A DNA stretch of 64,000 nucleotides, taken from positions 62,001 to 126,000 of the forward strand of contig NZ_JAMOIC010000008.1 in assembly GCF_024448895.1 (NCBI RefSeq), read 5' to 3'. Below are positions 1 through 64,000 of this stretch, piece by piece. Position 1 is the stretch's first letter. The number at the start of each line of letters is the position of its first letter. This DNA is from Stutzerimonas stutzeri. GTDB lineage: Bacteria > Pseudomonadota > Gammaproteobacteria > Pseudomonadales > Pseudomonadaceae. The notes under the pieces were generated by a model that was not told the origin of the DNA, did not search any database, and worked only from the letters and a program-made list of their open reading frames with translations. Both the position numbers and the translations under genes were made by a program.

Positions 1-666
1 GAGCAGCGCATCCGTACGCTCAAGCACAGCAGCTTTCAACCCTTCAACATGCACGTCGCGCTGCGCGAGGCACCACGCTACAAGGTCGGCCCGGCGGTGG
101 ACGACTTCTTCTGGGTGGAGCGCTCGCACTCCGATCCGGAAGAATTCGCCCGCGCCTTCCGCGACCTGGAATACGGCATCCCGCGTCGCGACTTCATCGC
201 CTACGTGACCCAGGACACCTACGACAAGACCCGCGCGCCGGAAGGCAAGCGCGTGCTCAACATGTATGCCTTCTGCCCCTACCACCTCAAGGGTGGCGCC
301 CAGCGCTGGGACGAGATCGGTGAAGAAGTGGCCCATGCCTTCCTCGACGACCTGCGCAAGCTCACCACCAACATGGACGACGACAACATCCTCGTCTTCT
401 CGTGGATGACCCCGCTGGACATCGAGCGCCATAACAACGCCATGATCGGCGCCGATATCCTGCATTTCGGCTCCTATTCCTGGCAGATCGCCGGCAACCG
501 CCCCGCCCCCGGCTACGCCCAGTACAAGTCGCCGGTGGACGGCCTGTACCTGGCCGGAGCCAGCACCCACCCCGGCGGCGGTGTCACCGCCGCCTCTGGA
601 CGTAACGTGGCACGGGTGCTGCTGGAGGAATCCGGCCTGGACTTCGACGAACTGATCGGTGCCTGA
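1..666 (+). CDS. CrtI/phytoene desaturase-like FAD oxidoreductase, C-terminal part
   Basis: The frame is open from base 1, so the gene begins outside the window; only the last 221 residues are present. The C-terminus carries the flavin-contact signature of the CrtI/carotenoid-desaturase superfamily (GLYLAGASTHPGGGV, then a GRNVAR stretch). The same signature occurs in the complete gene at 7227-8819, so these are two members of one family. The family oxidises or desaturates hydrophobic substrates using FAD; this member's substrate is unknown. A small hypothetical gene follows 26 bp downstream on the same strand. The family call is firm, the role open. Confidence 0.85.
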   Translation, partial: EQRIRTLKHSSFQPFNMHVALREAPRYKVGPAVDDFFWVERSHSDPEEFARAFRDLEYGIPRRDFIAYVTQDTYDKTRAPEGKRVLNMYAFCPYHLKGGAQRWDEIGEEVAHAFLDDLRKLTTNMDDDNILVFSWMTPLDIERHNNAMIGADILHFGSYSWQIAGNRPAPGYAQYKSPVDGLYLAGASTHPGGGVTAASGRNVARVLLEESGLDFDELIGA

Positions 667-692
667 GCACCCCTGGCAGGAGCGAGCGCAGC

Positions 693-926
693 ATGAAGAT
701 GTTCAGCAAGGAAGGCGTGGAGATGGTGGACGTCAAATCCATCACGCGGGACGGTGAGCGACTGGTGATCAAGGGCAAGGTCATGGGCGCCATGACCACC
801 ACCATCCTAGTCAACCCGGAAGACTGCTGGCAGGCCGCCCGGCTGCTCGGGTTGCGCGTCATCCTTTGCCTGCCACTGCTACTGGCAAAAGGCTTCTGGA
901 CCTCACGCAAAAAGGCTGAAGGCTGA
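693..926 (+). CDS. small hypothetical protein (77 aa)
   Basis: A short reading frame behind the flavoprotein gene, with an AGGAG ribosome binding site about 9 nt before ATG. The middle reads VDVKSITRDGERLVIKGKVM, then a hydrophobic stretch (residues about 53-65) that could be one membrane segment. I do not recognise the family. Its last codons and stop lie inside a tandem GGCTGAA heptamer array, so the native C-terminus may have been altered by repeat growth. Same orientation and short spacing suggest co-transcription with the upstream oxidoreductase. Confidence 0.55.
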   Translation: MKMFSKEGVEMVDVKSITRDGERLVIKGKVMGAMTTTILVNPEDCWQAARLLGLRVILCLPLLLAKGFWTSRKKAEG

Positions 927-948
927 AGGCTGAAGGCTGAAGGCTGAA
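914..948. repeat. five tandem GGCTGAA heptamers
   Basis: Five perfect head-to-tail copies of GGCTGAA. The second copy supplies the TGA stop of the small gene ending at 926. Related GGCTGGAG/GGCTGAAGG runs recur around 58370 and 60165 between liu genes, so this may belong to a dispersed repeat family of this genome. Confidence 0.85.
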
Positions 949-1008
949 GCTAGCGTACCGACCTTCACCGCTTGATCCGAAAACACCTGCACCGGGCCGT
1001 GGAAAAGA

Positions 1009-1044
1009 TGCAGAAAGGGTGCGATGTATCGCACCCTTTCTGCA
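1009..1044 (-). terminator. hairpin terminator of the leftward P450 operon
   Basis: Perfect inverted repeat: 17-bp arms at 1009-1025 and 1028-1044 around 2 nt. Read leftward it is followed by TCTTTTCC, a weak U-tract. It lies 18 bp after the stop of the SnoaL-like gene (1063-1419), the last gene of the leftward operon. Confidence 0.75.
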
Positions 1045-1062
1045 TTCGGAAACACCCGTTTA

Positions 1063-1419
1063 TCAATTCTTGATGAAATAGCGCACCCACAGCCTGCCGC
1101 CTTCAAACCGGTACAGCTCAATGGTTTCGATACCACCGCTGCCGTCACGCATCGCGTTGTAGTGGTAACACGCGGCTTCTTCACCGTTGATGATGGTTTC
1201 CCTGACTTCGATGCGGCAGCGCGGCTGTTGCTGCGCCCACATGCCTTCGAGGATTTCCCAGGAATCTGTCGGCAGCGGTCGTCCGACGAATTCGATGCTC
1301 AGACCGCTACGAGTCACACTGCGGTAATGTTCGAAAAAACCTTCCTTGTCGCCATTGTTCCAACACTCCACCTGGCCGTGCAGAAAGTGTTCGATGGCTT
1401 GTTTTGCTTCGTCACTCAT
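1063..1419 (-). CDS. SnoaL/NTF2-like protein
   Basis: A 118-residue protein with the layout of the SnoaL/NTF2 fold: an N-terminal helix with a WNNGDKEGFFEHY stretch, then beta strands ending in IELYRFEGGRLWVRYF. The family contains small cyclases, isomerases, hydrolases and non-catalytic binders. A clear relative lies at 26946-27356 (both share the HGQ/KGQ...W..GD/HD start and an ETIxNGxx(V/A)A motif), giving a pair within the island. It is the last gene of the leftward operon P450 - 342-aa protein - SDR - MFS, 78 bp after the MFS gene and directly before the hairpin. The substrate cannot be read from sequence. Confidence 0.8.
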   Translation of the reverse strand: MSDEAKQAIEHFLHGQVECWNNGDKEGFFEHYRSVTRSGLSIEFVGRPLPTDSWEILEGMWAQQQPRCRIEVRETIINGEEAACYHYNAMRDGSGGIETIELYRFEGGRLWVRYFIKN

Positions 1420-1452
1420 GTGATGTCCTCGTTCTGATGAAACGGCATAAAT

Positions 1453-1468
1453 TGTCAGTAGCCTGACA
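1453..1468. promoter_or_regulatory. short inverted repeat TGTCAG-TAGC-CTGACA
   Basis: Six-base perfect arms around TAGC in the 78-bp gap upstream of the SnoaL-like gene. It could be an operator or a weak hairpin; nothing else supports either reading. Confidence 0.25.
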
Positions 1469-1497
1469 GTTCCAGATGAAACACTCCATTTGCTCGC

Positions 1498-2775
1498 TCA
1501 GGCATGTTGGTGTTGTTGGCAAGCGCGGTATGCCGGCTCCATCCTCAGCCAGAGCAAAATAGAAGGACCAACGATCGCGAAGACCAGGCAACTCGTCAAC
1601 ACGGCGGAGTAACCGCCATACAGCTCGAAAAGGTAACCAAACAGCATCGGCACCATGCCTGAGACTATCGTGATCAAGCCCAAGTGCAGGCCAAATATGC
1701 GGGCGTAATCCTTGAGCCCGAAGTAGCGCGCCATCAGGAACGCCGCAAGGTCGAATTCAGCTCCGGCGCTCGCCCCGATGGTCAACGTGGCCAGTACCAA
1801 CAGCGGTACATTCTGGCCGTCGGAAAACAGAAAGATGGCGCAGCCAACCGCCGGCAACGCCAAGCTGATCGCCGCCACAAACGATGGGGAATAGCGGTCC
1901 AGCAGATAGCCGACTAGCAGCCGCCCCACGATGATCGCGATGCCAAAGGTGCCGAATACCTGTGCGGCCGTCTGCGCGCTCAAACCGGTGCTTTGCAACA
2001 TCGGCACGATATTGGTGACCATGCCGACGGTAAGCGACACCGACAAAATCAGCGCAATATTGAAGCCCCAATAGGTTCCGGAACGCAGGGCCTGCTTGTA
2101 TGACATACCGGACAGCTCGGCGCTTTTCTTCTCTGCGGTCTGATTTCGGGGGACGGTCTCGGAGGGCAAGCGCAACCACAACAGCGACAGCGGCAAAGTC
2201 GCCAGCAGCGGCATCGCACCCAGCGCGAAGAAACCTGCCTGCCAGCCGTACTCCGCGATGAGCCGCGCCAGCAACGGTGGCAGGACCATTGCCATCAATC
2301 CAGTTCCGCAAAGAATGACGGCCAGCGCCAACCCGCGGTTGCGCTCGAACCACAGATTGACCAGCTGAGTCCAGGTGATCGCGATAGTCCCCGCGCACAC
2401 GATCGGCATGAGGAAAAAAGCCAGGTACAACCAGCCGATCGAACCCTTGATTTGTGTGATCGCGAAATAGCCAATGATTTGCAGCACGATTGAAAAGATC
2501 GCAACCCGCCGAAGCCCGAAGCGCCGATACAGCGGGCCAACCAGTTGAGTGGAAATGGCGACCCCGGCAAACAGGAATGTAATGGATGCCTGCAGATCAC
2601 CCCGGCTCCAGCCAAAGGCCTGCTCTAGCGGAATGACCATGGTGCCAAAACCATAGAGCAATGCGGCGGTGATACTGGTGCAGATACCTACCAGACCGAG
2701 CAGCACGATGCGCCAGCCCTGCTTGAATTCATTGGTATCGGTTGTCGAGCTCTGCGAACGGGATTCGGCTGTCAT
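1498..2775 (-). CDS. MFS transporter (monocarboxylate-porter-like)
   Basis: A 425-residue inner-membrane permease with about 12 hydrophobic segments. The opening EFKQGWRIVLLGLVGICTS and the segment FGWSRGDLQAS (about residue 55) recur almost unchanged in the two other MFS genes of the window (34025-35353 and 37213-38463), so the three are paralogues. The family resembles bacterial monocarboxylate/oxalate-type porters and probably imports an acidic or polar intermediate. I placed the start at 2775, where AGGAG sits 7 nt ahead of ATG; an upstream in-frame ATG at 2805 has no ribosome binding site. It follows the SDR gene by 93 bp in the P450 operon. Confidence 0.88.
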   Translation of the reverse strand: MTAESRSQSSTTDTNEFKQGWRIVLLGLVGICTSITAALLYGFGTMVIPLEQAFGWSRGDLQASITFLFAGVAISTQLVGPLYRRFGLRRVAIFSIVLQIIGYFAITQIKGSIGWLYLAFFLMPIVCAGTIAITWTQLVNLWFERNRGLALAVILCGTGLMAMVLPPLLARLIAEYGWQAGFFALGAMPLLATLPLSLLWLRLPSETVPRNQTAEKKSAELSGMSYKQALRSGTYWGFNIALILSVSLTVGMVTNIVPMLQSTGLSAQTAAQVFGTFGIAIIVGRLLVGYLLDRYSPSFVAAISLALPAVGCAIFLFSDGQNVPLLVLATLTIGASAGAEFDLAAFLMARYFGLKDYARIFGLHLGLITIVSGMVPMLFGYLFELYGGYSAVLTSCLVFAIVGPSILLWLRMEPAYRACQQHQHA

Positions 2776-2868
2776 GACGAGACTCCTGGCGCACTCAGCG
2801 AACACCGAATGCGCGGCATGGGTTAGCAGATTGTTGAAGATTACTGCGCTACGTTGTTCACCAACCTG

Positions 2869-3654
2869 TTAGTGCCCTTTGAGTATTTCATCGATCGGCA
2901 GTGAGACCATGGTTGCGCCACCGTCGACCAATAGTGACGTGCCGGTGATATAGGAAGCCTCGTTGGATGTCAGAAAAAGCACGGCATTTGCGATATCCAG
3001 AGACTGCCCGAGGCGTGCCACCGGAAAGTGTTCAGCCAGTTTGTGGGGCAAGTCTTCGCCCAGCGCTTCGGTCATACGATCGGTGCCGATCAGGCCGGGC
3101 TCGACCACGTTGACCAAGATGTTCAACGGGCCGAACTCCACAGCCAGGCCGCGCGCGAAGGCGTTCATGAAAGCCTTGCTCGAACCGTAGCCGATCAACA
3201 TTGGCGTGTACTTGCGGTTGGCTTCGCCGGAAGAAATGAAAATGAGGCGGCCTTTATCCTTCGCCTTGGAAAGATACGGTGCCGCATCCTTCGCCAGCCA
3301 GAACAGGGACTGAACATTGCTGCGCACGAGACGGTCGATGCTGTCGTCAGTCATATCGGCGATGAGTCCATGAGGGGCGTCAGCCGCGCAGTGCACCACG
3401 ATATCCAGCGCGCCGAATGCCTCCACGCCGCCCTCGACCATCGATTTGATCGCCGACCGATCCGCAATGTCGCCACCCACCAGGCAGGCACTGCCGCCCA
3501 AGGCATTGATCTGTTCGACGGTTTCTTCGCCATATCTCGCGGTCCGGGCCGACACCACGACTTTGGCGCCCTGCTTGGCGTATTCCAGGGCAATGGCGCG
3601 CCCCATGCCGCGGCCGGCGCCGGTGATCAGCACCACTTTGTCGCGAAATTTCAT
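2869..3654 (-). CDS. short-chain dehydrogenase/reductase
   Basis: A classical SDR of 261 residues. It has the nucleotide-binding GAGRGMG (about residues 12-18), the catalytic Ser in ISSGE (about 142) and the Tyr-Lys pair in YGSSK (about 156-160). The end SYITGTSLLVDGG is typical of the family. The usual NNAG structural motif is changed to HCAAD. It probably oxidises an alcohol on the island substrate with NAD(P). It lies between the 342-aa protein (70 bp upstream) and the MFS gene in the P450 operon. Its leader carries AAN triplets just ahead of the ribosome binding site. Confidence 0.88.
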   Translation of the reverse strand: MKFRDKVVLITGAGRGMGRAIALEYAKQGAKVVVSARTARYGEETVEQINALGGSACLVGGDIADRSAIKSMVEGGVEAFGALDIVVHCAADAPHGLIADMTDDSIDRLVRSNVQSLFWLAKDAAPYLSKAKDKGRLIFISSGEANRKYTPMLIGYGSSKAFMNAFARGLAVEFGPLNILVNVVEPGLIGTDRMTEALGEDLPHKLAEHFPVARLGQSLDIANAVLFLTSNEASYITGTSLLVDGGATMVSLPIDEILKGH

Positions 3655-3666
3655 CGTCGTTCCTCA

Positions 3667-3677
3667 TTATTGTTGTT
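3667..3677 (-). promoter_or_regulatory. Hfq/Crc-type A-rich leader (SDR 3654)
   Basis: AACAACAATAA, 13 nt before the ATG and directly upstream of the GAGGA ribosome binding site. Confidence 0.6.
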
Positions 3678-3724
3678 CTCGCGCAATCCGCGACGCTTCA
3701 GCGCCGCGGATACCCGGTTCGCTA

Positions 3725-4753
3725 TCAGAGATCCGCGCCAGGTACGTTACGCGCCGAGCCGTTGCGTCGGTCCGACTCGCCCCAGCCAAGCCAGTGCGAC
3801 GGCTCGCGAGTATCGCCCACCCGCCGCCAGCGCCCTTCCTGCTGCGCGGTAACCGGAAAACCGCCAACGAAGTCGATCATTTCGCCCTTCTCGTCCGGCA
3901 GGAACTCCCACTCTTCCGTGCCCTCCAGAACGACCTTGGCTGACTTGAGAAAGTAGCTACCGTCCTTGTGTACGGCCAAGCCTTCGATGTCGGTGGTGAC
4001 CCGTACTTCACCCTTCTCATTGCTGAAAATGGCGTAGCCGAGGTGGTCATGACCAACCATGAACGAGCCGGCATCCCAGCTGCCGTCCTTGTACACCGTA
4101 ACGAAGGACCACCAAATCACATGTTTGTTGTTGTTTACCACCAAGTCTTTCTTGAAGTGGATCGCGCCGCCTTCGGCCAGGTAAAACTGATCGAGCGCAA
4201 TGGCACCTTTCACCGGCCGGCCCTCGACTACGCCAGACACATCCCACAGTTGCGAGACATAGAATGTGCCCCACTCCACGCCTGGCAGATACCACTGCAG
4301 GCCGGTGAGCAAACGGCCTTCGAGCTGGAACAGCCCATCTTCCTTCCAGGTCATTCGTTCGCTGTTGGCGGTGATTTCCCAGTGATTGCCTTGCTCTCCG
4401 GGCTGGTTCGTCCAACGCACGGTGTCGCCTTCCAATGTCTGGACCGGCATTGGCGTAAGGGCCTGCTGCGCCATCTTGTCGAAATCCATGCGCAGGTTCT
4501 TACCGTCTACGTGATTGTTCAGGTAGAGGAACTTCGTTGGATTCGGTGTACCGTTTGGCGCCATCAGCGAGCGGACAAACGAATAAATATTGCCCTCCTC
4601 GTCACGGACCGAGCCAAACGGCGAACTCTTGCTCAGATGCAATCCAAAGAAACCGCGAGTACCGGCCATCGCCGCACCCGTGACCTTGTGCGGACCGACA
4701 AACTGCTGAAAGCCAAAGTCGCCGCGTTCTGGAATGGTCTTGAATGTTCTCAT
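3725..4753 (-). CDS. conserved protein of unknown function, copy 1 (342 aa)
   Basis: I do not recognise this family. The protein is rich in Trp, Gly and alternating polar/hydrophobic residues, suggesting an all-beta, perhaps lipocalin- or CrtC/AttH-like fold. There is no signal peptide or membrane segment, so it is probably cytoplasmic. Landmarks: PERGDF near residue 8, PFGSVRDEEG near 45, VEWGTFYVSQ near 157, VGHDHLGYAIF near 225, and a C-terminal GRWRRVGDTREP. The gene at 28463-29497 is a close full-length paralogue, apparently about three quarters identical by eye. It sits 48 bp after the P450 gene, so it may bind or transform the P450 product. Confidence 0.8.
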   Translation of the reverse strand: MRTFKTIPERGDFGFQQFVGPHKVTGAAMAGTRGFFGLHLSKSSPFGSVRDEEGNIYSFVRSLMAPNGTPNPTKFLYLNNHVDGKNLRMDFDKMAQQALTPMPVQTLEGDTVRWTNQPGEQGNHWEITANSERMTWKEDGLFQLEGRLLTGLQWYLPGVEWGTFYVSQLWDVSGVVEGRPVKGAIALDQFYLAEGGAIHFKKDLVVNNNKHVIWWSFVTVYKDGSWDAGSFMVGHDHLGYAIFSNEKGEVRVTTDIEGLAVHKDGSYFLKSAKVVLEGTEEWEFLPDEKGEMIDFVGGFPVTAQQEGRWRRVGDTREPSHWLGWGESDRRNGSARNVPGADL

Positions 4754-4762
4754 GAGTTCCTC

Positions 4763-4775
4763 TTTTTATTGTTGT
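4763..4775 (-). promoter_or_regulatory. Hfq/Crc-type A-rich leader (342-aa protein)
   Basis: ACAACAATAAAAA directly before the GAGGA ribosome binding site of the gene starting at 4753. Confidence 0.65.
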
Positions 4776-4801
4776 GGCTGAAATACGCATAGCCGAGATG
4801 G

Positions 4802-6079
4802 TCAGTCCCAGATCACCGGGATCGAAGAGACGCCACGCAGCTGCGCACCGCTAATCACAGGCACAGGCTTGCTTGGGTCGAGGCGAATATTGGGGAAAAG
4901 ATCGAGAATCGCATTGATCGCGCAAGTCAGCTCGAGCTTGGCCACGAACTGCCCGATGCACATGTGCGGGCCGAACCCGAAGCCAAATGACGGCTTGGTT
5001 TTGCGATCGATATCGAAGACATCAGGGTTTTCGAAAGCATCTTCGTCACGGTTGGCCGACACGACCATGCACTGAACGAACGAGCCCTTGGGGATTTGCA
5101 CGCCACCGATTTCGACGTCCTTGGACGTCTCGCGAACCTTGAAGGTGGACACCGGTTCATAGCGCACGGTTTCGTCGATCAGCTTGGGGATCAGGTTGCG
5201 GTCCGCACGAATGCGGTCGATCAGCCCCGGAGTGGTCATCATGAGCGTGATCACCGAGCTGAACGTGCGCGTCGTGGTCTCCCCCGCGGCCGGCAACAAC
5301 GAGCGGACAAAGGTGGTGACCTCATGGTCGTCCAGCATCCGGCCCTCGTGCTCGGCGCGCAGCAACTGACCGATCAGGTCATCGCCTTCGCTACCGGCGG
5401 CACGGCGCTGGACAACCACTTCCATGATTGCGTCATAAAGGGCCTTTACGGCAATGCCCGCCTGACGACGAGCCTCAGGCGCCTTTGCCGGATCGATCTG
5501 GTTGCCACCGACCATGGCCAATGCCCAAGCCGCGTACTGCCGATACTTCTCCGGATCGCCATCAGGGAAGCCCATCAACGCATACATTTCGCGGATCGGA
5601 AAGTTGAGACCAAAGTCCATCAAATCGGCGCGCTTGTGTTCGACCATGGGCTCAAGAAAATGGTGGCGGATCACATAGTCGATCTTGTCGCGCCATTTGT
5701 TCACTGTTTGCGGCATGAAGGCCGGCTGCAACAACGCGCGGACCCGACGATGCTGCTCACCGTCCATTGCGAGAATGATCAGGCCATCGAAGAACGCGCC
5801 CAATCCTTCAGCGATGAATCCACTGGTGAAACTGGTCCCGTCCCGCAGTACAGCCATCACATCGTTGTACTTGAACAGGGCGAAAGTAGGGCGTGTGCCC
5901 TGCTGCATCCCAGCGTTGGTCGGCACGCCAAACTGAGCCACGAAATCACCCGCGTATACGGGAGCGCTATGGCGCATCTCCCGACTGAGCGCGTGGATGT
6001 CCAGATCCGCGCCGCGGTACATTTCGGATACCGCCGAGTAGGCAGTTTCCAGATCCATCGCGGTATTTTCGGTGCTCAT
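4802..6079 (-). CDS. cytochrome P450
   Basis: A soluble bacterial-type P450 of 425 residues. Visible are the I-helix oxygen-activation motif AAGETTTR (about residue 268), the K-helix ExxR in ETVRYEP (about 305) and the haem-ligand loop FGFGPHMCIG with Cys near 373. It should hydroxylate or otherwise oxygenate the island substrate. No ferredoxin or ferredoxin reductase gene is seen in the window, so electrons must come from partners encoded elsewhere. The start at 6079 is fixed by AGGAG 8 nt upstream; the codon before it is TTG. It heads, or is second in, the leftward operon ending at 1044. The CYP family cannot be assigned by eye. Confidence 0.95.
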   Translation of the reverse strand: MSTENTAMDLETAYSAVSEMYRGADLDIHALSREMRHSAPVYAGDFVAQFGVPTNAGMQQGTRPTFALFKYNDVMAVLRDGTSFTSGFIAEGLGAFFDGLIILAMDGEQHRRVRALLQPAFMPQTVNKWRDKIDYVIRHHFLEPMVEHKRADLMDFGLNFPIREMYALMGFPDGDPEKYRQYAAWALAMVGGNQIDPAKAPEARRQAGIAVKALYDAIMEVVVQRRAAGSEGDDLIGQLLRAEHEGRMLDDHEVTTFVRSLLPAAGETTTRTFSSVITLMMTTPGLIDRIRADRNLIPKLIDETVRYEPVSTFKVRETSKDVEIGGVQIPKGSFVQCMVVSANRDEDAFENPDVFDIDRKTKPSFGFGFGPHMCIGQFVAKLELTCAINAILDLFPNIRLDPSKPVPVISGAQLRGVSSIPVIWD

Positions 6080-6100
6080 CAAAACTCTCCTGTCATCGAA

Positions 6101-6292
6101 TCAGTAGGGAAGCGAGTCGCCGCGATGCGTTCCAATCCACCGGCATTCCTGCCCGCGATGCACGAGTTCAGCGCACATCGCCAAGCTGATCGCGAGCAAT
6201 GCAAACCATATTGAGCTGGTTTTGCTGTCCCCAATGCGCCTGGAATTGCGAAGGCTCCGGTCATCACTGGGCGGATGGGGTTCGAATGGCAT
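6101..6292 (-). CDS. possible small membrane protein upstream of the P450 (63 aa)
   Basis: An open frame from ATG 6292 ending 21 bp before the P450 start. It has a charged N-terminus, then one hydrophobic helix (SSIWFALLAISLAMCAELV, about residues 27-45) and a polar tail. The frame alone would be weak evidence, but it is preceded by a five-triplet AAN run and a weak AGAG ribosome binding site, like confirmed island genes. It could be a real small P450-operon gene or a decayed remnant. I know no homologue. Confidence 0.35.
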   Translation of the reverse strand: MPFEPHPPSDDRSLRNSRRIGDSKTSSIWFALLAISLAMCAELVHRGQECRWIGTHRGDSLPY

Positions 6293-6301
6293 GACGCGTC
6301 T

Positions 6302-6316
6302 CTTGTTTTTATTGTT
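6302..6316 (-). promoter_or_regulatory. Hfq/Crc-type A-rich leader (small ORF 6292)
   Basis: AACAATAAAAACAAG: five consecutive AAN triplets ending 9 nt before ATG 6292. It is among the longest such runs in the window. Confidence 0.55.
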
Positions 6317-6443
6317 CACCGCACCAAAACTGTCCGATTCGGAAGCCAGGCGGCTAGTTGCTCACCCAGGTCAGCTTCAAGCCGAACCACGGGACGAGCA
6401 CTGCAATCGATGGTAGGCGCCTTCGCCGCGATACGTCCTTCGA

Positions 6444-6468
6444 TTCGTTTGACCCATGGTCAAACGAA
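6444..6468. promoter_or_regulatory. TetR-type operator, site 1
   Basis: Perfect 11-bp arms TTCGTTTGACC and GGTCAAACGAA around CAT, 40 bp upstream of the TetR start at 6508. The position suits autorepression plus control of the divergent P450 operon. It is the most symmetric of five related sites. Confidence 0.75.
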
Positions 6469-6498
6469 CGCCCAGCCTCTGGCAGTCACTATAAGGAG

Positions 6499-6507
6499 AA
6501 TAAGAAC
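6499..6507 (+). promoter_or_regulatory. Hfq/Crc-type A-rich leader (tetR 6508)
   Basis: AATAAGAAC between the AAGGAG ribosome binding site and the GTG start. Confidence 0.45.
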
Positions 6508-7170
6508 GTGAAGAGTTCGGAGCCGGCCGAGTCAGGCAAGCGCAACACGATGAACAAACTGTTGGCTGCCGCGCGCAACGAGTTCGGCAGCAAAGGGCTT
6601 GGCGGTGCGAGGGTGGAAACCATCGCGCAGGAAGCGGGGGTCACCAAGCAGCTGGTCTATCACTACTACGGCTCTAAGGAGAACCTGTTCGTCGCGGTGC
6701 TCGATGAATCGTCTGAAAGCATCATGTCCGAGCTGGTAGCGCTGGAAATCGAGCAGCTGACGCCACCCGCTGCGTTGCGAGCGATGCTTAACCGGTTCTT
6801 CGACCAGTACTGCCACGACCCGCTGCTCGGCGCGCTGGCACTGGAGGGTATCCGTTACCATGATGCCCACGAAACACCGCGCAATCGATTCCTTGAAATG
6901 GCGCCGGGGCTGATTGCCAAACTTGATGCCATCCTCCAACGCGGCGCCGCTACCGGAGATTTCAAGCAGGGAATCAATCCCAGATTGCTGCTGGCCTCAG
7001 CGGCGTTGGTGACTACCGGCTGGTTCACCAATCGTTATTCGATGTCGACCCTGACTGGGCTGGATACCGCCTCCCCCGAGGGCATGGCGATCTGGCGGCA
7101 ACATTCGGCGGATTTCATCCTGGCGGGCATCTCGGTAGCGCCTGGCTGTGAAGACCAGGCGTCCCGATAG
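6508..7170 (+). CDS. TetR-family transcriptional regulator, copy 1
   Basis: A 220-residue TetR-type regulator. The N-terminal helix-turn-helix covers about residues 36-55 (VETIAQEAGVTKQLVYHYYG); the rest is a helical ligand-binding and dimer domain. Translation most likely begins at GTG 6508, with AAGGAG 9 nt upstream. The regulator at 24620-25288 is a close relative along its whole length, including the recognition helix, so both may bind the same operator. A perfect palindrome lies just upstream. It probably represses the P450 operon and other island genes until a pathway intermediate binds. It converges on the CrtI-like gene at 7227. Confidence 0.92.
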   Translation: MKSSEPAESGKRNTMNKLLAAARNEFGSKGLGGARVETIAQEAGVTKQLVYHYYGSKENLFVAVLDESSESIMSELVALEIEQLTPPAALRAMLNRFFDQYCHDPLLGALALEGIRYHDAHETPRNRFLEMAPGLIAKLDAILQRGAATGDFKQGINPRLLLASAALVTTGWFTNRYSMSTLTGLDTASPEGMAIWRQHSADFILAGISVAPGCEDQASR

Positions 7171-7226
7171 GAATCCAGCGAAATCGGCCTGCACTGTAAG
7201 ACGCGCTGCTTGTTCGATAGCTTCCG

Positions 7227-8819
7227 CTATTTGCTTGCCTTGGCCAGGTATTTGGCGACTCGTTTGGCAGCCAGGCGCCCGGCCATTCCGTTTACACCTC
7301 CGCCCGGGTGGATGCCGGCACTGCCAAGGTAAAGTCCTGCCACCGGCAAGGTATTACCGCCCAGTCCATGGGCTGGGCGCATGGTGCTGGAGCGCATGGT
7401 GGTGGTATCGATATGCACGACGCAGCCATTCACCGTATTCAAGCGCGCGGTGAAGTCAGGTGCAGCCTCGACTCGCCGGCCGATGATGTGGCCCTTGAGC
7501 CCCTCGACATATTCCGAAACCTGATCGATGACCTGGTCGGCCACACGCTCTCTGATCGCGTCCCATCCTTCCACGGGATTGACCGGCATCACTGGCGGAT
7601 AAATGTATAAAACGTCCTGGCCAGAGGGTGCCTGAGACGGGTCCGCCGCGCTGGGAGCTGCCATGGTGATGTAGGGAAGTGTCGGTACTTCACCCCGCAT
7701 GCACGCCGCGAAGTTCTCCAGTACAGCCTCCTCGGTGCCAATCAGTAGGCAGGTGTTGCGCAGGTCGACACCGTCACCCCTAACAGCTTCAAACCGAGGC
7801 ACCGATATTTGCCCGCTCAAGGCGACGTCCACTTTCAACGGACCGGAGCCTTTGGCGTTGGCCGGGGCCATTGCGATACGTGTCAACAGGTAGGACGGAA
7901 TCTCACCCGCGCTGACCATCTCCAACGCTACTTTGGGATGACAGCCGGCAATTACCGCTCTCCCGGTAAATTCGCGACCGTCGGCCAATCGCACGCCCTT
8001 GACCTGCCCATCAACAGAGACGATCTCGGCGACCGATGCGCTGACCAATACCTGACCACCAAGCTCTTCAAGCCGGGCCTGCATGGCATTGCTCAGCTGT
8101 TGCATCCCACCTAGCACGCGACCGACGCCGAAGCGATGGAGGAAGCCGAGCAACGCGTAATAGATACCGCCGCCGTCGGCGCTAATGTCACCAGCGAGGC
8201 CGGTCAGCGCACACATCGCGGATATGGTCACGGGATGCTCGAAGCGTTCGCGGGCAGCCTGATGGGCCGAGCCGGTCATCAGCGCCATCAACTCGGGCTT
8301 GAGTTTACGGTTCTTCAGCGCTGAGCCAATCACCTGAAATTTGGCACCCAGATTCAGTTCGGCTGGGTCGGCGCGCATCATCGGGAGCGCGATGTCCAGG
8401 AACATGTCGATGACGTCCATAAACTTGAGAAAAGCCGCTGCGTCAGCCTCGCTGTAACGTCTGATTTCCGCAGCGGTCTTGTTACGGTCTCGCCAGAAAA
8501 TAAGCGATGTGCCATCCGGATGCAGGTAGACATAACCCGGCGCCAGCTCTATTGACCTGAAACCGTGCCGCTCGAGATCAAGTTCCTTCGGAACATGAGC
8601 GTGAACCCGCATCGACATCATGTCCAACGCACAGGGATGAACGAGATGCTCGGGCGCTTCGGGAATCAGGTAACCCGAGGAAGCCATGCCGCCGACTTTG
8701 TCCAGGGCTTCAAGCACCAGTACCTTCTTGCCTTCCAGCCCCAGATAGCAGCCGGCTGACAGGCCGTTAGTGCCGCCGCCAACGATGATCACATCGAAAT
8801 CTGTATTTTTATTATTCAT
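7227..8819 (-). CDS. CrtI/phytoene desaturase-like FAD oxidoreductase
   Basis: A 530-residue flavoprotein. The N-terminal FAD/NAD(P)-binding Rossmann motif is VIIVGGGTNGLSAG (about residues 10-23). The C-terminal signature GLYLGSAGIHPGGGV (near 500) is shared with the partial gene at 1-666. Such enzymes remove hydrogen from, or isomerise, hydrophobic polyenes and related lipids. No signal peptide is visible. It is transcribed leftward as a single gene, converging on tetR. Upstream lie A-rich triplets spanning the start codon and, about 230 bp back, a TetR-type operator. The name carotenoid desaturase should not be assumed, because no carotenoid genes are nearby. Confidence 0.9.
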   Translation of the reverse strand: MNNKNTDFDVIIVGGGTNGLSAGCYLGLEGKKVLVLEALDKVGGMASSGYLIPEAPEHLVHPCALDMMSMRVHAHVPKELDLERHGFRSIELAPGYVYLHPDGTSLIFWRDRNKTAAEIRRYSEADAAAFLKFMDVIDMFLDIALPMMRADPAELNLGAKFQVIGSALKNRKLKPELMALMTGSAHQAARERFEHPVTISAMCALTGLAGDISADGGGIYYALLGFLHRFGVGRVLGGMQQLSNAMQARLEELGGQVLVSASVAEIVSVDGQVKGVRLADGREFTGRAVIAGCHPKVALEMVSAGEIPSYLLTRIAMAPANAKGSGPLKVDVALSGQISVPRFEAVRGDGVDLRNTCLLIGTEEAVLENFAACMRGEVPTLPYITMAAPSAADPSQAPSGQDVLYIYPPVMPVNPVEGWDAIRERVADQVIDQVSEYVEGLKGHIIGRRVEAAPDFTARLNTVNGCVVHIDTTTMRSSTMRPAHGLGGNTLPVAGLYLGSAGIHPGGGVNGMAGRLAAKRVAKYLAKASK

Positions 8820-8830
8820 TCTTTGTTGTT
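8805..8830 (-). promoter_or_regulatory. Hfq/Crc-type A-rich sites flanking start 8819
   Basis: AACAACAAAG just before the ATG, and codons 2-5 reading AAT AAT AAA AAT, so the start codon is embedded between two AAN runs. Confidence 0.6.
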
Positions 8831-9050
8831 CCTATCGGACTTCAACGACATTTGCCCTACGCAAAAGCCGCTGCAATCCGCTGCAAGAGTTCGGTTCAGA
8901 GCCGCAACACCAAGCAACGCGAGCTTGATTACCGCTCCGGCAGAGCAGAAGAAATCGCTATGGAGGAGACGGTTAAAGGTTTTGTCCGTTGCCCGCGTGT
9001 TGGCGCTGAGCAGCACCCTAGCAATAAACGCCACCAGGCAACCCGGCATC

Positions 9051-9071
9051 CGTTTTACTAATGGTAAAAGA
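9051..9071. promoter_or_regulatory. TetR-type operator, site 2
   Basis: CGTTTTACT-AAT-GGTAAAAGA, an imperfect copy of the palindrome at 6444-6468 with the same 3-bp spacer. It lies 232 bp upstream of the CrtI-like gene start at 8819, the only leftward gene it could serve. Confidence 0.55.
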
Positions 9072-9212
9072 CTTGCGTGGTCCGGCGGAGCAGTAATGCT
9101 GCGACGCGTTTTCAGCAGCGCTACCAGCGCCGTTAAAGAATGTAGGCGAGGCAGGCAAGACAAAGCGCAACAACCATGGGGAGTAACAGCCGAAGGGCTA
9201 GGGTGGCGAGTC

Positions 9213-9328
9213 AAAACGGCCGAGGCCCGCGTACGAGCCTACAGCTGTAAATGAGCATGACTCACTTCGTTCGTTCTTCGGGCCGCGATAAATCGCGTTA
9301 GCCACAAGCGGCTTGCTGAGGCCGTTTT
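9213..9328. mobile_element. possible MITE-like remnant
   Basis: AAAACGGCC at 9213-9221 is inverted as GGCCGTTTT at 9320-9328, bounding about 116 bp without a gene. No target-site duplication is visible and no transposase is near, so this is only a suggestion. Confidence 0.25.
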
Positions 9329-9403
9329 TAACGCAGTATTGCCAACACAGGTAGTTTTATAACCGAGCGTGCCAAGAAAGCCGAAAGCGCTCCTAACCCC
9401 GTT

Positions 9404-9489
9404 TTCGCGAGCAAGCTCACTCCTACCAAAGCAGCAGCACTTAACCCGCGCCAACATGTAGCGCATTCCTGTGGAGCGAGGCTTGCGAA
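9404..9489. repeat. pair of degenerate REP-like sequences
   Basis: TTCGCGAGCAAGCTCACTCC at about 9404 and, in opposite orientation, TGTGGAGCGAGGCTTGCGAA ending near 9488. Both resemble the GAGCGAGCTTGCTCGCGA core of Pseudomonas REP elements. The inverted pairing is typical of REP clusters. Confidence 0.55.
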
Positions 9490-9564
9490 CCAAGTGTGAG
9501 GTTGGCAACTAACGGGGCGTCCGGCTCCGCTTTTGCGAGCCGGGCCGCGCCGGCCAGACATTAC

Positions 9565-10383
9565 TTACATGCCTGTACGACCCATCTTTTCAAACAGTGC
9601 ACGCATCGCCACCAGAGACGGGGTGTGGCTACTGAACCCACCATCCGCGACGAGAGTAGTACCGGTCACGAACGAGGACTCATCCGACGCCAGGAACGCG
9701 ACCACATCGGCAATCTGTCTAGGCGTACCCAGTTCGGCTGTGCAATGGTTGTCGCGCATGATTTCCAATAATGGCGCCGGCATTTCATGCTGCGGTGCGA
9801 GGCCGATTTGCACCGCATTGCCACGAATTCCTTTCTTGCCGTACTGGGACGCGACCAGGCGCGGAAGCATCATCAGCGCCGCTTTGGAGGTTGCGTAGCC
9901 TGTCAGCGACATGTCGCCCTGCATCCCCAAACCGGACGTGGCGAAGATGACCGAGCCTTTGCCCTGCTCCAGCATTACCGGAATGGCGTATTTGGTGCAG
10001 AGCACGGCGCCACGCAGATTCACCGCCATGGCACGGTCGAAGGCTTCCATATCCAGGTTGACCAGATCTCGGTCCCGCTGGCGTTGATCGGCGTTCAGCA
10101 CGGCCGCATTGTTGTGCAACACGTCGATCCGACCGAATTTCTCCCTTACCTGGGCGATCATCGCCTTGACGTCTTCCTCGGAAGACACATCGGTACGATA
10201 GCCAAAAGCAGACCTGCCTTGCGCCGATATTGACTCTGCCACTCGGTTGGCGGCGTCGCCGTCGACATCGACTACCGCGACAGACGCTCCATGCTCCGCC
10301 AGCACCCGAGCACATTCAGCGCCCAGCCCGTTGCCACCACCGGTGACGATCGCAACCCGCCCTGCCAGCTTGCCCATGCTCAT
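9565..10383 (-). CDS. short-chain dehydrogenase/reductase
   Basis: A 272-residue classical SDR with GGGNGLG (about residues 15-21), an HNNAAV structural motif, Ser in FATSG (about 150) and the active-site YATSK (about 166-170). The ending VTGTTLVADGG is typical. It probably oxidises a hydroxyl of the pathway intermediate. It is the last gene of the long leftward operon beginning with DUF1302 at 19139. It lies 36 bp after the crotonase gene, suggesting a beta-oxidation-like hydration followed by dehydrogenation. AAGGA 7 nt before ATG sets the start at 10383. It is most like the SDR at 31356-32159. Confidence 0.88.
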   Translation of the reverse strand: MSMGKLAGRVAIVTGGGNGLGAECARVLAEHGASVAVVDVDGDAANRVAESISAQGRSAFGYRTDVSSEEDVKAMIAQVREKFGRIDVLHNNAAVLNADQRQRDRDLVNLDMEAFDRAMAVNLRGAVLCTKYAIPVMLEQGKGSVIFATSGLGMQGDMSLTGYATSKAALMMLPRLVASQYGKKGIRGNAVQIGLAPQHEMPAPLLEIMRDNHCTAELGTPRQIADVVAFLASDESSFVTGTTLVADGGFSSHTPSLVAMRALFEKMGRTGM

Positions 10384-10390
10384 CTGGTAT

Positions 10391-10406
10391 TCCTTATTCT
10401 GTTGTT
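10391..10406 (-). promoter_or_regulatory. Hfq/Crc-type A-rich leader (SDR 10383)
   Basis: AACAACAGAATAAGGA, merging into the ribosome binding site of the SDR starting at 10383. Confidence 0.6.
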
Positions 10407-10419
10407 AGCAATGCCAATC

Positions 10420-11238
10420 CTACTCGCCCGTGAAGCGCGGCTCGCGCCGTTCACTAAAGGCTTGCGCTGCTTCGCGCACATCCTTTGTCGGCGCTAGAAG
10501 GGCAAACAGGTCGAGTTCGAGATTGAGCCCGCTCTTGAGATCCAGCTCCAGCGCAGCCCGGGCCGCCTGCTTTACGAACGCCGAAGCAGCGGGCGGCTTG
10601 CTGGCGATGCGCTCGGCAAAAACCCTGACCTCCTCGACCAGAGTCGCGTTGTCGGCGGCCAGGCGACTGACCAGGCCGATCTGCAATGCCTGCTCCGCAT
10701 TCATGCGGTCGCCCGTCAGCAACATATCGAGGGCGCGCCCCGGCGCCACGACCCGCGAAAGGCGCTGAGTACCCCCACCGCCGGGAATCAGCCCAAGGCC
10801 GGTTTCCGGCAACGCGAAAATTGCATTGGGAGCGGCGAAGCGAATATCGCAAGCCAAAGCAAACTCCAGCCCGCCGCCCATGCAGTAACCCTGGATAGCA
10901 GCGATGACCGGCTTGGCGATCCCATCGAGCGATTCGATCCAGCGCGAACGCTCCATCCGCTGGCGCACCTGCAGGGAGGTTTCTTCACCACGACGTTCCT
11001 TGATATCGGCGCCGGCGCAAAACCCACGCTCGCCTTCACCACGGATGACGATGACCCTCACCTGTGAATCGTTGTCGAGCAACTGAAGCGCTTGAGGTAC
11101 ACCCTGACGGATGCTGTCGTTGATCGCATTGATCTGGTCTGGTCGAGTCAACACAACCCAGCCAACCGAGGCGCCGCGCTCTACCCTTACCGACTCGTTG
11201 ATAACCAGCGGTGCCTGCTGATTTTCTTCGGCGCTCAT
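10420..11238 (-). CDS. enoyl-CoA hydratase/isomerase (crotonase) family protein
   Basis: A 272-residue crotonase-fold protein. Visible are the oxyanion-hole stretch FCAGADIKE (about residue 75), IQGYCMGGGLEFALACD with one catalytic-position Glu, and LPETGLGLIPGGGGTQRL with the second. Both acid residues of a true hydratase are therefore present. It should hydrate an enoyl-CoA intermediate. The start at 11238 overlaps the stop of the VOC gene in ATGA, indicating translational coupling, with GGAG upstream. No CoA ligase or acyl-CoA dehydrogenase gene is seen in the island, so the acyl-CoA substrate must be made elsewhere. Confidence 0.9.
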   Translation of the reverse strand: MSAEENQQAPLVINESVRVERGASVGWVVLTRPDQINAINDSIRQGVPQALQLLDNDSQVRVIVIRGEGERGFCAGADIKERRGEETSLQVRQRMERSRWIESLDGIAKPVIAAIQGYCMGGGLEFALACDIRFAAPNAIFALPETGLGLIPGGGGTQRLSRVVAPGRALDMLLTGDRMNAEQALQIGLVSRLAADNATLVEEVRVFAERIASKPPAASAFVKQAARAALELDLKSGLNLELDLFALLAPTKDVREAAQAFSERREPRFTGE

Positions 11239-12206
11239 ACCGAACACTCCTCGAACTCGAACACCTGACCATCCAACTCGTTCGGATCGATTTTGATAAG
11301 CGATTTGCCGCCTACCGCTGCGGACGATTCGATCCATTCAAAGGCTGTACCGCGAGCGCGCAAATCTTCAGCCTTGGCGGCCAGATCATTAACGCCAATA
11401 CGGATGTAGTACGGACCAGGCCCCCAGTTATTCACATAATGGCCGGCGTCGGTATTCCAGTAAGTCGCCTCGAGCACGTCGAGCGTGGCGCTATTGGCGA
11501 CAGTGAAGCCCATGCGCGCGCGGCGATAACCTTCACTGGCGATATTCTCCACCGGGCACGACGGCTCCCAATCAAGATTGGTGGAAAGCTTGCGCAGCGT
11601 TTCATCGAGATCGCGCACCAGGAAGCCACGCGCAGTGACACGCACCATGTCGCCCGGCTTTTGTTCACGTGGCTGCGCAGGTGGCGTTGCGTAGGTTTCC
11701 GGCGGCATTTGCAACGGCTCGGTAGGCATGATTTCGATGCACAGGCCGCCGTCCACGGATGGCTCGTAGTACGGCTTTTCCGGTGTCGCGCCCAACCACA
11801 GGCGGTCGAACGGCATCTCCGGAGTGCGCTGGGCCATACGGAACGGCAGGCGACGACGCATCAATTTGCTGACCAAGGCATCGAACTTGTCGCCATGCAG
11901 CGCGAGCACGATCGAATGGGTAATCATGGGCCGATGGTGCCCCTGATAATCCTTCAGGCTTTCCAAGAAATCATGAAACAGCGGATCGCCCGGATTCGGA
12001 CGATCCAGATGCCACTGCGGCTCGATACGGGTAGGTGAAACCGCCAGCGACTTGTGCACGCGCAGAAAATGCGCAATGTACGGATGGTTATCGAACGCCT
12101 GGCGCCAGCGCTCATGCTTGAAGATGCCGAGTTTATCCACCAGCTTTTCCGTCATCCCGTCCGGATCCGGAACCATCATGTCGGCACTCATCAATAACTC
12201 GAACAT
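11235..12206 (-). CDS. two-domain VOC (glyoxalase/dioxygenase) superfamily protein
   Basis: A 323-residue protein whose C-terminal half (from VRVTARGFLVRDLDETL, about residue 187) has the beta-alpha-beta-beta-beta pattern of vicinal-oxygen-chelate proteins, ending in a Glu-rich strand QVFEFEE. The N-terminal half looks like a second, more diverged module. Family members include extradiol dioxygenases, glyoxalases, epimerases and binding proteins. Metal ligands cannot be assigned by eye, so the reaction is open. It is coupled to the crotonase gene by an ATGA overlap and follows the MMPL transporter gene by 79 bp. GGGAGAGG precedes the ATG. Confidence 0.75.
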   Translation of the reverse strand: MFELLMSADMMVPDPDGMTEKLVDKLGIFKHERWRQAFDNHPYIAHFLRVHKSLAVSPTRIEPQWHLDRPNPGDPLFHDFLESLKDYQGHHRPMITHSIVLALHGDKFDALVSKLMRRRLPFRMAQRTPEMPFDRLWLGATPEKPYYEPSVDGGLCIEIMPTEPLQMPPETYATPPAQPREQKPGDMVRVTARGFLVRDLDETLRKLSTNLDWEPSCPVENIASEGYRRARMGFTVANSATLDVLEATYWNTDAGHYVNNWGPGPYYIRIGVNDLAAKAEDLRARGTAFEWIESSAAVGGKSLIKIDPNELDGQVFEFEECSV

Positions 12207-12285
12207 ATCCCTCTCCCTTCAATATCGCGCCATGGCTCTGGGCCTGGCTTTACAGTCGGTGGAAGCGCCAACCGGGCGCCTCCGA

Positions 12286-14787
12286 TCAATGAGCGGAAGC
12301 CGCGTCAGCTAATTTTTTTTTCCGGGCAGCCTTTTCGACCGGCGTATCAAGCATGGCCGGCGACTCCGGTGAGGCCGAAGTAGTCTTTGGATTCAGCAGG
12401 AAATGCGACAGAGCCGGGATCAGCACCAAAGCGCCAAGCATGTTCCACAGGAACATGAACGTCAGAAGGATGCCCATGTCGGCCTGGAATTTGATTGGCG
12501 ACCAAGCCCAGGTGATCACGCCAGCCGCCATAGTCAAGCCGATCAGAGCGACTACTCTGCCGGTGAAGTCCAGCGACCGGCGATATGCAACTGCAAGCGA
12601 GCCGCCCCGTTCCTGCACGGCAATCTGCACACTGAGCAAATACAGCGCGTAATCCACGCCTACCCCCACGCCAACCGCGATGACCGGCAGGGTCGCGACT
12701 TTCAGGCCAATACCGAGCCAGACCATCAACGCCTTGCAGATAATGGTCGTCATGATCAAAGGAATGAGCGCGACGATGGTGGCGCGAATGCTGCGGAACG
12801 TCAGCAGGCAGAGCAAAGCAGTAGCGCCATATACCGCCAGGTACATGGTGATGATGCCTTTCTCCACCTCGATGTTTGTCGCCGCTTCGATACCCGCGTT
12901 GCCTGCGGCCAGGAGAAACTCGACCGGGCGTTCTGAGTCAGCTGCGGTGTTGTTTTCGGCGGCAAAGGCCTCGACCACCCCCATCACGCGACGCAGCGTG
13001 TCCGCCTTGTGATCAGTGAGATAGGCGATCAGCGGTGTAACCGAGCACTGCTGGTTGGTGATGCCGGGCGAAGAAATCATCGCGGCATCGACCGACGCGT
13101 TGGTGATGGCCTGGTCGCGGCTGATGGTCAGCCACTTGCCGCTGCCTTCAGCCATGCCTGATGTCACGAAACGGGTCGATTCAGCAAGCGAACTGGTGGT
13201 CTGCACGCCAGGTGTCTGACGCAGTTGCCATGCAAGCCGGTCCATGGTCTGCAGCGTCTGGTACAACCGGCAGCTGTCCGGATCGGTTTTCATGATCACG
13301 ACGAACTGGTCGCTGGACAGGCCATAGTGGCTGGTGATGTAAGCGTTGTCCTGGTTGTAGCGCGAGTCGGCGCGTAGCTCTGGCGCACCTGGATCCAGAT
13401 CACCGATCTTGAGGTCGAGCATGACGATGCTGCAGATGACAGTGACGACAACCGATAGCGAAATCACCGCAATCGCCCAGCGCCGCTCGGTGAAACGGTC
13501 CAGGCCGTGCCAGATATGACCAAGCCAGTTGCGGTTTTCGGCTCCGGCACGCTCTTTCTCGAGAGCGATCAACGCCGCTTTTTTGCTCACGCCGATATAG
13601 GACAGCGCGACGGGTATCAGCAGTAGTTTGGTAAATATCAGTACCGCAACACCGATGCTGGTGGTTATCGCCAGATCGCGGATTACCGGAATGTCGATGA
13701 TCACCAGTACCGCGAAACCGACAATGTTGCACAGTAGTGCGGTAAGTCCGGTGAGAAAGAGACGGCGGAAGGTATAGCGCGCCGCCACATACTTATGCGT
13801 ACCGCGGCCAATGTCTTGAAGAATACCGTTCATCTTCTGCGTGCCATGGGAGACACCAATGGCGAAGATCAGAAACGGTACCAGGATCGAATACGGATCG
13901 AGATCATATCCAAGCAGCTGCATTAGACCGAGAAGCCATACGACCCCGGCCACCGCTACGCCGATCAACAAAATCGTGCTGCGCAGACAACGCATGTAAA
14001 AGTAGACGAAGATCCCGGCGATCAGGACGGAGATGGCAAAGAAAACCATCACGCTGTACAGCCCGTCGATCAAATCGCCGACCAACTTACTGAAACCGAC
14101 GATATGAATGCTGATCTTGTCGCTTTCGAAGGAGCGGATCTTCTCTTCCAACTGGTCGGAGAATTCACCGTAATTGAGCGGCTCTCCGGTCTGAGGATGC
14201 GAGTCGAGCAACGGGGCGACAATCATGCTCGACTGTCCATCATTGGCGACCAGATTACCGATGATTCCGGCACGAGAAATGTTGCGCCGTAGTTTCGTTA
14301 TCGACGTCTCGCTGCCGTCATAGTCGGAAGGCATTACCGCACCGCCACTGATTCCATCCTCGGTGACTTCCTTCCAACGGACAATCGGCATCCACAGCGA
14401 TTTCATCCAGGAGCGGTCGACTCCAGGGATGAGATACAGCGTATCGTTTACTTCCTGCAGAACCTTCAGGTATTCCGGATCATAGATATCGCCCTGCTTG
14501 TTTTCCACAACGATACGAATGCTGTTGCCCAAACCAGGGAGCTGATCCTTATATGCGAAGTAGTTCTTGATATAGGGACTGCTGCTCGGAATCATTCTTT
14601 CGAAGCTGGCATTTACGTCTATGCGAGCAGCGAAGTAACCAAGTACAACGGTGGCCAGCAGGCAGACCACGAGCACAAGTACGCGGTTATTGAAAATAAC
14701 ACGCTCGAAAAACCCGCCGGACGACTTGTCGAAATCGCGAACATCCGGAACTACGGGCATTCCACTATTGTACTTTTGATCTACCAT
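12286..14787 (-). CDS. MMPL/RND-superfamily transporter
   Basis: An 833-residue inner-membrane protein with two repeats, each a membrane helix plus a large periplasmic loop and a five-helix bundle (about 12 helices in all). The family stretches FAIGVSHGTQKMNG and AVGVGVGVDYALYLL are visible near residues 310 and 710. Such proteins partner with DUF1302, DUF1329 and YCF48-like proteins to move hydrophobic molecules across the envelope; that exact set precedes it here. I prefer start 14787, preceded by GTGAG and AACAAGAAA; ATG 14808 in the same frame lacks a ribosome binding site. The C-terminal 30 residues are basic and cytoplasmic. Confidence 0.92.
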   Translation of the reverse strand: MVDQKYNSGMPVVPDVRDFDKSSGGFFERVIFNNRVLVLVVCLLATVVLGYFAARIDVNASFERMIPSSSPYIKNYFAYKDQLPGLGNSIRIVVENKQGDIYDPEYLKVLQEVNDTLYLIPGVDRSWMKSLWMPIVRWKEVTEDGISGGAVMPSDYDGSETSITKLRRNISRAGIIGNLVANDGQSSMIVAPLLDSHPQTGEPLNYGEFSDQLEEKIRSFESDKISIHIVGFSKLVGDLIDGLYSVMVFFAISVLIAGIFVYFYMRCLRSTILLIGVAVAGVVWLLGLMQLLGYDLDPYSILVPFLIFAIGVSHGTQKMNGILQDIGRGTHKYVAARYTFRRLFLTGLTALLCNIVGFAVLVIIDIPVIRDLAITTSIGVAVLIFTKLLLIPVALSYIGVSKKAALIALEKERAGAENRNWLGHIWHGLDRFTERRWAIAVISLSVVVTVICSIVMLDLKIGDLDPGAPELRADSRYNQDNAYITSHYGLSSDQFVVIMKTDPDSCRLYQTLQTMDRLAWQLRQTPGVQTTSSLAESTRFVTSGMAEGSGKWLTISRDQAITNASVDAAMISSPGITNQQCSVTPLIAYLTDHKADTLRRVMGVVEAFAAENNTAADSERPVEFLLAAGNAGIEAATNIEVEKGIITMYLAVYGATALLCLLTFRSIRATIVALIPLIMTTIICKALMVWLGIGLKVATLPVIAVGVGVGVDYALYLLSVQIAVQERGGSLAVAYRRSLDFTGRVVALIGLTMAAGVITWAWSPIKFQADMGILLTFMFLWNMLGALVLIPALSHFLLNPKTTSASPESPAMLDTPVEKAARKKKLADAASAH

Positions 14788-14796
14788 TTTCTTGTT
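14788..14796 (-). promoter_or_regulatory. Hfq/Crc-type A-rich leader (MMPL)
   Basis: AACAAGAAA directly abutting ATG 14787, supporting that start over the ATG at 14808. Confidence 0.5.
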
Positions 14797-14817
14797 CTCA
14801 CTAAGCATGCCGCGTTA

Positions 14818-15957
14818 TTAGTTCGCCTTGGCTATCTCGACGAGTTTTGCACCCGAGAAAAAAGTCACGACCATTTCGCCATCTCGTCCGGTACCACTGG
14901 CCGCGAACACTTCGCCCACGCGTGAGGCCTGCAGGGGTGTGACGCTCAAACTTTCTTTGTCGAGCGCGATCATCGCGCCGCTCTGGCTAACCATGATCAG
15001 TTGCTGCCCTGAATCCACCGCGCTGATCAGACTTGCGTTAATGCCGGTGTCTATCTGCTGCCATTGCCCCCCATCGTCCCTGCTCGCATATAGGTTGCCA
15101 CGCAGGCCGTAGGCCAGAAGCAGGTCGGGAAGCGCGCGCACACCGAAGTAAGTACCGTTATAGGGCGTTTCGATCGTTGTGAACTGTTGAGTCTGGAGAT
15201 TCAGGCGCATGAGCAAGCCCTGCTCTCCAGCGATGTAGAAAACGCCGTCGCGTTCGTCCAGGCCATACAGGTGCATACGGCGGGTATTGTCGGTTTGCTC
15301 GATCCAAGGATCCCAGGTCGCCCCGTCATCTGTGCTTCTCAGGATCATCCCGAACGCGCCAATGACGTAGCCGACCTTGTCGTCGTTGAACATGACGTCG
15401 AGAAAGGGTGCAGCCAGCACGTCGGGCGTAGCCGACGTGTTCATGGCGAACTCAACTTCCTGAAGCATGTCGGCTGCACCCTCGTCGCCACGCTCTGCGC
15501 GCTCGCCGTAGAAGCCCTTGAGACGCGCGAGCACCGTACGGCCATCGAGCTGTACCGACCAGGTCAAGCCACCATCGGCTGTGTGCAGCAGTACCGAGTC
15601 ATGCCCTACGATCCACCCGTTCATGGGGTCGCGAAAGCGCACCTGAACCAGATCAGTGGACACGGGACTCTGCACTTGCTGCCAAGTCGTCCCGCCATCG
15701 GTGGATCGCTTGATCATGCCATGCGGCCCGACGCCAACAAGCACATCACCCGCGCGGTCCATACCGAGAAGAGGCGCCGGCGCTTCGATCGGCTTCGATG
15801 GCTCGCGCAAGGGATCGGCACCCTCGGCTGCAATGGACGCTGCAACGCCCAATGGCATCAGCAGAACCAGCAGCATCACACTCAGCCATTTCCCGACGTA
15901 GCGAGTCATGGGCGCCGGAGGCGTGTTTCGTAAAGTAAGCGGGACTGGGAATATCAT
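14818..15957 (-). CDS. YCF48-like beta-propeller protein
   Basis: A 379-residue exported protein. A hydrophobic segment (LSVMLLVLLMPLGVAASIAA, about residues 25-45) acts as a signal peptide. After it come repeated BNR/YCF48-type blades: KRSTDGGTTWQQV, LHTADGGLTW, LRSTDDGATWDPW and YASRDDGGQWQQI. The protein should be a periplasmic beta-propeller, related to photosystem II assembly factor Ycf48 but here a companion of the MMPL transporter. GAGGATAAAAACA precedes ATG 15957; ATG 15909 has no ribosome binding site. It lies between DUF1329 and MMPL, 30 bp before the latter. Confidence 0.87.
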   Translation of the reverse strand: MIFPVPLTLRNTPPAPMTRYVGKWLSVMLLVLLMPLGVAASIAAEGADPLREPSKPIEAPAPLLGMDRAGDVLVGVGPHGMIKRSTDGGTTWQQVQSPVSTDLVQVRFRDPMNGWIVGHDSVLLHTADGGLTWSVQLDGRTVLARLKGFYGERAERGDEGAADMLQEVEFAMNTSATPDVLAAPFLDVMFNDDKVGYVIGAFGMILRSTDDGATWDPWIEQTDNTRRMHLYGLDERDGVFYIAGEQGLLMRLNLQTQQFTTIETPYNGTYFGVRALPDLLLAYGLRGNLYASRDDGGQWQQIDTGINASLISAVDSGQQLIMVSQSGAMIALDKESLSVTPLQASRVGEVFAASGTGRDGEMVVTFFSGAKLVEIAKAN

Positions 15958-16094
15958 TGTTTTTATCCTCAACCAGCGTAATCAGCATGCGCGCGATGCC
16001 TGTCAAAACAGAGCAAACATCACCTGCAAACCAAGGGTGAAAACCTGATCGGCGAGCCTGCACACAAAACAAGCATGCAGGTCGCGTTAGCTGA

Positions 16095-17453
16095 TCAGCG
16101 CTGGGTTTCCCTCGTTACAATAGCTTCCGGATTCAACGCACGCTCGGAACGCGGTTCGGTCAAGACGCGATAACCACCATCCAGGCCATCGTTGATTACG
16201 CCATACATGCCTTTGTTGAAGTCATAGATGGAATGTTTAACGACATAAGGAATGTCGTGATCGTAGAACTGAACACCACCAAGCATCATTGCGCGATAGA
16301 GCTGACCGCTTTGGTCCCATGCGTCGTACAGACCCGCGCCGTAAGTATCTTCGTCAAGATAGTAGGTGCGCTTGCTGTAAACGTGGCGCATGCCGGGCTT
16401 CAAAGTAGCCTCAACTTCCCATACCCGGTGCAATTCCCAACGCTCACACGCAGGGTTCGGATGCGAGTCTTGAAGTTGATCTTCGCAGTTGAAGTAAAAC
16501 TTGTAGGTGTTGTAAGGGATATACATCTCCTTTTTGCCCACAAGCTTGAAATCGAAGCGATCCTGAACACCTGAGAACATGAACAGCTCATCGAACAATT
16601 CAAGTCCACCCATGCTCGCGACCGGGGTGTCATAAGCAAACTCGGGAGCCAGCTTCACGCGGCGCTGCCCTGGGGTATAGCTCCATGCCCGACGGGGTTT
16701 GACGGTTGGGTCGAGGTAGTCGTTGAGGCCGGTCAGCTCACCGGCCTTTCGGGCAGGAGCCTTGGTCAGCGAGTAAACCCTATACGCCATCTCCGGATCG
16801 CGACCCTCTACGTCGGTCTGGTAAAAAGGACGCTCGACAAAAGTCGATTGCGTTGCGGTTTTGGTTACGCCGCCGTTGCTGTCCACAACCCAGGTATTGG
16901 AGGAAGCCGTCGTGGTGCCGAACTTGCCATCGTTATAACGAAGCAATTGGTTCCACATCACCTCGTTGCCGGTCTGTGGAATCGGAAATGGAATACCGCC
17001 CCGGCAGTCCGACTCGACAGCCAGGCCATCTTTCTTGGTTTCGCATTCGGTAGCGTTACGTACCGTGGCTTGCAGCACCTCTTCCGGGTAGGCCGCTGTG
17101 CGATGGGTTGGATAGATGTCCATGTAATAGTCAGGGTTGCGTTTCAATACTTCTTTCTGACCATCACTTAGCTTGTCGGCGTGTTCAGCCATGTTTGCGG
17201 CAGTAATACGAAACAGCGGCTTTTCGTCGGCAAACGGATCGGCCCACACACCGCTGTCGGGCTTGAAACCCGGCGGTGCGGTGCGCAGACCGCCGTCATA
17301 GGCAGGGATGGTACCGGCTTCGTTACCTGCGGCGATTGCGCCAATGCGAGTGAGCGAATCACCCAGCTTTGCAGCTTCCTCGGTAGAGACCGCAGCCATC
17401 GATAGGGAGGAAATACCGCTGAGCATCAGACCAAGAGCGACTTGGAGTTTCAT
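16095..17453 (-). CDS. DUF1329 family exported protein, copy 1
   Basis: A 452-residue protein with a signal peptide (LGLMLSGISSLSMA, cleavage before AVSTEE). It has the family stretches GNEAGTIPAYDGGL (about 43), YPTHRTAAYP (about 115), RRAWSYTPGQRRVKLAPEFA (about 260) and KRTYYLDEDTYGAGLYDAWD (about 365). DUF1329 proteins are thought to have a LolA/LolB-like lipid-binding fold and to accompany DUF1302 barrels in uptake of hydrophobic compounds. Two paralogues lie at 29869-31230 and 42398-43747. It is 24 bp behind DUF1302 in the same operon. The AAATAAAGGGGA leader is A-rich but only partly fits the Hfq motif. Confidence 0.92.
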   Translation of the reverse strand: MKLQVALGLMLSGISSLSMAAVSTEEAAKLGDSLTRIGAIAAGNEAGTIPAYDGGLRTAPPGFKPDSGVWADPFADEKPLFRITAANMAEHADKLSDGQKEVLKRNPDYYMDIYPTHRTAAYPEEVLQATVRNATECETKKDGLAVESDCRGGIPFPIPQTGNEVMWNQLLRYNDGKFGTTTASSNTWVVDSNGGVTKTATQSTFVERPFYQTDVEGRDPEMAYRVYSLTKAPARKAGELTGLNDYLDPTVKPRRAWSYTPGQRRVKLAPEFAYDTPVASMGGLELFDELFMFSGVQDRFDFKLVGKKEMYIPYNTYKFYFNCEDQLQDSHPNPACERWELHRVWEVEATLKPGMRHVYSKRTYYLDEDTYGAGLYDAWDQSGQLYRAMMLGGVQFYDHDIPYVVKHSIYDFNKGMYGVINDGLDGGYRVLTEPRSERALNPEAIVTRETQR

Positions 17454-17477
17454 TGAGTTCCCCTTTATTTATATGTT

Positions 17478-19139
17478 TTAGAAGGAAGTTTTGTAGGTGA
17501 ATGCAAGCCAACCGCGGTCGGTGGTACCCACCGCACCGTTACCACCAACCCCGCCGTTGAGCAGACTCTTTTCCTGGGCAGAAGTGTCTGCGTAACGCAG
17601 GCTAAATTCGTGGCGCTGGATGTAAGTCATTTTTGCACCTACGGACCAAGCTAGGGCTCCTTCGCTACCGCCGCCCGCGCTTGCCGCGTTTCCGCTAATC
17701 CCGTAGTTGACGGTAAACGGAACCTCCAGGTCCCAGGACGGGAAGATCGAAAGGTATTGAGGGGTATAGTTCACAGCTACAGCGTAGTAGTCATCGGTCG
17801 AGCAACCGTCTTCCTTGCCTCCCGGGAGGGCCGAACTGCGCGCATCACGACACGCCGCATAACCATCGCCCTTGTAGAGCTCTTCGTGCTTGGTCACCTT
17901 GTCCAGATGGCTGTAGGCAAATTCGCCAACCAGGGTCGCGTTGTTGGCAATGAAATTACGGGGTACGCCGTATACTGCGTTGGCTACGAAGTGGATGGTG
18001 TTGCCGCGAGGGCCTTCTTCGTCAACAGGGCTTACGCCTGTGGCGTTGAGGGCGCCGTTCTTACGGTAGGAAAGATCCATACCCACCGCAACGGAGTTGA
18101 ATACGCGAGAAAAGCTGAGACCCGCCAACTTCACGTCACGAGGATGGACGAGTCGGTAATAGCCATCGGCAGCGGCGACCAGCTCGGGAGCGAGCCAAGG
18201 CTGATAGTCATCGAACTCGCGATAATAGGCGCCGACCGTGGACTCGATCTGCTCGAGGTTGAGCTTACCCATGATCCCCCAGTTCGCTGTATCGCGCCCG
18301 CGCTTGGTGCTTCGCCGTTCCAGATTGAAGCCCGGCTGGAGCGGGAAGCGATCCGGACCCTCAAAGAAGGGATCTGCTGGACCAAAATATGTACCGCCGT
18401 AGGGTAGGCGAGAGTTCTCCCACTCGAAGAATTGCTGCACCGCCACCGAAAGGGTATCGGTCAGCTGGGCCTTGACCGAAATCTGTCCCACCGGCAGAAA
18501 TACTTCTTTCGTCTCGATGCCAGGGCTGGTGACGGCCTTCACACCGTCGCTAGGTGCCTGCGAATAAGATACGGCATGTGCCCCGAACAGCAGGCCCTCG
18601 CCCCAATAGTTGGTATGCCGACCCACTTTGAGGTTAACCGGCACCGGCCCAACGTTGAAATTGGTCCAGATAAATGCGTCAAGGATCTCGCCGGAAGGAC
18701 CATGAACATAGCGATCGACTTCCGAGCTGTATTTGTTGCCGTTATAACTTGTCGAGTAGCCAGGAACGTTGCTTTCGACAGTGCCGTCTTTGTAAGCGTC
18801 GTCGTACCAGGCTGCCGCGCTTACGCGAGCGCCCCACAGATACTTATAAGCAAAATCGACTTCAGTCAGCAGATCGACGCGATTTGTCACGATATCGCCT
18901 TTATCGAACTTGCCATCCGACTCGTCCGTCGTCGGCGTGTTCATGATGCGATTGTCCTGATCCTCCATCCGAACGCCAAGGTTGTAGCGGATGGTGTTAT
19001 CGAAGCGCAGACGGTAATCAGGGTTACCCAGATCAATTTCCATTGCGCAAACGCTTCCTGCGCCACCGAGCACAGCAACCGCCAGGGCGATGCGGGTTAG
19101 CTGCGAGGGCTGAGTTCTAAAGCGGCGGGATTCTTTCAT
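17478..19139 (-). CDS. DUF1302 family outer-membrane protein, copy 1
   Basis: A 553-residue protein. The N-terminus has a basic region, then a signal peptide ending near GSVCA. The mature part starts MEIDLGNPDYRLRFDNTIRYN, a family hallmark, and alternates polar and aromatic residues as beta-barrel strands do. The last residue is Phe (TYKTSF), typical of outer-membrane barrels. Likely a channel or receptor for a hydrophobic substrate. I chose start 19139 (MKESRR), 9 nt after AAAAGG; ATG 19148 overlaps the ribosome binding site. It heads the leftward operon DUF1302-DUF1329-YCF48-MMPL-VOC-crotonase-SDR. The protein at 43882-45543 is a paralogue of equal length. Confidence 0.92.
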   Translation of the reverse strand: MKESRRFRTQPSQLTRIALAVAVLGGAGSVCAMEIDLGNPDYRLRFDNTIRYNLGVRMEDQDNRIMNTPTTDESDGKFDKGDIVTNRVDLLTEVDFAYKYLWGARVSAAAWYDDAYKDGTVESNVPGYSTSYNGNKYSSEVDRYVHGPSGEILDAFIWTNFNVGPVPVNLKVGRHTNYWGEGLLFGAHAVSYSQAPSDGVKAVTSPGIETKEVFLPVGQISVKAQLTDTLSVAVQQFFEWENSRLPYGGTYFGPADPFFEGPDRFPLQPGFNLERRSTKRGRDTANWGIMGKLNLEQIESTVGAYYREFDDYQPWLAPELVAAADGYYRLVHPRDVKLAGLSFSRVFNSVAVGMDLSYRKNGALNATGVSPVDEEGPRGNTIHFVANAVYGVPRNFIANNATLVGEFAYSHLDKVTKHEELYKGDGYAACRDARSSALPGGKEDGCSTDDYYAVAVNYTPQYLSIFPSWDLEVPFTVNYGISGNAASAGGGSEGALAWSVGAKMTYIQRHEFSLRYADTSAQEKSLLNGGVGGNGAVGTTDRGWLAFTYKTSF

Positions 19140-19150
19140 CGTTGTCATCC

Positions 19151-19166
19151 TTTTATTTTTATTTTT
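19151..19166 (-). promoter_or_regulatory. Hfq/Crc-type A-rich leader (DUF1302)
   Basis: AAAAATAAAAATAAAA running into GG of the ribosome binding site of the first gene in the operon. Confidence 0.6.
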
Positions 19167-19523
19167 CAGTGGCTTACACCGAAACGTGTTCAACCTGAGA
19201 AGCCTTCCTACGCCTGGCGAAACCGTTGCGATCGCTGTGCGTATAAACCGCATGGGTAACTAAATCCCGATGCTCATGGGCAACCCTAGCGGATATCTCT
19301 CTATAATTCCACATAGAGATTTAGATTCTTTATCTAGAATTTATTGTCAGCCTTACTACCAAATCCACAATCAGCAGCGAGGCTTACGACCATGAATATG
19401 GACATTTATCATAAATTCGTTCATTTTTCTTCCTGAGAGAGGTTTTTTTTCACGAACCAGAACGGCGAATCCAGTGCGGCTTCGGCCGGCCTATCAGGCG
19501 GACATACACAGACAGGTATTTAA
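19167..19523. promoter_or_regulatory. divergent control region between DUF1302 operon and SDR 19524
   Basis: About 360 bp of AT-rich non-coding DNA, clearly lower in GC than its surroundings. It contains an inverted repeat TCTCTAT-N8-ATAGAGA near 19300 and should hold the promoters of both divergent genes. I find no copy of the TetR-type palindrome or of the XylS-like repeats, so this operon may have different control. Confidence 0.5.
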
Positions 19524-20366
19524 ATGAACATTGATCTGAGTAACAAACGCGTCATTGTCACTGGCGCCTCTCGAGGTATCGGCTTGGCTATCGCGCGCGC
19601 ATTTGCCGCTGAAGGTGCGCGCGTCGCGATCTGCGCGAGATCCCTGGAAGCAGTAGAAGCAGCCGGCCAGGAGCTTGCCGAAAAAGCCGCTAGCGTGATC
19701 GCACGCGCGGTCGACGTAGCCGACACGGACGGCGTGCGCCGCTTCGTCGATGAGGTGGCCGAGACCTGGGGCGGCGTGGATGTACTGGTGAACAATGCTG
19801 GGCAGGGCCGTAGCGGAAATATCGATACCCTGACCCCTGAAACGATTCTGGAACACGCCAATATCCTACAGATGGGGCATTTCCGTTTCGTTCAGGCTGT
19901 GGTGCCTCATATGCGCAAGCAGAACTGGGGGCGCATCGTCGAAATCAATGCGCTGGCGGGGACCATTCCGACACCCGACGGCATTCCATCGGTGATCAAC
20001 CGTGCGTCCTGCGTTGCCCTGTCCAAGTCGCTAGGCATGTCGTTGGCGAAGGAAAACATCCTGGTGAACAGCCTGAACATGGGCTGGATCGATACCGGCC
20101 AGTGGGACCGCCACTACAAAGAAATGGGCCCCGGCGTGAGCCGCGAGGAATTCGACGAAATGGTCATGAAAGTAGTGCCGGTTGGCCGTTACGGTAAACC
20201 CGAGGACGTCTCCGGTATGGTGCTGTTCCTGTCCAGCGAGTATGCGAGTTTCATCAGCGCCGCATCTATCGACATCGCCGGCGGCATGGGCGGGCAGATT
20301 GCATACTTCCCTACGCTCAAGCGCGACTTCGCCGCCGCCATTAAGGAACGAAACGCCGCCAAGTGA
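19524..20366 (+). CDS. SDR-fold protein lacking the canonical catalytic residues
   Basis: A 280-residue SDR by fold: GASRGIG nucleotide motif (about 14-20), NNAG (about 92-95) and overall length fit. Where classical SDRs carry Ser, this protein reads VEINALAG, and where YxxxK should be it reads SVINRASCVAL, placing Ser and Arg at the Tyr and Lys positions. The residues aligned with Ser, Tyr and Lys are therefore all replaced. It may bind cofactor without classical dehydrogenase chemistry, use another mechanism, or be a lyase/isomerase-type divergent SDR. It is transcribed rightward from the AT-rich region shared with DUF1302; the DMT gene follows after 112 bp. Confidence 0.85.
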   Translation: MNIDLSNKRVIVTGASRGIGLAIARAFAAEGARVAICARSLEAVEAAGQELAEKAASVIARAVDVADTDGVRRFVDEVAETWGGVDVLVNNAGQGRSGNIDTLTPETILEHANILQMGHFRFVQAVVPHMRKQNWGRIVEINALAGTIPTPDGIPSVINRASCVALSKSLGMSLAKENILVNSLNMGWIDTGQWDRHYKEMGPGVSREEFDEMVMKVVPVGRYGKPEDVSGMVLFLSSEYASFISAASIDIAGGMGGQIAYFPTLKRDFAAAIKERNAAK

Positions 20367-20478
20367 TAGAGCGGCCCACCGCCCCTCGCTGATCTCATGA
20401 CGGTCAATGTTTCGTTATCTGGCGAGGTATCACGAGCACTCGCTGGCATCGCTGGCGCTGACATACTCAGGACGCTCC

Positions 20479-21468
20479 ATGCCAGGTTTGTTGAACCTGT
20501 TGTTGCCGGTTCTTGCCACGCTGATATGGGCTGCCAGCACCGTAGTGAATCGAATTGCCGTAGGTCTGATAGACCCTGCAGCCATTTCGTTCTACCGCTG
20601 GCTCGTTGCAGCCGTTGTGATAACACCCTTCGTGTTGACGACGGCCTGGAGCGTTCGGCGAACTATTCGGACACATCTTGCAAAATTGTTCGCTCTAGGT
20701 TGCCTTGGCATGTCGCTGTACCAGTCGCTGGCCTATTTCGCCGCTTACAGCGTCACCGCTACGTCTATGGGTCTGATTCTGGCAACCATGCCCATGCTGA
20801 CGGTCCTGCTGGCCATTGCGCTGTTACGCGCCAGGCCTACGGTGGGGACGCTTGCAGGCGCGCTCATATCCTTTCTCGGGCTGGCCTGGTTGATCAGCAC
20901 CGGCGACCTGGCTGCGCTCTTTCGCCAAGGCATGGGCAAAGGCGAGTTCATGATGCTGATGGCGTCCTTGTCCTATGCGCTCTATTGCGTGCTGGTCAAG
21001 CGATGGCAAATTCCATTGCCCACCTGGGTGTCGCTGTACGTGCAAATACTTTGCGGTACGTTGGTACTGCTGCCGCCTTTCGTACTGGCGCCTTCGGCTG
21101 CGTTGACCCGCGATAATTTGCCATTGGTTCTTTTCGCCGGGCTGTTTGCGTCGGCCATGGCGCCAGGGCTATGGATGCGCGGACTCGTCTCGCTGGGTGC
21201 GGAAAAAACCGCCGCGCTGATGAATCTGGTGCCGCTGTTCACGGCCATGCTGGCAATCATGCTGCTCGGCGAGACTCTGCATCTCTACCACGCAGTAGGC
21301 GGCGGCCTGATCCTGTTCGGCATAGCCCTGGGGCAGATGAGCCAGCGACGCGTAGCTGACTCACCGCTGCCTCAAACGACCGGCACGGACACATCCAGCT
21401 TGAGCAGCTCAATGGCATTGCCGCTGCGGATGCGCTCCCGTTCAGCCTCGGACAAACCCAGGCCATGA
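20479..21468 (+). CDS. DMT/EamA family transporter
   Basis: A 329-residue inner-membrane protein with ten hydrophobic helices arranged as two five-helix EamA repeats (first from about residue 5, second from about 150). Family marks include FYRWLVAA in helix 2 and AALMNLVPLFTAMLAIMLLGE near the end. Members export or exchange metabolites; the substrate is not predictable. Start 20479 has AGGA 8 nt upstream; in-frame ATG 20407 does not. The C-terminal tail of about 30 residues runs antisense into the amidohydrolase gene (97-bp convergent overlap) and is poor in membrane character. Confidence 0.85.
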   Translation: MPGLLNLLLPVLATLIWAASTVVNRIAVGLIDPAAISFYRWLVAAVVITPFVLTTAWSVRRTIRTHLAKLFALGCLGMSLYQSLAYFAAYSVTATSMGLILATMPMLTVLLAIALLRARPTVGTLAGALISFLGLAWLISTGDLAALFRQGMGKGEFMMLMASLSYALYCVLVKRWQIPLPTWVSLYVQILCGTLVLLPPFVLAPSAALTRDNLPLVLFAGLFASAMAPGLWMRGLVSLGAEKTAALMNLVPLFTAMLAIMLLGETLHLYHAVGGGLILFGIALGQMSQRRVADSPLPQTTGTDTSSLSSSMALPLRMRSRSASDKPRP

Positions 21469-22394
21469 GTCAGGTCGCCATGATCGTAGGCGCCGCCGAA
21501 ATTGGTGCCGTATAGCAGGCGATCCGCGCCGACTACTTCCGCTACCCCACGCCGCAAGCCCGGCGCATGCACGTCCAGATCGAAATAAAAATTGGGCATG
21601 TATTCCATCAAGGGTCGCTTGTTGCGGCTGTCCGGCGCCATCGCGCGGTTGAGCTCGCTTAGCCGCCCGAGCTGAAACACAGCCATGCCGCCGGCATGGG
21701 TTATGTAGGTTTTCAGGTTGGGGAATACGTCCAGCGCGCCGCCGCATATCAGATACCAGAAGAACAATGTCTCATCGACGCAATCGCCAATGATCGAGGT
21801 GGTTTCGAATTTGTCATCGGTATGCTTTTCGCCCCAGTAAATTGACTGGTTGAAGCCATGCACCATGATCGGCACGTCGAGCTGAGAAAGCTTCTCCCAA
21901 ACCGAGAATAGCTGCTCGTCATACGCTTGCAGTCCATTGAAATTGGCCCCACCTACGCAGACGCCGCGTGCGCCCAGCTGACGCACGGCGCGATCGATTT
22001 CCTTCGCTGCCGCCTCCGGGTCCGCCAGGTTGGCGTGGCACCAGAAATCGAAATGCTCCGGGTCCTTGCGACAGAACGCAGACAATTCGTCATTACAAAC
22101 ACGCGCATATTCGTTTGCGAAGTCGCCCGCCCAGTACATGAAGCAATGGGACGGGGTGGACATGACAAGTTTGTCGACGCCCCGCTCAGCCATCAGCTTG
22201 CGTCGGCTTTCGTGGGTCATTCGGGCAAGGAGGTTGGCCTGAGCTTCCTCATCCGAAGACGCTTTGGCGGGCTGCTTGGTACCGAGCGCAAAGTGCCCCA
22301 CCGTAAGCCCCTGGACCTTCATGAAAGGTCCCCAGAATTCGTGGCGGTTGAACATTCCTTCGGTCAACAAATGAGCGTGGACATCGATCAGCAT
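21372..22394 (-). CDS. ACMSD-like amidohydrolase (amidohydrolase-2 family)
   Basis: A 340-residue TIM-barrel protein. The HxH metal motif is DVHAH (residues 4-8); further conserved positions are HGFNQ (about 178) and ITHAGG (about 238). The segment that is usually GSDxP/GTDxP, carrying a metal-binding Asp, reads YGTNFGG here (about 292-298), with Asn instead. The family includes decarboxylases (ACMSD, gamma-resorcylate) and lactone or amide hydrolases. A non-hydrolytic decarboxylase or altered metal use is possible. It stands alone, facing left, divergent from the patatin gene, with an A-rich leader. Confidence 0.82.
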   Translation of the reverse strand: MLIDVHAHLLTEGMFNRHEFWGPFMKVQGLTVGHFALGTKQPAKASSDEEAQANLLARMTHESRRKLMAERGVDKLVMSTPSHCFMYWAGDFANEYARVCNDELSAFCRKDPEHFDFWCHANLADPEAAAKEIDRAVRQLGARGVCVGGANFNGLQAYDEQLFSVWEKLSQLDVPIMVHGFNQSIYWGEKHTDDKFETTSIIGDCVDETLFFWYLICGGALDVFPNLKTYITHAGGMAVFQLGRLSELNRAMAPDSRNKRPLMEYMPNFYFDLDVHAPGLRRGVAEVVGADRLLYGTNFGGAYDHGDLTHGLGLSEAERERIRSGNAIELLKLDVSVPVV

Positions 22395-22405
22395 GGCATT
22401 CCAAT

Positions 22406-22418
22406 CCTTTTCTTGTTT
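22406..22418 (-). promoter_or_regulatory. Hfq/Crc-type A-rich leader (amidohydrolase)
   Basis: AAACAAGAAAAGG, 11 nt ahead of ATG 22394 and containing its ribosome binding site. Confidence 0.55.
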
Positions 22419-22631
22419 GAGGGTCCCCTTAGGGATTTCTCGGTTCTGATTACGCCTGCACTAGAACATGCGCACCAGCAGAATATAGACATATACTCAA
22501 TATATGTTCACAAGAATAGATACCAGAGGCAGAACATCCGCACTGTCACCCGAACATCACCCGCGTGATGGCATGCTCTGATGACGCTCTGGTAATGCCC
22601 ACCTACCTCTGTATGCCAAGGACAAACAGCC

Positions 22632-23522
22632 ATGTTTACCGACCATTCCCTGGTTTTAGGCGGCGGCGGAATCACCGGTATCGCCTGGATGACCGGCCTG
22701 CTGCTGGGCTTGGACGAAATGGGCGTTGACCTGCGTGAGTGCGGCAAGATGCTTGGGACATCAGCCGGCGCCACGGTCGCGGCGCAGATCCGCGAAGATA
22801 GCGATCTCTGGGAACTGTACGAGCGTCAGGTCAACGCATCGAAACAGGTTCAGGAACTCGCGCCTCAAATACGACTGCTGCGATTACTGCCTTTGGCAAT
22901 TGCCGTATTGCCAAAGCTGAATGCTCCCATCGAGCGCACCAAGCGAATTGGTCAGCTGGCGCTACGAGCCGGGGCCGGGAATGCACAAGCCAGGCAGTCA
23001 GTCATTGCGGCCCGGCTGCATCCTCGACAGGACTGGCCAGCCAAGCCTATGGCCGTTGTCACTGTCGATGTGCTGACTGGCGAAACCAGAATTTTCGACC
23101 GGCACTCCGGCGTGGCACTGGCCGATGCGGTTGCTGCAAGCTGCGCCGTGCCCGGTATCTGGCCGCCCGTGAATATTGGCGGACAGAATTACATGGACGG
23201 TGGGATCCGAAGCTCGAGCAATGCCGATCTGGCCGAGCGTTCATCAGGAGTGATCATCTTGTCGCCCCTTGGTGTGCGCCAAGGAATTCCTGGCCGCACG
23301 CTGGCCAAGCAAATAGCGAAGCTCGAGCAGTCCGGGACGCGCGTTCAGGTTATCGGCCCTGACAGGGCAGCGGCAGCGGCGATGGGCAGAAACCCGCTGA
23401 ATCCGGCACGGCGCGCCATCGCTGCGCAGGCCGGCAGAGCGCAAGGCCATCTGATCGCGACCGCATCGAGCAATATTGGCGTTGAGCCGACATGCGGATC
23501 ACTCAGGATGCGCACGCCATGA
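22632..23522 (+). CDS. patatin-like phospholipase/acyl hydrolase
   Basis: A 296-residue patatin-fold protein. The oxyanion motif is GGGGITG (residues 10-16), the nucleophile elbow GTSAG puts Ser at 44, and the catalytic Asp lies in DGG (about 189). The Ser-Asp dyad is therefore intact. It should hydrolyse acyl esters, either membrane lipids or an ester of the island substrate. No signal peptide is visible. It is a single rightward gene whose 3' end overlaps the LysR gene by 20 bp (convergent). The last 40 residues look unstructured. Confidence 0.88.
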   Translation: MFTDHSLVLGGGGITGIAWMTGLLLGLDEMGVDLRECGKMLGTSAGATVAAQIREDSDLWELYERQVNASKQVQELAPQIRLLRLLPLAIAVLPKLNAPIERTKRIGQLALRAGAGNAQARQSVIAARLHPRQDWPAKPMAVVTVDVLTGETRIFDRHSGVALADAVAASCAVPGIWPPVNIGGQNYMDGGIRSSSNADLAERSSGVIILSPLGVRQGIPGRTLAKQIAKLEQSGTRVQVIGPDRAAAAAMGRNPLNPARRAIAAQAGRAQGHLIATASSNIGVEPTCGSLRMRTP

Positions 23523-24414
23523 TGAGGAACTGGCGAAACGCTTCAGCCGGTTGCGGCAACTCCGTCTCGCGGCGCCAGATCAAGCCCAGTTCCATGGGTG
23601 GGATGGCGTCAACCAGGGGCCGCGCCTCAATCTTCTTGCCTTCCAGCGACCAGGCCCGATAGAGCATGTCGGAGAGAATCGTAACGCCGAAGCCATGGGC
23701 GACCAGCCCTCGCAATCCTTCCATCGAAGACGTCCGGAACGCCACATTCGGCTCCAGACTACGAGAACTCCAGTAGCGATACGTGGAGCTCTCCCCTTCA
23801 TCCACGGTGGGCAGAATGTAAGGATGACGCGCCACGTCTTCGAGTGTAATAACCGAGGCTTGCATCAGCGGGTGTTCGCTGGCGAGCCACAATTGGCGTC
23901 GCGAGCGAATCAGCACCTGATGCTCGAAACGCTGCAGGTTCTCGGTATTGGAGACGATGGAAAGCCCCATATCCAACCGTCCCGCAGCAATGGCGTCTTC
24001 GATGACAGGCCGATCCATATCGACCAGATCGATTTCCACCTGCGGATAGCTCCGCTTGAACCGCGCCAGCAGCGACGGCAGAAAATAGCCGAGCACCGTG
24101 TAAGAAGCCCCGACGCGAATCACCCCTTGGATCGAATGGCTCAGAAAAAGCGGCTCGCTGAGCGCGTCCTGCAGCGTGTCGAGAATATGGCCCGCATGCT
24201 GGGCGAACTTATGCCCCTCTGCGGTCAGGGTGACGCCGTAAGGCAGCCGGTCGAACAACCGAACGCCCAATGTCTGTTCAAGTTGCAGAACGGCGGCGGT
24301 AATGGCCGATTGCGATACATGCACCTTCACCGCTGCCTGGGAAAGCTGCCCTGCCTCAGCCGCGGCCATGAAGTAGCGCAGCTGGCGCATCGATATGTCT
24401 TTGCCCTTCGCCAT
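23503..24414 (-). CDS. LysR-family transcriptional regulator
   Basis: A 303-residue LysR-type regulator with the N-terminal winged helix (QLSQAAVKVHVSQSAITAAV, about residues 22-41) and a two-lobed periplasmic-binding-like effector domain from about residue 90. Start 24414 has AAGGG 7 nt upstream; ATG 24432 is less well placed. LysR regulators usually control a divergent neighbour, but here the divergent side holds only the 205-bp gap before the convergent end of tetR 24620. Its target may be the patatin gene or a distant gene. Confidence 0.9.
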   Translation of the reverse strand: MAKGKDISMRQLRYFMAAAEAGQLSQAAVKVHVSQSAITAAVLQLEQTLGVRLFDRLPYGVTLTAEGHKFAQHAGHILDTLQDALSEPLFLSHSIQGVIRVGASYTVLGYFLPSLLARFKRSYPQVEIDLVDMDRPVIEDAIAAGRLDMGLSIVSNTENLQRFEHQVLIRSRRQLWLASEHPLMQASVITLEDVARHPYILPTVDEGESSTYRYWSSRSLEPNVAFRTSSMEGLRGLVAHGFGVTILSDMLYRAWSLEGKKIEARPLVDAIPPMELGLIWRRETELPQPAEAFRQFLIMACAS

Positions 24415-24619
24415 CCCGTTACCCTTCACCAACTCAGTGCGACCACTCAGGCTAGTCGCGCACCATACAGCGAACGCAAGATTCGGTCACGGTGTCGAGC
24501 AGGCGTTATAAGCGCAGCCCACGTTACGCTCTATGACGTAACGGTGAGATGACCATGAGCGCTCCAATGAATCGAGCGCCCCTAACGAGACCTGCGCGAA
24601 ACCCGGCAGAACGCGATGA

Positions 24620-25288
24620 TCAATCGGCGCGAGGGCTGCGCGGTTCTTCTCCTTGCGTCGCGACGATGCTGGCCAGAATGAAATCGGCACAGTGTTTGCG
24701 CCAGGTTTCCATACCTTCCTCGGAAGCAGTATCGAGGCCGACCAGCGCTGAGGTGGAGTAAGCGTTGGTAAACCAGCCGGTAGCGATGAGAGCCGCGGTG
24801 GCAAGCAGCAGCCGAGGCTGGGTGTCCGGCTTGAAACTACGGCATTCAATGCCTCGCTGGACGATCCTGCCAACCTTATCGACCAGGGCCGGTGCCAGTT
24901 CCAGGAAGCGGTTGCGCGGCGTTTGATTGTAATCGTGATAGCGAACGCCCTCCTGCGCCAACCTGGCGAGCAAGGGATCGTTGCGATATTGATCGAAGAT
25001 GTGGTTGAGCAAGGCTCGAAGCGCTTGCGTCGGGGTCAGCTGCTCGACATCGAAATCGACCCACCCGGTCATGAGTCTGTCAGAGGTTTCGTCAAGCACC
25101 GCGACAAACAGGCCTTCCTTCGATCCGTAATAGTGGAAGATCAGCTGTTTGGTAACGCCAGCATTGCGGGCTATTTCGTCAATACGCCCGCCGGCCAGTC
25201 CCTTGTTGCAAAACTCCTGATGCGCGGCGGCAAGCATTCGGCTCATTGTCTGACGTTTATCGGACTTCGAGCGGGTCTGTGTTTGCAT
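24620..25288 (-). CDS. TetR-family transcriptional regulator, copy 2
   Basis: A 222-residue regulator, paralogous to the TetR protein at 6508-7170 through the HTH (IDEIARNAGVTKQLIFHYYG, about residues 36-55) and the ligand domain (shared YHD..(Q/E)TPRNRFLE and TGWFTN). ATG 25288 has AAAGGAG 9 nt upstream; the preceding in-frame codon is TTG. Its upstream region holds two copies of the TetR-type palindrome, so it probably represses itself and the divergent kinase operon. Near-identical recognition helices suggest overlapping regulons with copy 1, perhaps answering to different ligands. Confidence 0.92.
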   Translation of the reverse strand: MQTQTRSKSDKRQTMSRMLAAAHQEFCNKGLAGGRIDEIARNAGVTKQLIFHYYGSKEGLFVAVLDETSDRLMTGWVDFDVEQLTPTQALRALLNHIFDQYRNDPLLARLAQEGVRYHDYNQTPRNRFLELAPALVDKVGRIVQRGIECRSFKPDTQPRLLLATAALIATGWFTNAYSTSALVGLDTASEEGMETWRKHCADFILASIVATQGEEPRSPRAD

Positions 25289-25372
25289 CTGCAACGCTCC
25301 TTTGCCACGACATCAGGCGGTTTTATATATATGCAACACGTTGCCATGTTGGCTACGCGCGAGCCGTCTTTT

Positions 25373-25393
25373 TGTTTTACCAATAGTCAACCG
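25373..25393. promoter_or_regulatory. TetR-type operator, site 3
   Basis: TGTTTTACC-AAT-AGTCAACCG: left arm 8/9 and right arm 7/9 to the consensus, with the same 3-bp spacer. It lies 85 bp upstream of tetR copy 2. Confidence 0.5.
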
Positions 25394-25522
25394 CCAGTGT
25401 TTCCGGTTTGGTAAAACTTGATATAGCCCCGGCGCCTTCGAGCAGGTCCGATTGACCAACGCCCTCAAGTATCCACCACAGCTATTTTCCGATGAGCATT
25501 TCGAGACTCCAAAACAAACACG

Positions 25523-25543
25523 CATTTGACCGCCGGTCAAACA
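25523..25543. promoter_or_regulatory. TetR-type operator, site 4
   Basis: CATTTGACC-GCC-GGTCAAACA, with a perfect 7-bp inverted core TTTGACC/GGTCAAA identical to site 1. It lies about 155 bp before the kinase start at 25697. Confidence 0.7.
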
Positions 25544-25686
25544 ACTCAAGCGTATCGAGAGCGTGTTTGCCTTGTTGACGCAGCGCGCCTGATCAACACT
25601 CGGGTTTACGCCGAATACGTGAGTAAGTGCGTTTCCGCTGTCGTACGGTTTCTACAGGAAGCCGCTTATATTTCGCCTTCAGAGAT

Positions 25687-25696
25687 AAAAACAAAA
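25687..25696 (+). promoter_or_regulatory. Hfq/Crc-type A-rich leader (kinase 25697)
   Basis: AAAAACAAAA abutting the ATG, just after a weak AGAG ribosome binding site. Confidence 0.5.
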
Positions 25697-26893
25697 ATGA
25701 CCAGTATCGAAGAGTTGCGCACGGCGCGCCCTTATCCTGCACGTCAGGGCAGGCTCCCGCGTCACCTGCAAGACGTTACGCCCCATTGGTTGACGAGCCT
25801 GCTTCAGAACCGCTATCCCGGCATCGTGGTAAATGACTTTGAAGAAATTCAGATTCGAAACGGCCATACCACCAAGCTACGGCTCGCGCTAGACCTCAAC
25901 GAGATTGGCCTGGCCGCTGGCATTCCGCGCAACGTTTGCCTCAAGTCCAACTGGTCGGAAGGGTTCGAGAGCGGCGAGATCTGCGAGTTGGAGGCACGCT
26001 TCTACCACTTCATGCGCGAGCGTCTGCACACGCCGGTGCCGGACAGCTATTTTTCCGACTGGGATGGCGATGGTGGGGGTCGGGGCGTCGTCGTGATGGA
26101 AGACCTCGGAATGGCGCCAGGCCAGTTCGGTCACAGTACCCATCACCTCGGCGTCGATGGCGTGGCCCAGGGGCTGGAGTCACTGGCGATGTTGCATGCC
26201 GCACTGTGGGGAAGTTCTGAGCTCAAGGCACAGAGCTGGCTGCCCACGTCCATGGATCACCCGGTCGACTACGATCAGTTTTTACGCATGTACGACTACA
26301 TTCGGCTGAACCTGCGCAAGCCTGAGTACCAGGCCATCCTGCCGAAATGGATGTATGAAACACCGGAGCTGTTTGGGCATGCCTTTGACGAGTTGCGCGC
26401 TTATGAACTTGCGCAGGAGACCCCCATCTGCCTGGTTCATGGCGATTCTCACCAGGGCAACAGCTTTCTGCGCGACAGCGGCGAGCGGGTCTGGCTTGAT
26501 TGGCAGCTTGTGCGCAAGGGGCGGCCATGGCGCGATATTGCCTATTTCATGCTCGGGGCGCTGACAATCGAGGAGCGGCGGGCTTCGGCCTGGGATCTGG
26601 TCAAGGTCTACCGCGAGAAGCTGATCAGCCTGGGCGCCGAAGGCGTACTTGGACAGGACGCCGCCTGGGAACAATTTCGCCGCTGGCCCATGTATGGCAT
26701 GCAGGCATGGCTGGCCAATGTCGATGAGTGGGGCCAGGACGGGCGCATCATGGTGGAGCGATTCTTCGCCGCGGCGGAGGATTTCGAAACCGTAAAAACG
26801 CTGACCGCCGGCAAAGCGCCACGCCGCCACGTGAAGCTGGGCGAGGGCGCGCGCCAGGTTCTCCCGCAGTTCCGGCATTTGCTGGACGATTGA
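25697..26893 (+). CDS. APH/CHK-fold phosphotransferase (ecdysteroid-kinase-like)
   Basis: A 398-residue protein of the aminoglycoside-phosphotransferase/CHK kinase-like superfamily. The catalytic loop reads CLVHGDSHQGNSFL (about residues 248-261), with the Brenner-type HGD and Asn intact. The metal-binding strand is VWLDWQ, followed by GRPWRDIAYFM. An N-lobe Lys lies in VCLKSNW. Relatives phosphorylate small alcohols: ecdysteroids in insects, and hydroxyacyl-CoAs for the LvaA/ACAD10-type enzymes. It probably phosphorylates a hydroxylated pathway intermediate rather than conferring antibiotic resistance. It leads a rightward operon with a SnoaL-like and a phosphatase-like gene, behind TetR operators. 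Confidence 0.87.
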   Translation: MTSIEELRTARPYPARQGRLPRHLQDVTPHWLTSLLQNRYPGIVVNDFEEIQIRNGHTTKLRLALDLNEIGLAAGIPRNVCLKSNWSEGFESGEICELEARFYHFMRERLHTPVPDSYFSDWDGDGGGRGVVVMEDLGMAPGQFGHSTHHLGVDGVAQGLESLAMLHAALWGSSELKAQSWLPTSMDHPVDYDQFLRMYDYIRLNLRKPEYQAILPKWMYETPELFGHAFDELRAYELAQETPICLVHGDSHQGNSFLRDSGERVWLDWQLVRKGRPWRDIAYFMLGALTIEERRASAWDLVKVYREKLISLGAEGVLGQDAAWEQFRRWPMYGMQAWLANVDEWGQDGRIMVERFFAAAEDFETVKTLTAGKAPRRHVKLGEGARQVLPQFRHLLDD

Positions 26894-26915
26894 TGGCTTG
26901 GATCATCGTGTAACG

Positions 26916-26930
26916 AACAAAAACAATAAA
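26916..26930 (+). promoter_or_regulatory. Hfq/Crc-type A-rich leader (SnoaL 26946)
   Basis: AACAAAAACAATAAA: five consecutive AAN triplets directly before the CGGAG ribosome binding site. Confidence 0.65.
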
Positions 26931-26945
26931 CGGAGTGCAATCGAA

Positions 26946-27356
26946 ATGACGACGCAACTGAATGCTGAAAGTATCCAACGTTTTATGAAGGGCCAGGTCT
27001 CGGCATGGAACGCCCACGATCGCGAGGCCTTTCTTGACTGCTATCGCCAAATAGCGCCTGAGTCGCTGGTCATCGAATATGCTGGTCGCACTGACACGCG
27101 TGATGGCTGGTTTATCCTCGAAGAGATGTTCGACAAGCACAATGCGGATATTTCTCTGGAAGTGGTGGAGACCATCTACAACGGCAACGACGTTGCGGCT
27201 CATCATCGCAATTGCCTGAATGGTACCGGGCTGGCCATTGAAAGCATCGAAACCTACCGTTTCTCACCAGGCAAACTACAGGTGTGCTATTTCCTTAAAC
27301 CGCCGGTGACCGACAACCTGGATCTCACGCAATTTCGGGGATTCGCCTCCGCTTGA
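26946..27356 (+). CDS. SnoaL/NTF2-like protein
   Basis: A 136-residue NTF2-fold protein, related to the one at 1063-1419 (shared start pattern KGQVSAWNAHDREAFLDCY against HGQVECWNNGDKEGFFEHY, and a common IESIETYRF/IETIELYRF strand). It has an extra C-terminal tail of about 20 residues. Function is unknown; the fold suits a small hydrophobic ligand. It follows the kinase gene by 52 bp and precedes the phosphatase-like gene, so it may handle the phosphorylated intermediate. ATG 26946 is the first start downstream of CGGAG. Confidence 0.8.
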   Translation: MTTQLNAESIQRFMKGQVSAWNAHDREAFLDCYRQIAPESLVIEYAGRTDTRDGWFILEEMFDKHNADISLEVVETIYNGNDVAAHHRNCLNGTGLAIESIETYRFSPGKLQVCYFLKPPVTDNLDLTQFRGFASA

Positions 27357-27399
27357 TCACATTAGGCGAACGTTCGAGCATTCAGATATGAGAGCCCCG

Positions 27400-28173
27400 A
27401 TGAATCTGCAGTTAGCAGGCACCGATAATTTTCGTAGTCTCAAAGGCTTGCCGGCCCATGACGGCCGGCGCATCGCCGGGCATACGTTGCTACGGTCCGA
27501 CCAGCTGCACATGCTTGGCACCGAGGGCTGGGGAATCCTCAAGACCCTTGGCGTAAAGACCGTATGTGACCTGCGTAGCGAGGGTGAGCGCCAGCGGACG
27601 CCGAACAATCTGCCTGCAGAACTTGAGCAGCTGGCACTTGAGGTCACCGGCGACATGCGCGCCGACAAAAGCGTGTCGAGTTTGTTGATTGAAAGCCCGG
27701 ATCTTGCCGGCGCCGAGGCCATGATGTTCGAGGTATACCGGCGTCTGCCGGGCATGCTGGCGCCGCATCTGCCGAAACTGTTCGGGTTGTTCGAGACGGG
27801 TAAGGTGCCCGTGCTGGTTCATTGCGCAGCGGGCAAGGACCGCACCGGTTTTGCCGTCGCGGTTATTCTTCACGCGCTCGGCGTAGCGCGGGAAGTCATT
27901 GTCGCTGACTATCAGCTGTCGGCCCGCCGAATGGTCGACGCCAGCGACGTCCGGCGAGAGCTGATGAGTACGCTGGTCAGCAACATGATCGGCAAGCCCT
28001 GTCCTGACGAAGCGGTCGACGCGATCATGGATGCCCGCCCCGAGTACCTGCAAACGGCCTACGACTGCGTGGACAAGCACTATGGATCGATGGACGCCTA
28101 TATCGAGACGTGTGTCGGCCTGGATGCGTCGGGCCTGAATAGTCTCAGGGACCGTTATCTCACCGCTGACTGA
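27400..28173 (+). CDS. tyrosine-phosphatase-like protein (Y_phosphatase3 type)
   Basis: A 257-residue protein with the Cys-based phosphatase P-loop VHCAAGKDRTGFAVA (HCx5R, Cys near residue 143). Upstream is the DLRSEGER segment (near 59) of the single-domain Y_phosphatase3/LipA-like group. The nucleophile and Arg are intact. Members act on phosphoproteins, phosphoinositides or small phosphoesters. Sharing an operon with an alcohol kinase suggests that it removes or recycles a phosphate from a pathway compound, but this is inference. The start at 27400 follows TGAGAG; ATG 27388 is an alternative. No signal peptide is visible. Confidence 0.85.
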   Translation: MNLQLAGTDNFRSLKGLPAHDGRRIAGHTLLRSDQLHMLGTEGWGILKTLGVKTVCDLRSEGERQRTPNNLPAELEQLALEVTGDMRADKSVSSLLIESPDLAGAEAMMFEVYRRLPGMLAPHLPKLFGLFETGKVPVLVHCAAGKDRTGFAVAVILHALGVAREVIVADYQLSARRMVDASDVRRELMSTLVSNMIGKPCPDEAVDAIMDARPEYLQTAYDCVDKHYGSMDAYIETCVGLDASGLNSLRDRYLTAD

Positions 28174-28313
28174 TGCCCGACTGACCGTTCGTAGCCGATC
28201 CTTCCCTCTTAAGCACATTCCCCCCGATGGCGTTCGGGCGATTGCTTGCGAATTCGCCCCTGGAGCGTTTCGCCACATGGCGTCGGTGTGGTGTGTAAGC
28301 AGGGCACTGCTGC

Positions 28314-28348
28314 AAAAAAAAGCTGCTCCCCCCGAGGGGTTGAGCAGC
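28314..28348 (-). terminator. rho-independent terminator of the 344-aa gene
   Basis: Read leftward: GCTGCTC, a GC-rich loop, GAGCAGC, then eight T residues. It lies about 115 bp after the stop of the leftward gene 28463-29497. The hairpin faces the wrong way to serve the rightward phosphatase gene. Confidence 0.85.
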
Positions 28349-28462
28349 GAAACACCAGTCGCTCCTGGTTCATTGGGCTCGCTCACCACTTCGGGCAAAT
28401 CGAGCCGCTGACTCGTACCGCTTAATCAGCCATCGCAGCAGGCCGCTTCGCCCGCTGCGCGA

Positions 28463-29497
28463 TTAGTTGATATCGCTGCCGGGGACGTTGCGTGCCGCGC
28501 CATTGCGCCGGTCCGATTCACCCCAGGCCACCCAGTGATCCGGCTCGCGAGTATCACCCACTCGCCGCCAGCGGCCTTCCTGCTGTGCTGTGACGGGAAA
28601 GCCGCCAACGAAGTCGATCATTTCGCCGCGCGGATCGGGCAGGAATTCCCATTCTTCACGGCCGTCCAGCGTGATTTTGGCAGCCTCCAGAAAGTAGCTC
28701 CCGTCCTTGTGCTTGGTTACGCATTCGATGTCGGTGGTGGTACGCACTTCGCCCTTTTCATTCTGGAAAATCGCGTAGCCGAGGTGGTCATGGCCAACCA
28801 TGAACGAGCCGACATCGTAGGTGCCGTCCTTGTAGACCGTGGCAAAGGACCACCACAGCACGTGCATCTTGTTGTTCACCACCAGGTCTTTCTTGAAGTG
28901 AATCGCGCCGCCCTCGGCCATGTACACCTGGTCGAGCAGGATGGCGCCCTTGACCGGACGCCCTTCGCAGACGCCGCTGACATCCCAGATCTGGGAAACG
29001 TAAAAGGTGCCCCACTCGACGCCCGGCAAGTACCACTGCATACCGTTGCCGAGCAGGCGGCCTTCGAGCTGGAACAGGTTGTTCTCTTTCCAGGTGAAGG
29101 TTTCGCTGTTGGCGGTCAATTCCCATGGATGGCCGACGTCATCCGGCTGGTTGGTCCAGCGGACGGTATCGCCTTGCAGCGACAACGCCGGAGCCGGCGT
29201 CACGCCGCGTTCCGCCATGCGTGCCTGGTCCATGCGGATGTTCTTGCCGTCGATGCGGGTGGACAGATAGAAGAATTTGGTCGGGTTCGGCGTGCCGGTT
29301 GGCGCCATGACCGAACGGGTGAACGAATAGATATGTCCTTCTTCGTCACGAACCGAGCCGAACGGCATGCTCTTGCTCAACTGCAAGCCGAAAAAGCCAC
29401 GGCCACCATGCATCGACTCGCCGGTCACCTTGTAGGGCGCGACCAGGGTTTGATAGGCGAAATCGCCTCGCTCGGGGATCTTGGAAAAAGTCTTCAT
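28463..29497 (-). CDS. conserved protein of unknown function, copy 2 (344 aa)
   Basis: Close full-length paralogue of the protein at 3725-4753, collinear from PERGDF near residue 8 to the ending GRWRRVGDTREPDHW and RNVPGSD. Trp- and Gly-rich, predicted mostly beta, with no signal peptide. Unlike copy 1 it stands alone, with its own terminator and an A-rich leader, and is divergent from the second DUF1329 gene. The TetR-type operator at 29751-29771 lies in the shared upstream region. Two copies in two differently built operons suggest a central role in the pathway. Confidence 0.8.
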   Translation of the reverse strand: MKTFSKIPERGDFAYQTLVAPYKVTGESMHGGRGFFGLQLSKSMPFGSVRDEEGHIYSFTRSVMAPTGTPNPTKFFYLSTRIDGKNIRMDQARMAERGVTPAPALSLQGDTVRWTNQPDDVGHPWELTANSETFTWKENNLFQLEGRLLGNGMQWYLPGVEWGTFYVSQIWDVSGVCEGRPVKGAILLDQVYMAEGGAIHFKKDLVVNNKMHVLWWSFATVYKDGTYDVGSFMVGHDHLGYAIFQNEKGEVRTTTDIECVTKHKDGSYFLEAAKITLDGREEWEFLPDPRGEMIDFVGGFPVTAQQEGRWRRVGDTREPDHWVAWGESDRRNGAARNVPGSDIN

Positions 29498-29506
29498 CTT
29501 TTATCT

Positions 29507-29515
29507 CTTGTTATT
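29507..29515 (-). promoter_or_regulatory. Hfq/Crc-type A-rich leader (344-aa protein)
   Basis: AATAACAAG, 9 nt before ATG 29497, followed by AGATAAAAG. Confidence 0.55.
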
Positions 29516-29750
29516 GAGTCGTTGAACGGAGGGTTACGCAGAGGCCTGGACCCGTTCGAATTTAGATACAGACGCCTGAAGAACCAGCTTGCAATAAGGG
29601 AAAAATGGAAACATGGGCATGGCTTTAACGTTTGTTCTTATTAAATTCAACGTAACGCCGGTTTCAAATCATCAGGCGCTTCGTGGTTTCGGCTGACGGG
29701 GTTCAGGTTAGGACCAACTGCCGTTTTTAACATCACTAAATATCCGCTTT

Positions 29751-29771
29751 CGTTTTACCGTGGGTGAAACG
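29751..29771. promoter_or_regulatory. TetR-type operator, site 5
   Basis: CGTTTTACC-GTG-GGTGAAACG, 8 of 9 paired bases, with the same 3-bp spacer as the other four sites. It lies 98 bp upstream of DUF1329 and 254 bp upstream of the leftward 344-aa gene. Confidence 0.7.
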
Positions 29772-29868
29772 GTATGAACGGCATGTAAACGCGTATTGGC
29801 TAAGTTAGAGGGGCGATGCATCACGTCGTCTTACGGCTCCATATAAATCCAATAAGCGGAGACTGCTC

Positions 29869-31230
29869 ATGATTTCCCGATTCGCGTTAAGCATTGTCTT
29901 GACCGGCATTTCCACATTTGCCTGCGCTGCGGTTTCGCCAGAAGAGGCGCAGAAACTGGGTAATACGCTCACCCTGTTCGGGGCAATAAAAGCCGGAAAC
30001 GCCGAAGGCACTATTCCGCCCTACCAAGGCGGTTTGCGGACCGCTCCAGCGGACTTCGAACCCGGCAAAGCCTGGACCGATCCTTTCCGGGATGAAAAAC
30101 CGCTGTACCGGATCACCGCACAAAACGTAGATCAGTACGCCGACAAATTGAGCGCGGGGCAGCAAGCCCTGCTAAAAAAATATCCGGACACCTGGTACAT
30201 GGATGTGTACCCGAGCCATCGCACCGCTGCCTATCCGGATAACGTGCTGAAGGCAACGGTTCGCAACGCCACCGAATGTGCAACCTTCAACGACGGTTTA
30301 TCGCTTGAAACCGAATGCCGGGGCGGCCTGCCGTTTCCCATCGCCAAGACTGGCCACGAGATGATGTGGAACCAGTTGTTGCGCTACAAAAACGGACCGA
30401 CTGGCGTCCTGGACGAGCACACCAGCTGGGTGGTCGACTCCAATGGCAACATCACCAAGACGGCGCAACAGCGCGCTTATGAGGAATTTCCGTTCTATCA
30501 GACGCATCTGGAGGACCGTGATCCGGAGGTATACGGCCGTGCCTGGTCGATCAACACCGAGCCGGCTCGCCGGGCGGGCGAGATGACCGGTATTTCCGAT
30601 TTTCTGGACCCGACCGAGAAACCGCGTCGCGCCTGGAGCTATTCGCCAGGTCAGCGCCGCGTCAAGTTGGCGCCGGAGTTCGCCTATGACACGCCGGTAG
30701 CGAGCCAGGGCGGCATTTCCCTGTTCGACGAGCTGCAAATGTTTGCCGGCAAGCAGGATCGCTTCGATTTCAAGCTGATAGGACGCCAGGAGATGTACAT
30801 CCCCTACAACGCCTACAAGTGGTACTTCGGAATCGAAGCGCCCGAGCAGTTCATGAAGAATCACGTTAACCCGGCGGTGGAGCGCTGGGAATTGCACCGC
30901 GTCTATGTGGTGGAGGCGACGCTCAAGCCTGGCCAACGCCATGTGTACAGCAAGCGGCGCTATTACATGGACGAGGACACCTTCGGCGCGGGCCTGTACG
31001 ACGCCTGGGACCAGGAAGGCAATCTGTACCGGACCGTGTACATGGCCGGGGTGCAGATCTATGACAAGAACATTCCCTACGCGACCAAGCTGGCGATCTT
31101 CGATTTCAACAAAAACATGTATGGCGTGCTCAACGACTTCCTGACCGGACGCCTGGAGTTTGCGGAGGAGGCACCGTCCAACAGCACGCAGAACCCGGAA
31201 GCCATCGTGTCCAAGTACACGCAGCGCTGA
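29869..31230 (+). CDS. DUF1329 family exported protein, copy 2
   Basis: A 453-residue protein with a signal peptide cleaved near TFACA/AVSPEE. Strongly collinear with the copy at 16095-17453: YPSHRTAAYP, RRAWSYSPGQRRVKLAPEFA, QEMYIPYNAYK and KRRYYMDEDTFGAGLYDAWD are all present. It should sit in the periplasm or at the outer membrane and bind or pass on a hydrophobic compound. Unlike the other two copies it has no DUF1302 partner next to it and instead leads an operon with SDR, KstD-like flavoprotein and MFS permease. GCGGAG precedes the ATG. Confidence 0.92.
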   Translation: MISRFALSIVLTGISTFACAAVSPEEAQKLGNTLTLFGAIKAGNAEGTIPPYQGGLRTAPADFEPGKAWTDPFRDEKPLYRITAQNVDQYADKLSAGQQALLKKYPDTWYMDVYPSHRTAAYPDNVLKATVRNATECATFNDGLSLETECRGGLPFPIAKTGHEMMWNQLLRYKNGPTGVLDEHTSWVVDSNGNITKTAQQRAYEEFPFYQTHLEDRDPEVYGRAWSINTEPARRAGEMTGISDFLDPTEKPRRAWSYSPGQRRVKLAPEFAYDTPVASQGGISLFDELQMFAGKQDRFDFKLIGRQEMYIPYNAYKWYFGIEAPEQFMKNHVNPAVERWELHRVYVVEATLKPGQRHVYSKRRYYMDEDTFGAGLYDAWDQEGNLYRTVYMAGVQIYDKNIPYATKLAIFDFNKNMYGVLNDFLTGRLEFAEEAPSNSTQNPEAIVSKYTQR

Positions 31231-31328
31231 TCGCGTTGGTATCGCCGGGCTTGTCTGGCGCGTAGCCATGGCCTCGCCGATACGTGGCGCGGCTATTGCG
31301 ATCCGCGAGGCGCTTCATGCCACACCCG

Positions 31329-31339
31329 AAAACAACAAT
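31329..31339 (+). promoter_or_regulatory. Hfq/Crc-type A-rich leader (SDR 31356)
   Basis: AAAACAACAAT shortly before the CAGGAG ribosome binding site. Confidence 0.6.
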
Positions 31340-31355
31340 GACAGGAGATAAACGG

Positions 31356-32159
31356 ATGCAACGTCTGGCAGGCAAAGTGGCAATCGTAACCGGCGGCGGC
31401 GGTGGTATCGGCTCGGCGACCGCGTTGCGCCTGGCGCGTGAAGGCGCGAAAGTCGTGTGCGCCGATATCAATCTGGAAACGGCGCAACGCGCCGCCGATG
31501 CGCTGGAGGGCAACGGCTTGGCGCTGCGGTTCGATGCCGCCGATGCCGACAGCATCGAGGCGATGGTGACCCAGACGGTCGAGCACTTCGGTCGGCTGGA
31601 CATTCTGCACAACAACACCGCGATCACCGACCCGCAGACTCACGGCCAGGACCTCAGTCTGCTGGAAATACCCATGGAGGTATGGCGCAAAACCCTGGAC
31701 GTGAACCTGACCGGCTACATGCTGACCTGCAGGTTCGCCATTCCCCACATGATCGAAGCGGGCGGCGGGTCGATCATCAACACCGCCTCCGGCTCCGGCA
31801 CCAAGGGCGATCTGGTGCGAATCGCTTACGGCACCAGCAAGGCCGCGATCATCAATATGACGCGCCACATCGCGACGCAATACGGTCGCCAAGGCGTGCG
31901 CTGCAACGCCATCGCACCGGGGGTCATCGTGACGCCTGCGATGGAGGCGACGGCTCCGCAGATCCTTGCCTTTGCGAGCAAGTACGTCCTGACCAAACGC
32001 CTCGGCACGCCTGAGGACATAGCGGCGCTGACCGCTTTTCTCGCGTCCGACGAGTCCGGCTACATCACAGGCGAATGCATCGAGATCAATGGCGGCAAGA
32101 ACAGCTGTCAGCCGCATTTTGCCGAGCTGTATCAACAGACCCGGCAGACGTCGGACTGA
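31356..32159 (+). CDS. short-chain dehydrogenase/reductase
   Basis: A 267-residue classical SDR with GGGGGIG (about residues 13-19), HNNTAI, a Ser in NTASGSG (about 145) and YGTSK (about 160-164). The ending YITGECIEINGG is standard. Its closest relative in the window is the SDR at 9565-10383 (shared NNxA segment and a long insertion before the active-site helix). It probably oxidises a ring or side-chain hydroxyl before the flavoprotein encoded next acts. AGGAG 9 nt before ATG 31356 fixes the start; the 31284 extension has no ribosome binding site. Confidence 0.88.
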   Translation: MQRLAGKVAIVTGGGGGIGSATALRLAREGAKVVCADINLETAQRAADALEGNGLALRFDAADADSIEAMVTQTVEHFGRLDILHNNTAITDPQTHGQDLSLLEIPMEVWRKTLDVNLTGYMLTCRFAIPHMIEAGGGSIINTASGSGTKGDLVRIAYGTSKAAIINMTRHIATQYGRQGVRCNAIAPGVIVTPAMEATAPQILAFASKYVLTKRLGTPEDIAALTAFLASDESGYITGECIEINGGKNSCQPHFAELYQQTRQTSD

Positions 32160-32198
32160 CCAGCGTACGGGGCAGCACCCTCATCTCGATCAGTTTCA

Positions 32199-32210
32199 GA
32201 AACAACGGAA
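32199..32210 (+). promoter_or_regulatory. partial A-rich leader (KstD-like gene 32219)
   Basis: GAAACAACGGAA: two AAN triplets merging into the GGAA ribosome binding site, a weaker match than the others. Confidence 0.35.
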
Positions 32211-32218
32211 CCTACAGA

Positions 32219-33949
32219 ATGAATGCCAATCCGGTGATTGAAAAAGACGTAGTCGTCGTCGGCTCTGGCGGCAGCGGCATGACCGCAGCGATTGTCGCCG
32301 CAACCCAGGGCCTCGACGTTCTGCTGGTAGAAAAGACCGGGCTGTTCGGCGGCACCACCGCGCTTTCCGGTGGCGGCATCTGGGTGCCGTGCAATACCCA
32401 GGCGGCCGAGGCCGGTTTGAAAGATGATCCAGAGCAAGCCTTCGCTTACGTTCAGGAAGTGGTGGGGCCGACACTGCGTACCGATCTGCTGCGGGCTTTT
32501 CTTGATGCCGCGCCGCGCATGGTCGATTACCTGCACGCGCGTACCTCGGTACGTTTCGCCGTGCAGCGCGGTTTTGCCGACTGGCATCCGCAGGCCAAGG
32601 GCTTTTCCGCCGATGGCCGTTTGCTTTGCCCGGTGGAATATGACGGTCGTGAGCTGGGCGAATACTTCGACCAATTACGGCCCCCGCTGACTGAGTTCAA
32701 CGCGCCGGGCGGCATGATGTTCGGCATTGGCGACATGCCGCACATCGCCAAGGCCACCAAGTCGTTCACCTCGTTCAAACACATCGCCAAGTTGGCGGTG
32801 CGCTTTGGCGTGGATCGGCTGAGCTATTCGCGCGGTACGCGGCTGACCATGGGCAATGCCATGGCTGCCCGGCTGCTGCGCTCGGCGATCGATGCCGGGG
32901 TGGAGCTGTGGAAAGACACGCCCATGCGCAGCCTGATCCACGAGCATGGCGCGATCAAAGGCGTGGTTGTCGAGCGCGACGGCAAACCGGTGGAAATTCG
33001 CACACGCCGTGGCGTCGTGCTGGCCACCGGCGGTTTTTCCGCCAATCCGGACATGCGCAAACAGTACATTCCGTTTGCCGAACACCATGTGTCGCTGGTG
33101 CCGGAGGGCAATACCGGCGACGGTTTGCAGCAAGCCCGCGACGCTGGTGGCCGCTTCGATGGCGAAAACCTGAGCAATGCCGGCTGGGTGGTGGTCTCGC
33201 TGCTGAGGAAGCCCGACGGCGGAATACGCAAATTTCCGCACCTTTATATGGATCGCGGCAAGCCAGGCTGCATTGCGGTCAACCGGGACGGTAGGCGTTT
33301 CGGTAACGAGGCGGCGACCAACCTGGTGGAGCCCATGCACCGCACCGGCTCTGTGCCGGCGCACCTTGTATGCGACCACCCGTTCATCAAGAAATACGGC
33401 CTGGGCCTGGTGCGCCCGGGCGGCTTTGGGCTGAAAGGGCTGATCGCCGCCGGCTATATCCTCACCGAGCCGACCCTCGATGCGCTTGCCGCGCGTATCG
33501 GCGTCAATCCCGGCAACCTCGCCGACACTGTCGCGCGCTTCAACCAGCAAGCCGCCCGGGGTGTGGATGATGACTTCGGGCGTGGACGGGACAAGGCCGA
33601 TATGCCTCTGGGCGATCCCAACCACACACCCAATCCCTGCCTCGGGCCGATTCAGCAAGGGCCGTTTTATGCCGTGCAGATATTTCCCGGCGACTCCACC
33701 ACCACGGTCGGCCTGCGCATAGATGGCAAGGCGCGCGTGCTAGGCGGGAGCGACCAGCCGATTCCCGGTCTGCACGCGGTGGGTCTGGACATGAACTCGC
33801 TATGGCGGGGCCGCGCGCCGGGCAACGGCGCGAACAATACGCTCAGCCTGACCTTTGGCTATCTCGCCGGGCTGGCCCTGGCTCAGGACGATGTCCCGCA
33901 ACCGGCTATCGAGCCTGCCGCGCAGATAGGCGCTGAGCAGCTGAATTGA
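32219..33949 (+). CDS. FAD-dependent oxidoreductase, 3-ketosteroid dehydrogenase/fumarate-reductase-like
   Basis: A 576-residue flavoprotein of the FAD_binding_2 family. The N-terminal FAD motif is VVVVGSGGSGMTAA (about residues 12-25), followed by LFGGTTALSGGGIW (near 45). The C-terminal FAD loop reads APGNGANNTLSLTFGYLAG (near 540). Layout and length match 3-ketosteroid delta-1-dehydrogenase-like enzymes, but where KstD has Tyr before its C-terminal glycine loop this protein has Ala, so a steroid 1,2-desaturase should not be assumed. It could introduce or reduce a C=C next to a carbonyl. It lies between SDR and MFS in a rightward operon. Confidence 0.87.
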   Translation: MNANPVIEKDVVVVGSGGSGMTAAIVAATQGLDVLLVEKTGLFGGTTALSGGGIWVPCNTQAAEAGLKDDPEQAFAYVQEVVGPTLRTDLLRAFLDAAPRMVDYLHARTSVRFAVQRGFADWHPQAKGFSADGRLLCPVEYDGRELGEYFDQLRPPLTEFNAPGGMMFGIGDMPHIAKATKSFTSFKHIAKLAVRFGVDRLSYSRGTRLTMGNAMAARLLRSAIDAGVELWKDTPMRSLIHEHGAIKGVVVERDGKPVEIRTRRGVVLATGGFSANPDMRKQYIPFAEHHVSLVPEGNTGDGLQQARDAGGRFDGENLSNAGWVVVSLLRKPDGGIRKFPHLYMDRGKPGCIAVNRDGRRFGNEAATNLVEPMHRTGSVPAHLVCDHPFIKKYGLGLVRPGGFGLKGLIAAGYILTEPTLDALAARIGVNPGNLADTVARFNQQAARGVDDDFGRGRDKADMPLGDPNHTPNPCLGPIQQGPFYAVQIFPGDSTTTVGLRIDGKARVLGGSDQPIPGLHAVGLDMNSLWRGRAPGNGANNTLSLTFGYLAGLALAQDDVPQPAIEPAAQIGAEQLN

Positions 33950-34002
33950 CGCTGTGACATGACCCGCCGGGCGCTTGAAAGCCCGGCTGGGGGTATCGCC
34001 AT

Positions 34003-34014
34003 AACAACAACAAG
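34003..34014 (+). promoter_or_regulatory. Hfq/Crc-type A-rich leader (MFS 34025)
   Basis: AACAACAACAAG: four perfect AAN triplets immediately before the GAGGAA ribosome binding site. Confidence 0.7.
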
Positions 34015-34024
34015 AGGAAGCCAC

Positions 34025-35353
34025 ATGGCCGTTTCCGCCGCTAAGCCCCACACCTCTCTGGCTATCGACTGGACAGAGTTCCGCCAGGGATGGCGGGTGC
34101 TGCTTCTGGCGCTGCTGGGTATCGCCACTTCGGTCGCCGTCGCGCCCATCTATGCGTTCGGCACGCTGGTGCTGCCGTTACAGGAGGCCTTTGGTTGGTC
34201 GCGAGGCGAAATCCAGACGGCGGCGGCCTTTCAGTACGGCAGTTCCATCATCGCCTTTCAGGTTGCCGGCTGGCTGAACAAACGCTACGGGCCGCGTCGC
34301 GTGACCCTTTGCTCGCTGATCGCGCTGCCGCTCGCCTACTTCGCCATGGCCCTCAACACCGGCCACTTGTGGCAATTGAATCTGGGCTTTGGTCTGCTGG
34401 CGTTTGCCGGGGTGGGCACGCTACACGTGACCTGGACGCAGCTGACCTGCCTCTGGTTCGACAAGAACCGCGGCCTGGCGCTGGCGATCATCCTGTGTGG
34501 CACGGGCCTGGCCGCCCTGGTGCTGCCCTCGTTGCTGAGCTGGGCAATCATCCGCTGGGATTGGCGCGCCTGGTTCTGGGGCTTGGCGCTGTTGCCATTG
34601 CTGGTGACCTTGCCGCTTTCGTTGCGCTGGTTGAGCACCCGAGGGGCCGTGGAACAGGCGACACAACGATCATCTCTCCCTGCGCAGCCGGACGTCGGAC
34701 TGACGGGCTTCTCGCTTCGCCAGGCGTTGCACTCGCGGCGCTTCTGGGTCATCAACTGCGCGTTGTTCCTCGCGATCATGGGCATGATGGGCATGATCAT
34801 CAACGCTGTGCCGATGATGCAGGACAGCGGCCTTTCAGCAACCGAGGCGGCCAAGGTGTTCGGTGCGTTCGGCGTATCGCTGATTTTCGGACGGCTGTTC
34901 ATCGGCTATCTGATCGACCGGGTGTGGGCGCCTGGGGTGGCCTTTTTCGTCTTGCTGCTTCCCGGCGTCGGCTGCCTGTTGTTCAGCATGGTTGGCGCGC
35001 ATGTTCCCCTGTTGGTGCTCGCCTGTGTCTTCGCCGGGCTGGGCGCCGGCGCCGAGATGGATATTGCGTCGTATCTGATCGCGCGCTATTTCGGGCTGCG
35101 CGACTACAGCCGGGTTTTCGCCTTTCAGATGAGCTTTGGTGCGATCGGCAGCACCATGGCTCCGGCGTTCTTCGGCGCGCTGTTCGAGGCAACCGGCTCC
35201 TACCACGCGATGCTGATGTTCTGCATGGTCAGTTTTGGCATCGGTGCGCTGCTGCTCTTGACGTTGGGGCGTTACCCCATACTTCCCACGGCTCCTGGGG
35301 AAGTGGCGACAGCCACCGTTACGGATGGGGCGATAACCGAGCCGGCAACCTGA
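34025..35353 (+). CDS. MFS transporter (monocarboxylate-porter-like)
   Basis: A 442-residue permease paralogous to those at 1498-2775 and 37213-38463: WTEFRQGWRVLLLALLGIATS at the start, FGWSRGEIQTA near residue 60, and GAGAEMDIASYLIARYFGLRDY near 345 match both. About twelve helices; inner membrane. It closes the DUF1329-SDR-KstD-like operon, 75 bp after the flavoprotein. ATG 34025 follows GAGGAA; the 33959 extension is not supported. Each of the three gene groups has its own permease, which suggests related but different transport substrates. Confidence 0.9.
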   Translation: MAVSAAKPHTSLAIDWTEFRQGWRVLLLALLGIATSVAVAPIYAFGTLVLPLQEAFGWSRGEIQTAAAFQYGSSIIAFQVAGWLNKRYGPRRVTLCSLIALPLAYFAMALNTGHLWQLNLGFGLLAFAGVGTLHVTWTQLTCLWFDKNRGLALAIILCGTGLAALVLPSLLSWAIIRWDWRAWFWGLALLPLLVTLPLSLRWLSTRGAVEQATQRSSLPAQPDVGLTGFSLRQALHSRRFWVINCALFLAIMGMMGMIINAVPMMQDSGLSATEAAKVFGAFGVSLIFGRLFIGYLIDRVWAPGVAFFVLLLPGVGCLLFSMVGAHVPLLVLACVFAGLGAGAEMDIASYLIARYFGLRDYSRVFAFQMSFGAIGSTMAPAFFGALFEATGSYHAMLMFCMVSFGIGALLLLTLGRYPILPTAPGEVATATVTDGAITEPAT

Positions 35354-35521
35354 AGCGATGACTGGGGACGGGCACGCAATCGGTACTGGCGTTCGCGCAG
35401 TGGCCAAAGAGCTGTGGCCTATTCGCCGTAACACCGCATGACGCACCAAACGCCGCCAGACGGGGCGGCGCCTGGCCAGGCAGACCGCCTTCGTTCGATT
35501 TACAGTTTTGAGAATGGCCGG

Positions 35522-35902
35522 CTATGCAAGGCGCGCCTCGGTGGAGGCCTTGGTATCCATGTATTCGCGGCCTTCGACGATCAGGCCGTCGCGGATCACC
35601 AGCAGGTTGTGGTAACTGTTGCGATAGACGCGGTCGGCAAACACCATCTCGCCCTGCGCTTCATAGGCGACGCGATCGCCTTCAGCGGTCAATCCGGTGA
35701 TTACCACCGAGCGCTTATCGGCACTTAGCAGGCCGCTGCGTACCGCGGTATTGAACGCTTCGCGGCTCATGTCCCCTCGGGTCAACGTCCACCATTTGAC
35801 GTCTGGATGCTGCAAAGCCTCGAAGGTATCCATGTCGCCGTCGATAACTGCCTGTACATATCGACGCACCAGCGCCTTGTTGTTCTCAATCGTGTTGGGC
35901 AC
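35522..35902 (-). CDS. SnoaL-like/NTF2-fold protein
   Basis: A 126-residue protein typical of SnoaL-like polyketide cyclase/ketosteroid-isomerase-like proteins: a starting helix ALVRRYVQAVIDGDMDTFEA, HPDVKWW (about 33), and a final strand REYMDT carrying Asp near 118, a position that is often catalytic. It differs from the NTF2-fold proteins at 1063 and 26946. It starts at GTG with GGAGAG 5 nt upstream. It is a single leftward gene between the MFS operon and the AraC regulator. Isomerase, cyclase or hydrolase are all possible. Confidence 0.82.
   Translation of the reverse strand: MPNTIENNKALVRRYVQAVIDGDMDTFEALQHPDVKWWTLTRGDMSREAFNTAVRSGLLSADKRSVVITGLTAEGDRVAYEAQGEMVFADRVYRNSYHNLLVIRDGLIVEGREYMDTKASTEARLA
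35876..35884 (-). promoter_or_regulatory. Hfq/Crc-type A-rich site in early codons (SnoaL 35902)
   Basis: AACAACAAG in codons 7-9 of the leftward SnoaL-like gene, within the window of a starting ribosome. Confidence 0.4.
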
Positions 35903-36283
35903 GGTTCTCTCCGTTGTCTGTTACCAGCTAAAAATCGGGTCGGGGCAGGCTTCAGCCATTGCGGTATGGAAAAGTAGGCCGAGCCTGCACCCTTGTCCAT
36001 CGGTCAGCTTTGACTGCGGGACAAACGAGAACTCGATATTGATCTGTGTAAAAGCCCCGCCGTCTGAGAAGCTGGCCAGCAGTTGCCGCCAGCGCAGCTG
36101 GCGCAGCAATTTGCTCGCGCCTTGGTCATTGGAAATCCAAATCCGGATCTGAACGATATGAATCACCAAGCTTGACCTGAAAATTACACTCGGAAACGGT
36201 CCTCATTTCGTAAACCTGCACGACGTGCCAGTCAGCGGCAGGAAAGCTCAGCACCAACAATAAGAACGGCTGAAGGAAGCCAC
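35903..36283. other. 381-bp intergenic region before the AraC regulator
   Basis: Divergent promoters of the SnoaL-like gene and the AraC gene must lie here. A leftward frame of 82 codons (35921-36169) lacks an ATG start and ribosome binding site, so I do not call it; it could be a decayed fragment. The last 30 bp hold the AraC leader. No TetR-type palindrome is seen. Confidence 0.45.
36256..36267 (+). promoter_or_regulatory. Hfq/Crc-type A-rich leader (AraC regulator)
   Basis: AACAATAAGAAC: four perfect triplets, 16 nt before ATG 36284. Catabolite control of the activator itself would amplify repression of its targets. Confidence 0.6.
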
Positions 36284-37216
36284 ATGAATGTCATCGAATA
36301 TCGCGAATACGAGTCCCCCCATGCAGGCAATTTTTCAACCGAAGCCGGCCTGTCCAACACAGGTTTCGAAGTCCGCGTCGAGCACGCACATTGGTCCAGC
36401 TCGGGAGCCGCACTGATACACTTGAGTGATCACTGTCTGATCAGGCTACTGCTGGCCGAATCCCCCGAACATGCGCCGCTGTCAAATCGTGGCACCCTCT
36501 CGGGCATGCAGGGAAGCTGCCGGCCGCTTGGCCAGGCCATCTTCATCCCGCCGGGAAGCGACTTTCATTTCAAGCATAGGGCTTGTCAGCAAAAAGCGGT
36601 GATCTGCCTGTTCGACCCCGCTGCCATCGCGCCGCTCGCGGCTTACCGCTGGGACTGGGAACACTGCATCACGGACGCCATGTTGAACCTCCAAAGCAGC
36701 TATCTGCAGGCCTCGCTGCGCAGGCTTGGCGAAGAGGTCGCAGCGCCAGGGTTTGCCAGCGAACTTCATATCGAATGCCTGATGACCGGAATCGCGCTGG
36801 AACTGCGCAAGGAATTTCTTGGCAAACAGCGCCATGACGACGAACCCGGCAAGCTGAGTCGCCGGCAGCTGCAGCACTTGAGGGAAGCCCTGGAAGCCGA
36901 TGCAAACGATATTTCGCTGCGCAAGCTGGCCGATCTGTGTGCCTTACCGGAAAGGAAGCTGTCGGTTTATTTCAAGAACACCACGGGCAAGACCCTGCGC
37001 CAGTACTCGGCCGAAGCACGGGTCAACCGGGCGATGAGGCTGCTCGGCGACCCTTCCCTGCTGATCAAGCAGATCGCCTACATGACCGGGTTCCAGAGCG
37101 CCGCCGCCTTTTCCGCAGCATTTCGAAAAGCGGTCGGCTGGACGCCCGAGGAGTTCCGTCGACAGCGCTCACCAGGCCAACGCGAGGCCTGGCCTGGTGA
37201 GCAGAACGTCAGCTAG
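36284..37216 (+). CDS. AraC/XylS-family transcriptional regulator
   Basis: A 310-residue regulator with a variable N-terminal sensing domain (about 1-190) and a C-terminal pair of helix-turn-helices. The first is ISLRKLADLCALPERKLSVY (about 209-228); the second, near 260-280, includes IKQIAYMTGFQSAAAFSAAF, and the end is VGWTPEEFRRQ. This layout fits XylS/OruR-type activators that bind paired direct repeats. Such repeats occur upstream of the DUF1302 operon at 45657-45692, the most likely target in the window. AAGGA precedes the ATG. Its 3' end overlaps the convergent MFS gene by 4 bp. Confidence 0.9.
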   Translation: MNVIEYREYESPHAGNFSTEAGLSNTGFEVRVEHAHWSSSGAALIHLSDHCLIRLLLAESPEHAPLSNRGTLSGMQGSCRPLGQAIFIPPGSDFHFKHRACQQKAVICLFDPAAIAPLAAYRWDWEHCITDAMLNLQSSYLQASLRRLGEEVAAPGFASELHIECLMTGIALELRKEFLGKQRHDDEPGKLSRRQLQHLREALEADANDISLRKLADLCALPERKLSVYFKNTTGKTLRQYSAEARVNRAMRLLGDPSLLIKQIAYMTGFQSAAAFSAAFRKAVGWTPEEFRRQRSPGQREAWPGEQNVS

Positions 37217-38463
37217 ACCGGTGCGGCCTCCGCCTCGCGCTCGAACACCGGGTAGCCGCCTAATCCAAGCAGCAACAATGGCCCCACGGTAAAGCAGATG
37301 CAGCAGAAGGCCAGCAGGCCGGTATAGCTGCCGCTCGCGCCATACAGGGCGCCGAACAGCAAAGGCGCGGCAGCGGCCCCGGCAGTGATCAGGCCCAGAT
37401 GCACGCCGAACAGGCGTCCGTAGTCGCGCATACCGAAATAGCGGGCGATCAGGAAGGCGGCGATGTCGAATTCCGCACCCGCGCCAAGGCCGACCAGCAG
37501 GGTGGCTAGAACGAACATCCAGATGCTGGCATCGGCATAGAGAAACACCAGGCAGGCCAAGGCGGGCATCAGCAAGGCCACAGCCGCGACGCCCGGTGCC
37601 CACAATCGATCGATCAGGTAACCCACCACCAGGCGACCGAGGATCAGCGATATCCCGAAGGTGCTGAAGATCTGGCTTGCCTGCTCCGCCGCGATCCCCT
37701 TGTCCCGTAGCAGCGGGATAATGTTGGTCACCATGCCAACCACGCAGGACACCACCAGCGTCATCGAAAGGTTGCACACCCAGAAGCGCCACGAGCGAAG
37801 CGCATCACGCAGCAGCATTCCCGGATGGCGGCGTTCGGCGTCGCTTTGCATGGCGCTTGCAGCGTGCCCCTTGGCAACCGGCATCAACCAGCGCAGCGCC
37901 AGCGGCAAAGCCAGCAGCACCGGCAGCACGCCCAGCGCAATGAAACCCGCCCGCCAGTCCCAGCGGGAAATGGCCCAGGTGGTGGTGAGTGGCAGCATGA
38001 CTGCGGCCAGCCCGGAACCGCTCAGGATGATCGCCAGGGCAAAGCCGCGGTTCTCCTCGAACCATAGATTGACCAGGTGCGACCACGTCACCTGCAGCGT
38101 TCCGAGACCGGCTAGCGGAACCAGGAAGAATCCCAGATAAAGCATCCAGATGGACCCCGAAGCACGGGACAACGCGAACATGCTGAGCGTCAGCGTGACC
38201 AGAGAAATCAAGGTGACCAACCGCAAACCGTAACGCAGGTTCAGCCAGCCGGCGAGTTGCGCAGCGATGATAGTGCCCAGCGAAAGCGCGGTGATCGAAG
38301 CCTGCAAGTCGGCACGCGACCAGCCCACCGCCTCTTCGAGAGGAATCACCATCGAGCTGAAGCTATACAGCAGCAAGGAACTCGAGCTGGTGGCTACCCC
38401 GACGATTGCGAGGATGAGGATGCGCCAGCCTCGTTTGAACTCCGTATTGTTGAAATTTTTCAT
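37213..38463 (-). CDS. MFS transporter (monocarboxylate-porter-like)
   Basis: A 416-residue permease, third paralogue of the set: TEFKRGWRILILAIVGVATS at the start, VGWSRADLQASITA near residue 50, and GAGAEFDIAAFLIARYFGMRDYGRLFGVHLG near 325-350 (in two overlapping parts). It shares more with the 1498-2775 copy than with the 34025-35353 copy. About twelve helices. The start at 38463 matches the family N-terminus; upstream ATG 38502 would add an unsupported tail. It is the last gene of the long leftward operon but is separated from the SDR by 239 bp containing a REP-like hairpin, so its transcription may be partly uncoupled. Confidence 0.88.
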   Translation of the reverse strand: MKNFNNTEFKRGWRILILAIVGVATSSSSLLLYSFSSMVIPLEEAVGWSRADLQASITALSLGTIIAAQLAGWLNLRYGLRLVTLISLVTLTLSMFALSRASGSIWMLYLGFFLVPLAGLGTLQVTWSHLVNLWFEENRGFALAIILSGSGLAAVMLPLTTTWAISRWDWRAGFIALGVLPVLLALPLALRWLMPVAKGHAASAMQSDAERRHPGMLLRDALRSWRFWVCNLSMTLVVSCVVGMVTNIIPLLRDKGIAAEQASQIFSTFGISLILGRLVVGYLIDRLWAPGVAAVALLMPALACLVFLYADASIWMFVLATLLVGLGAGAEFDIAAFLIARYFGMRDYGRLFGVHLGLITAGAAAAPLLFGALYGASGSYTGLLAFCCICFTVGPLLLLGLGGYPVFEREAEAAPV

Positions 38464-38603
38464 TGTCGGAACTCTGCTTGGTGTATGAAAACCACATTGC
38501 ATTTACCTGCCGCGCTCGGCGCTGCGCCCACGACCCGACCTGTCGAAATGGAAGACGGAGCGGGCCGCCCAGGTGCGACTCGTCGTTGCGCCGCCCCGTA
38601 TCT

Positions 38604-38624
38604 GATGGGTTGCACCCATCCTAC
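38604..38624. repeat. REP-like hairpin GATGGGT-TGC-ACCCATC
   Basis: Seven-base perfect arms around TGC, followed by CTAC. Read on the other strand it begins GTAGGATGGGTGCAACCC, a sequence dispersed in several pseudomonad genomes. It is related in design to the repeats at 58424 and 63089. Confidence 0.6.
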
Positions 38625-38702
38625 GGCTGAGGTCTCAGCGAACCGCAAGAGGCGTGCTAACCCATCGCTGCACACTTGACGGGCTGCACTCCCCCCATAG
38701 TT

Positions 38703-39527
38703 TCAATCACCGATGAAAAGCGCGGATTCGGCGCTTATCCGCTGTACGTGATCCCGCCGCGCCTTCCCCGAATGCGGCCCGGCGGCGGACTCAGACAGGT
38801 CATCGGGATGGATCAGCGTCGGCCCGTTGGGCAACTCGCGCAGCGCGATCGCGGCTATATCCTCGGCTTTGGCCAGCTGCATGGTCAGCGCATCCGCAAT
38901 CCCTTGCCTGACCATCGCGTCGCGCATGGTTGGCGTATCGACAGTGCCGATCAGCAGATTCAACACGTCGATACCCTGACCCTTCCATTCGGCCCAGAGG
39001 CTTTCACCGAGCGTCATGGCGAAAGACTTGGTGGCGGAATACATGGCCAGCTTACGAACGCCGCCCAGCGCGGCCTGGGAACCGACCAGCAAGACCCCAC
39101 CGGCGCCACGCGCAACCATTCGGCCGCCAAACGCGTGACAGCACTGCATGATCGTCCGGGTATTGAGGTGCAGCAATTTGCACCAGTCTTCAACCGGCGT
39201 GTCGAGGAAGCGGGTGATGTATGGATCGCCGCCGGCGTTATAGATCAGCAGCCCTACTTCCCGGTCCGCCACCGCTGCCACCAGCCGGTCGGCGGCATCG
39301 TCCAGCGTCAGGTCAAGTGTGACGACCAGCACCTCGACGCCATAACGGTCGACAAGCTGGTTCTTCAGGTCGGTCAGGGCATCTTCGCGCCGGGCAACCA
39401 GCACGCAGTGCAGGCCCTTTGCAGCTACCTGGTCGGCAAGCGCGGCACCAACACCGTGGGAAGCACCTGCGATGACGGCCCAAGGGCCATATTTTTTCGT
39501 GAAGGCGAGAGTGTCTTGCTCGGACAT
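38703..39527 (-). CDS. short-chain dehydrogenase/reductase
   Basis: A 274-residue SDR of the shorter-chain reductase-like type: IAGASHGVG (about 19-27), YNAGGDP (about 96), Ser in LVGSQAAL (about 148) and YSATK (about 162-166). The cofactor loop CVLVARRED, with Arg-Arg after the second strand, suggests NADP(H) preference. The C-terminal 40 residues beyond the fold are polar. It lies 58 bp after the kinase-like gene and may act on the same alcohol or ketone. The ribosome binding site is AAGGAAG before ATG 39527. Confidence 0.87.
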   Translation of the reverse strand: MSEQDTLAFTKKYGPWAVIAGASHGVGAALADQVAAKGLHCVLVARREDALTDLKNQLVDRYGVEVLVVTLDLTLDDAADRLVAAVADREVGLLIYNAGGDPYITRFLDTPVEDWCKLLHLNTRTIMQCCHAFGGRMVARGAGGVLLVGSQAALGGVRKLAMYSATKSFAMTLGESLWAEWKGQGIDVLNLLIGTVDTPTMRDAMVRQGIADALTMQLAKAEDIAAIALRELPNGPTLIHPDDLSESAAGPHSGKARRDHVQRISAESALFIGD

Positions 39528-39585
39528 GGAACAACTTCCTTTCTAACTGAACGGGTGGCTTGGCTACGGCAATGATTGGCCGGTT

Positions 39586-40965
39586 TCAGCGGGGCTCGAT
39601 CGGCGGCAGATCGATATGGCTCGCCGAGCCACCAATCGCGGTGCCGCCGAACACCAGCACGCGCCGCTCGATGTGTTTCATGAACAGTTTCAACAAGGGC
39701 TCGTCATATTCCGGGCCGGCGCTGCGCACGAAGTCCTCCAATGCCGCGTCGATCTCGCTGTAATGGTCGAATGTGCGGCCCAGCAGCGCTTCGGCGTCCG
39801 CCTGTTCCAATGCCTGTAATCGCAACGTCATGGCGTCTCCCTTGACGAGATACTCGACCAGCTTGCTCACCGACTTGAGCTTGGATTGCTGAAACTCATC
39901 ACCCACCTTCACCTGCGCGACGGCATCCTCGAGCATCATCAGCAATGCCGTGTTCGGCCCTTGCGTGGCGATGTCCAGTGCCGGGGTTTCCAGGGGAACA
40001 CCCATCGCCTCGGCCAGCGCATGCACCACTACACGACGCAAGGCGATGTCGAATTCGGTGTAGGTATCGTGCGGGTCCCCCGGTTGCGGCGTCGCCACCG
40101 TGCAGGAAAACTGCATGGCACTCACGGTGGAAAACAGGGCGGTGTGGAAGCGCACCACGTCCGGCTCCGGCCGCTCGCCCGTGACGTCCTGGTAGTAGCG
40201 ATAAAGATCACTGAAGGTGTCGCCCAGCGGTTCATAGTTGTCGCGCATACGCGCCGAGGCGAGGTCGGCCAACGGGTCACCGATCATCGCGAACTCGAAG
40301 TCATAGAGCGCGTTCAACTGTCCGTTCTCGAACAGGTACTGGCCCGAGTCGTATTGCACGAACCGCGCCTCGGTGCGGTGCATGGGTACGTTGCGGCGCA
40401 GCCAGCGGAGAGCGAATTCAACCAAGGGTTGCGGTCGGGTCTTGTTGCGTTCGTAGAGCGGGTAGTACGCCTCCAACCCCGCCAGCGAGATCGCCTCGGC
40501 GCCCTCGGGCCGGTCGATGCCCTGCGCCACGAAGGGCTCGACAGGCAACTGATGCATGGCGGCCATGACCCGCACGTACTGGCGAGCCAGATCGCGCCGT
40601 TCTTCGTCGCTGCGAGCAGCGGAAAGATCGCGCGTCCCGCGCACCAGCTCCATGACGATGGCCGGAGGGTCTTCGCAGAACCCGTGAATCCGTGGCACGG
40701 GAATGCCCTGCTGGCCAAGCAACATGAGTATCTCGGCTTCGCGGCGCAGGTCGGGAAAGGGGCTGACGTCGCCGCCGCGTTCGCCTCGCAGGTGCAGGCG
40801 CTGCGTCTGGCCATTGATATCGACTTCGAGATTCCACGCCGGACGCCAGCGAACCAGCCGCTGCATGTTCGTGACCCGCCCACCCGTGAGCTGCTCGACG
40901 AATGCCGTCAATTTGCCTTCGTCGGTTGCAGTGGCGCTTTGTTGTTCTTTTACTGCCGTATCCAT
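39586..40965 (-). CDS. APH-fold phosphotransferase-like protein with a degenerate catalytic loop
   Basis: A 459-residue protein of the aminoglycoside-phosphotransferase superfamily. The N-lobe shows MELVRGTRD (about 107), a hinge-region pattern. The metal-binding strand is intact in LYDFEFAMIGDPLADLA (about 223-239). The catalytic loop that normally reads HGDxHxxN is FVQYDSGQYLF (about 206-216): Asp is kept, but His-Gly and the Asn are replaced. It could be a kinase with modified chemistry, or a binding protein. A second superfamily member at 25697 keeps the normal motif. It extends about 120 residues beyond the fold. It lies 23 bp after the LEH-like gene. Confidence 0.83.
   Translation of the reverse strand: MDTAVKEQQSATATDEGKLTAFVEQLTGGRVTNMQRLVRWRPAWNLEVDINGQTQRLHLRGERGGDVSPFPDLRREAEILMLLGQQGIPVPRIHGFCEDPPAIVMELVRGTRDLSAARSDEERRDLARQYVRVMAAMHQLPVEPFVAQGIDRPEGAEAISLAGLEAYYPLYERNKTRPQPLVEFALRWLRRNVPMHRTEARFVQYDSGQYLFENGQLNALYDFEFAMIGDPLADLASARMRDNYEPLGDTFSDLYRYYQDVTGERPEPDVVRFHTALFSTVSAMQFSCTVATPQPGDPHDTYTEFDIALRRVVVHALAEAMGVPLETPALDIATQGPNTALLMMLEDAVAQVKVGDEFQQSKLKSVSKLVEYLVKGDAMTLRLQALEQADAEALLGRTFDHYSEIDAALEDFVRSAGPEYDEPLLKLFMKHIERRVLVFGGTAIGGSASHIDLPPIEPR
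40938..40950 (-). promoter_or_regulatory. Hfq/Crc-type A-rich site in early codons (kinase-like 40965)
   Basis: AAAGAACAACAAA in codons 6-10 of the kinase-like gene; contains AAC AAC AAA. Confidence 0.45.
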
Positions 40966-40988
40966 TCCAAACTCCTAAACAATGGGGC

Positions 40989-41435
40989 TCAGCGCTCAGC
41001 CGCTTGAAGGCTCGGCCCGCCGACGTCGGCGACCGATACACCGAGCTTCTTGGCCAGATCCGCAGTATCGAGATATTCGCGCCAGGCCTTGATCAGGCCC
41101 TGCTCGTCGAGTTCATAGACGGCCACCATCGAATGCGGCATCGGTTTGCCGCTGGACACGGCATAGTCGTCGCGCTCGGTCATGACCACGTCATCCGAAG
41201 ACACGATCTGGCGGATCGTGCATTTGTTGTGGGTGACGTAGCTCATCTGCCGCTCAATCTCGCGCCTGAGCGCCTCGCGCCCCCGAATGACGGGCCCGCC
41301 CGGCACCCACAGTTGCCAGACGGCGTCCTCGGCCATCATCGAAATGATCCTGTCGAGCTGCGGGCGCGATTCGGCCGTGCCGTCGCCCCAGGCGTCGAGG
41401 AATTCGCGGATAAACGTTTCTTGTCGTATGCCCAT
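40989..41435 (-). CDS. limonene-epoxide-hydrolase-like (SnoaL/LEH) protein
   Basis: A 148-residue NTF2-fold protein matching the limonene-1,2-epoxide hydrolase group: AEDAVWQLWVPGG (about 35), IRGREALRREIE (about 50), TERDDYAV (about 86-93) and WREYLDT (about 118-124). The Arg-x-Asp pair and final Asp fit the catalytic Asp-Arg-Asp triad of LEH. The water-holding Tyr and Asn of LEH appear as Trp and Leu in VWQLW, so plain epoxide hydrolysis is uncertain. An epoxide made by the P450 is an attractive but unproven substrate. It is 52 bp after the SDR gene in the operon. Confidence 0.75.
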   Translation of the reverse strand: MGIRQETFIREFLDAWGDGTAESRPQLDRIISMMAEDAVWQLWVPGGPVIRGREALRREIERQMSYVTHNKCTIRQIVSSDDVVMTERDDYAVSSGKPMPHSMVAVYELDEQGLIKAWREYLDTADLAKKLGVSVADVGGPSLQAAER

Positions 41436-41487
41436 GTTTGCTTCCCAGGAAAGGTGATGACGTCTCCCGCCGGAGGACGGGTAATGT

Positions 41488-42288
41488 TCAGAGATAGGCG
41501 CGTACCACCGGCACCATCGGCGTGGTACAGCTCATGCCGCCGTCGACTCGCATGAGCGCGCCGTTGACGTAGCTCGATTCGTCCGAGGCGAGGTAAACGG
41601 CCATCGCGCCGATGTCTTCGGGCAGGCCGAGGCGCGGCACGTTCTGGATATCCACAAAGCCCTGCACCATCTTGTCGTTGGCCCAGCCATCGAGGGCGGC
41701 GGTGCGAATCACGCCCGGCAGGATTGCGTTGCAGCGCACGCCGCGCTTACCGAAGGTTGCCGCCAGCGTTTGCACGTACCAGTTCACTGCGGCCTTCGAA
41801 GCGCCATAGCTGAACTGGGCAACTTCACCGGCAATCGAGCTGGTGGACGAGGTGAAGATGATCGAGCCCTGCCCCTGCTCGAGCATGTGCGGCAGCGCGT
41901 GTTTGCAGGCGAGCACGCCGCCCAAGACGTTGACGCGCATGTTGTCGTGGAACAGATCCTCGTTGAAATTGAGGAAGTCCACGTCTCTTGCGGTGTCGGG
42001 GTTCTTGTTCACGGCGTTGTTGAACAGCACGTCGAGACGGCCAAAGGTTGTCATCGCCGCCTCGACCATCTGGGCCAGATCCTCCTCGCGGCCCACATCG
42101 GCCTTCATCCCTATCGCCTTGCCCCCCGCCTGGGAGATGTCTTCGGCGACGCGCTCGGCCGCGTCGGCGTAGAGGTCGGTCACCACGACCTGAGCGCCCT
42201 GCTTCGCAAACATCTGAGCGCATGCGCGGCCGATGCCGCTGCCCGCGCCGGTGATCAGCGCCACTTTGTTTTCCAGTCGATTGCTCAT
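41488..42288 (-). CDS. short-chain dehydrogenase/reductase
   Basis: A 266-residue classical SDR: GAGSGIG (about 13-19), FNNAVNKN in place of NNAG, the Ser-rich FTSSTSSIAG with catalytic Ser (about 146), and YGASK (about 160-164). The end YVNGALMRVDGG is typical. The conserved Asp after strand 2 (VVVTDLYAD) suggests NAD(H). It is the third gene of the leftward operon, between DUF1329 (109 bp) and the LEH-like gene. ATG 42288 follows AGAGGGG; two TTG codons precede it in frame. Closest in pattern to the SDR genes at 9565 and 31356. Confidence 0.88.
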   Translation of the reverse strand: MSNRLENKVALITGAGSGIGRACAQMFAKQGAQVVVTDLYADAAERVAEDISQAGGKAIGMKADVGREEDLAQMVEAAMTTFGRLDVLFNNAVNKNPDTARDVDFLNFNEDLFHDNMRVNVLGGVLACKHALPHMLEQGQGSIIFTSSTSSIAGEVAQFSYGASKAAVNWYVQTLAATFGKRGVRCNAILPGVIRTAALDGWANDKMVQGFVDIQNVPRLGLPEDIGAMAVYLASDESSYVNGALMRVDGGMSCTTPMVPVVRAYL

Positions 42289-42300
42289 CAACAACGCCCC

Positions 42301-42311
42301 TCTTCTTTATT
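42301..42311 (-). promoter_or_regulatory. Hfq/Crc-type A-rich leader (SDR 42288)
   Basis: AATAAAGAAGA merging into AGAGGGG, the ribosome binding site of the SDR. Confidence 0.5.
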
Positions 42312-42397
42312 CATCTAGGCCACCCGTAACTCCAGCGGCGGCAGCGATCGCCTGCCCCGCTTTCAGCGACGGCCACGGCGATCGCCCCGCGCGGTGC

Positions 42398-43747
42398 TCA
42401 GCGCGTCTGGCCGCCGGCTATGGTTTGTGGATTGGCTTCGCGCTCGGCGATCGGTTTGTCGCGATAGCGCGTCGGGCCGTTGCCGAACATGCCGTACTGG
42501 CTGCGGGTGAAGTCGTACAGCGAGTAGGCGTCCTGCTGAGGATTGTTGGGAATGCCGTAGGCCTGGATGTTGTATTGGGAGCCGGCCCGGAACATTTCGC
42601 CGCTGTCGTCCCAGGCGTCGTAAACCGCTGCGCCAAAGGTGTCCTCGTCGATGTAGTAGCGGCGTTTGCTCTGCGCGTGGCGAACGCCCTCCTTGCGGGT
42701 TGCCTCGACCACCCAGACGCGGTGCAGCTCCCAGCGCTCGCAGTCAGGATTGATGTGGTTGGGCATTAGTTTGGTATCCATGTCGCAGCCCCACTTCAAC
42801 TTGTAATTGCTGTAGGGAATGAACATTTCCTTCTTGCCGACCAGCTTCCAGTCGAAGCGATCCATCTTTCCCGAGAAAAGGAAGATCTCGTCATAGAACG
42901 CCACGCCGCCAAAGGCCGAGTTGGGCGTGTCGTAATTGAATTCGGGCGCTTGACGGACTCGGCGCTGGCCGGTGGTGTAGCTCCAGGCGTAGCGCGAGTT
43001 CTCCACGGGGTCGAGGTAATCCCAGTAACCGGATGCCTGCCCTGCGGTGCGTGCTGGCGCAACGACCCGCGACCATATGCGCTGGGCTATCGCCGGGTCA
43101 CGACCGTCTACGCCGATCTGGTAATACGGTTTTTCGCCTGTGGATTGATTGGTGTTAGTCAGCGTGGAGTGGCCCTGGTTGACGACATAGGCGCTGTGGT
43201 TCCAATCCCAACCGTTTACCCCCTGATAGTTGAGGATGTAGTTCCACATCACCTGCTCACCGCTTTCGGGCAGCGGAAAAGGCAAACCACCCCGGCAGGC
43301 TTCGGTGATCGAAAGGCCTTCGTTAATGGTCTTGCACTCCGAACTCTTCGCATTGCGCTCGGTGGCCGCTAGAAATGCATCTGGGAATGCCGCGGTTCGG
43401 TGGGTCGGGTAGATGTCCATGTAATAGGTGTTGGGGTACTGCTTGAGCAATTTCATCTGCCCCGATGAGAGCTGCTCGGCGTATTCATTAGCGTTGGCCG
43501 CCGTTACCCGCACCCGAGGCGTCTCTCCTTCGAACGGATTCGGCCATTGACCGTCGCCGGGCTTCAGGCCCGCCGGTACTTTTAGACCACCGTCATAGGG
43601 CGGGATGGTGCCCGCTTCGTTGCCTGCGGCTATCGCACCGAATCGGGTCAGCTCATTGCCAAGGTCAGCGGGCGTATAAGGCGCTGCGAATGCTGACGCT
43701 GCGCTCATGGCGGCCAGCAACCCGGTCACAGATCGGTTGAAGAACAT
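42398..43747 (-). CDS. DUF1329 family exported protein, copy 3
   Basis: A 449-residue protein with a signal peptide (SVTGLLAAMSAASAFA, cleaved before APYTP). Family stretches are GNEAGTIPPYDGGL (about 40), YPTHRTAAFP (about 113), RYAWSYTTGQRRVRQAPEFN (about 252), KEMFIPYSNYK and KRRYYIDEDTFGAAVYDAWD (about 362). It is the most diverged of the three copies, with changes in the middle (WNHSAYVVNQGHST). It pairs with the DUF1302 gene 134 bp upstream, repeating the arrangement at 16-19 kb. TGGAGG precedes ATG 43747. Confidence 0.92.
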   Translation of the reverse strand: MFFNRSVTGLLAAMSAASAFAAPYTPADLGNELTRFGAIAAGNEAGTIPPYDGGLKVPAGLKPGDGQWPNPFEGETPRVRVTAANANEYAEQLSSGQMKLLKQYPNTYYMDIYPTHRTAAFPDAFLAATERNAKSSECKTINEGLSITEACRGGLPFPLPESGEQVMWNYILNYQGVNGWDWNHSAYVVNQGHSTLTNTNQSTGEKPYYQIGVDGRDPAIAQRIWSRVVAPARTAGQASGYWDYLDPVENSRYAWSYTTGQRRVRQAPEFNYDTPNSAFGGVAFYDEIFLFSGKMDRFDWKLVGKKEMFIPYSNYKLKWGCDMDTKLMPNHINPDCERWELHRVWVVEATRKEGVRHAQSKRRYYIDEDTFGAAVYDAWDDSGEMFRAGSQYNIQAYGIPNNPQQDAYSLYDFTRSQYGMFGNGPTRYRDKPIAEREANPQTIAGGQTR

Positions 43748-43764
43748 GTATACCTCCAGTCATC

Positions 43765-43773
43765 GTTGTTTTT
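43765..43773 (-). promoter_or_regulatory. Hfq/Crc-type A-rich leader (DUF1329 copy 3)
   Basis: AAAAACAAC, 17 nt upstream of ATG 43747 and just ahead of the TGGAGG ribosome binding site. Confidence 0.55.
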
Positions 43774-43848
43774 GTCATTGCCTGGAAAGCGCGCTTGCTC
43801 GTCGAGCAAAGTCTCGGCAATGCCGGAAAAGCGCGCAGATTCGCGGCG

Positions 43849-43864
43849 GGCCTGCATGCAGGCC
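43849..43864. repeat. perfect 16-bp palindrome between DUF1302 and DUF1329
   Basis: GGCCTGCATGCAGGCC, fully self-complementary, 18 bp after the DUF1302 stop. It has no spacer loop or T-run, so it is not a standard terminator. It could be an RNA processing hairpin or a protein site. Confidence 0.4.
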
Positions 43865-43881
43865 GACGCGTGGTGATCTAT

Positions 43882-45543
43882 TCAGAATGCCGTGCTGAAT
43901 GTGAGCGATAGCCAGTTACGGTCGGACAGGCCGATGTCGCCGCTGCCGCCGACGACGGTCTTGCCGACGCCGGCGATATCGTCGTAGTTGCGCTGGCTGC
44001 CATAGCCGATGTAAGCCAGGGTGAAGTCGTAGCGCTCGTCGAACAGCGCCTTCACGCCGACCTTGTAGGTGTAGCGGCCTTCGTTGCCGCCACCTGTCGC
44101 AGCGTTGCCGGAGATGCCGTAATCCACGCTCATGGGCATGGACAGGTTCCAGCCGGGGAACACACCCAGCCACTGCGGCGTGAAGCTGAGCGCCGCGCCG
44201 ACATAGTTGCGCGTGGCGCAACCCCACTCCTTGTCCTGCCCCGCTGCGCAGCCGCCGTAGCCTTCGCCGCGGAACAGGCTCTCGTTATGGGTGACCTTGT
44301 CCAGATGGCTGTAAGCCATCTCGGCGATCAGGGTCCCGGTGTCGAAATAGTCCGTGCGCGGCAACAGCCACAACCCGTTGACCACCATATGCAGGGTGTC
44401 GCCACGCGCGCCCTGGTTGTCCGCCAGGCTGATGCCACTGGATATCAAGGGCGCATCCTTGCGGTAGGAAAGATCGATACCTACTGAAGCGCCACCCAGC
44501 ACCGGCCCCATCGACCAGCCCAGACCGTAGAGCTTGGTGTTTTCGGCGTACACGTAGCGGGCAAAATCCGGCCCGACCTGCAGGCCCCACGGCGCGTAGT
44601 CATCGAATTCACGGTAATAGGCGCTGACCTCGGAATGCATGAAGTCCAGCCCGTAACTGGCCATTACGCCCCAATTGCCGTTGTCGCCGGGTTCCAGCGC
44701 ATCGACGATGGGACGCGCGAAACCCGGCGCAACCGGCAACTGGTTGGGACCTTCTAGGGCGACATCGGCCGAGGCCAGATAGGTCCCGCCTTCCGGCGCC
44801 CGGGTGCTGTCCCACTCGAAGAAATATTGGCCGGCGACGGATAGTCGGTCGGTGACCTGTGCCTGGGCCGAAACCTGAGCCAGCGGCAGGAAGATTTCCC
44901 GTGTTTCGGTGCCCGGATTGGCGAGCGCCTTGCGGCCATCCAGCGGTGCCTGGGAATACGACAACGCATGTCCCGCGATCAGGAGTCCGTTGCCCCAGTA
45001 CACCGTATGCCGACCGGCCCGCACGCTGACGGGGGCGTCACCTACATAGAAGCGGGTAAACGCGAAGGCATCCAGCAGTTCGCCGCTGGGGCCATGGTGA
45101 TAACGCTTGGTATGGCTCGAATATTCCCCACCGCGATAGCTCGGAACACTCGCACCGGGAAACGCGCCTGGGTAGTACACCGCGCCCGAACCGGTTTCGA
45201 CATCGGTATCGGAATACGCCTGGTCATACCAGGCTGCGCCGCTGATGCGAAAACCGTGGTAGCGCTTGTAGGCCAACTCGAATTCGCTCATCAGGTCGAC
45301 GCGATTGGTCACCACATCGCCGCGGTCGAACTTGGAGTCGGATTCGTCATAAGTGGCGTTGTTGGCCAATGCGTCATCACGACTCTCGGCACGAATACCC
45401 AGGTTGTAGCGCAAGGTGTTGTCCCAACGCATCGAGAGGTCGGGGTTGCCGAGATCGTATTGAGCCGCCTGCGCCTGACTGCCCCAGACGAGAACCGCCG
45501 CCAGGATCAGCGCCGAATTGGCAATTAACGTGGTCTTGAACAT
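43882..45543 (-). CDS. DUF1302 family outer-membrane protein, copy 2
   Basis: A 553-residue protein with a signal peptide (LIANSALILAAVLVWGSQAQA, cleaved before AQYDLG). The mature start YDLGNPDLSMRWDNTLRYN and the final Phe (LTFSTAF) match the paralogue at 17478-19139, as do RGDVVTNRVDL (about 95) and YREFDDYAPW (about 305). A beta-barrel channel or receptor is expected. GGAG 7 nt before ATG 45543 sets the start; ATG 45564 would add seven residues. It heads the leftward operon DUF1302-DUF1329-SDR-LEH-kinase-SDR-MFS. Two 15-bp direct repeats lie about 115-150 bp upstream. Confidence 0.92.
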   Translation of the reverse strand: MFKTTLIANSALILAAVLVWGSQAQAAQYDLGNPDLSMRWDNTLRYNLGIRAESRDDALANNATYDESDSKFDRGDVVTNRVDLMSEFELAYKRYHGFRISGAAWYDQAYSDTDVETGSGAVYYPGAFPGASVPSYRGGEYSSHTKRYHHGPSGELLDAFAFTRFYVGDAPVSVRAGRHTVYWGNGLLIAGHALSYSQAPLDGRKALANPGTETREIFLPLAQVSAQAQVTDRLSVAGQYFFEWDSTRAPEGGTYLASADVALEGPNQLPVAPGFARPIVDALEPGDNGNWGVMASYGLDFMHSEVSAYYREFDDYAPWGLQVGPDFARYVYAENTKLYGLGWSMGPVLGGASVGIDLSYRKDAPLISSGISLADNQGARGDTLHMVVNGLWLLPRTDYFDTGTLIAEMAYSHLDKVTHNESLFRGEGYGGCAAGQDKEWGCATRNYVGAALSFTPQWLGVFPGWNLSMPMSVDYGISGNAATGGGNEGRYTYKVGVKALFDERYDFTLAYIGYGSQRNYDDIAGVGKTVVGGSGDIGLSDRNWLSLTFSTAF

Positions 45544-45562
45544 CACATTCTCCGTCGCGCCC

Positions 45563-45574
45563 ATTGTTTTTATT
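45563..45574 (-). promoter_or_regulatory. Hfq/Crc-type A-rich leader (DUF1302 copy 2)
   Basis: AATAAAAACAAT: four AAN triplets about 20 nt before ATG 45543. Confidence 0.6.
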
Positions 45575-45656
45575 GTCAGCTGACCTGCGCGCCCCTCTAG
45601 CCAGGGGCAGCTGCTTCAGTAGACGGGACGACTCACGGCGACACAACGAAACCGGC

Positions 45657-45692
45657 TATCGCTCAAATGCAAAGCGATATCGCTGAAATGCA
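45657..45692 (-). promoter_or_regulatory. XylS/AraC-type paired direct repeats
   Basis: Read leftward: TGCATTTCAGCGATA, 6 bp, TGCATTTGAGCGATA. The two 15-bp repeats differ at one base and are spaced 21 bp start to start, two helical turns. Each contains TGCA-N6-CGATA, close to the XylS half-site TGCA-N6-GGNTA, with the same 6-bp gap as at the Pm promoter. They lie upstream of DUF1302 copy 2, the likely target of the AraC-type regulator at 36284. Confidence 0.65.
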
Positions 45693-45749
45693 TCACGCCT
45701 GCCTGCAAGCGCCACGGAAGATCAGCGAGGGCGCAGCCGTTTGCTGGGC

Positions 45750-45775
45750 AAAAAAAACGGCCCACAAGGGGCCGT
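45750..45775 (-). terminator. rho-independent terminator of the GMC-ALDH operon
   Basis: Read leftward: ACGGCCC, loop of 5, GGGCCGT, then a run of T residues. It lies about 65 bp after the aldehyde dehydrogenase stop and separates this operon from the DUF1302 operon. Confidence 0.88.
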
Positions 45776-45838
45776 TAATGAGCTTTCGAAAACCGATCGG
45801 GATGGCGCCATGAACGGCGCCGTGTGTTGCCGAACGGC

Positions 45839-47329
45839 TTAGCGCCCGATGGGATAAATGATGGATTTTTCCTGAGTGAACTCTTTCAGCCAGTCCGGAC
45901 CGAACTCGCGACCGATGCCCGAGCGCTTGAAGCCGCCGATTGGCGCATAGGGCATCTTGCCGCCGCCACCGTTGATATAAACGCTGCCCGCGCGGATGCG
46001 TCGGGCCATTTGGTAGGCAACCGCGGCGTCGGCCGTGGCGACCGCGCCATTGAGGCCATAGCGCGAATCGTTGGCGATGGCGATGGCCTCTTCATCGGTA
46101 TCGAAACCGATGACCACGCCCACTGGCCCGAAGATTTCCTCCTGGGCGATGGTCATGTCGTTGCGCACGTCATCGAACAGGGTGATATCGCTGAAGAAGC
46201 CTTTGTCCAAGCCCTGCGGGCGACCGCCTCCGCATACCAGCGTGGCGCCCGAATCGCGGCCACTGGCAACGAAATGCTCGACCTTGGCCCGCTGCGATTC
46301 ACGAATCAGTGGACCCATCACCACGCTCGGGTCGGCCGGGTTGCCAATCTTCATCTGGCTGGCCACCGCCTTGGCCATTTGTACGAACTGCTCTCGGATC
46401 GAGTTGTGCACCAGGAAGCGCGTAAGCAAGGCGCAGCCCTGGCCGGCGTTTACCGTCAGACCGGCAATGGCGCCCAGGGCCGTGCCCTGGATGTCGGCGT
46501 CGGGCCGCACGATCAAAGCAGATTTACCGCCCAGTTCAAGGTGCAGACGCTTCAGCGTCGGCGCAGCCTGGGACATGATGCTCACACCCACCGCTTCGGA
46601 GCCGGTGAACGACACCATATCCACCCGCGGATCGCTGCTTAGCAGGCTGCCAACCTCGACTCCGCCGGTGACAATATTGAGCACGCCCTTGGGCAAACCG
46701 ATTTGCTCGGCGATTTCACCGAACTGCAGTGCCGAGTAAGGCGTGAACGGTGACGGCTTGAGCACCAGCGTGTTGCCCGCCAGCAGCGCCGGGAAGATCT
46801 TCGCCAGATTGAGCAAAAACGGGAAGTTATAGCCGGTGATGCCTGAAACCACGCCGATCGGTTCGCGCTCGATGCTGCCGCTGCCGAGGATCATCGGCCC
46901 GCCCGGGTTGAACGGATTGGGCGTTGCTTCCACAGGAATCTGCTGTGTCGCGTCGTGCAGCGACTGGTCGATGGCTTTGAGCACATGAGCCAGCGGCATA
47001 TCGACCTGCATCGCATAGGTAACACCTTGCGCGCAGCCGACCTCGGCGATGATCAGCGCGGCGATTTCCTCCCGGCGCGCCACCAGTGCACTGTGCATAC
47101 GGCGCATATAACCGGCACGCTCGGCCATGCTCAGCCACGGCCAGGGGCCGCTATCGAACGCACGACGTGCGGCGTCAATAGCGGCGTCGACACTGGCGGT
47201 ATCGCCCACCGGCGCTTGGCCGATCACTTCCTCGGTGGCGGGGTTGAGCACGGCTTCGGTCGGACCGTTTGCCGAAACCCAGGCGCCATCGATATAGAGT
47301 TTGTTCAGCTGCGTAAATGGAATGCTCAT
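45839..47329 (-). CDS. NAD(P)-dependent aldehyde dehydrogenase
   Basis: A 496-residue ALDH. Landmarks: GYNFPF (about 165), the cofactor motif FTGSEAVGVSI (about 240), catalytic Glu in LELGGKSA (about 264) and the nucleophile in NAGQGCALLTR (Cys about 298). All active-site residues are present. It should oxidise an aldehyde to an acid, most simply the product of the GMC alcohol oxidase encoded just upstream, with which it overlaps by 4 bp (ATGA). Soluble, cytoplasmic. The terminator follows 63 bp downstream. Confidence 0.95.
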   Translation of the reverse strand: MSIPFTQLNKLYIDGAWVSANGPTEAVLNPATEEVIGQAPVGDTASVDAAIDAARRAFDSGPWPWLSMAERAGYMRRMHSALVARREEIAALIIAEVGCAQGVTYAMQVDMPLAHVLKAIDQSLHDATQQIPVEATPNPFNPGGPMILGSGSIEREPIGVVSGITGYNFPFLLNLAKIFPALLAGNTLVLKPSPFTPYSALQFGEIAEQIGLPKGVLNIVTGGVEVGSLLSSDPRVDMVSFTGSEAVGVSIMSQAAPTLKRLHLELGGKSALIVRPDADIQGTALGAIAGLTVNAGQGCALLTRFLVHNSIREQFVQMAKAVASQMKIGNPADPSVVMGPLIRESQRAKVEHFVASGRDSGATLVCGGGRPQGLDKGFFSDITLFDDVRNDMTIAQEEIFGPVGVVIGFDTDEEAIAIANDSRYGLNGAVATADAAVAYQMARRIRAGSVYINGGGGKMPYAPIGGFKRSGIGREFGPDWLKEFTQEKSIIYPIGR

Positions 47330-48960
47330 GCCGCTACAGCTCCTTTGGTTATGCCAGTGACAGCGGTGCCAGTGATGATTTCGGCGGCGCGCATGGCAAT
47401 GACCATCGCCGGCGCATTGGTGTTGCCCGAGACAAGGCTCGGCATGATCGAGGTATCGACGACACGGACGCCCTCGACCCCGCGCACCCTCAGCTCGGGA
47501 TCGAGCACCGAATCGCTGTCCGCGCCCATCCGACAGGTGCCGGAAACATGAAAAGCGGTCTGTCCGAACCGGCGGAACGCGGCGAGGATTTCCTCATCGC
47601 TTTGCACCTGCGATCCCGGCGTCAGCTCCTGAACGATGAACGGCTTGAGCGCCGGTTCGGCCGCCAGACGGCGGATCCAGCGCAGCAGCGAGATGGCGGC
47701 GACCCGATCGGCCTCGGCGGTTAGGTAGTTGGCTACGATCTTCGGCGGCACGGCTGGATCGGCCGACTGGATGGTGATTTCGCCCTGGCTCTGGGGATGC
47801 ATGAAATAACCGCCAATGGTCAGGCCGGGATGCTTGTCGATCATCACCGTCTTGCCGTCGCCATCCATGGAATACAGGCTGACGCCGATCTGCGCATCCG
47901 GGCGATCCAGGCCCGGCCGGGTCTTCACGAAACCGCCCGCTTCGTGCGCGGCGTGGGTCATTGGGCCTTTCTTGCTGAAGAAATATTGCGCCACCGAACG
48001 CAGCAGGCCGAAGCCTGCAAAACAATGATTCAGGCTGCCGCTGGTAACCCGATACTGTACCGCCATATAGACGTGCTCACGCAGGTTGCGACCTACGTCC
48101 GGTGAGTCCTGCACGAGCGCAATGCCATGCTGCTTCAACAATTCTGCCGGCCCGATGCCGGACAACTGCAACAGCTTTGGCGACTCGATGGCGCCCGCGC
48201 ACAACACCACTTCCCGGCGCACGCCAAACGACTGTTCGCCGCCCTTGCCTGCTATATGCACGGCAACCGCGCGGCGCTGGCTGAACTCGATGCGCTGGAC
48301 GTGCGTGCCAGTCATCACGGTCAGGTTCGGACGATCCCGCACCGAATCGAGAAATGCCTTGGCCGCGCTGAAGCGTTGCCCGTTCCAGGTGGTCTGCGGC
48401 TGGTAACCGAAGCCACCGTTGCTGACTGAATCCACATGATTGGTGTCGGCAACCCGCGCAGTGCCTATCGAGCCGGCGGCGTTGATGATGGCTTCGCATA
48501 GCGGATCGCCCGATGGATGTACGGTGACCTTGAGCGGGCCGCCAGCGCCACGCCACTGGGATGCGCCAAGGTGATGGTCCTCCAGCGCGACGAACTGTCG
48601 GCCAATGTCCGCCCAACCCCAGCCGTAGCAACCTTGCGCTTCCCAGCCATCGTAATCTGCCGGCGCGCCGCGCACGTAGACCATGCCGTTGACCGAACTG
48701 GAGCCGCCGATGGCTTTACCCTTGAGCCACAATTCAGTGGCCATGCCTTCACCGCGCGAGGCCTGGTAATCCCATACATGCGGGTTGCCGGCCATCAGCA
48801 ATTTGCCGATCCCGCGCGGCATGGCGATTAAGGGACTGGTATGGTCGGGGCCGCTTTCGATGAGCAGTACCGAAACGCTCGGGTCGGCGGATAGCCGGTT
48901 GGCCATCACGCAGCCGGCAGAACCGGCGCCGACAATGATGTAATCGTAGGATTGGCTCAT
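47326..48960 (-). CDS. GMC-family alcohol oxidoreductase (choline-dehydrogenase-like)
   Basis: A 544-residue FAD protein of the glucose-methanol-choline family. The FAD motif is IIVGAGSAGCVMA (about 8-20). GMC signature 1 includes LWLKGKAIGGSSSVNG (about 78-93), signature 2 is CAGAIESPKLLQLSGIG (about 252-268), and the active-site His lies in FHVSGTCRMG (about 468), with a later Asn in SGNTNAP. It should oxidise a primary alcohol to the aldehyde passed to the ALDH. Together the pair makes an alcohol-to-acid module. It leads the operon; an AAGAATAAC run abuts the start. Confidence 0.93.
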   Translation of the reverse strand: MSQSYDYIIVGAGSAGCVMANRLSADPSVSVLLIESGPDHTSPLIAMPRGIGKLLMAGNPHVWDYQASRGEGMATELWLKGKAIGGSSSVNGMVYVRGAPADYDGWEAQGCYGWGWADIGRQFVALEDHHLGASQWRGAGGPLKVTVHPSGDPLCEAIINAAGSIGTARVADTNHVDSVSNGGFGYQPQTTWNGQRFSAAKAFLDSVRDRPNLTVMTGTHVQRIEFSQRRAVAVHIAGKGGEQSFGVRREVVLCAGAIESPKLLQLSGIGPAELLKQHGIALVQDSPDVGRNLREHVYMAVQYRVTSGSLNHCFAGFGLLRSVAQYFFSKKGPMTHAAHEAGGFVKTRPGLDRPDAQIGVSLYSMDGDGKTVMIDKHPGLTIGGYFMHPQSQGEITIQSADPAVPPKIVANYLTAEADRVAAISLLRWIRRLAAEPALKPFIVQELTPGSQVQSDEEILAAFRRFGQTAFHVSGTCRMGADSDSVLDPELRVRGVEGVRVVDTSIMPSLVSGNTNAPAMVIAMRAAEIITGTAVTGITKGAVAA

Positions 48961-48961
48961 T

Positions 48962-48970
48962 GTTATTCTT
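48962..48970 (-). promoter_or_regulatory. Hfq/Crc-type A-rich leader (GMC)
   Basis: AAGAATAAC, ending 1 nt before ATG 48960. No classical strong ribosome binding site is seen apart from AGAAG, so the A-run overlaps the initiation region. Confidence 0.55.
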
Positions 48971-49087
48971 CTGTCGTTTGAATGGATTGCATGTCGCGAT
49001 CTGCTTGATGCGTTCTATTTCACGGGTTGTGGGCGTTGCCGATGCAAGCACTTCGCTGGTTGATTAACCGACCGCACCTCTGCCCTC

Positions 49088-49129
49088 AGCCGCTCAACAA
49101 CTAACGTTCAACAACTAACCGGAGCGGCT
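49088..49129. repeat. inverted repeat enclosing two TCAACAACTAAC copies
   Basis: AGCCGCTC (49088-49095) and GAGCGGCT (49122-49129) are perfect inverted arms. Inside and overlapping the left arm are two TCAACAACTAAC copies at 49094-49105 and 49108-49119, 14 bp apart. It could be a regulator site or a cruciform. Confidence 0.45.
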
Positions 49130-49376
49130 TGATCGACGCCCATCTGCGAGCTCCCGGTGCTTGGGGGTGAAAGAAAGGTAGGTTTCGACTGAAGAATCCA
49201 CAACGGACAGAATTCCCGATCTGTTCGATTTCGCCGCACAGAGACGACTGTTGCGCTCGCTCAATCGAACAAGTCTTGTCCGCCGTGAAGCGCGCGTGCC
49301 AGTCTCCATGCTCATGCCAGCTACGCTTACAGGTACTGGCGCCACGACCGACAAACACACTCCGCAGAGGTAAAGG

Positions 49377-49997
49377 ATGAAGCAGCACATCTCTGCCGCG
49401 CCGGAACGACCGACCAAGCCCGACATGGCCAGCAAGCGCCACGCGTTACGCACACAGCGAACCCGAGAGCTGCTTCTGGACGGGATGTATCGATTGGCGT
49501 TGGAAAAGGATTTTCGGGACATCTCAGTGCAGGAACTGCTCAGCCATACCGGGGTAGCACGCTCGACGTTCTATGCACACTTTCGTGACAAGGAAGACTT
49601 GCTGGTGGCCGGTTATGAGTCCATCGGCCTGCCGCAAACCCGCGTTTGCGATGTCGCCGGGGAAAAACGTATCGTGCTCGATGTTTCAGCATGGCTGTTC
49701 AACGCCACCGTGCGGCATGCAGCCCTGACCACCTCATTCTTCAACAGTCCTTCACAAGCGATCGTTCTTGCTCACCTCGAAAATTTGCTACTGATTCTGG
49801 TGCGCGAGCACTACCGCAAACATGGCATCTACGAGTGCAGCGGATTGCGCGGAGAGGTGGCGGTGCGCAGCTTCGTGGGCGCACTGATCGGCACATGGCT
49901 GTGGTGGGTGCGTCATGACTACCCTAGTTCGGCCAACGAAATGACAAAAGCATTCGATAGCCTGATGAACAACGGCACCTGGCCTGCCGCCGACTGA
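49377..49997 (+). CDS. TetR-family transcriptional regulator, unrelated to copies 1 and 2
   Basis: A 206-residue regulator. The HTH is ISVQELLSHTGVARSTFYAHF (about residues 49-69), preceded by a 40-residue extension. The ligand domain (LREHYRKH, FVGALIGTWLWWV) differs from the other two TetR proteins, so it answers another signal and probably another operator. It is divergent from the GMC-ALDH operon and most likely controls it. The ribosome binding site is AGAGG. It marks the right edge of the recognisable catabolic island. Confidence 0.9.
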   Translation: MKQHISAAPERPTKPDMASKRHALRTQRTRELLLDGMYRLALEKDFRDISVQELLSHTGVARSTFYAHFRDKEDLLVAGYESIGLPQTRVCDVAGEKRIVLDVSAWLFNATVRHAALTTSFFNSPSQAIVLAHLENLLLILVREHYRKHGIYECSGLRGEVAVRSFVGALIGTWLWWVRHDYPSSANEMTKAFDSLMNNGTWPAAD

Positions 49998-50129
49998 CCT
50001 GCCGGGCCAAGGCATCGCAGCTCGCAATCACGCGATGCCCCGTAGTGATGATCGCCACGCCGGACAAAAAGCACAAATACGCGAAACCGCTTGCCGCCGG
50101 GCATCACACACCAGAAGCGGCAGGCAATG

Positions 50130-50910
50130 TTACTGGAGCGATCCTTTGGCGATTTGGTCGATGTCGGTAATTGTCGACCGCATATAGCGTTCAGCCCCGT
50201 TGGGCGCCCAATTGCCGTCCTGTTTGAGGATCACGCCGCGGATGAACGAGTACTCGCGTGCCGCATGCTCAAGCGCCTCGGCAAGTGCCGGATGGTCGGC
50301 CGACAAACGCTCGAACGCACCGACCACTTCGTGATCGAGTTGGATGGGTTCTCTCGTCTCTCAGTATCCATGTTTCGGCGCCATGACGATTGAACGACGC
50401 CATCTGATAGTTCACCAGCAATTCGCCCATAGCGCGGCTGATGGCGTGTAGTTTTCCAAGCTCACCCAGAGGCTCATCACCCTGCAGCTCGGCGTAATGG
50501 GCATCCAGTAAGGCTTGTAGATGTGCGTGCGACTCGATTACCGGCAACAACCTACGTGAATAAGAGGGTTCGGTAGAGCGTAGCGCCGCGCTGGTTTGGG
50601 GTAACTTGTCAGTATCATCGAGGCGTGTTTGCAGGCGCTGCACTTCATCTATAACGTCCGCAACGCCCAGACTTTTGGTCAGGCTTCGCAAGCGGAGCAT
50701 CCGTTGCTCATAGCCCTGCTTGTTACGCAACTCGTAGGGGCTTCCGTTCTGATTGAAATATACCAACGCATTTGCACAAGTCAGAAAGGCTAGGGATCGT
50801 AGTTCCTGGGTCGTCTGCAGCTCTTCTTGTATGCGCCCGGCTTGAGCCGGCACGGCAATAATCAAGAACAGCATGAGTATTGACGCTCTATTCATCCTGC
50901 GGATATCCAT
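50130..50910 (-). pseudogene. frameshifted exported hypothetical protein
   Basis: Reading starts at ATG 50910 (GGGAG upstream) with a signal peptide (ILMLFLIIAVPAQA) and runs in one frame to about 50370; it then goes into a different, low-quality frame. A second frame picks up from about 50375 (EPIQLDHEVVGAFERLS) and continues to the stop at 50130 (AKGSLQ). Together they give one plausible periplasmic helical protein of about 260 residues. A one-base shift near GAGAGACGAGAGAACCC explains the break. It may be a real pseudogene, a sequencing error, or programmed slippage. No function recognised. Confidence 0.7.
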
Positions 50911-51110
50911 TGTCGCTCCCTAAGTTTTCCACTACTTCGAGCTGACCGCCAGGCAGCGCCCGCCTGGTCAGGATTGGGCCGAAAGGGTACAACCAGTGCC
51001 GCCACCATAGTCCGTTTAGCAGGGCGCCCCGTCATAGCCGTCCCATCAAGCCGATCCAGAAACCACGACGCTCGGCCGGCTAGCGCGAGGCGGCCGGCCT
51101 GTACATTGGC

Positions 51111-52037
51111 TCAGCGGCGAACGCTCGCCGTGATTTTCGCGTGCGGGCCAGACACCTGCGCAGCCCAGGCCTCGGCAGCCTGATCAAGTGTGTAGTCCAC
51201 GTAGTCGATCTGAAGCTGCTGCTCTTTCGCGATTTTCAGCAGACGCAGCCAGATTTGCTCACGATCGGCAGGTGGACGCTGGCCCGTGCCGATGCACGAC
51301 AGCGAGCGGAACAGTAGATCGGCGATATCCAGATCAAGCTTGCGTCCCGCCCCGGTTCCGACCGTCACGATCCGTGCACCCCAGTTGGTCGCCTTCAAGG
51401 CGTTCAGCATGGGTTGACCGCACACCAGATCCAGCACCACGTCGAAACCGCCATCGGCTGCTTCCTTCAGCGCGGCTACATCATCGGCACTGCCCAGCGT
51501 GACCACGTCATCGGCGATGCCGCGCGACTTCAAGCGCGTCAGTGCTTCGGCAGAACGCGCCGCGCCCACCACCTTTCCGGCACCCATTCCACGGGCCAAT
51601 TGCAGCGCGATTTGGCCAAGCGTTCCGGTAGCGCCGAGCACGAGCACTTTTTCGCCTTTCTGGATGTGCGCCGTTTCCAGCGGCACGAGGGCGCCAGTGC
51701 CAGCGATACCCATGCTGATCGCGGTCTTGTCATCGACATCGTCAGGAACGTTCCAGACTTCCGCGGCAGGTACCAGTGTGCGCTCGGCCCAGGCACCGAA
51801 CGGCAGAACCGAACGCTCACCGAAATACACTCGACGGCCATCTTCGGCACGGCCGACACCTTCGCCACGAATCACACAGGGGTACTCGACACCGAGCCGA
51901 TAAGCGCCGAGCACGTCCCAGCCGCCCAGGCCGGCGGTGTCGACGTCGATCATGACGGCGCCCTGCTGCGGCTCGGGCTCGCGAAACTCACCGACTATCG
52001 GTAGGGCATTACGCTCGGAAATGATGGCTGCACGCAT
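51111..52037 (-). CDS. MDR-family quinone-oxidoreductase-like protein
   Basis: A 308-residue medium-chain dehydrogenase/reductase without zinc ligands. The N-terminal GroES-like part has GGWDVLGAYRLGVEYPCVIRG split by the usual turn (about 38-58), and the cofactor motif is VLGATGTLGQIA (about 133-144). The AxxGxxG form points to NADPH-type quinone or enoyl reductases rather than alcohol dehydrogenase. It is a single leftward gene, divergent from the glutathione peroxidase; a joint role in redox or xenobiotic defence is possible. AAGGAG precedes ATG 52037. Confidence 0.88.
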   Translation of the reverse strand: MRAAIISERNALPIVGEFREPEPQQGAVMIDVDTAGLGGWDVLGAYRLGVEYPCVIRGEGVGRAEDGRRVYFGERSVLPFGAWAERTLVPAAEVWNVPDDVDDKTAISMGIAGTGALVPLETAHIQKGEKVLVLGATGTLGQIALQLARGMGAGKVVGAARSAEALTRLKSRGIADDVVTLGSADDVAALKEAADGGFDVVLDLVCGQPMLNALKATNWGARIVTVGTGAGRKLDLDIADLLFRSLSCIGTGQRPPADREQIWLRLLKIAKEQQLQIDYVDYTLDQAAEAWAAQVSGPHAKITASVRR

Positions 52038-52298
52038 GCGAATCTCCTTCTTGTCTGTCTTGTTGTCGGGGTGAAACCGTCCATTAGTTGAACATTTTAA
52101 CGTATTTTGTCCAGCGATAACTCTCTAGCGAAACCCTCTGTCTGTGCTGCGCGCAACTCGATGGCTAACCGGCAAACAGAGGATAAAACGGTGCCAGCCG
52201 TATAAAATGATCACTTTTCACATATTTGTATCGTTTGACTGCTTCACTTCGGTAAATTTCGTCTAGGCTGGACATTTCATAACAGAAGGAAGACATCC

Positions 52299-52841
52299 AT
52301 GGCTTCAATCTTCGCTATCCCGGTGCAGTCCAATGATGGGCAATCGCTTACGCTGGAGCGCTATAAAGGCAAGGTATTGCTGGTCGTCAATGTGGCGTCC
52401 AAATGCGGGCTGACGCCGCAGTACGAAGGACTGGAAAAGCTCTACGAAGACAAGCGCGAACAAGGCTTGGAGGTGCTGGCATTCCCCGCCAACAACTTCA
52501 AGGAACAGGAGCCGGGCACCGATCAGGACATCAAGGAATTCTGCGCCTTGACCTATAACGTGCAGTTCCCGCTTTTCGCCAAGATTTCCGTTGCTGGTGA
52601 GGATCGTCATCCGCTTTATGCGGAACTGACCGGCGCCCAGCCAAGCGCTACGGGTGAAGGCCCCATGCGTGAGCGCCTCGCCGGTTATGGCATCGAGACC
52701 AACGCAGCCCCGGAGGTACTCTGGAACTTTGAAAAGTTCGTCGTCGGCCGCAACGGCCAAGTGGTGGCGCGTTTCGCGCCGGATGTCAGTCCGGACGACC
52801 CGCGCCTGCAACAGACGATAGAAGCCGAACTGGCGAAGTAA
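52299..52841 (+). CDS. glutathione peroxidase-family thiol peroxidase
   Basis: A 180-residue GPx-fold protein. The peroxidatic Cys is in NVASKCGLTPQY (about residue 36), and the Trp-Asn of the tetrad are in WNFEKF (about 144). Where most members read FPCNQF, this one reads FPANNF, so the tetrad Gln is Asn and that Cys is Ala. A second Cys lies in FCALTYNVQFP (about 84), the usual resolving position of thioredoxin-dependent members. It probably reduces peroxides in the cytoplasm with thioredoxin. AAGGAAG precedes the ATG. Confidence 0.92.
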   Translation: MASIFAIPVQSNDGQSLTLERYKGKVLLVVNVASKCGLTPQYEGLEKLYEDKREQGLEVLAFPANNFKEQEPGTDQDIKEFCALTYNVQFPLFAKISVAGEDRHPLYAELTGAQPSATGEGPMRERLAGYGIETNAAPEVLWNFEKFVVGRNGQVVARFAPDVSPDDPRLQQTIEAELAK

Positions 52842-52938
52842 TAGCGAACCGAGTGATCGCTCAATGGCGGTCATTCTTTATCCAAGCGGCTCCGCCGAGA
52901 AAAACGCTGCATCCCGGTGATTTCTTCATTCTCCACCC

Positions 52939-52991
52939 ACCAGATATCTGTTTATCTGATATCTGGTAGCCGATTTTATCGTTTTACGATA
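52939..52991. promoter_or_regulatory. two palindromes upstream of the indolepyruvate oxidoreductase
   Basis: ACCAGATATC-N9-GATATCTGGT (52939-52967) has perfect 10-bp arms. TATCGT-TTT-ACGATA (52977-52991) is perfect with 6-bp arms. Both lie in the AT-rich gap 80-130 bp before ATG 53071, a typical operator position. The first could also act as a terminator for the peroxidase gene but has no T-tract. Confidence 0.55.
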
Positions 52992-53049
52992 TTTACACGT
53001 AAACCGATAATTTGTTCAAATACACTTCGCCGCCATGTGCCGCGCAGAC

Positions 53050-53058
53050 AAGAACAAT
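53050..53058 (+). promoter_or_regulatory. Hfq/Crc-type A-rich leader (indolepyruvate oxidoreductase)
   Basis: AAGAACAAT, directly before the CGGAGG ribosome binding site of ATG 53071. Confidence 0.5.
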
Positions 53059-53070
53059 CGGAGGTTGGCC

Positions 53071-56000
53071 ATGAGCAAAACCCCATCGCTGGACGACAAG
53101 TACGTCCAGCAGACCGGCAAAGTCCTGATGACGGGTATCCAGGCGCTGGTGCGTCTGCCGTTGATGCAGCGCCAGCGCGACCTAGAGAATGGGCTTAATA
53201 CAGCAGGCTTCGTCTCTGGCTATCGCGGCTCGCCCCTTGGCGGGTTCGATCAGGCGCTATGGAAGGCTCGCGACCATCTGAAGGAACACCACGTGCACTT
53301 CCAGCCAGGCGTCAATGAGGACCTGGCGGCAACTTCGCTGTGGGGTACCCAGCAGGTCAACATTTTCGAAGGCGCCAAGTACGACGGCGTTTTCGGCATC
53401 TGGTACGGCAAGGGTCCGGGCGTGGATCGCTGTGGCGATGTGTTCCGCCACGCCAATGCCGCAGGCACCTCGCGTTTCGGCGGTGTGCTGGCAATCGCCG
53501 GTGACGACCACGGCGCCAAGTCGTCGTCCCTGCCACACCAGACCGAACACATCTTCAAGGCCGTGATGATGCCAGTGCTGGCGCCGTCCGGCGTGCAGGA
53601 ATACCTGGACTACGGCATGCATGGCTGGGCCATGTCGCGCTTCTCCGGCTGTTGGGTTGCGCTCAAGGCAGTCGCCGACACCGTTGAAAGCGCCGCCATC
53701 GTCGACGTCGATCCGCAGCGCGTGCAGCCGATCATCCCCGTCGTGCCAATGCCGGAAGGTGGCATGAACATCCGCTGGCCGGACCCGCCACTGGATCAGG
53801 AAAAGCGCCTGTTCGAGCACAAGGTTTACGCCGCTCTGGCCTATGCCCGTGCCAACCGCCTCGACCGCATCGTGATCGATTCGCCCAAGGCGCGCCTGGG
53901 CATCATCACCTCTGGCAAGTCGTATCTGGACGTGTGTCAGGCGCTGAAGATTCTCGGCATCGACGATGCAATCGCTCAGCAAATTGGGCTGCGTGTCTAC
54001 AAGGTAGGGATGATCTGGCCGCTCGAGGCCGAAGGCGTGCGGCAGTTCGCCGAGGGCCTGGAAGAAATCGTGGTGGTGGAGGAAAAGCGCCACATGATCG
54101 AGTACCAGCTCAAGGAAGAACTCTACAACTGGCGCGAGGATGTGCGCCCCGCCATCGTCGGCAAGTTCGACGACAAGGGCGAATGGGCGCGGCCACATAC
54201 TGACTGGCTGCTGCCGGCAATCGGAGAGCTGACGCCCGCACAAATCGCCCGTGCGCTGGCGCGGCGGATTCTGCGGGTCTACCAGGGCGGTGAGTTGCAG
54301 GTACGCCTGGCCGTCCTGGAAGCACAACTGTGCAGCAAGGGCCATCTGGTCAACCTGATGGATCGCGTGCCGCATTACTGCTCCGGTTGCCCGCACAACA
54401 CGTCCACCAAGGTTCCAGAAGGCAGCCGAGCGCTGGCGGGAATCGGTTGTCACTACATGGCTGCCTGGATCTACCCGCAAACCCAGACATTCAGCCAGAT
54501 GGGTGGCGAAGGCGTCGCCTGGGTTGGCCAGGCGCCCTTCACCGAAACCAGGCATGTGTTCGCCAATCTCGGCGACGGCACCTATTTCCACTCCGGCCTG
54601 CTGGCGATCCGCGCGGCTGTGGCTGCCAAGGTTTCGATCACCTACAAAATCCTCTACAACGACGCGGTGGCGATGACCGGCGGCCAGCCTGTCGACGGTA
54701 CGCTCAGCGTGTCGCAGATCTCTCGCCAGTTGGCCGCCGAAGGCGTTACTAATATCGTGGTGGTCAGCGAAGACACGGACAAATATGAACACGTAAAGGA
54801 CCTCGCCCCCGGCGTTCCGGTGTATCGCCGGGACCGCATGGACGACGTGCAGAACGAGCTGCGTGAATTCAATGGCGTATCAGCGATCATCTACGACCAG
54901 ACCTGTGCCGCCGAAAAACGGCGCCGGCGCAAGCGCGGCAAATTTCCGGACCCGGCGCGCCGTGTGGTGATCAACGAGGCCGTCTGTGAAGGCTGCGGCG
55001 ACTGCAGCAGTAAATCCAACTGCATGTCCGTGGTTGCAGTAGAAACTGAATTCGGCCGCAAGCGGGAAATCGACCAGTCGTCCTGCAACAAGGACTTCAC
55101 CTGCCTTTCTGGCTTCTGCCCGAGCTTCGTCACAGTCGAAGGCGGCAAGCTGCGCAAGCCCAAGGCATTGGTGGAAAAGCCCGAGGACCACTGGGACCTG
55201 CCACAGCCCGCACCGCTGACGCTGGATGAGCCCTATAGCATCCTGGTCACTGGCGTTGGCGGCACTGGCGTGGTCACTATCGGCGCCCTGCTCGGCATGG
55301 CCGCCTTCATCGAAGGCAAGGGCGCGCTGAACCTCGACATGGCCGGCATGGCGCAGAAAGGTGGCGCGGTGTGGTCGCATATCCGCATTGCCGCTCAGCA
55401 GGATCAGCTTTTCGCCCCGCGCATCGCCGAGGGCGAAGCCAGCCTGCTACTTGGCTGCGATCTGGTGGTCAGTGCCAACACCGAAACGCTGTTGAAGATG
55501 CGCCAGGGTGTGACCCATGCGGTGGTCAACAGTGAAGAAAGCATCACCAGCGCCTTCGTCCGTACTTTTGCCATGCAGGCGGAGAGCGGCGACCTTGAAG
55601 CGCACCCGGACCCGCACTTCCAGACCGGCGACATGGCAGCACAGATTCGCGAAGCGGTAGGCGACGGCCAGGCGACCTTCATAGACGCCAGCAAGCTCGC
55701 CACCGCACTGATGGGAGACTCGATCGCCACCAACACTTTCATGCTGGGTTACGCCTATCAGAAGGGCTGGCTGCCGGTGGGCGAAGCGGCCCTGATGCAG
55801 GCAATCGAACTGAACGGCACGGCCGTGGAATTCAACCGCAACGCTTTTGTCTGGGGCCGTCGCGCAGCGGTCGATCTGCTTCGCGTGCAGTACAAGTTGG
55901 AGTCCGGCAAGGTCCAGATCCGCGATCGGCAACTCTCGCAGACGCTGGAGGAGACCATCGAACGGCGTAGCAGCTACCTCACCGACTATCAGAACACCGC

Positions 56001-56634
56001 ACTCGCAAAGCGTTATCTGGATCGCGTGGAGCAATTCAGCACCAAGGAAACGGCGCTCGTCGGCCAGCCTGGCGCGCTCACAGCAGCAGTGGCTCACTAC
56101 TATTTCAAGGTCCTGGCGATCAAGGACGAGTATGAAGTGGCGCGACTGTTCACCAATGGCGACTTCCTGAAAAAGATCGAGGCGACGTTCGAAGGCGATT
56201 ACAGCCTGCGTTTTCACCTCGCGCCGCCTGTGCTCAACAATGCCGAGTCCGGCACTGAGCCAGCCAAGAAGAGCTTCGGCCCCTGGATGCTCAAGGGTTT
56301 CAAGCTGCTGGCCAAGCTGAAATTCATGCGCAACACCTGGATCGATCCTTTCGGCTACACCCAGGAGCGCAAGGTTGAGCGGCACTGGCTGCAAAGTTAC
56401 GAAGAGTTGCTTGACGAACTCCTGACTGCGGTAACGGCGGACAACCTCAGTCTGGCTGTGAGACTGGCCGAGCTGCCAGATGCGGTACGCGGTTATGGCC
56501 CGGTCAAGGAACGCTACCTCTCGCATGCCGAGAGCCGAAAATCGCAGCTGCTGACACAACTGCGCTCCGGCTCGAACTTTTATGACGCAAGCCAGCCCGG
56601 GACATCGAAACGCATCGACGCTGTCCAGCTTTGA
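53071..56634 (+). CDS. indolepyruvate ferredoxin oxidoreductase, fused alpha-beta type
   Basis: A 1187-residue fused 2-oxoacid:ferredoxin oxidoreductase. N-terminal TPP-domain stretch GYRGSPLGGFDQALW (about 45); TPP-binding core with CSGCPHNTSTKVPEGS (about 431) and GDGTYFHSGLLAIRAA (about 502). A CEGCGDCSSKSNC cluster (about 643-655) and following Cys residues form a ferredoxin-like iron-sulfur site. The gamma-type domain starts at ILVTGVGGTGVVTIGA (about 727). It converts aromatic or branched 2-oxoacids to acyl-CoA with reduction of ferredoxin, fitting amino-acid breakdown beside the liu genes. The start is fixed by CGGAGG 7 nt upstream. Confidence 0.93.
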   Translation: MSKTPSLDDKYVQQTGKVLMTGIQALVRLPLMQRQRDLENGLNTAGFVSGYRGSPLGGFDQALWKARDHLKEHHVHFQPGVNEDLAATSLWGTQQVNIFEGAKYDGVFGIWYGKGPGVDRCGDVFRHANAAGTSRFGGVLAIAGDDHGAKSSSLPHQTEHIFKAVMMPVLAPSGVQEYLDYGMHGWAMSRFSGCWVALKAVADTVESAAIVDVDPQRVQPIIPVVPMPEGGMNIRWPDPPLDQEKRLFEHKVYAALAYARANRLDRIVIDSPKARLGIITSGKSYLDVCQALKILGIDDAIAQQIGLRVYKVGMIWPLEAEGVRQFAEGLEEIVVVEEKRHMIEYQLKEELYNWREDVRPAIVGKFDDKGEWARPHTDWLLPAIGELTPAQIARALARRILRVYQGGELQVRLAVLEAQLCSKGHLVNLMDRVPHYCSGCPHNTSTKVPEGSRALAGIGCHYMAAWIYPQTQTFSQMGGEGVAWVGQAPFTETRHVFANLGDGTYFHSGLLAIRAAVAAKVSITYKILYNDAVAMTGGQPVDGTLSVSQISRQLAAEGVTNIVVVSEDTDKYEHVKDLAPGVPVYRRDRMDDVQNELREFNGVSAIIYDQTCAAEKRRRRKRGKFPDPARRVVINEAVCEGCGDCSSKSNCMSVVAVETEFGRKREIDQSSCNKDFTCLSGFCPSFVTVEGGKLRKPKALVEKPEDHWDLPQPAPLTLDEPYSILVTGVGGTGVVTIGALLGMAAFIEGKGALNLDMAGMAQKGGAVWSHIRIAAQQDQLFAPRIAEGEASLLLGCDLVVSANTETLLKMRQGVTHAVVNSEESITSAFVRTFAMQAESGDLEAHPDPHFQTGDMAAQIREAVGDGQATFIDASKLATALMGDSIATNTFMLGYAYQKGWLPVGEAALMQAIELNGTAVEFNRNAFVWGRRAAVDLLRVQYKLESGKVQIRDRQLSQTLEETIERRSSYLTDYQNTALAKRYLDRVEQFSTKETALVGQPGALTAAVAHYYFKVLAIKDEYEVARLFTNGDFLKKIEATFEGDYSLRFHLAPPVLNNAESGTEPAKKSFGPWMLKGFKLLAKLKFMRNTWIDPFGYTQERKVERHWLQSYEELLDELLTAVTADNLSLAVRLAELPDAVRGYGPVKERYLSHAESRKSQLLTQLRSGSNFYDASQPGTSKRIDAVQL

Positions 56635-56640
56635 TGCGGT

Positions 56641-56664
56641 GCCCGGCCTCAAGCGAAGCCGGGC
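56641..56664 (+). terminator. possible terminator hairpin after the oxidoreductase
   Basis: GCCCGGC ... GCCGGGC, 7-bp GC-rich arms with a 10-nt loop, 7 bp after the stop codon. No T-tract follows, so termination is uncertain. Confidence 0.4.
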
Positions 56665-56725
56665 GACCCAACATTTAGAGACAACCGGATGGGCTGGCGA
56701 CTGCCGTTTCCGCCGATACCAGCAG

Positions 56726-56735
56726 ACGTTAACGT
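56726..56735. promoter_or_regulatory. putative LiuR operator ACGTTAACGT
   Basis: Perfect 10-bp palindrome, 19 bp before the liuR GTG. ACGT-containing palindromes are the type expected for MerR-family LiuR sites; autoregulation of the liu operon would fit. Confidence 0.45.
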
Positions 56736-56754
56736 GAAGGACAGGTAGTCACGA

Positions 56755-57183
56755 GTGAACATACCCGACGTATTCAGCATTTCCGAACTGGCTCGCGAGA
56801 TGACGGTGACCACTCGTGCCATTCGCTTCTATGAGGAGCAGGGCTTGCTGCTGCCCGAGCGACGCGGTCAGACGCGCCTCTACTCGCAGCGCGATCGGGT
56901 AACGCTCGAGCTGATCATGCGTGGCAAGCGCATCGGACTGTCGCTGTCAGAATGCAAGGAATTGATCAGCATGTACTGCCCAGCCGGCGGCAACAGCATG
57001 CAGCTGAGCCGGTTGCTGGAAACGATCTCAAACAGGCGTCAGCAGCTCAATCGGCAGGTGCAGGACATTCAAAAGATGCAGGCCGAACTAGACCTTGCGG
57101 AACAACGCTGCCGGTTGGCTCTTGAGCGAGCCAGCGGCGTTTCCAAAGGAACCAACAATGACAATAGGAGAGCTGGACCATGA
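56755..57183 (+). CDS. liuR: MerR-family regulator of the liu operon
   Basis: A 142-residue MerR-type regulator with winged helix [20 protein letters not shown] (about residues 7-26), [17 protein letters not shown], and a C-terminal coiled coil (about 85-130) for dimerisation. It starts at GTG 56755. It overlaps liuA by 4 bp (ATGA), so regulator and enzymes are co-transcribed, as in known pseudomonad liu operons. It is expected to control leucine/isovalerate breakdown. The C-terminal coiled coil ends in a polar tail after Cys 117. Confidence 0.93.
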
Positions 57184-58361
57184 GTGGCTTGCCCGGATTG
57201 GATTTTTTCCTCGGTGAGGAAATTGACATGTTGCGCGATTCCGTTGCCGGTTTCGCTGCAAAGGAAATCGCCCCGCGTGCTGAGGAAGCGGACCGTACCG
57301 ATCAATTCCCGATGGACCTTTGGCGCAAGTTTGGCGACATGGGTCTGCTTGGCCTGACCGTTTCAGAAGAATACGGCGGCTCCGGCATGGGTTACCTGGC
57401 GCACATGATCGCCATGGAAGAAATATCCCGCGCCGCTGGCGGCATCGGCTTGTCCTACGGCGCCCACTCCAACCTCTGTGTCAACCAGATCAACCGCAAC
57501 GGCAGCGAGGCGCAAAAGCGCAAGTTTCTACCCAAGCTGATTTCAGGGGAGCACATCGGCGCATTGGCCATGAGCGAACCCAACGCCGGTTCGGACGTGG
57601 TTTCGATGAAGCTGCGCGCCGATAAGAAAGGCGACCGCTACGTGCTCAACGGTACCAAGATGTGGATCACCAACGGCCCCGATTGCGATGTGCTGGTGGT
57701 CTACGCCAAAACCGATCTGGCTGCAGGCCCCAAGGGCATGACCGCTTTCATCCTAGAAAAAGGCGCCCCCGGTTTCTCGGTTGCGCAGAAGCTCGACAAG
57801 CTCGGCATGCGCGGCTCGCACACTGGCGAACTGGTGTTTCAGGATGTCGAGGTGCCGGAAGAGAACGTACTGGGCGGTGTCGGCGAAGGCGTCAAGGTGC
57901 TGATGAGCGGCCTCGACTACGAGCGCGCGGTACTCAGCGGCGGACCACTGGGCCTGATGCAGGCGGCAATGGATGTGGTCATCCCCTACATCCACGACCG
58001 CAAGCAGTTCGGCCAAAGCATCGGCGAGTTCCAGCTGATTCAGGGCAAGGTTGCCGACATGTACACCACTCAACAGGCATGCCGCGCGTATCTGTACGCC
58101 GTGGGCAAGCACCTCGATGCGCAGGGCAGTGGTCATGTCCGTCAGGTTCGCAAGGACTGTGCCGGTGTCATCCTTTACGCGGCTGAAAAGGCGACCTGGC
58201 TTGCCGGTGAAGCGATCCAGATCTTGGGCGGCAACGGCTACATCAACGAATTCCCAGTCGGGCGCCTGTGGCGCGACGCCAAGCTCTACGAGATCGGTGC
58301 CGGCACCAGCGAGATTCGTCGGATGTTGATCGGCCGCGAGCTGTTCAACGAAACGAAATAA
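57180..58361 (+). CDS. liuA: isovaleryl-CoA dehydrogenase
   Basis: A 393-residue acyl-CoA dehydrogenase. Landmarks: [13 protein letters not shown] (about 95), [18 protein letters not shown] (about 130), [12 protein letters not shown] (about 158), and catalytic-base Glu in [17 protein letters not shown] (about 246), the position used by isovaleryl-CoA dehydrogenases. The ending [19 protein letters not shown] is typical. It oxidises isovaleryl-CoA to 3-methylcrotonyl-CoA with FAD and electron-transfer flavoprotein, the first Liu-specific step in leucine catabolism. AGGAG precedes the ATG that overlaps the liuR stop. Confidence 0.96.
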
Positions 58362-58365
58362 AAAA

Positions 58366-58512
58366 GCGGCTGGAGGCTCGAGGCCGAAGGCTGGACGAAG
58401 CGGACTCGTTTGCCGTCCAGTCTGTAGGGTGGGCTTCAGCCCACCGCCCGCAGTGTGGTGCGGGTCCACCCTACGATGAGAAGCCGCCTCGTTCCTCGTC
58501 CAGCCTCCAGCC
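58366..58512. repeat. composite intergenic repeat between liuA and liuB
   Basis: Outer arms GGCTGGAGGCT (about 58368) and AGCCTCCAGCC (ending about 58512) enclose an inner inverted repeat GTAGGGTGG (58424-58432)/CCACCCTAC (58466-58474). The inner left end is identical to the repeat at 63089-63110 over 22 bp. A large RNA hairpin may form between the two genes and could set their relative expression. Confidence 0.7.
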
Positions 58513-58535
58513 TATAGCGCTTTTTCGAGGATTTT

Positions 58536-60143
58536 ATGGCTATCCTGCATACCCAGATCAACACCCGCTCGCCTGAGTTCGCCGCGAACCGTGGAGCGAT
58601 GCTCGCCCAAGTCGAGGACCTTCGCGCCCTGCTCGGTCGTGTCCATGAAGGCGGTGGCGAGAAGGCGCAGCTGCGCCACACCTCGCGCGGCAAGCTCCTG
58701 CCGCGCGAACGCATCAACCGATTGCTCGACGCTGGCTCGCCGTTTCTCGAGGTCAGCCAACTGGCTGCCCATGAGGTTTACGGCGAAGAGGTCCCAGCGG
58801 CCGGGTTGGTGGCCGGCATCGGCCGGGTCGAGGGCGTCGAGTGCATGATCATCGCCAACGACGCGACGGTAAAAGGCGGCAGCTACTATCCGCTCACCGT
58901 GAAAAAGCATCTGCGCGCGCAGACCATCGCGCAGCAGAATCGCCTGCCGTGCATCTATCTGGTGGATTCCGGCGGCGCCAACCTGCCGCGTCAGGACGAG
59001 GTATTTCCTGATCGGGAGCACTTCGGCCGCATTTTCTTCAATCAGGCCAACATGAGCGCCATGGGCATTCCGCAGATTGCCGTGGTGATGGGTTCCTGCA
59101 CCGCTGGCGGCGCCTACGTGCCGGCGATGGCGGACGAAGCCATCATGGTGCGCAATCAGGCGACCATCTTTCTCGCCGGCCCTCCATTGGTCAAAGCCGC
59201 CACCGGAGAAGTGGTGACGGCCGAAGACCTGGGCGGTGCCGATGTGCATTGCAAGACCTCCGGCGTGGCCGACCACTACGCCGAGAATGATGAGCACGCC
59301 CTTTCGCTGGCTCGCCGCAGCATCGCCAACCTCAACTGGCGCAAGCGTGGTGAAGTGAACAGTCGCGCACCGATTGCGCCGTTGTTCGATGGCGAGGAGT
59401 TGTATGGCGTCATCCCCGCCGATGCCAAGCAGCCGTTCGACGTCCGCGAGGTAATCGCCCGCCTCGTCGACGGTTCGGTGTTCGACGAATTCAAGGCGCT
59501 GTACGGCAGCACGCTGGTCTGCGGCTTCGCGCATATACAGGGCTATCCCATCGCGATTCTGGCCAACAACGGCATCCTGTTCGCTGAGTCCGCGCAGAAG
59601 GGCGCGCACTTCATCGAGCTGGCCTGTCAGCGCGGCATCCCGCTGCTGTTCCTGCAGAACATCACAGGCTTCATGGTCGGGCAGAAATACGAGGCCGGCG
59701 GCATCGCCAAGCATGGCGCCAAGCTGGTGACCGCGGTGGCCTGCGCCAAGGTGCCCAAGTTTACGGTGATCATCGGGGGCAGCTTTGGTGCGGGCAACTA
59801 CGGCATGTGCGGCCGCGCCTATGACCCGCGTTTCTTGTGGATGTGGCCCAACGCGCGGATTGGCGTGATGGGAGCGCAACAGGCCGCCGGCGTGCTGGCT
59901 CAGGTCAAGCGCGAACAGGCTGAGCGTAGCGGGCAAACGTTTTCGGCCGAAGAGGAAGCCCAGCTCAAACAACCGATTCTTGAGCAGTACGAGCATCAGG
60001 GCCATCCGTATTATTCCAGCGCGCGGCTGTGGGATGACGGCGTGATTGATCCCGCGCAAACCCGTGATGTGTTGGGCCTGGCGCTATCGGCCTCCCTCAA
60101 TGCGCCCATCGAGCCGACCCGCTTTGGCGTGTTCCGGATGTAA
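58536..60143 (+). CDS. liuB: methylcrotonoyl-CoA carboxylase, carboxyltransferase (beta) subunit
   Basis: A 535-residue biotin-dependent carboxyltransferase with two crotonase-like domains. The N-terminal domain shows RERINRLLD (about 55) and [17 protein letters not shown] (about 187-203), forming the acyl-CoA and oxyanion region. The C-terminal domain shows [11 protein letters not shown] (about 373) and [20 protein letters not shown] (about 415-434). It works with LiuD to carboxylate 3-methylcrotonyl-CoA. Translation starts in a GAGGATTTT context after the composite repeat. Confidence 0.96.
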
Positions 60144-60161
60144 TTAAAAATCGACAAAGGC

Positions 60162-60210
60162 GCTGGAGGCTGGAGGCTAGACGTCCAGCTTTCGGCCTTA
60201 AGCCAAGGGC
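60162..60210. repeat. GGCTGGAG-type repeat between liuB and liuC
   Basis: Two GCTGGAG units followed by TCCAGC form a short hairpin. The units match the outer arms of the repeat at 58366-58512 and resemble the heptamer array at 914-948. Confidence 0.45.
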
Positions 60211-60238
60211 CGTAGGCCTTCGTTTGCAGGAACAATTT

Positions 60239-61041
60239 ATGAGCACGTCGTCCTTTCAAACCATTGAACTTGAGAATTCCGAGAAAGGTTTCGCCACGCT
60301 CTGGCTCAACCGTCCGGAAAAGAACAATGCCTTCAATGCCGAGATGATTCGCGAGCTGATCCTGGTGCTCAATGAAGTGCAGAGCGATAAGTCGCTGCGT
60401 TTCCTGCTGCTGCGCGGTCGCGGCAAGCATTTCTCGGCGGGTGCGGATCTGGCGTGGATGCAAGATTCCGCTCGCCTCGATTACAACGCCAACGTGCGCG
60501 ACGCCCACGAGTTGGGCGAGCTGATGCACAAGCTCTATCACCTGAAAATACCCACGCTGGCCGTTGTTCAAGGTGCGGCTTTTGGCGGCGCGGTTGGTCT
60601 CATTGCCTGCTGCGACATGGCCATCGGAACGGCTGATGCCCAGCTGTCGCTGTCCGAGGTGCGCATTGGCCTGGCACCAGCCGTGATCAGCCCCTTCGTC
60701 GTCCAGGCGATTGGCGAACGCGCCACCCGACGCTACGCCCTCACTGCCGAGCGCTTCAGCGGTGAATGTGCCCGCGAGCTGGGGCTCTTTGCAGAAAGCT
60801 GTTCGAGCGAGCAGCTCGATGAAAAGGTAGAGAAGCTGCTTGGCAATTTGCTGCTTAACAGTCCGCAGGCCATGCGGGCCACCAAGGGCCTGCTTCATCA
60901 GGTCGGCAGCGGCGCGCTCAAACCCTCGTTGCGTACCTATACCGAAGGTGTCATCGCTAGCGTGCGAACCAGCCCGGAAGGCCAAGAAGGCCTGCGCGCT
61001 TTCCTCGAAAAACGCCAGCCGGCCTGGCAGGAACAGCATTC

Positions 61042-61045
<4 letters not shown>
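60239..61045 (+). CDS. liuC: methylglutaconyl-CoA hydratase
   Basis: A 268-residue crotonase-family protein with HFSAGADLAWMQ (about 66), VQGAAFGGAVGLIACCD (about 110) and LSEVRIGLAPAVISPFV (about 137). The first acid position of typical hydratases (GGxxE) is Gly-Val-Gly here, as in the AUH/LiuC type, which keeps the second Glu in SEVRIGL. It hydrates 3-methylglutaconyl-CoA to HMG-CoA. I place the start at ATG 60239 with AGGA 8 nt upstream. The stop overlaps liuD (ATGA). Confidence 0.94.
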
Positions 61046-62955
<1,910 letters not shown>

Positions 62956-63088
62956 CGCAGGATGGAAAACGGCGTGATGCGGAAACTTCTGCATGGCATT
63001 GGTGAGCTGAAGCGGAGCGCCGCCCGGCCTACCCTGCTGAGATTCTGCACCCCGCTTATATGGGTGGCTCACGCCACAGACTAGCCTT

Positions 63089-63110
63089 GTAGGGTGGGCT
63101 TCAGCCCACC
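63089..63110. repeat. REP-like hairpin between liuD and liuE
   Basis: GTAGGGTGGGCT-TC-AGCCCACC, an inverted repeat of 8-bp arms (GGTGGGCT/AGCCCACC), identical over 22 bp to 58424-58445. Such elements are dispersed in pseudomonads. It lies in the 233-bp gap after liuD. Confidence 0.65.
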
Positions 63111-63188
63111 AGGCACGATGAAAAGGTCTCACGATCTGACCCCTAACCCAGGTGACGCTGCAAACATCGCGACACCCATGGAGGACAC

Positions 63189-64000
63189 ATGACTCTGCCC
63201 AAACACGTCCGTCTGGTGGAAGTCGGCCCCCGCGACGGCCTGCAGAACGAAAAGCAGCCGATCAGCGTCGCCGACAAAGTGCGGCTGGTGGACGACCTCA
63301 GCGCCGCCGGCCTGCAGTACATCGAGGTCGGCAGTTTCGTGTCGCCCAAGTGGGTGCCACAGATGGCCGGCTCGGCCGAGGTTTTCGCGCAGATCCGGCA
63401 AAAACCGGGCGTGACCTATGCGGCCCTGACGCCGAACCTGAAAGGCCTCGAAGCGGCCATCGAAGCCGGTGTCAACGAAGTCGCGGTGTTCGGCGCCGCG
63501 TCCGAGGCGTTCTCGCAGAAGAACATCAATTGCTCCATCGACGAGAGCCTGGCGCGCTTCGCCCCGCTGATGGAAGCGGCGCGCGAAAACGGCATTCAGG
63601 TGCGTGGCTACGTGTCCTGCGTGCTGGGTTGTCCCTACGAAGGGGAGATCGATCCGCAGCGCGTCGCCCACGTCGCGCGCGAATTATTCGCCATGGGCTG
63701 CTACGAGGTCTCGCTGGGCGACACCATTGGCACCGGCACGCCGGGTAAAACCCGCCAACTGATCGAGGCCGTCAGCCGCGAGGTGCCGCGCGACAAGCTC
63801 GCCGGCCACTTCCACGACACCTATGGTCAGGCGCTGGCGAATATCTATGCCAGCCTGCTGGAAGGCCTCTGCGTATTCGACAGCTCGGTCGCCGGGCTCG
63901 GCGGCTGCCCTTACGCCAAGGGTGCCAGCGGCAACGTTGCCAGCGAGGATGTGCTCTACATGCTTAACGGCCTGGGCATCGAGACGGGTATCGATCTGGA
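63189..64000 (+). CDS. liuE: hydroxymethylglutaryl-CoA lyase, 5' part
   Basis: The frame opens at ATG 63189 (GGAGG upstream) and runs past the window end; 270 complete codons are present of about 300 usual. TIM-barrel lyase of the HMGL-like family: [16 protein letters not shown] (about 7-22, with catalytic Arg and metal Asp), the metal-site HFHDT (about 206), and the [14 protein letters not shown] signature with catalytic Cys (about 238). It splits HMG-CoA into acetyl-CoA and acetoacetate, the last Liu step. It is separated from liuD by 233 bp containing a REP-like hairpin. Confidence 0.95.

Follow-up and report, generated by a model that had tools for sequence, protein, structure and literature searches.

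A putative palindromic operator family at the promoters of a catabolic island carrying tetR genes in Stutzerimonas stutzeri

Described systems and the island regulators

A long perfect palindrome close to a tetR gene is typical of autoregulation by TetR proteins. The TetR family regulator RutR has an operator with the consensus TTGACCANNTGGTCAA, and its half-sites TTGACC and GGTCAA recur in the palindromes described here, although the island spacer is 3 bp and not 4, and the island arms extend outward to CG. Given this spacer, and 42 bits for TetR1 and 45.5 bits for TetR2 with the RutR model (cut-off 368), an identity with RutR was rejected. KstR was likewise rejected (TetR1 scores 21.3 bits, cut-off 280); the likeness to KstR and steroid regulons lies in a KstD-like enzyme encoded in the series downstream of operator S5. 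All NCBIfam TetR models among the matches listed fall far below cut-off, and no characterised close relative of the island TetRs was found, the best PDB match being 2qtq (E = 6e-14). TetR proteins studied so far are mostly repressors, according to an excerpt of PMC3511530.

With regard to gene content, the island series at 12.3–19.3 kb (DUF1302, DUF1329, YCF48-like and RND genes, the last two names being assigned by eye) resembles the AmeABCD RND exporter of Castellaniella defragrans as presented in an excerpt of PMC6394551, but carries no operator of the family described below. An excerpt of PMC7145413 describes a P. aeruginosa island with DUF1302, DUF1329, RND and TetR genes and mentions no operator. 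Among the papers searched, none dealt with this operator or described a pathway that matches this large one, which probably acts on a hydrophobic compound.

Two tetR genes lie within the stretch of 64,000 nucleotides analysed here (the window).

6508..7170, plus strand: tetR1, 220 aa, GTG start, PF00440 and PF17938
24620..25288, minus strand: tetR2, 222 aa, PF00440 and PF17938

A third paralogue, TetR-C, is encoded 9.4 kb beyond the window, with sites S7 and S8 near it. TetR2 is 59% identical to TetR1, and TetR-C 42–45% identical to either. All three combine an N-terminal HTH with a TetR-type C-terminal ligand/dimer domain, scoring 53.5 (TetR1), 45.8 (TetR2) and 52.9 bits (TetR-C) for PF00440 (cut-off 24) and 62.9, 62.9 and 58.4 bits for PF17938 (TetR_C_29; cut-off 26.2). 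They resemble TetR_C_29 regulators in these two domains and, for TetR1 and TetR2, in a palindromic operator near their own gene; no site was found at the promoter of TetR-C. The palindromes lie where TetR operators are expected.

The recognition helices of TetR1 and TetR2, VTKQLVYHYYGSKE and VTKQLIFHYYGSKE, are identical at 12 of 14 positions, bearing out the original prediction that the two are nearly the same, and TetR-C shares 8 of 14 with TetR1. Because KQLVYHYY was among the search peptides, part of the helix conservation seen at distant loci is artefactual. TetR1 of P. bohemica has an altered helix, VTKQLIHHYYGTKE. A covariation of helix and operator was considered and dropped: similar off-consensus half-sites occur at two loci with a normal helix (L043, L045), so no such claim is made from the P. 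bohemica protein.

Candidate operator sites in the window and the genome

The sites (to which no strand is assigned) and the genes around them are as follows.

4802..6079, minus strand: cytochrome P450, PF00067; heads a P450/342-aa protein/SDR/MFS series
6445..6467: operator S1, between P450 and tetR1 (6444–6468 in the original prediction)
7227..8819, minus strand: CrtI-like FAD oxidoreductase, PF01593 above cut-off, whereas the CrtO/CrtI NCBIfam models do not reach theirs
9050..9072: operator S2, decayed in this genome, upstream of the CrtI-like gene at a distance of 230 bp
25372..25394: operator S3, 83 bp upstream of tetR2
25522..25544: operator S4, 152 bp upstream of the EcKL kinase start
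25697..26893, plus strand: EcKL/APH-type kinase, PF02958 and PF01636; heads the kinase series
26898..27356, plus strand: SnoaL-like small protein 3' of the kinase, PF12680 just below cut-off
27388..28173, plus strand: tyrosine-phosphatase family protein, PF13350
28463..29497, minus strand: 344-aa protein without Pfam or PDB match, resembling that at 3725–4753
29750..29772: operator S5, between the divergent 344-aa and DUF1329 genes
29869..31230, plus strand: DUF1329 protein, PF07044; heads a DUF1329/SDR/KstD-like/MFS series
32117..33949, plus strand: FAD enzyme related to 3-ketosteroid delta1-dehydrogenases
36006..36028: operator S6, newly found, 255 bp upstream of the AraC-type regulator
36284..37216, plus strand: AraC-type regulator downstream of S6; 25 AraC-type models among the matches listed, all below their own cut-offs

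The name AttH for the 342- and 344-aa proteins lacks database support. A LysR gene lies at 23.5 kb of the window.

At up to three mismatches, the pattern CGTTTKACCNNNGGTMAAACG has exactly five matches in the window, at 6446–6466 (no mismatch), 9051–9071 (three), 25373–25393 (three), 25523–25543 (two) and 29751–29771 (one). Dinucleotide shuffles gave a mean of 0.06 matches (maximum 1), a comparison that is circular because the consensus was derived from these very sites. The five sites originally proposed are all present, intergenic and built around a 3-bp spacer; their supposed common consensus CGTTTKACC-N3-GGTMAAACG is matched literally by only one of the five, S1, a perfect palindrome TCGTTTGACC-CAT-GGTCAAACGA. 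None of S1–S6 overlaps a listed gene by a single base pair, intergenic DNA making up 13% of positions 1498–49997. S4 lies within a longer TTG open frame (25526), in which homology begins only at 25697. A terminator scan flagged the palindrome of S4 (one of three matches, 0.7 expected), which we take to be a by-product of its symmetry.

An independent palindromic matrix was derived from the regions preceding tetR1 orthologues at 29 Pseudomonas loci outside Stutzerimonas, which supplied 10 distinct sites. S1–S6 are its six best matches in the window, scoring 35.1 (S1), 22.7 (S5), 13.9 (S4), 12.7 (S6), 11.7 (S3) and 4.9 (S2), followed by 2.2 for the next. In 30 Markov resamples the best match averaged 6.8 (largest 16.0) and the fifth-best 0.6, so that S1 and S5 stand alone, while S3, S4 and S6 convince jointly rather than singly. 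S2 scores at background in this genome, and the case for it comes from relatives, where the orthologous position reads CCGTTTTACCAACGGTAAAAGAG, with an exact core. Over the whole 197-kb contig the top eight matches are S1–S6 and two sites beyond the window (67566 and 71125; S7 and S8); the reversed matrix reaches at best 12.5 there, level with S6 and S3.

The original prediction had called for a genome search; in 5.39 Mb, all five pattern matches at up to two mismatches fall within the island. At up to three mismatches it holds seven of ten, against 11 matches for the reversed-pattern control. The short core proved unsuitable at up to two mismatches (32 sites versus 39 for the reversed pattern); it is informative only at one mismatch or less, and a longer pattern is otherwise needed. 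Two core matches on contig C2 (one mismatch each) were taken as chance. One lies within a coding frame; the other, between genes, scores 8.8, above S2, and was so classed without a conservation test. Matrix and site lists give no site at several island operons, including DUF1302-DUF1329-YCF48-RND and those at 37–49 kb. One motif, rare elsewhere in the genome, thus recurs at several promoters, which supports the reading of a single operator family at promoters of the catabolic operons that carry tetR genes, of a class not found elsewhere in this genome.

Conservation across relatives

Among the 298 genomes surveyed from the family, 25 encode a relative of TetR1/2. A site with at most one mismatch occurs in 23 of these 25 and in one of the other 273 (Fisher p = 5e-31; reversed-pattern control, p = 0.41), and in the two remaining TetR genomes the same genes are accompanied by weaker sites. 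The single match in a TetR-less genome was discounted, being located inside a coding frame recognised by eye as pobA. Across 62 TetR loci (1.19 Mb) there are 60 core sites at up to one mismatch, as opposed to none for the reversed pattern; 58 lie upstream of, and less than 700 bp from, a mapped homologue of a window gene, and none lies within one. In 12 genomes picked via their TetR loci, 17 of 19 genome-wide sites at up to two mismatches are at pathway genes (reversed control, 6). S6 is identical at 23 of 23 positions in three relatives, in which its flanks are 83–84% identical. The operators are hence kept at orthologous promoters, and their association with the pathway is nearly exclusive. 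A site with one mismatch and a score of 21.2 (G214:C6:202611) has no window-gene homologue within 14 kb, and sites with two mismatches at L137 and L140 have no mapped pathway gene near them; all three speak against the explanation favoured below. A plasmid search with the tetR1 region returned just three weak partial matches.

The set of 25 genomes with a TetR is also precisely the set with the CrtI-like and P450 genes, which ties the site to the pathway and not uniquely to TetR; co-occurrence was therefore dropped as proof of TetR binding. This pattern, together with tetR genes that lack a site of their own in some genomes, would fit binding by another pathway regulator, whether the LysR protein (23.5 kb), the AraC protein (36.3 kb) or one encoded off this contig. 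We regard this as very improbable, since a TetR is present in all 25 genomes with the pathway, many loci with a site (e.g. L020–L042, with about 20 kb shown for each) yielded no mapped homologue of LysR or AraC, and S1, a long perfect palindrome, lies 40 bp from tetR1. On sequence grounds, the site is very probably bound by the TetR repressors that the pathway itself encodes, three in number and not two.

The operator is also the most conserved block in the 330 of 624 columns inspected of a P450-tetR1 intergenic alignment (27 sequences, including the window). Most of these sequences share an ATGGTA block (TACCAT on the opposite strand) about 30 bp to the P450 side of S1. Were this block the -10 box, S1 would, as we read the alignment, fall at roughly -42 to -64 relative to the P450 start. 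The TetRs could then be activators or dual regulators, with an operator that precedes the P450 promoter and lies at that of tetR. This seems improbable, given the prevalence of repressors among studied TetR proteins (PMC3511530, in excerpt) and a scan of three intergenic regions for sigma-70-like promoters, which found no promoter-like pair, there or in the other two.

Proposed control and its modules

Taken as a whole, the best explanation, and in our view a likely one, is that the island TetRs repress the pathway units through copies of one operator and are released by a pathway compound. The sites would be copies of a TetR-family operator with half-site YCGTTTKACC and a 3-bp spacer, occupied by TetR_C_29-type dimers (TetR1, TetR2, TetR-C) when substrate is absent. 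Blocked promoters would be those of the P450, CrtI-like, kinase, DUF1329/KstD and AraC units in the window and of the DUF1329 and second P450 units beyond it, and through S1 and S3, TetR1 and TetR2 would also hold down their own production. Some compound of the pathway, or a derivative of it, would free the repressors, and the units would open together. Such autoregulation is not general, as Halopseudomonas-type loci and L049–L054 have no site at the tetR promoter and carry one at CrtI or DUF1329, 1.5 to about 23 kb off. We infer binding, repression, ligand release and cross-binding; each paralogue would have its own gene module and operator copies, and given how similar the operators are, some binding of one paralogue to the sites of another is probable. 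The operator would predict which operons are co-induced and offer a direct experimental handle on the pathway found in these 25 genomes, whose inducer might be revealed by reporters fused to S1 or S5.

Of the original idea of one regulon under two paralogous repressors, the single operator family at pathway promoters stands, whereas there are eight sites and three TetRs in a modular arrangement. In genome G237, presumably that of S. stutzeri TS44, tetR2 and S3–S6 are missing as a single block and S1, S2, S7 and S8 are retained; in P. bohemica, module 1 (C27) and a tetR2-type module (L053, C55) occupy separate contigs, and both have a tetR and sites of their own. Along with the limited identity of TetR-C to the other two, this fits three insulated local circuits, in which each TetR reads only the sites of its own module, the sites resemble one another merely through shared ancestry and there is no single regulon, a reading that we hold to be possible but less likely than not. 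By eye, the half-sites in the site lists show no consistent difference between modules, and cross-binding could accordingly occur. Moreover, three Halopseudomonas-type genomes (G058, G153, G177), with one TetR each at E <= 1e-50, a limit that may miss distant TetRs, have sites at two places, CrtI/DUF1329 and a further DUF1329 or 342-aa-type gene; a single protein may thus be able to act at both.

Rather unlikely is a reading in which three anciently diverged TetRs (42–60% identical) would compete for one operator shared by eight promoter regions over 65 kb. Each TetR would respond to its own intermediate, and full opening would need all repressors to be titrated. If true, this would be a many-sensor, one-operator gate controlling a catabolic route of great length. 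With their similar sites, the three paralogous repressors also lend themselves to studying how insulation between paralogues is maintained or lost. Counterparts of S4 and S5 exist at other loci: the EcKL upstream region of P. bohemica L053 also has a site, and at both L051 and L053 a site lies upstream of the DUF1329 gene, with a phosphatase gene on the opposite flank.

Operator sites in the island and the genome

All five palindromic sites of the original prediction, at 6.4–29.8 kb, were found, each with a 3-bp spacer, and the operator family is real. The consensus claimed for them, CGTTTKACC-N3-GGTMAAACG, is exact in S1 only; S2–S5 deviate from it by 3, 3, 2 and 1 mismatches. So that the test would not be circular, a palindromic matrix was built only from tetR1-upstream sites of other Pseudomonas (10 distinct 23-mers upstream of tetR1 orthologues, 29 loci). 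Its six best matches in the window were these five sites and one new candidate, S6. None of the six overlaps a listed gene, as had been claimed of the five, and intergenic sequence makes up 13% of the interval 1498–49997. The matrix also recovered two strong sites beyond the window on the same contig, near a gene for a third TetR paralogue.

Features added by the searches (window coordinates)
36006–36028: S6, candidate operator, 255 bp upstream of an AraC-type gene
67566: S7, score 25.4, upstream of a DUF1329 gene, near TetR-C
71125: S8, score 27.2, flanked by an SDR and a second P450 gene, near TetR-C
73440: TetR-C, third TetR of the TetR1/TetR2 subfamily (PF17938 + PF00440)

The six best scores in the window were 35.1, 22.7, 13.9, 12.7, 11.7 and 4.9, and Markov resamples gave a mean best match of 6.8 (maximum 16.0) and a mean fifth best of 0.6. 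By this comparison S2 is weak in the window genome; at its position an exact core is present in four relatives (genomes G227, G210, G211 and G237). S6 is unchanged at 23 of 23 bases in three relatives, where its flanks are 83–84% identical. Over all 197,182 bases of the contig (C8, on which the window is G000:C8:62001-126000), S1–S8 are the eight best matches, the ninth scoring 4.7, just under S2 (4.9). The best three scores of the backward-matrix control on C8 were 12.5, 8.7 and 5.8; since it reaches 12.5, sites scoring below about 13 (S6, S3, S2) lean on comparative support. In the 5.39-Mb genome, the long pattern occurs at five places with at most two mismatches, all within the island, and at ten with at most three, seven of them in the island, the reversed pattern giving eleven.

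Catabolic-looking genes seemingly span about C8:15–146 kb, a region with no additional operator above background. They include a further P450 (G000:C8:22602-23852, 38 kb before the window) that is 64% identical to the window P450, among frames resembling acyl-CoA dehydrogenases and thiolases.

Conservation across loci and genomes

We fetched 62 loci with TetR1 relatives. The search peptides included KQLVYHYY, which biases the apparent conservation of the helix at distant loci but leaves the DNA sites unaffected. Core sites with at most one mismatch numbered 60, against none for the reversed pattern (9 versus 7 at exactly two mismatches), and 47 of the 62 loci carry at least one. Counted with their flanks, no more than 50 of these sites are distinct, so many loci are near-copies. 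With mapping confined to homologues of window genes, 58 core sites lie upstream of, and no more than 700 bp from, such a homologue; the other two are not close to any mapped gene, and no site falls within one.

Location of core sites in the 62 loci
P450/tetR1: 32
CrtI alone: 13
CrtI/tetR1: 3
Beside Orf152 homologue: 3
CrtI/DUF1329: 2
Phosphatase/DUF1329: 2
342-aa/tetR1: 1
EcKL: 1
Near SDR: 1

Fifteen loci have no site with at most one mismatch. L043 and L045 carry two-mismatch sites at the same place, and L056 and L058 appear to correspond to genomes that do have sites (G187, G193). In seven Halopseudomonas/Marinobacter-type loci (L055, L057, L059, L061, L062, L065, L067) the genome's sites, one at CrtI in each, lie outside the fetched stretch; the distant loci L074–L077 (33–41% identity) showed no sites. 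In the printed part of a P450–tetR1 intergenic alignment of 27 sequences, the operator is the block of highest conservation. The P450 beside S1 is absent from G227 and G237, where the 342-aa gene adjoins instead. The long CrtI–SDR2 intergenic stretch (window 9100–9540) varies in length among relatives, and no CrtI site was found where the two genes are ~60–130 bp apart, which is the case in most of L020–L041.

Among 298 family genomes, 25 encode a TetR1/TetR2 relative (E <= 1e-50) and 24 hold the long pattern with at most one mismatch, 23 being common to both sets (Fisher p = 5e-31; 0.41 for the reversed pattern, present in 6 genomes). The two TetR genomes lacking such a site, G153 and G184, have weaker ones at CrtI/DUF1329, and G153 also at the 342-aa gene. 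In the sole extra genome, G271, the site falls within a pobA-like frame. For a second site in one of the TetR genomes, G214 (score 21.2), the 14 kb fetched contained no window-gene homologue. CrtI-like and P450 genes were found in the same 25 genomes as TetR, so that the operator marks the pathway, and the statistic alone cannot identify TetR as the protein that binds it. Of 19 sites with at most two mismatches in 12 genomes searched via their loci, 17 are at pathway genes; the reversed pattern gave 6.

L016, filed under an alphaproteobacterial MAG, shares the window's gene order and encodes a TetR1 with 97% identity to that of the window; it is probably a mis-binned Stutzerimonas contig. In L017 (Stutzerimonas sp. 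S1), the P450 match at 8303–9575 is split in two, and the matches of the GMC and ALDH genes at G237:C11:31962-34390 are broken into several pieces, some of them reversed.

Repressors and modules

The predicted regulon is very probably real and conserved, with eight sites and three TetRs in place of the five and two of the original prediction. TetR1 and TetR2 are 59–60% identical, with 12 of 14 recognition-helix residues alike; TetR-C is 42% identical to TetR2 and 45% to TetR1, and shares 8 of 14 helix residues with the latter. TetR2 groups with the TetRs encoded in the phosphatase/DUF1329 modules of P. bohemica and NGEE_A_bin41 (moderate support, 93/81), by which the duplication looks older than the window's island.

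Two observations favour modules that each have their own repressor. In G237, LysR adjoins AraC, and the tetR2-EcKL-SnoaL-phosphatase-344aa-DUF1329-SDR-KstD-MFS block is absent at this place together with S3–S6, while S1, S2, S7 and S8 are kept; no tetR2 was found elsewhere in that genome at E <= 1e-50, and the search for the other block genes covered 80 kb. In P. bohemica the two modules are on separate contigs, and each has a tetR and sites of its own. Common recognition of the sites by the paralogues is favoured, in turn, by half-sites that do not sort by module (by eye) and by three genomes (G058, G153, G177) with one TetR detected each and sites at two promoter classes. Judged from sequence, some cross-binding by the paralogues appears likelier than strict insulation.

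Another TetR-type protein (206 aa, type assigned by eye) is encoded at window 49377–49997 beside GMC/ALDH genes. It was unmatched by the TetR2 query at E 1e-50, and the matrix scan scored no operator of the S1–S8 type in its vicinity.

Proposed regulation and neighbouring genes

The most likely mechanism would be classical repression, relieved by a ligand, of a pathway that breaks down a hydrophobic compound; tetR1 and tetR2 would be autoregulated, and the AraC gene may be a second-tier target. The regulon would exemplify a well-known system type, attached to a large pathway for which we found no match to a described one. The substrate class is weakly indicated by a KstD-like enzyme and an RND series resembling AmeABCD, which has been linked to monoterpene tolerance in C. 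defragrans (PMC6394551). No operator was found at this series or the 37–49 kb operons, and the regulon is therefore smaller than the whole island. As no sigma-70-like promoter was found in three regions scanned, operator–promoter overlap is only putative.

After the island, window 57180–62955 holds, by eye, a leucine/isovalerate (liu-type)-like cluster with a biotin carboxylase. Further downstream, at G000:C8:163344-175151 (window +101 to +113 kb), translated starts read by eye resemble conjugative type IV secretion genes, which suggests a conjugative element adjoining or fused to the island.
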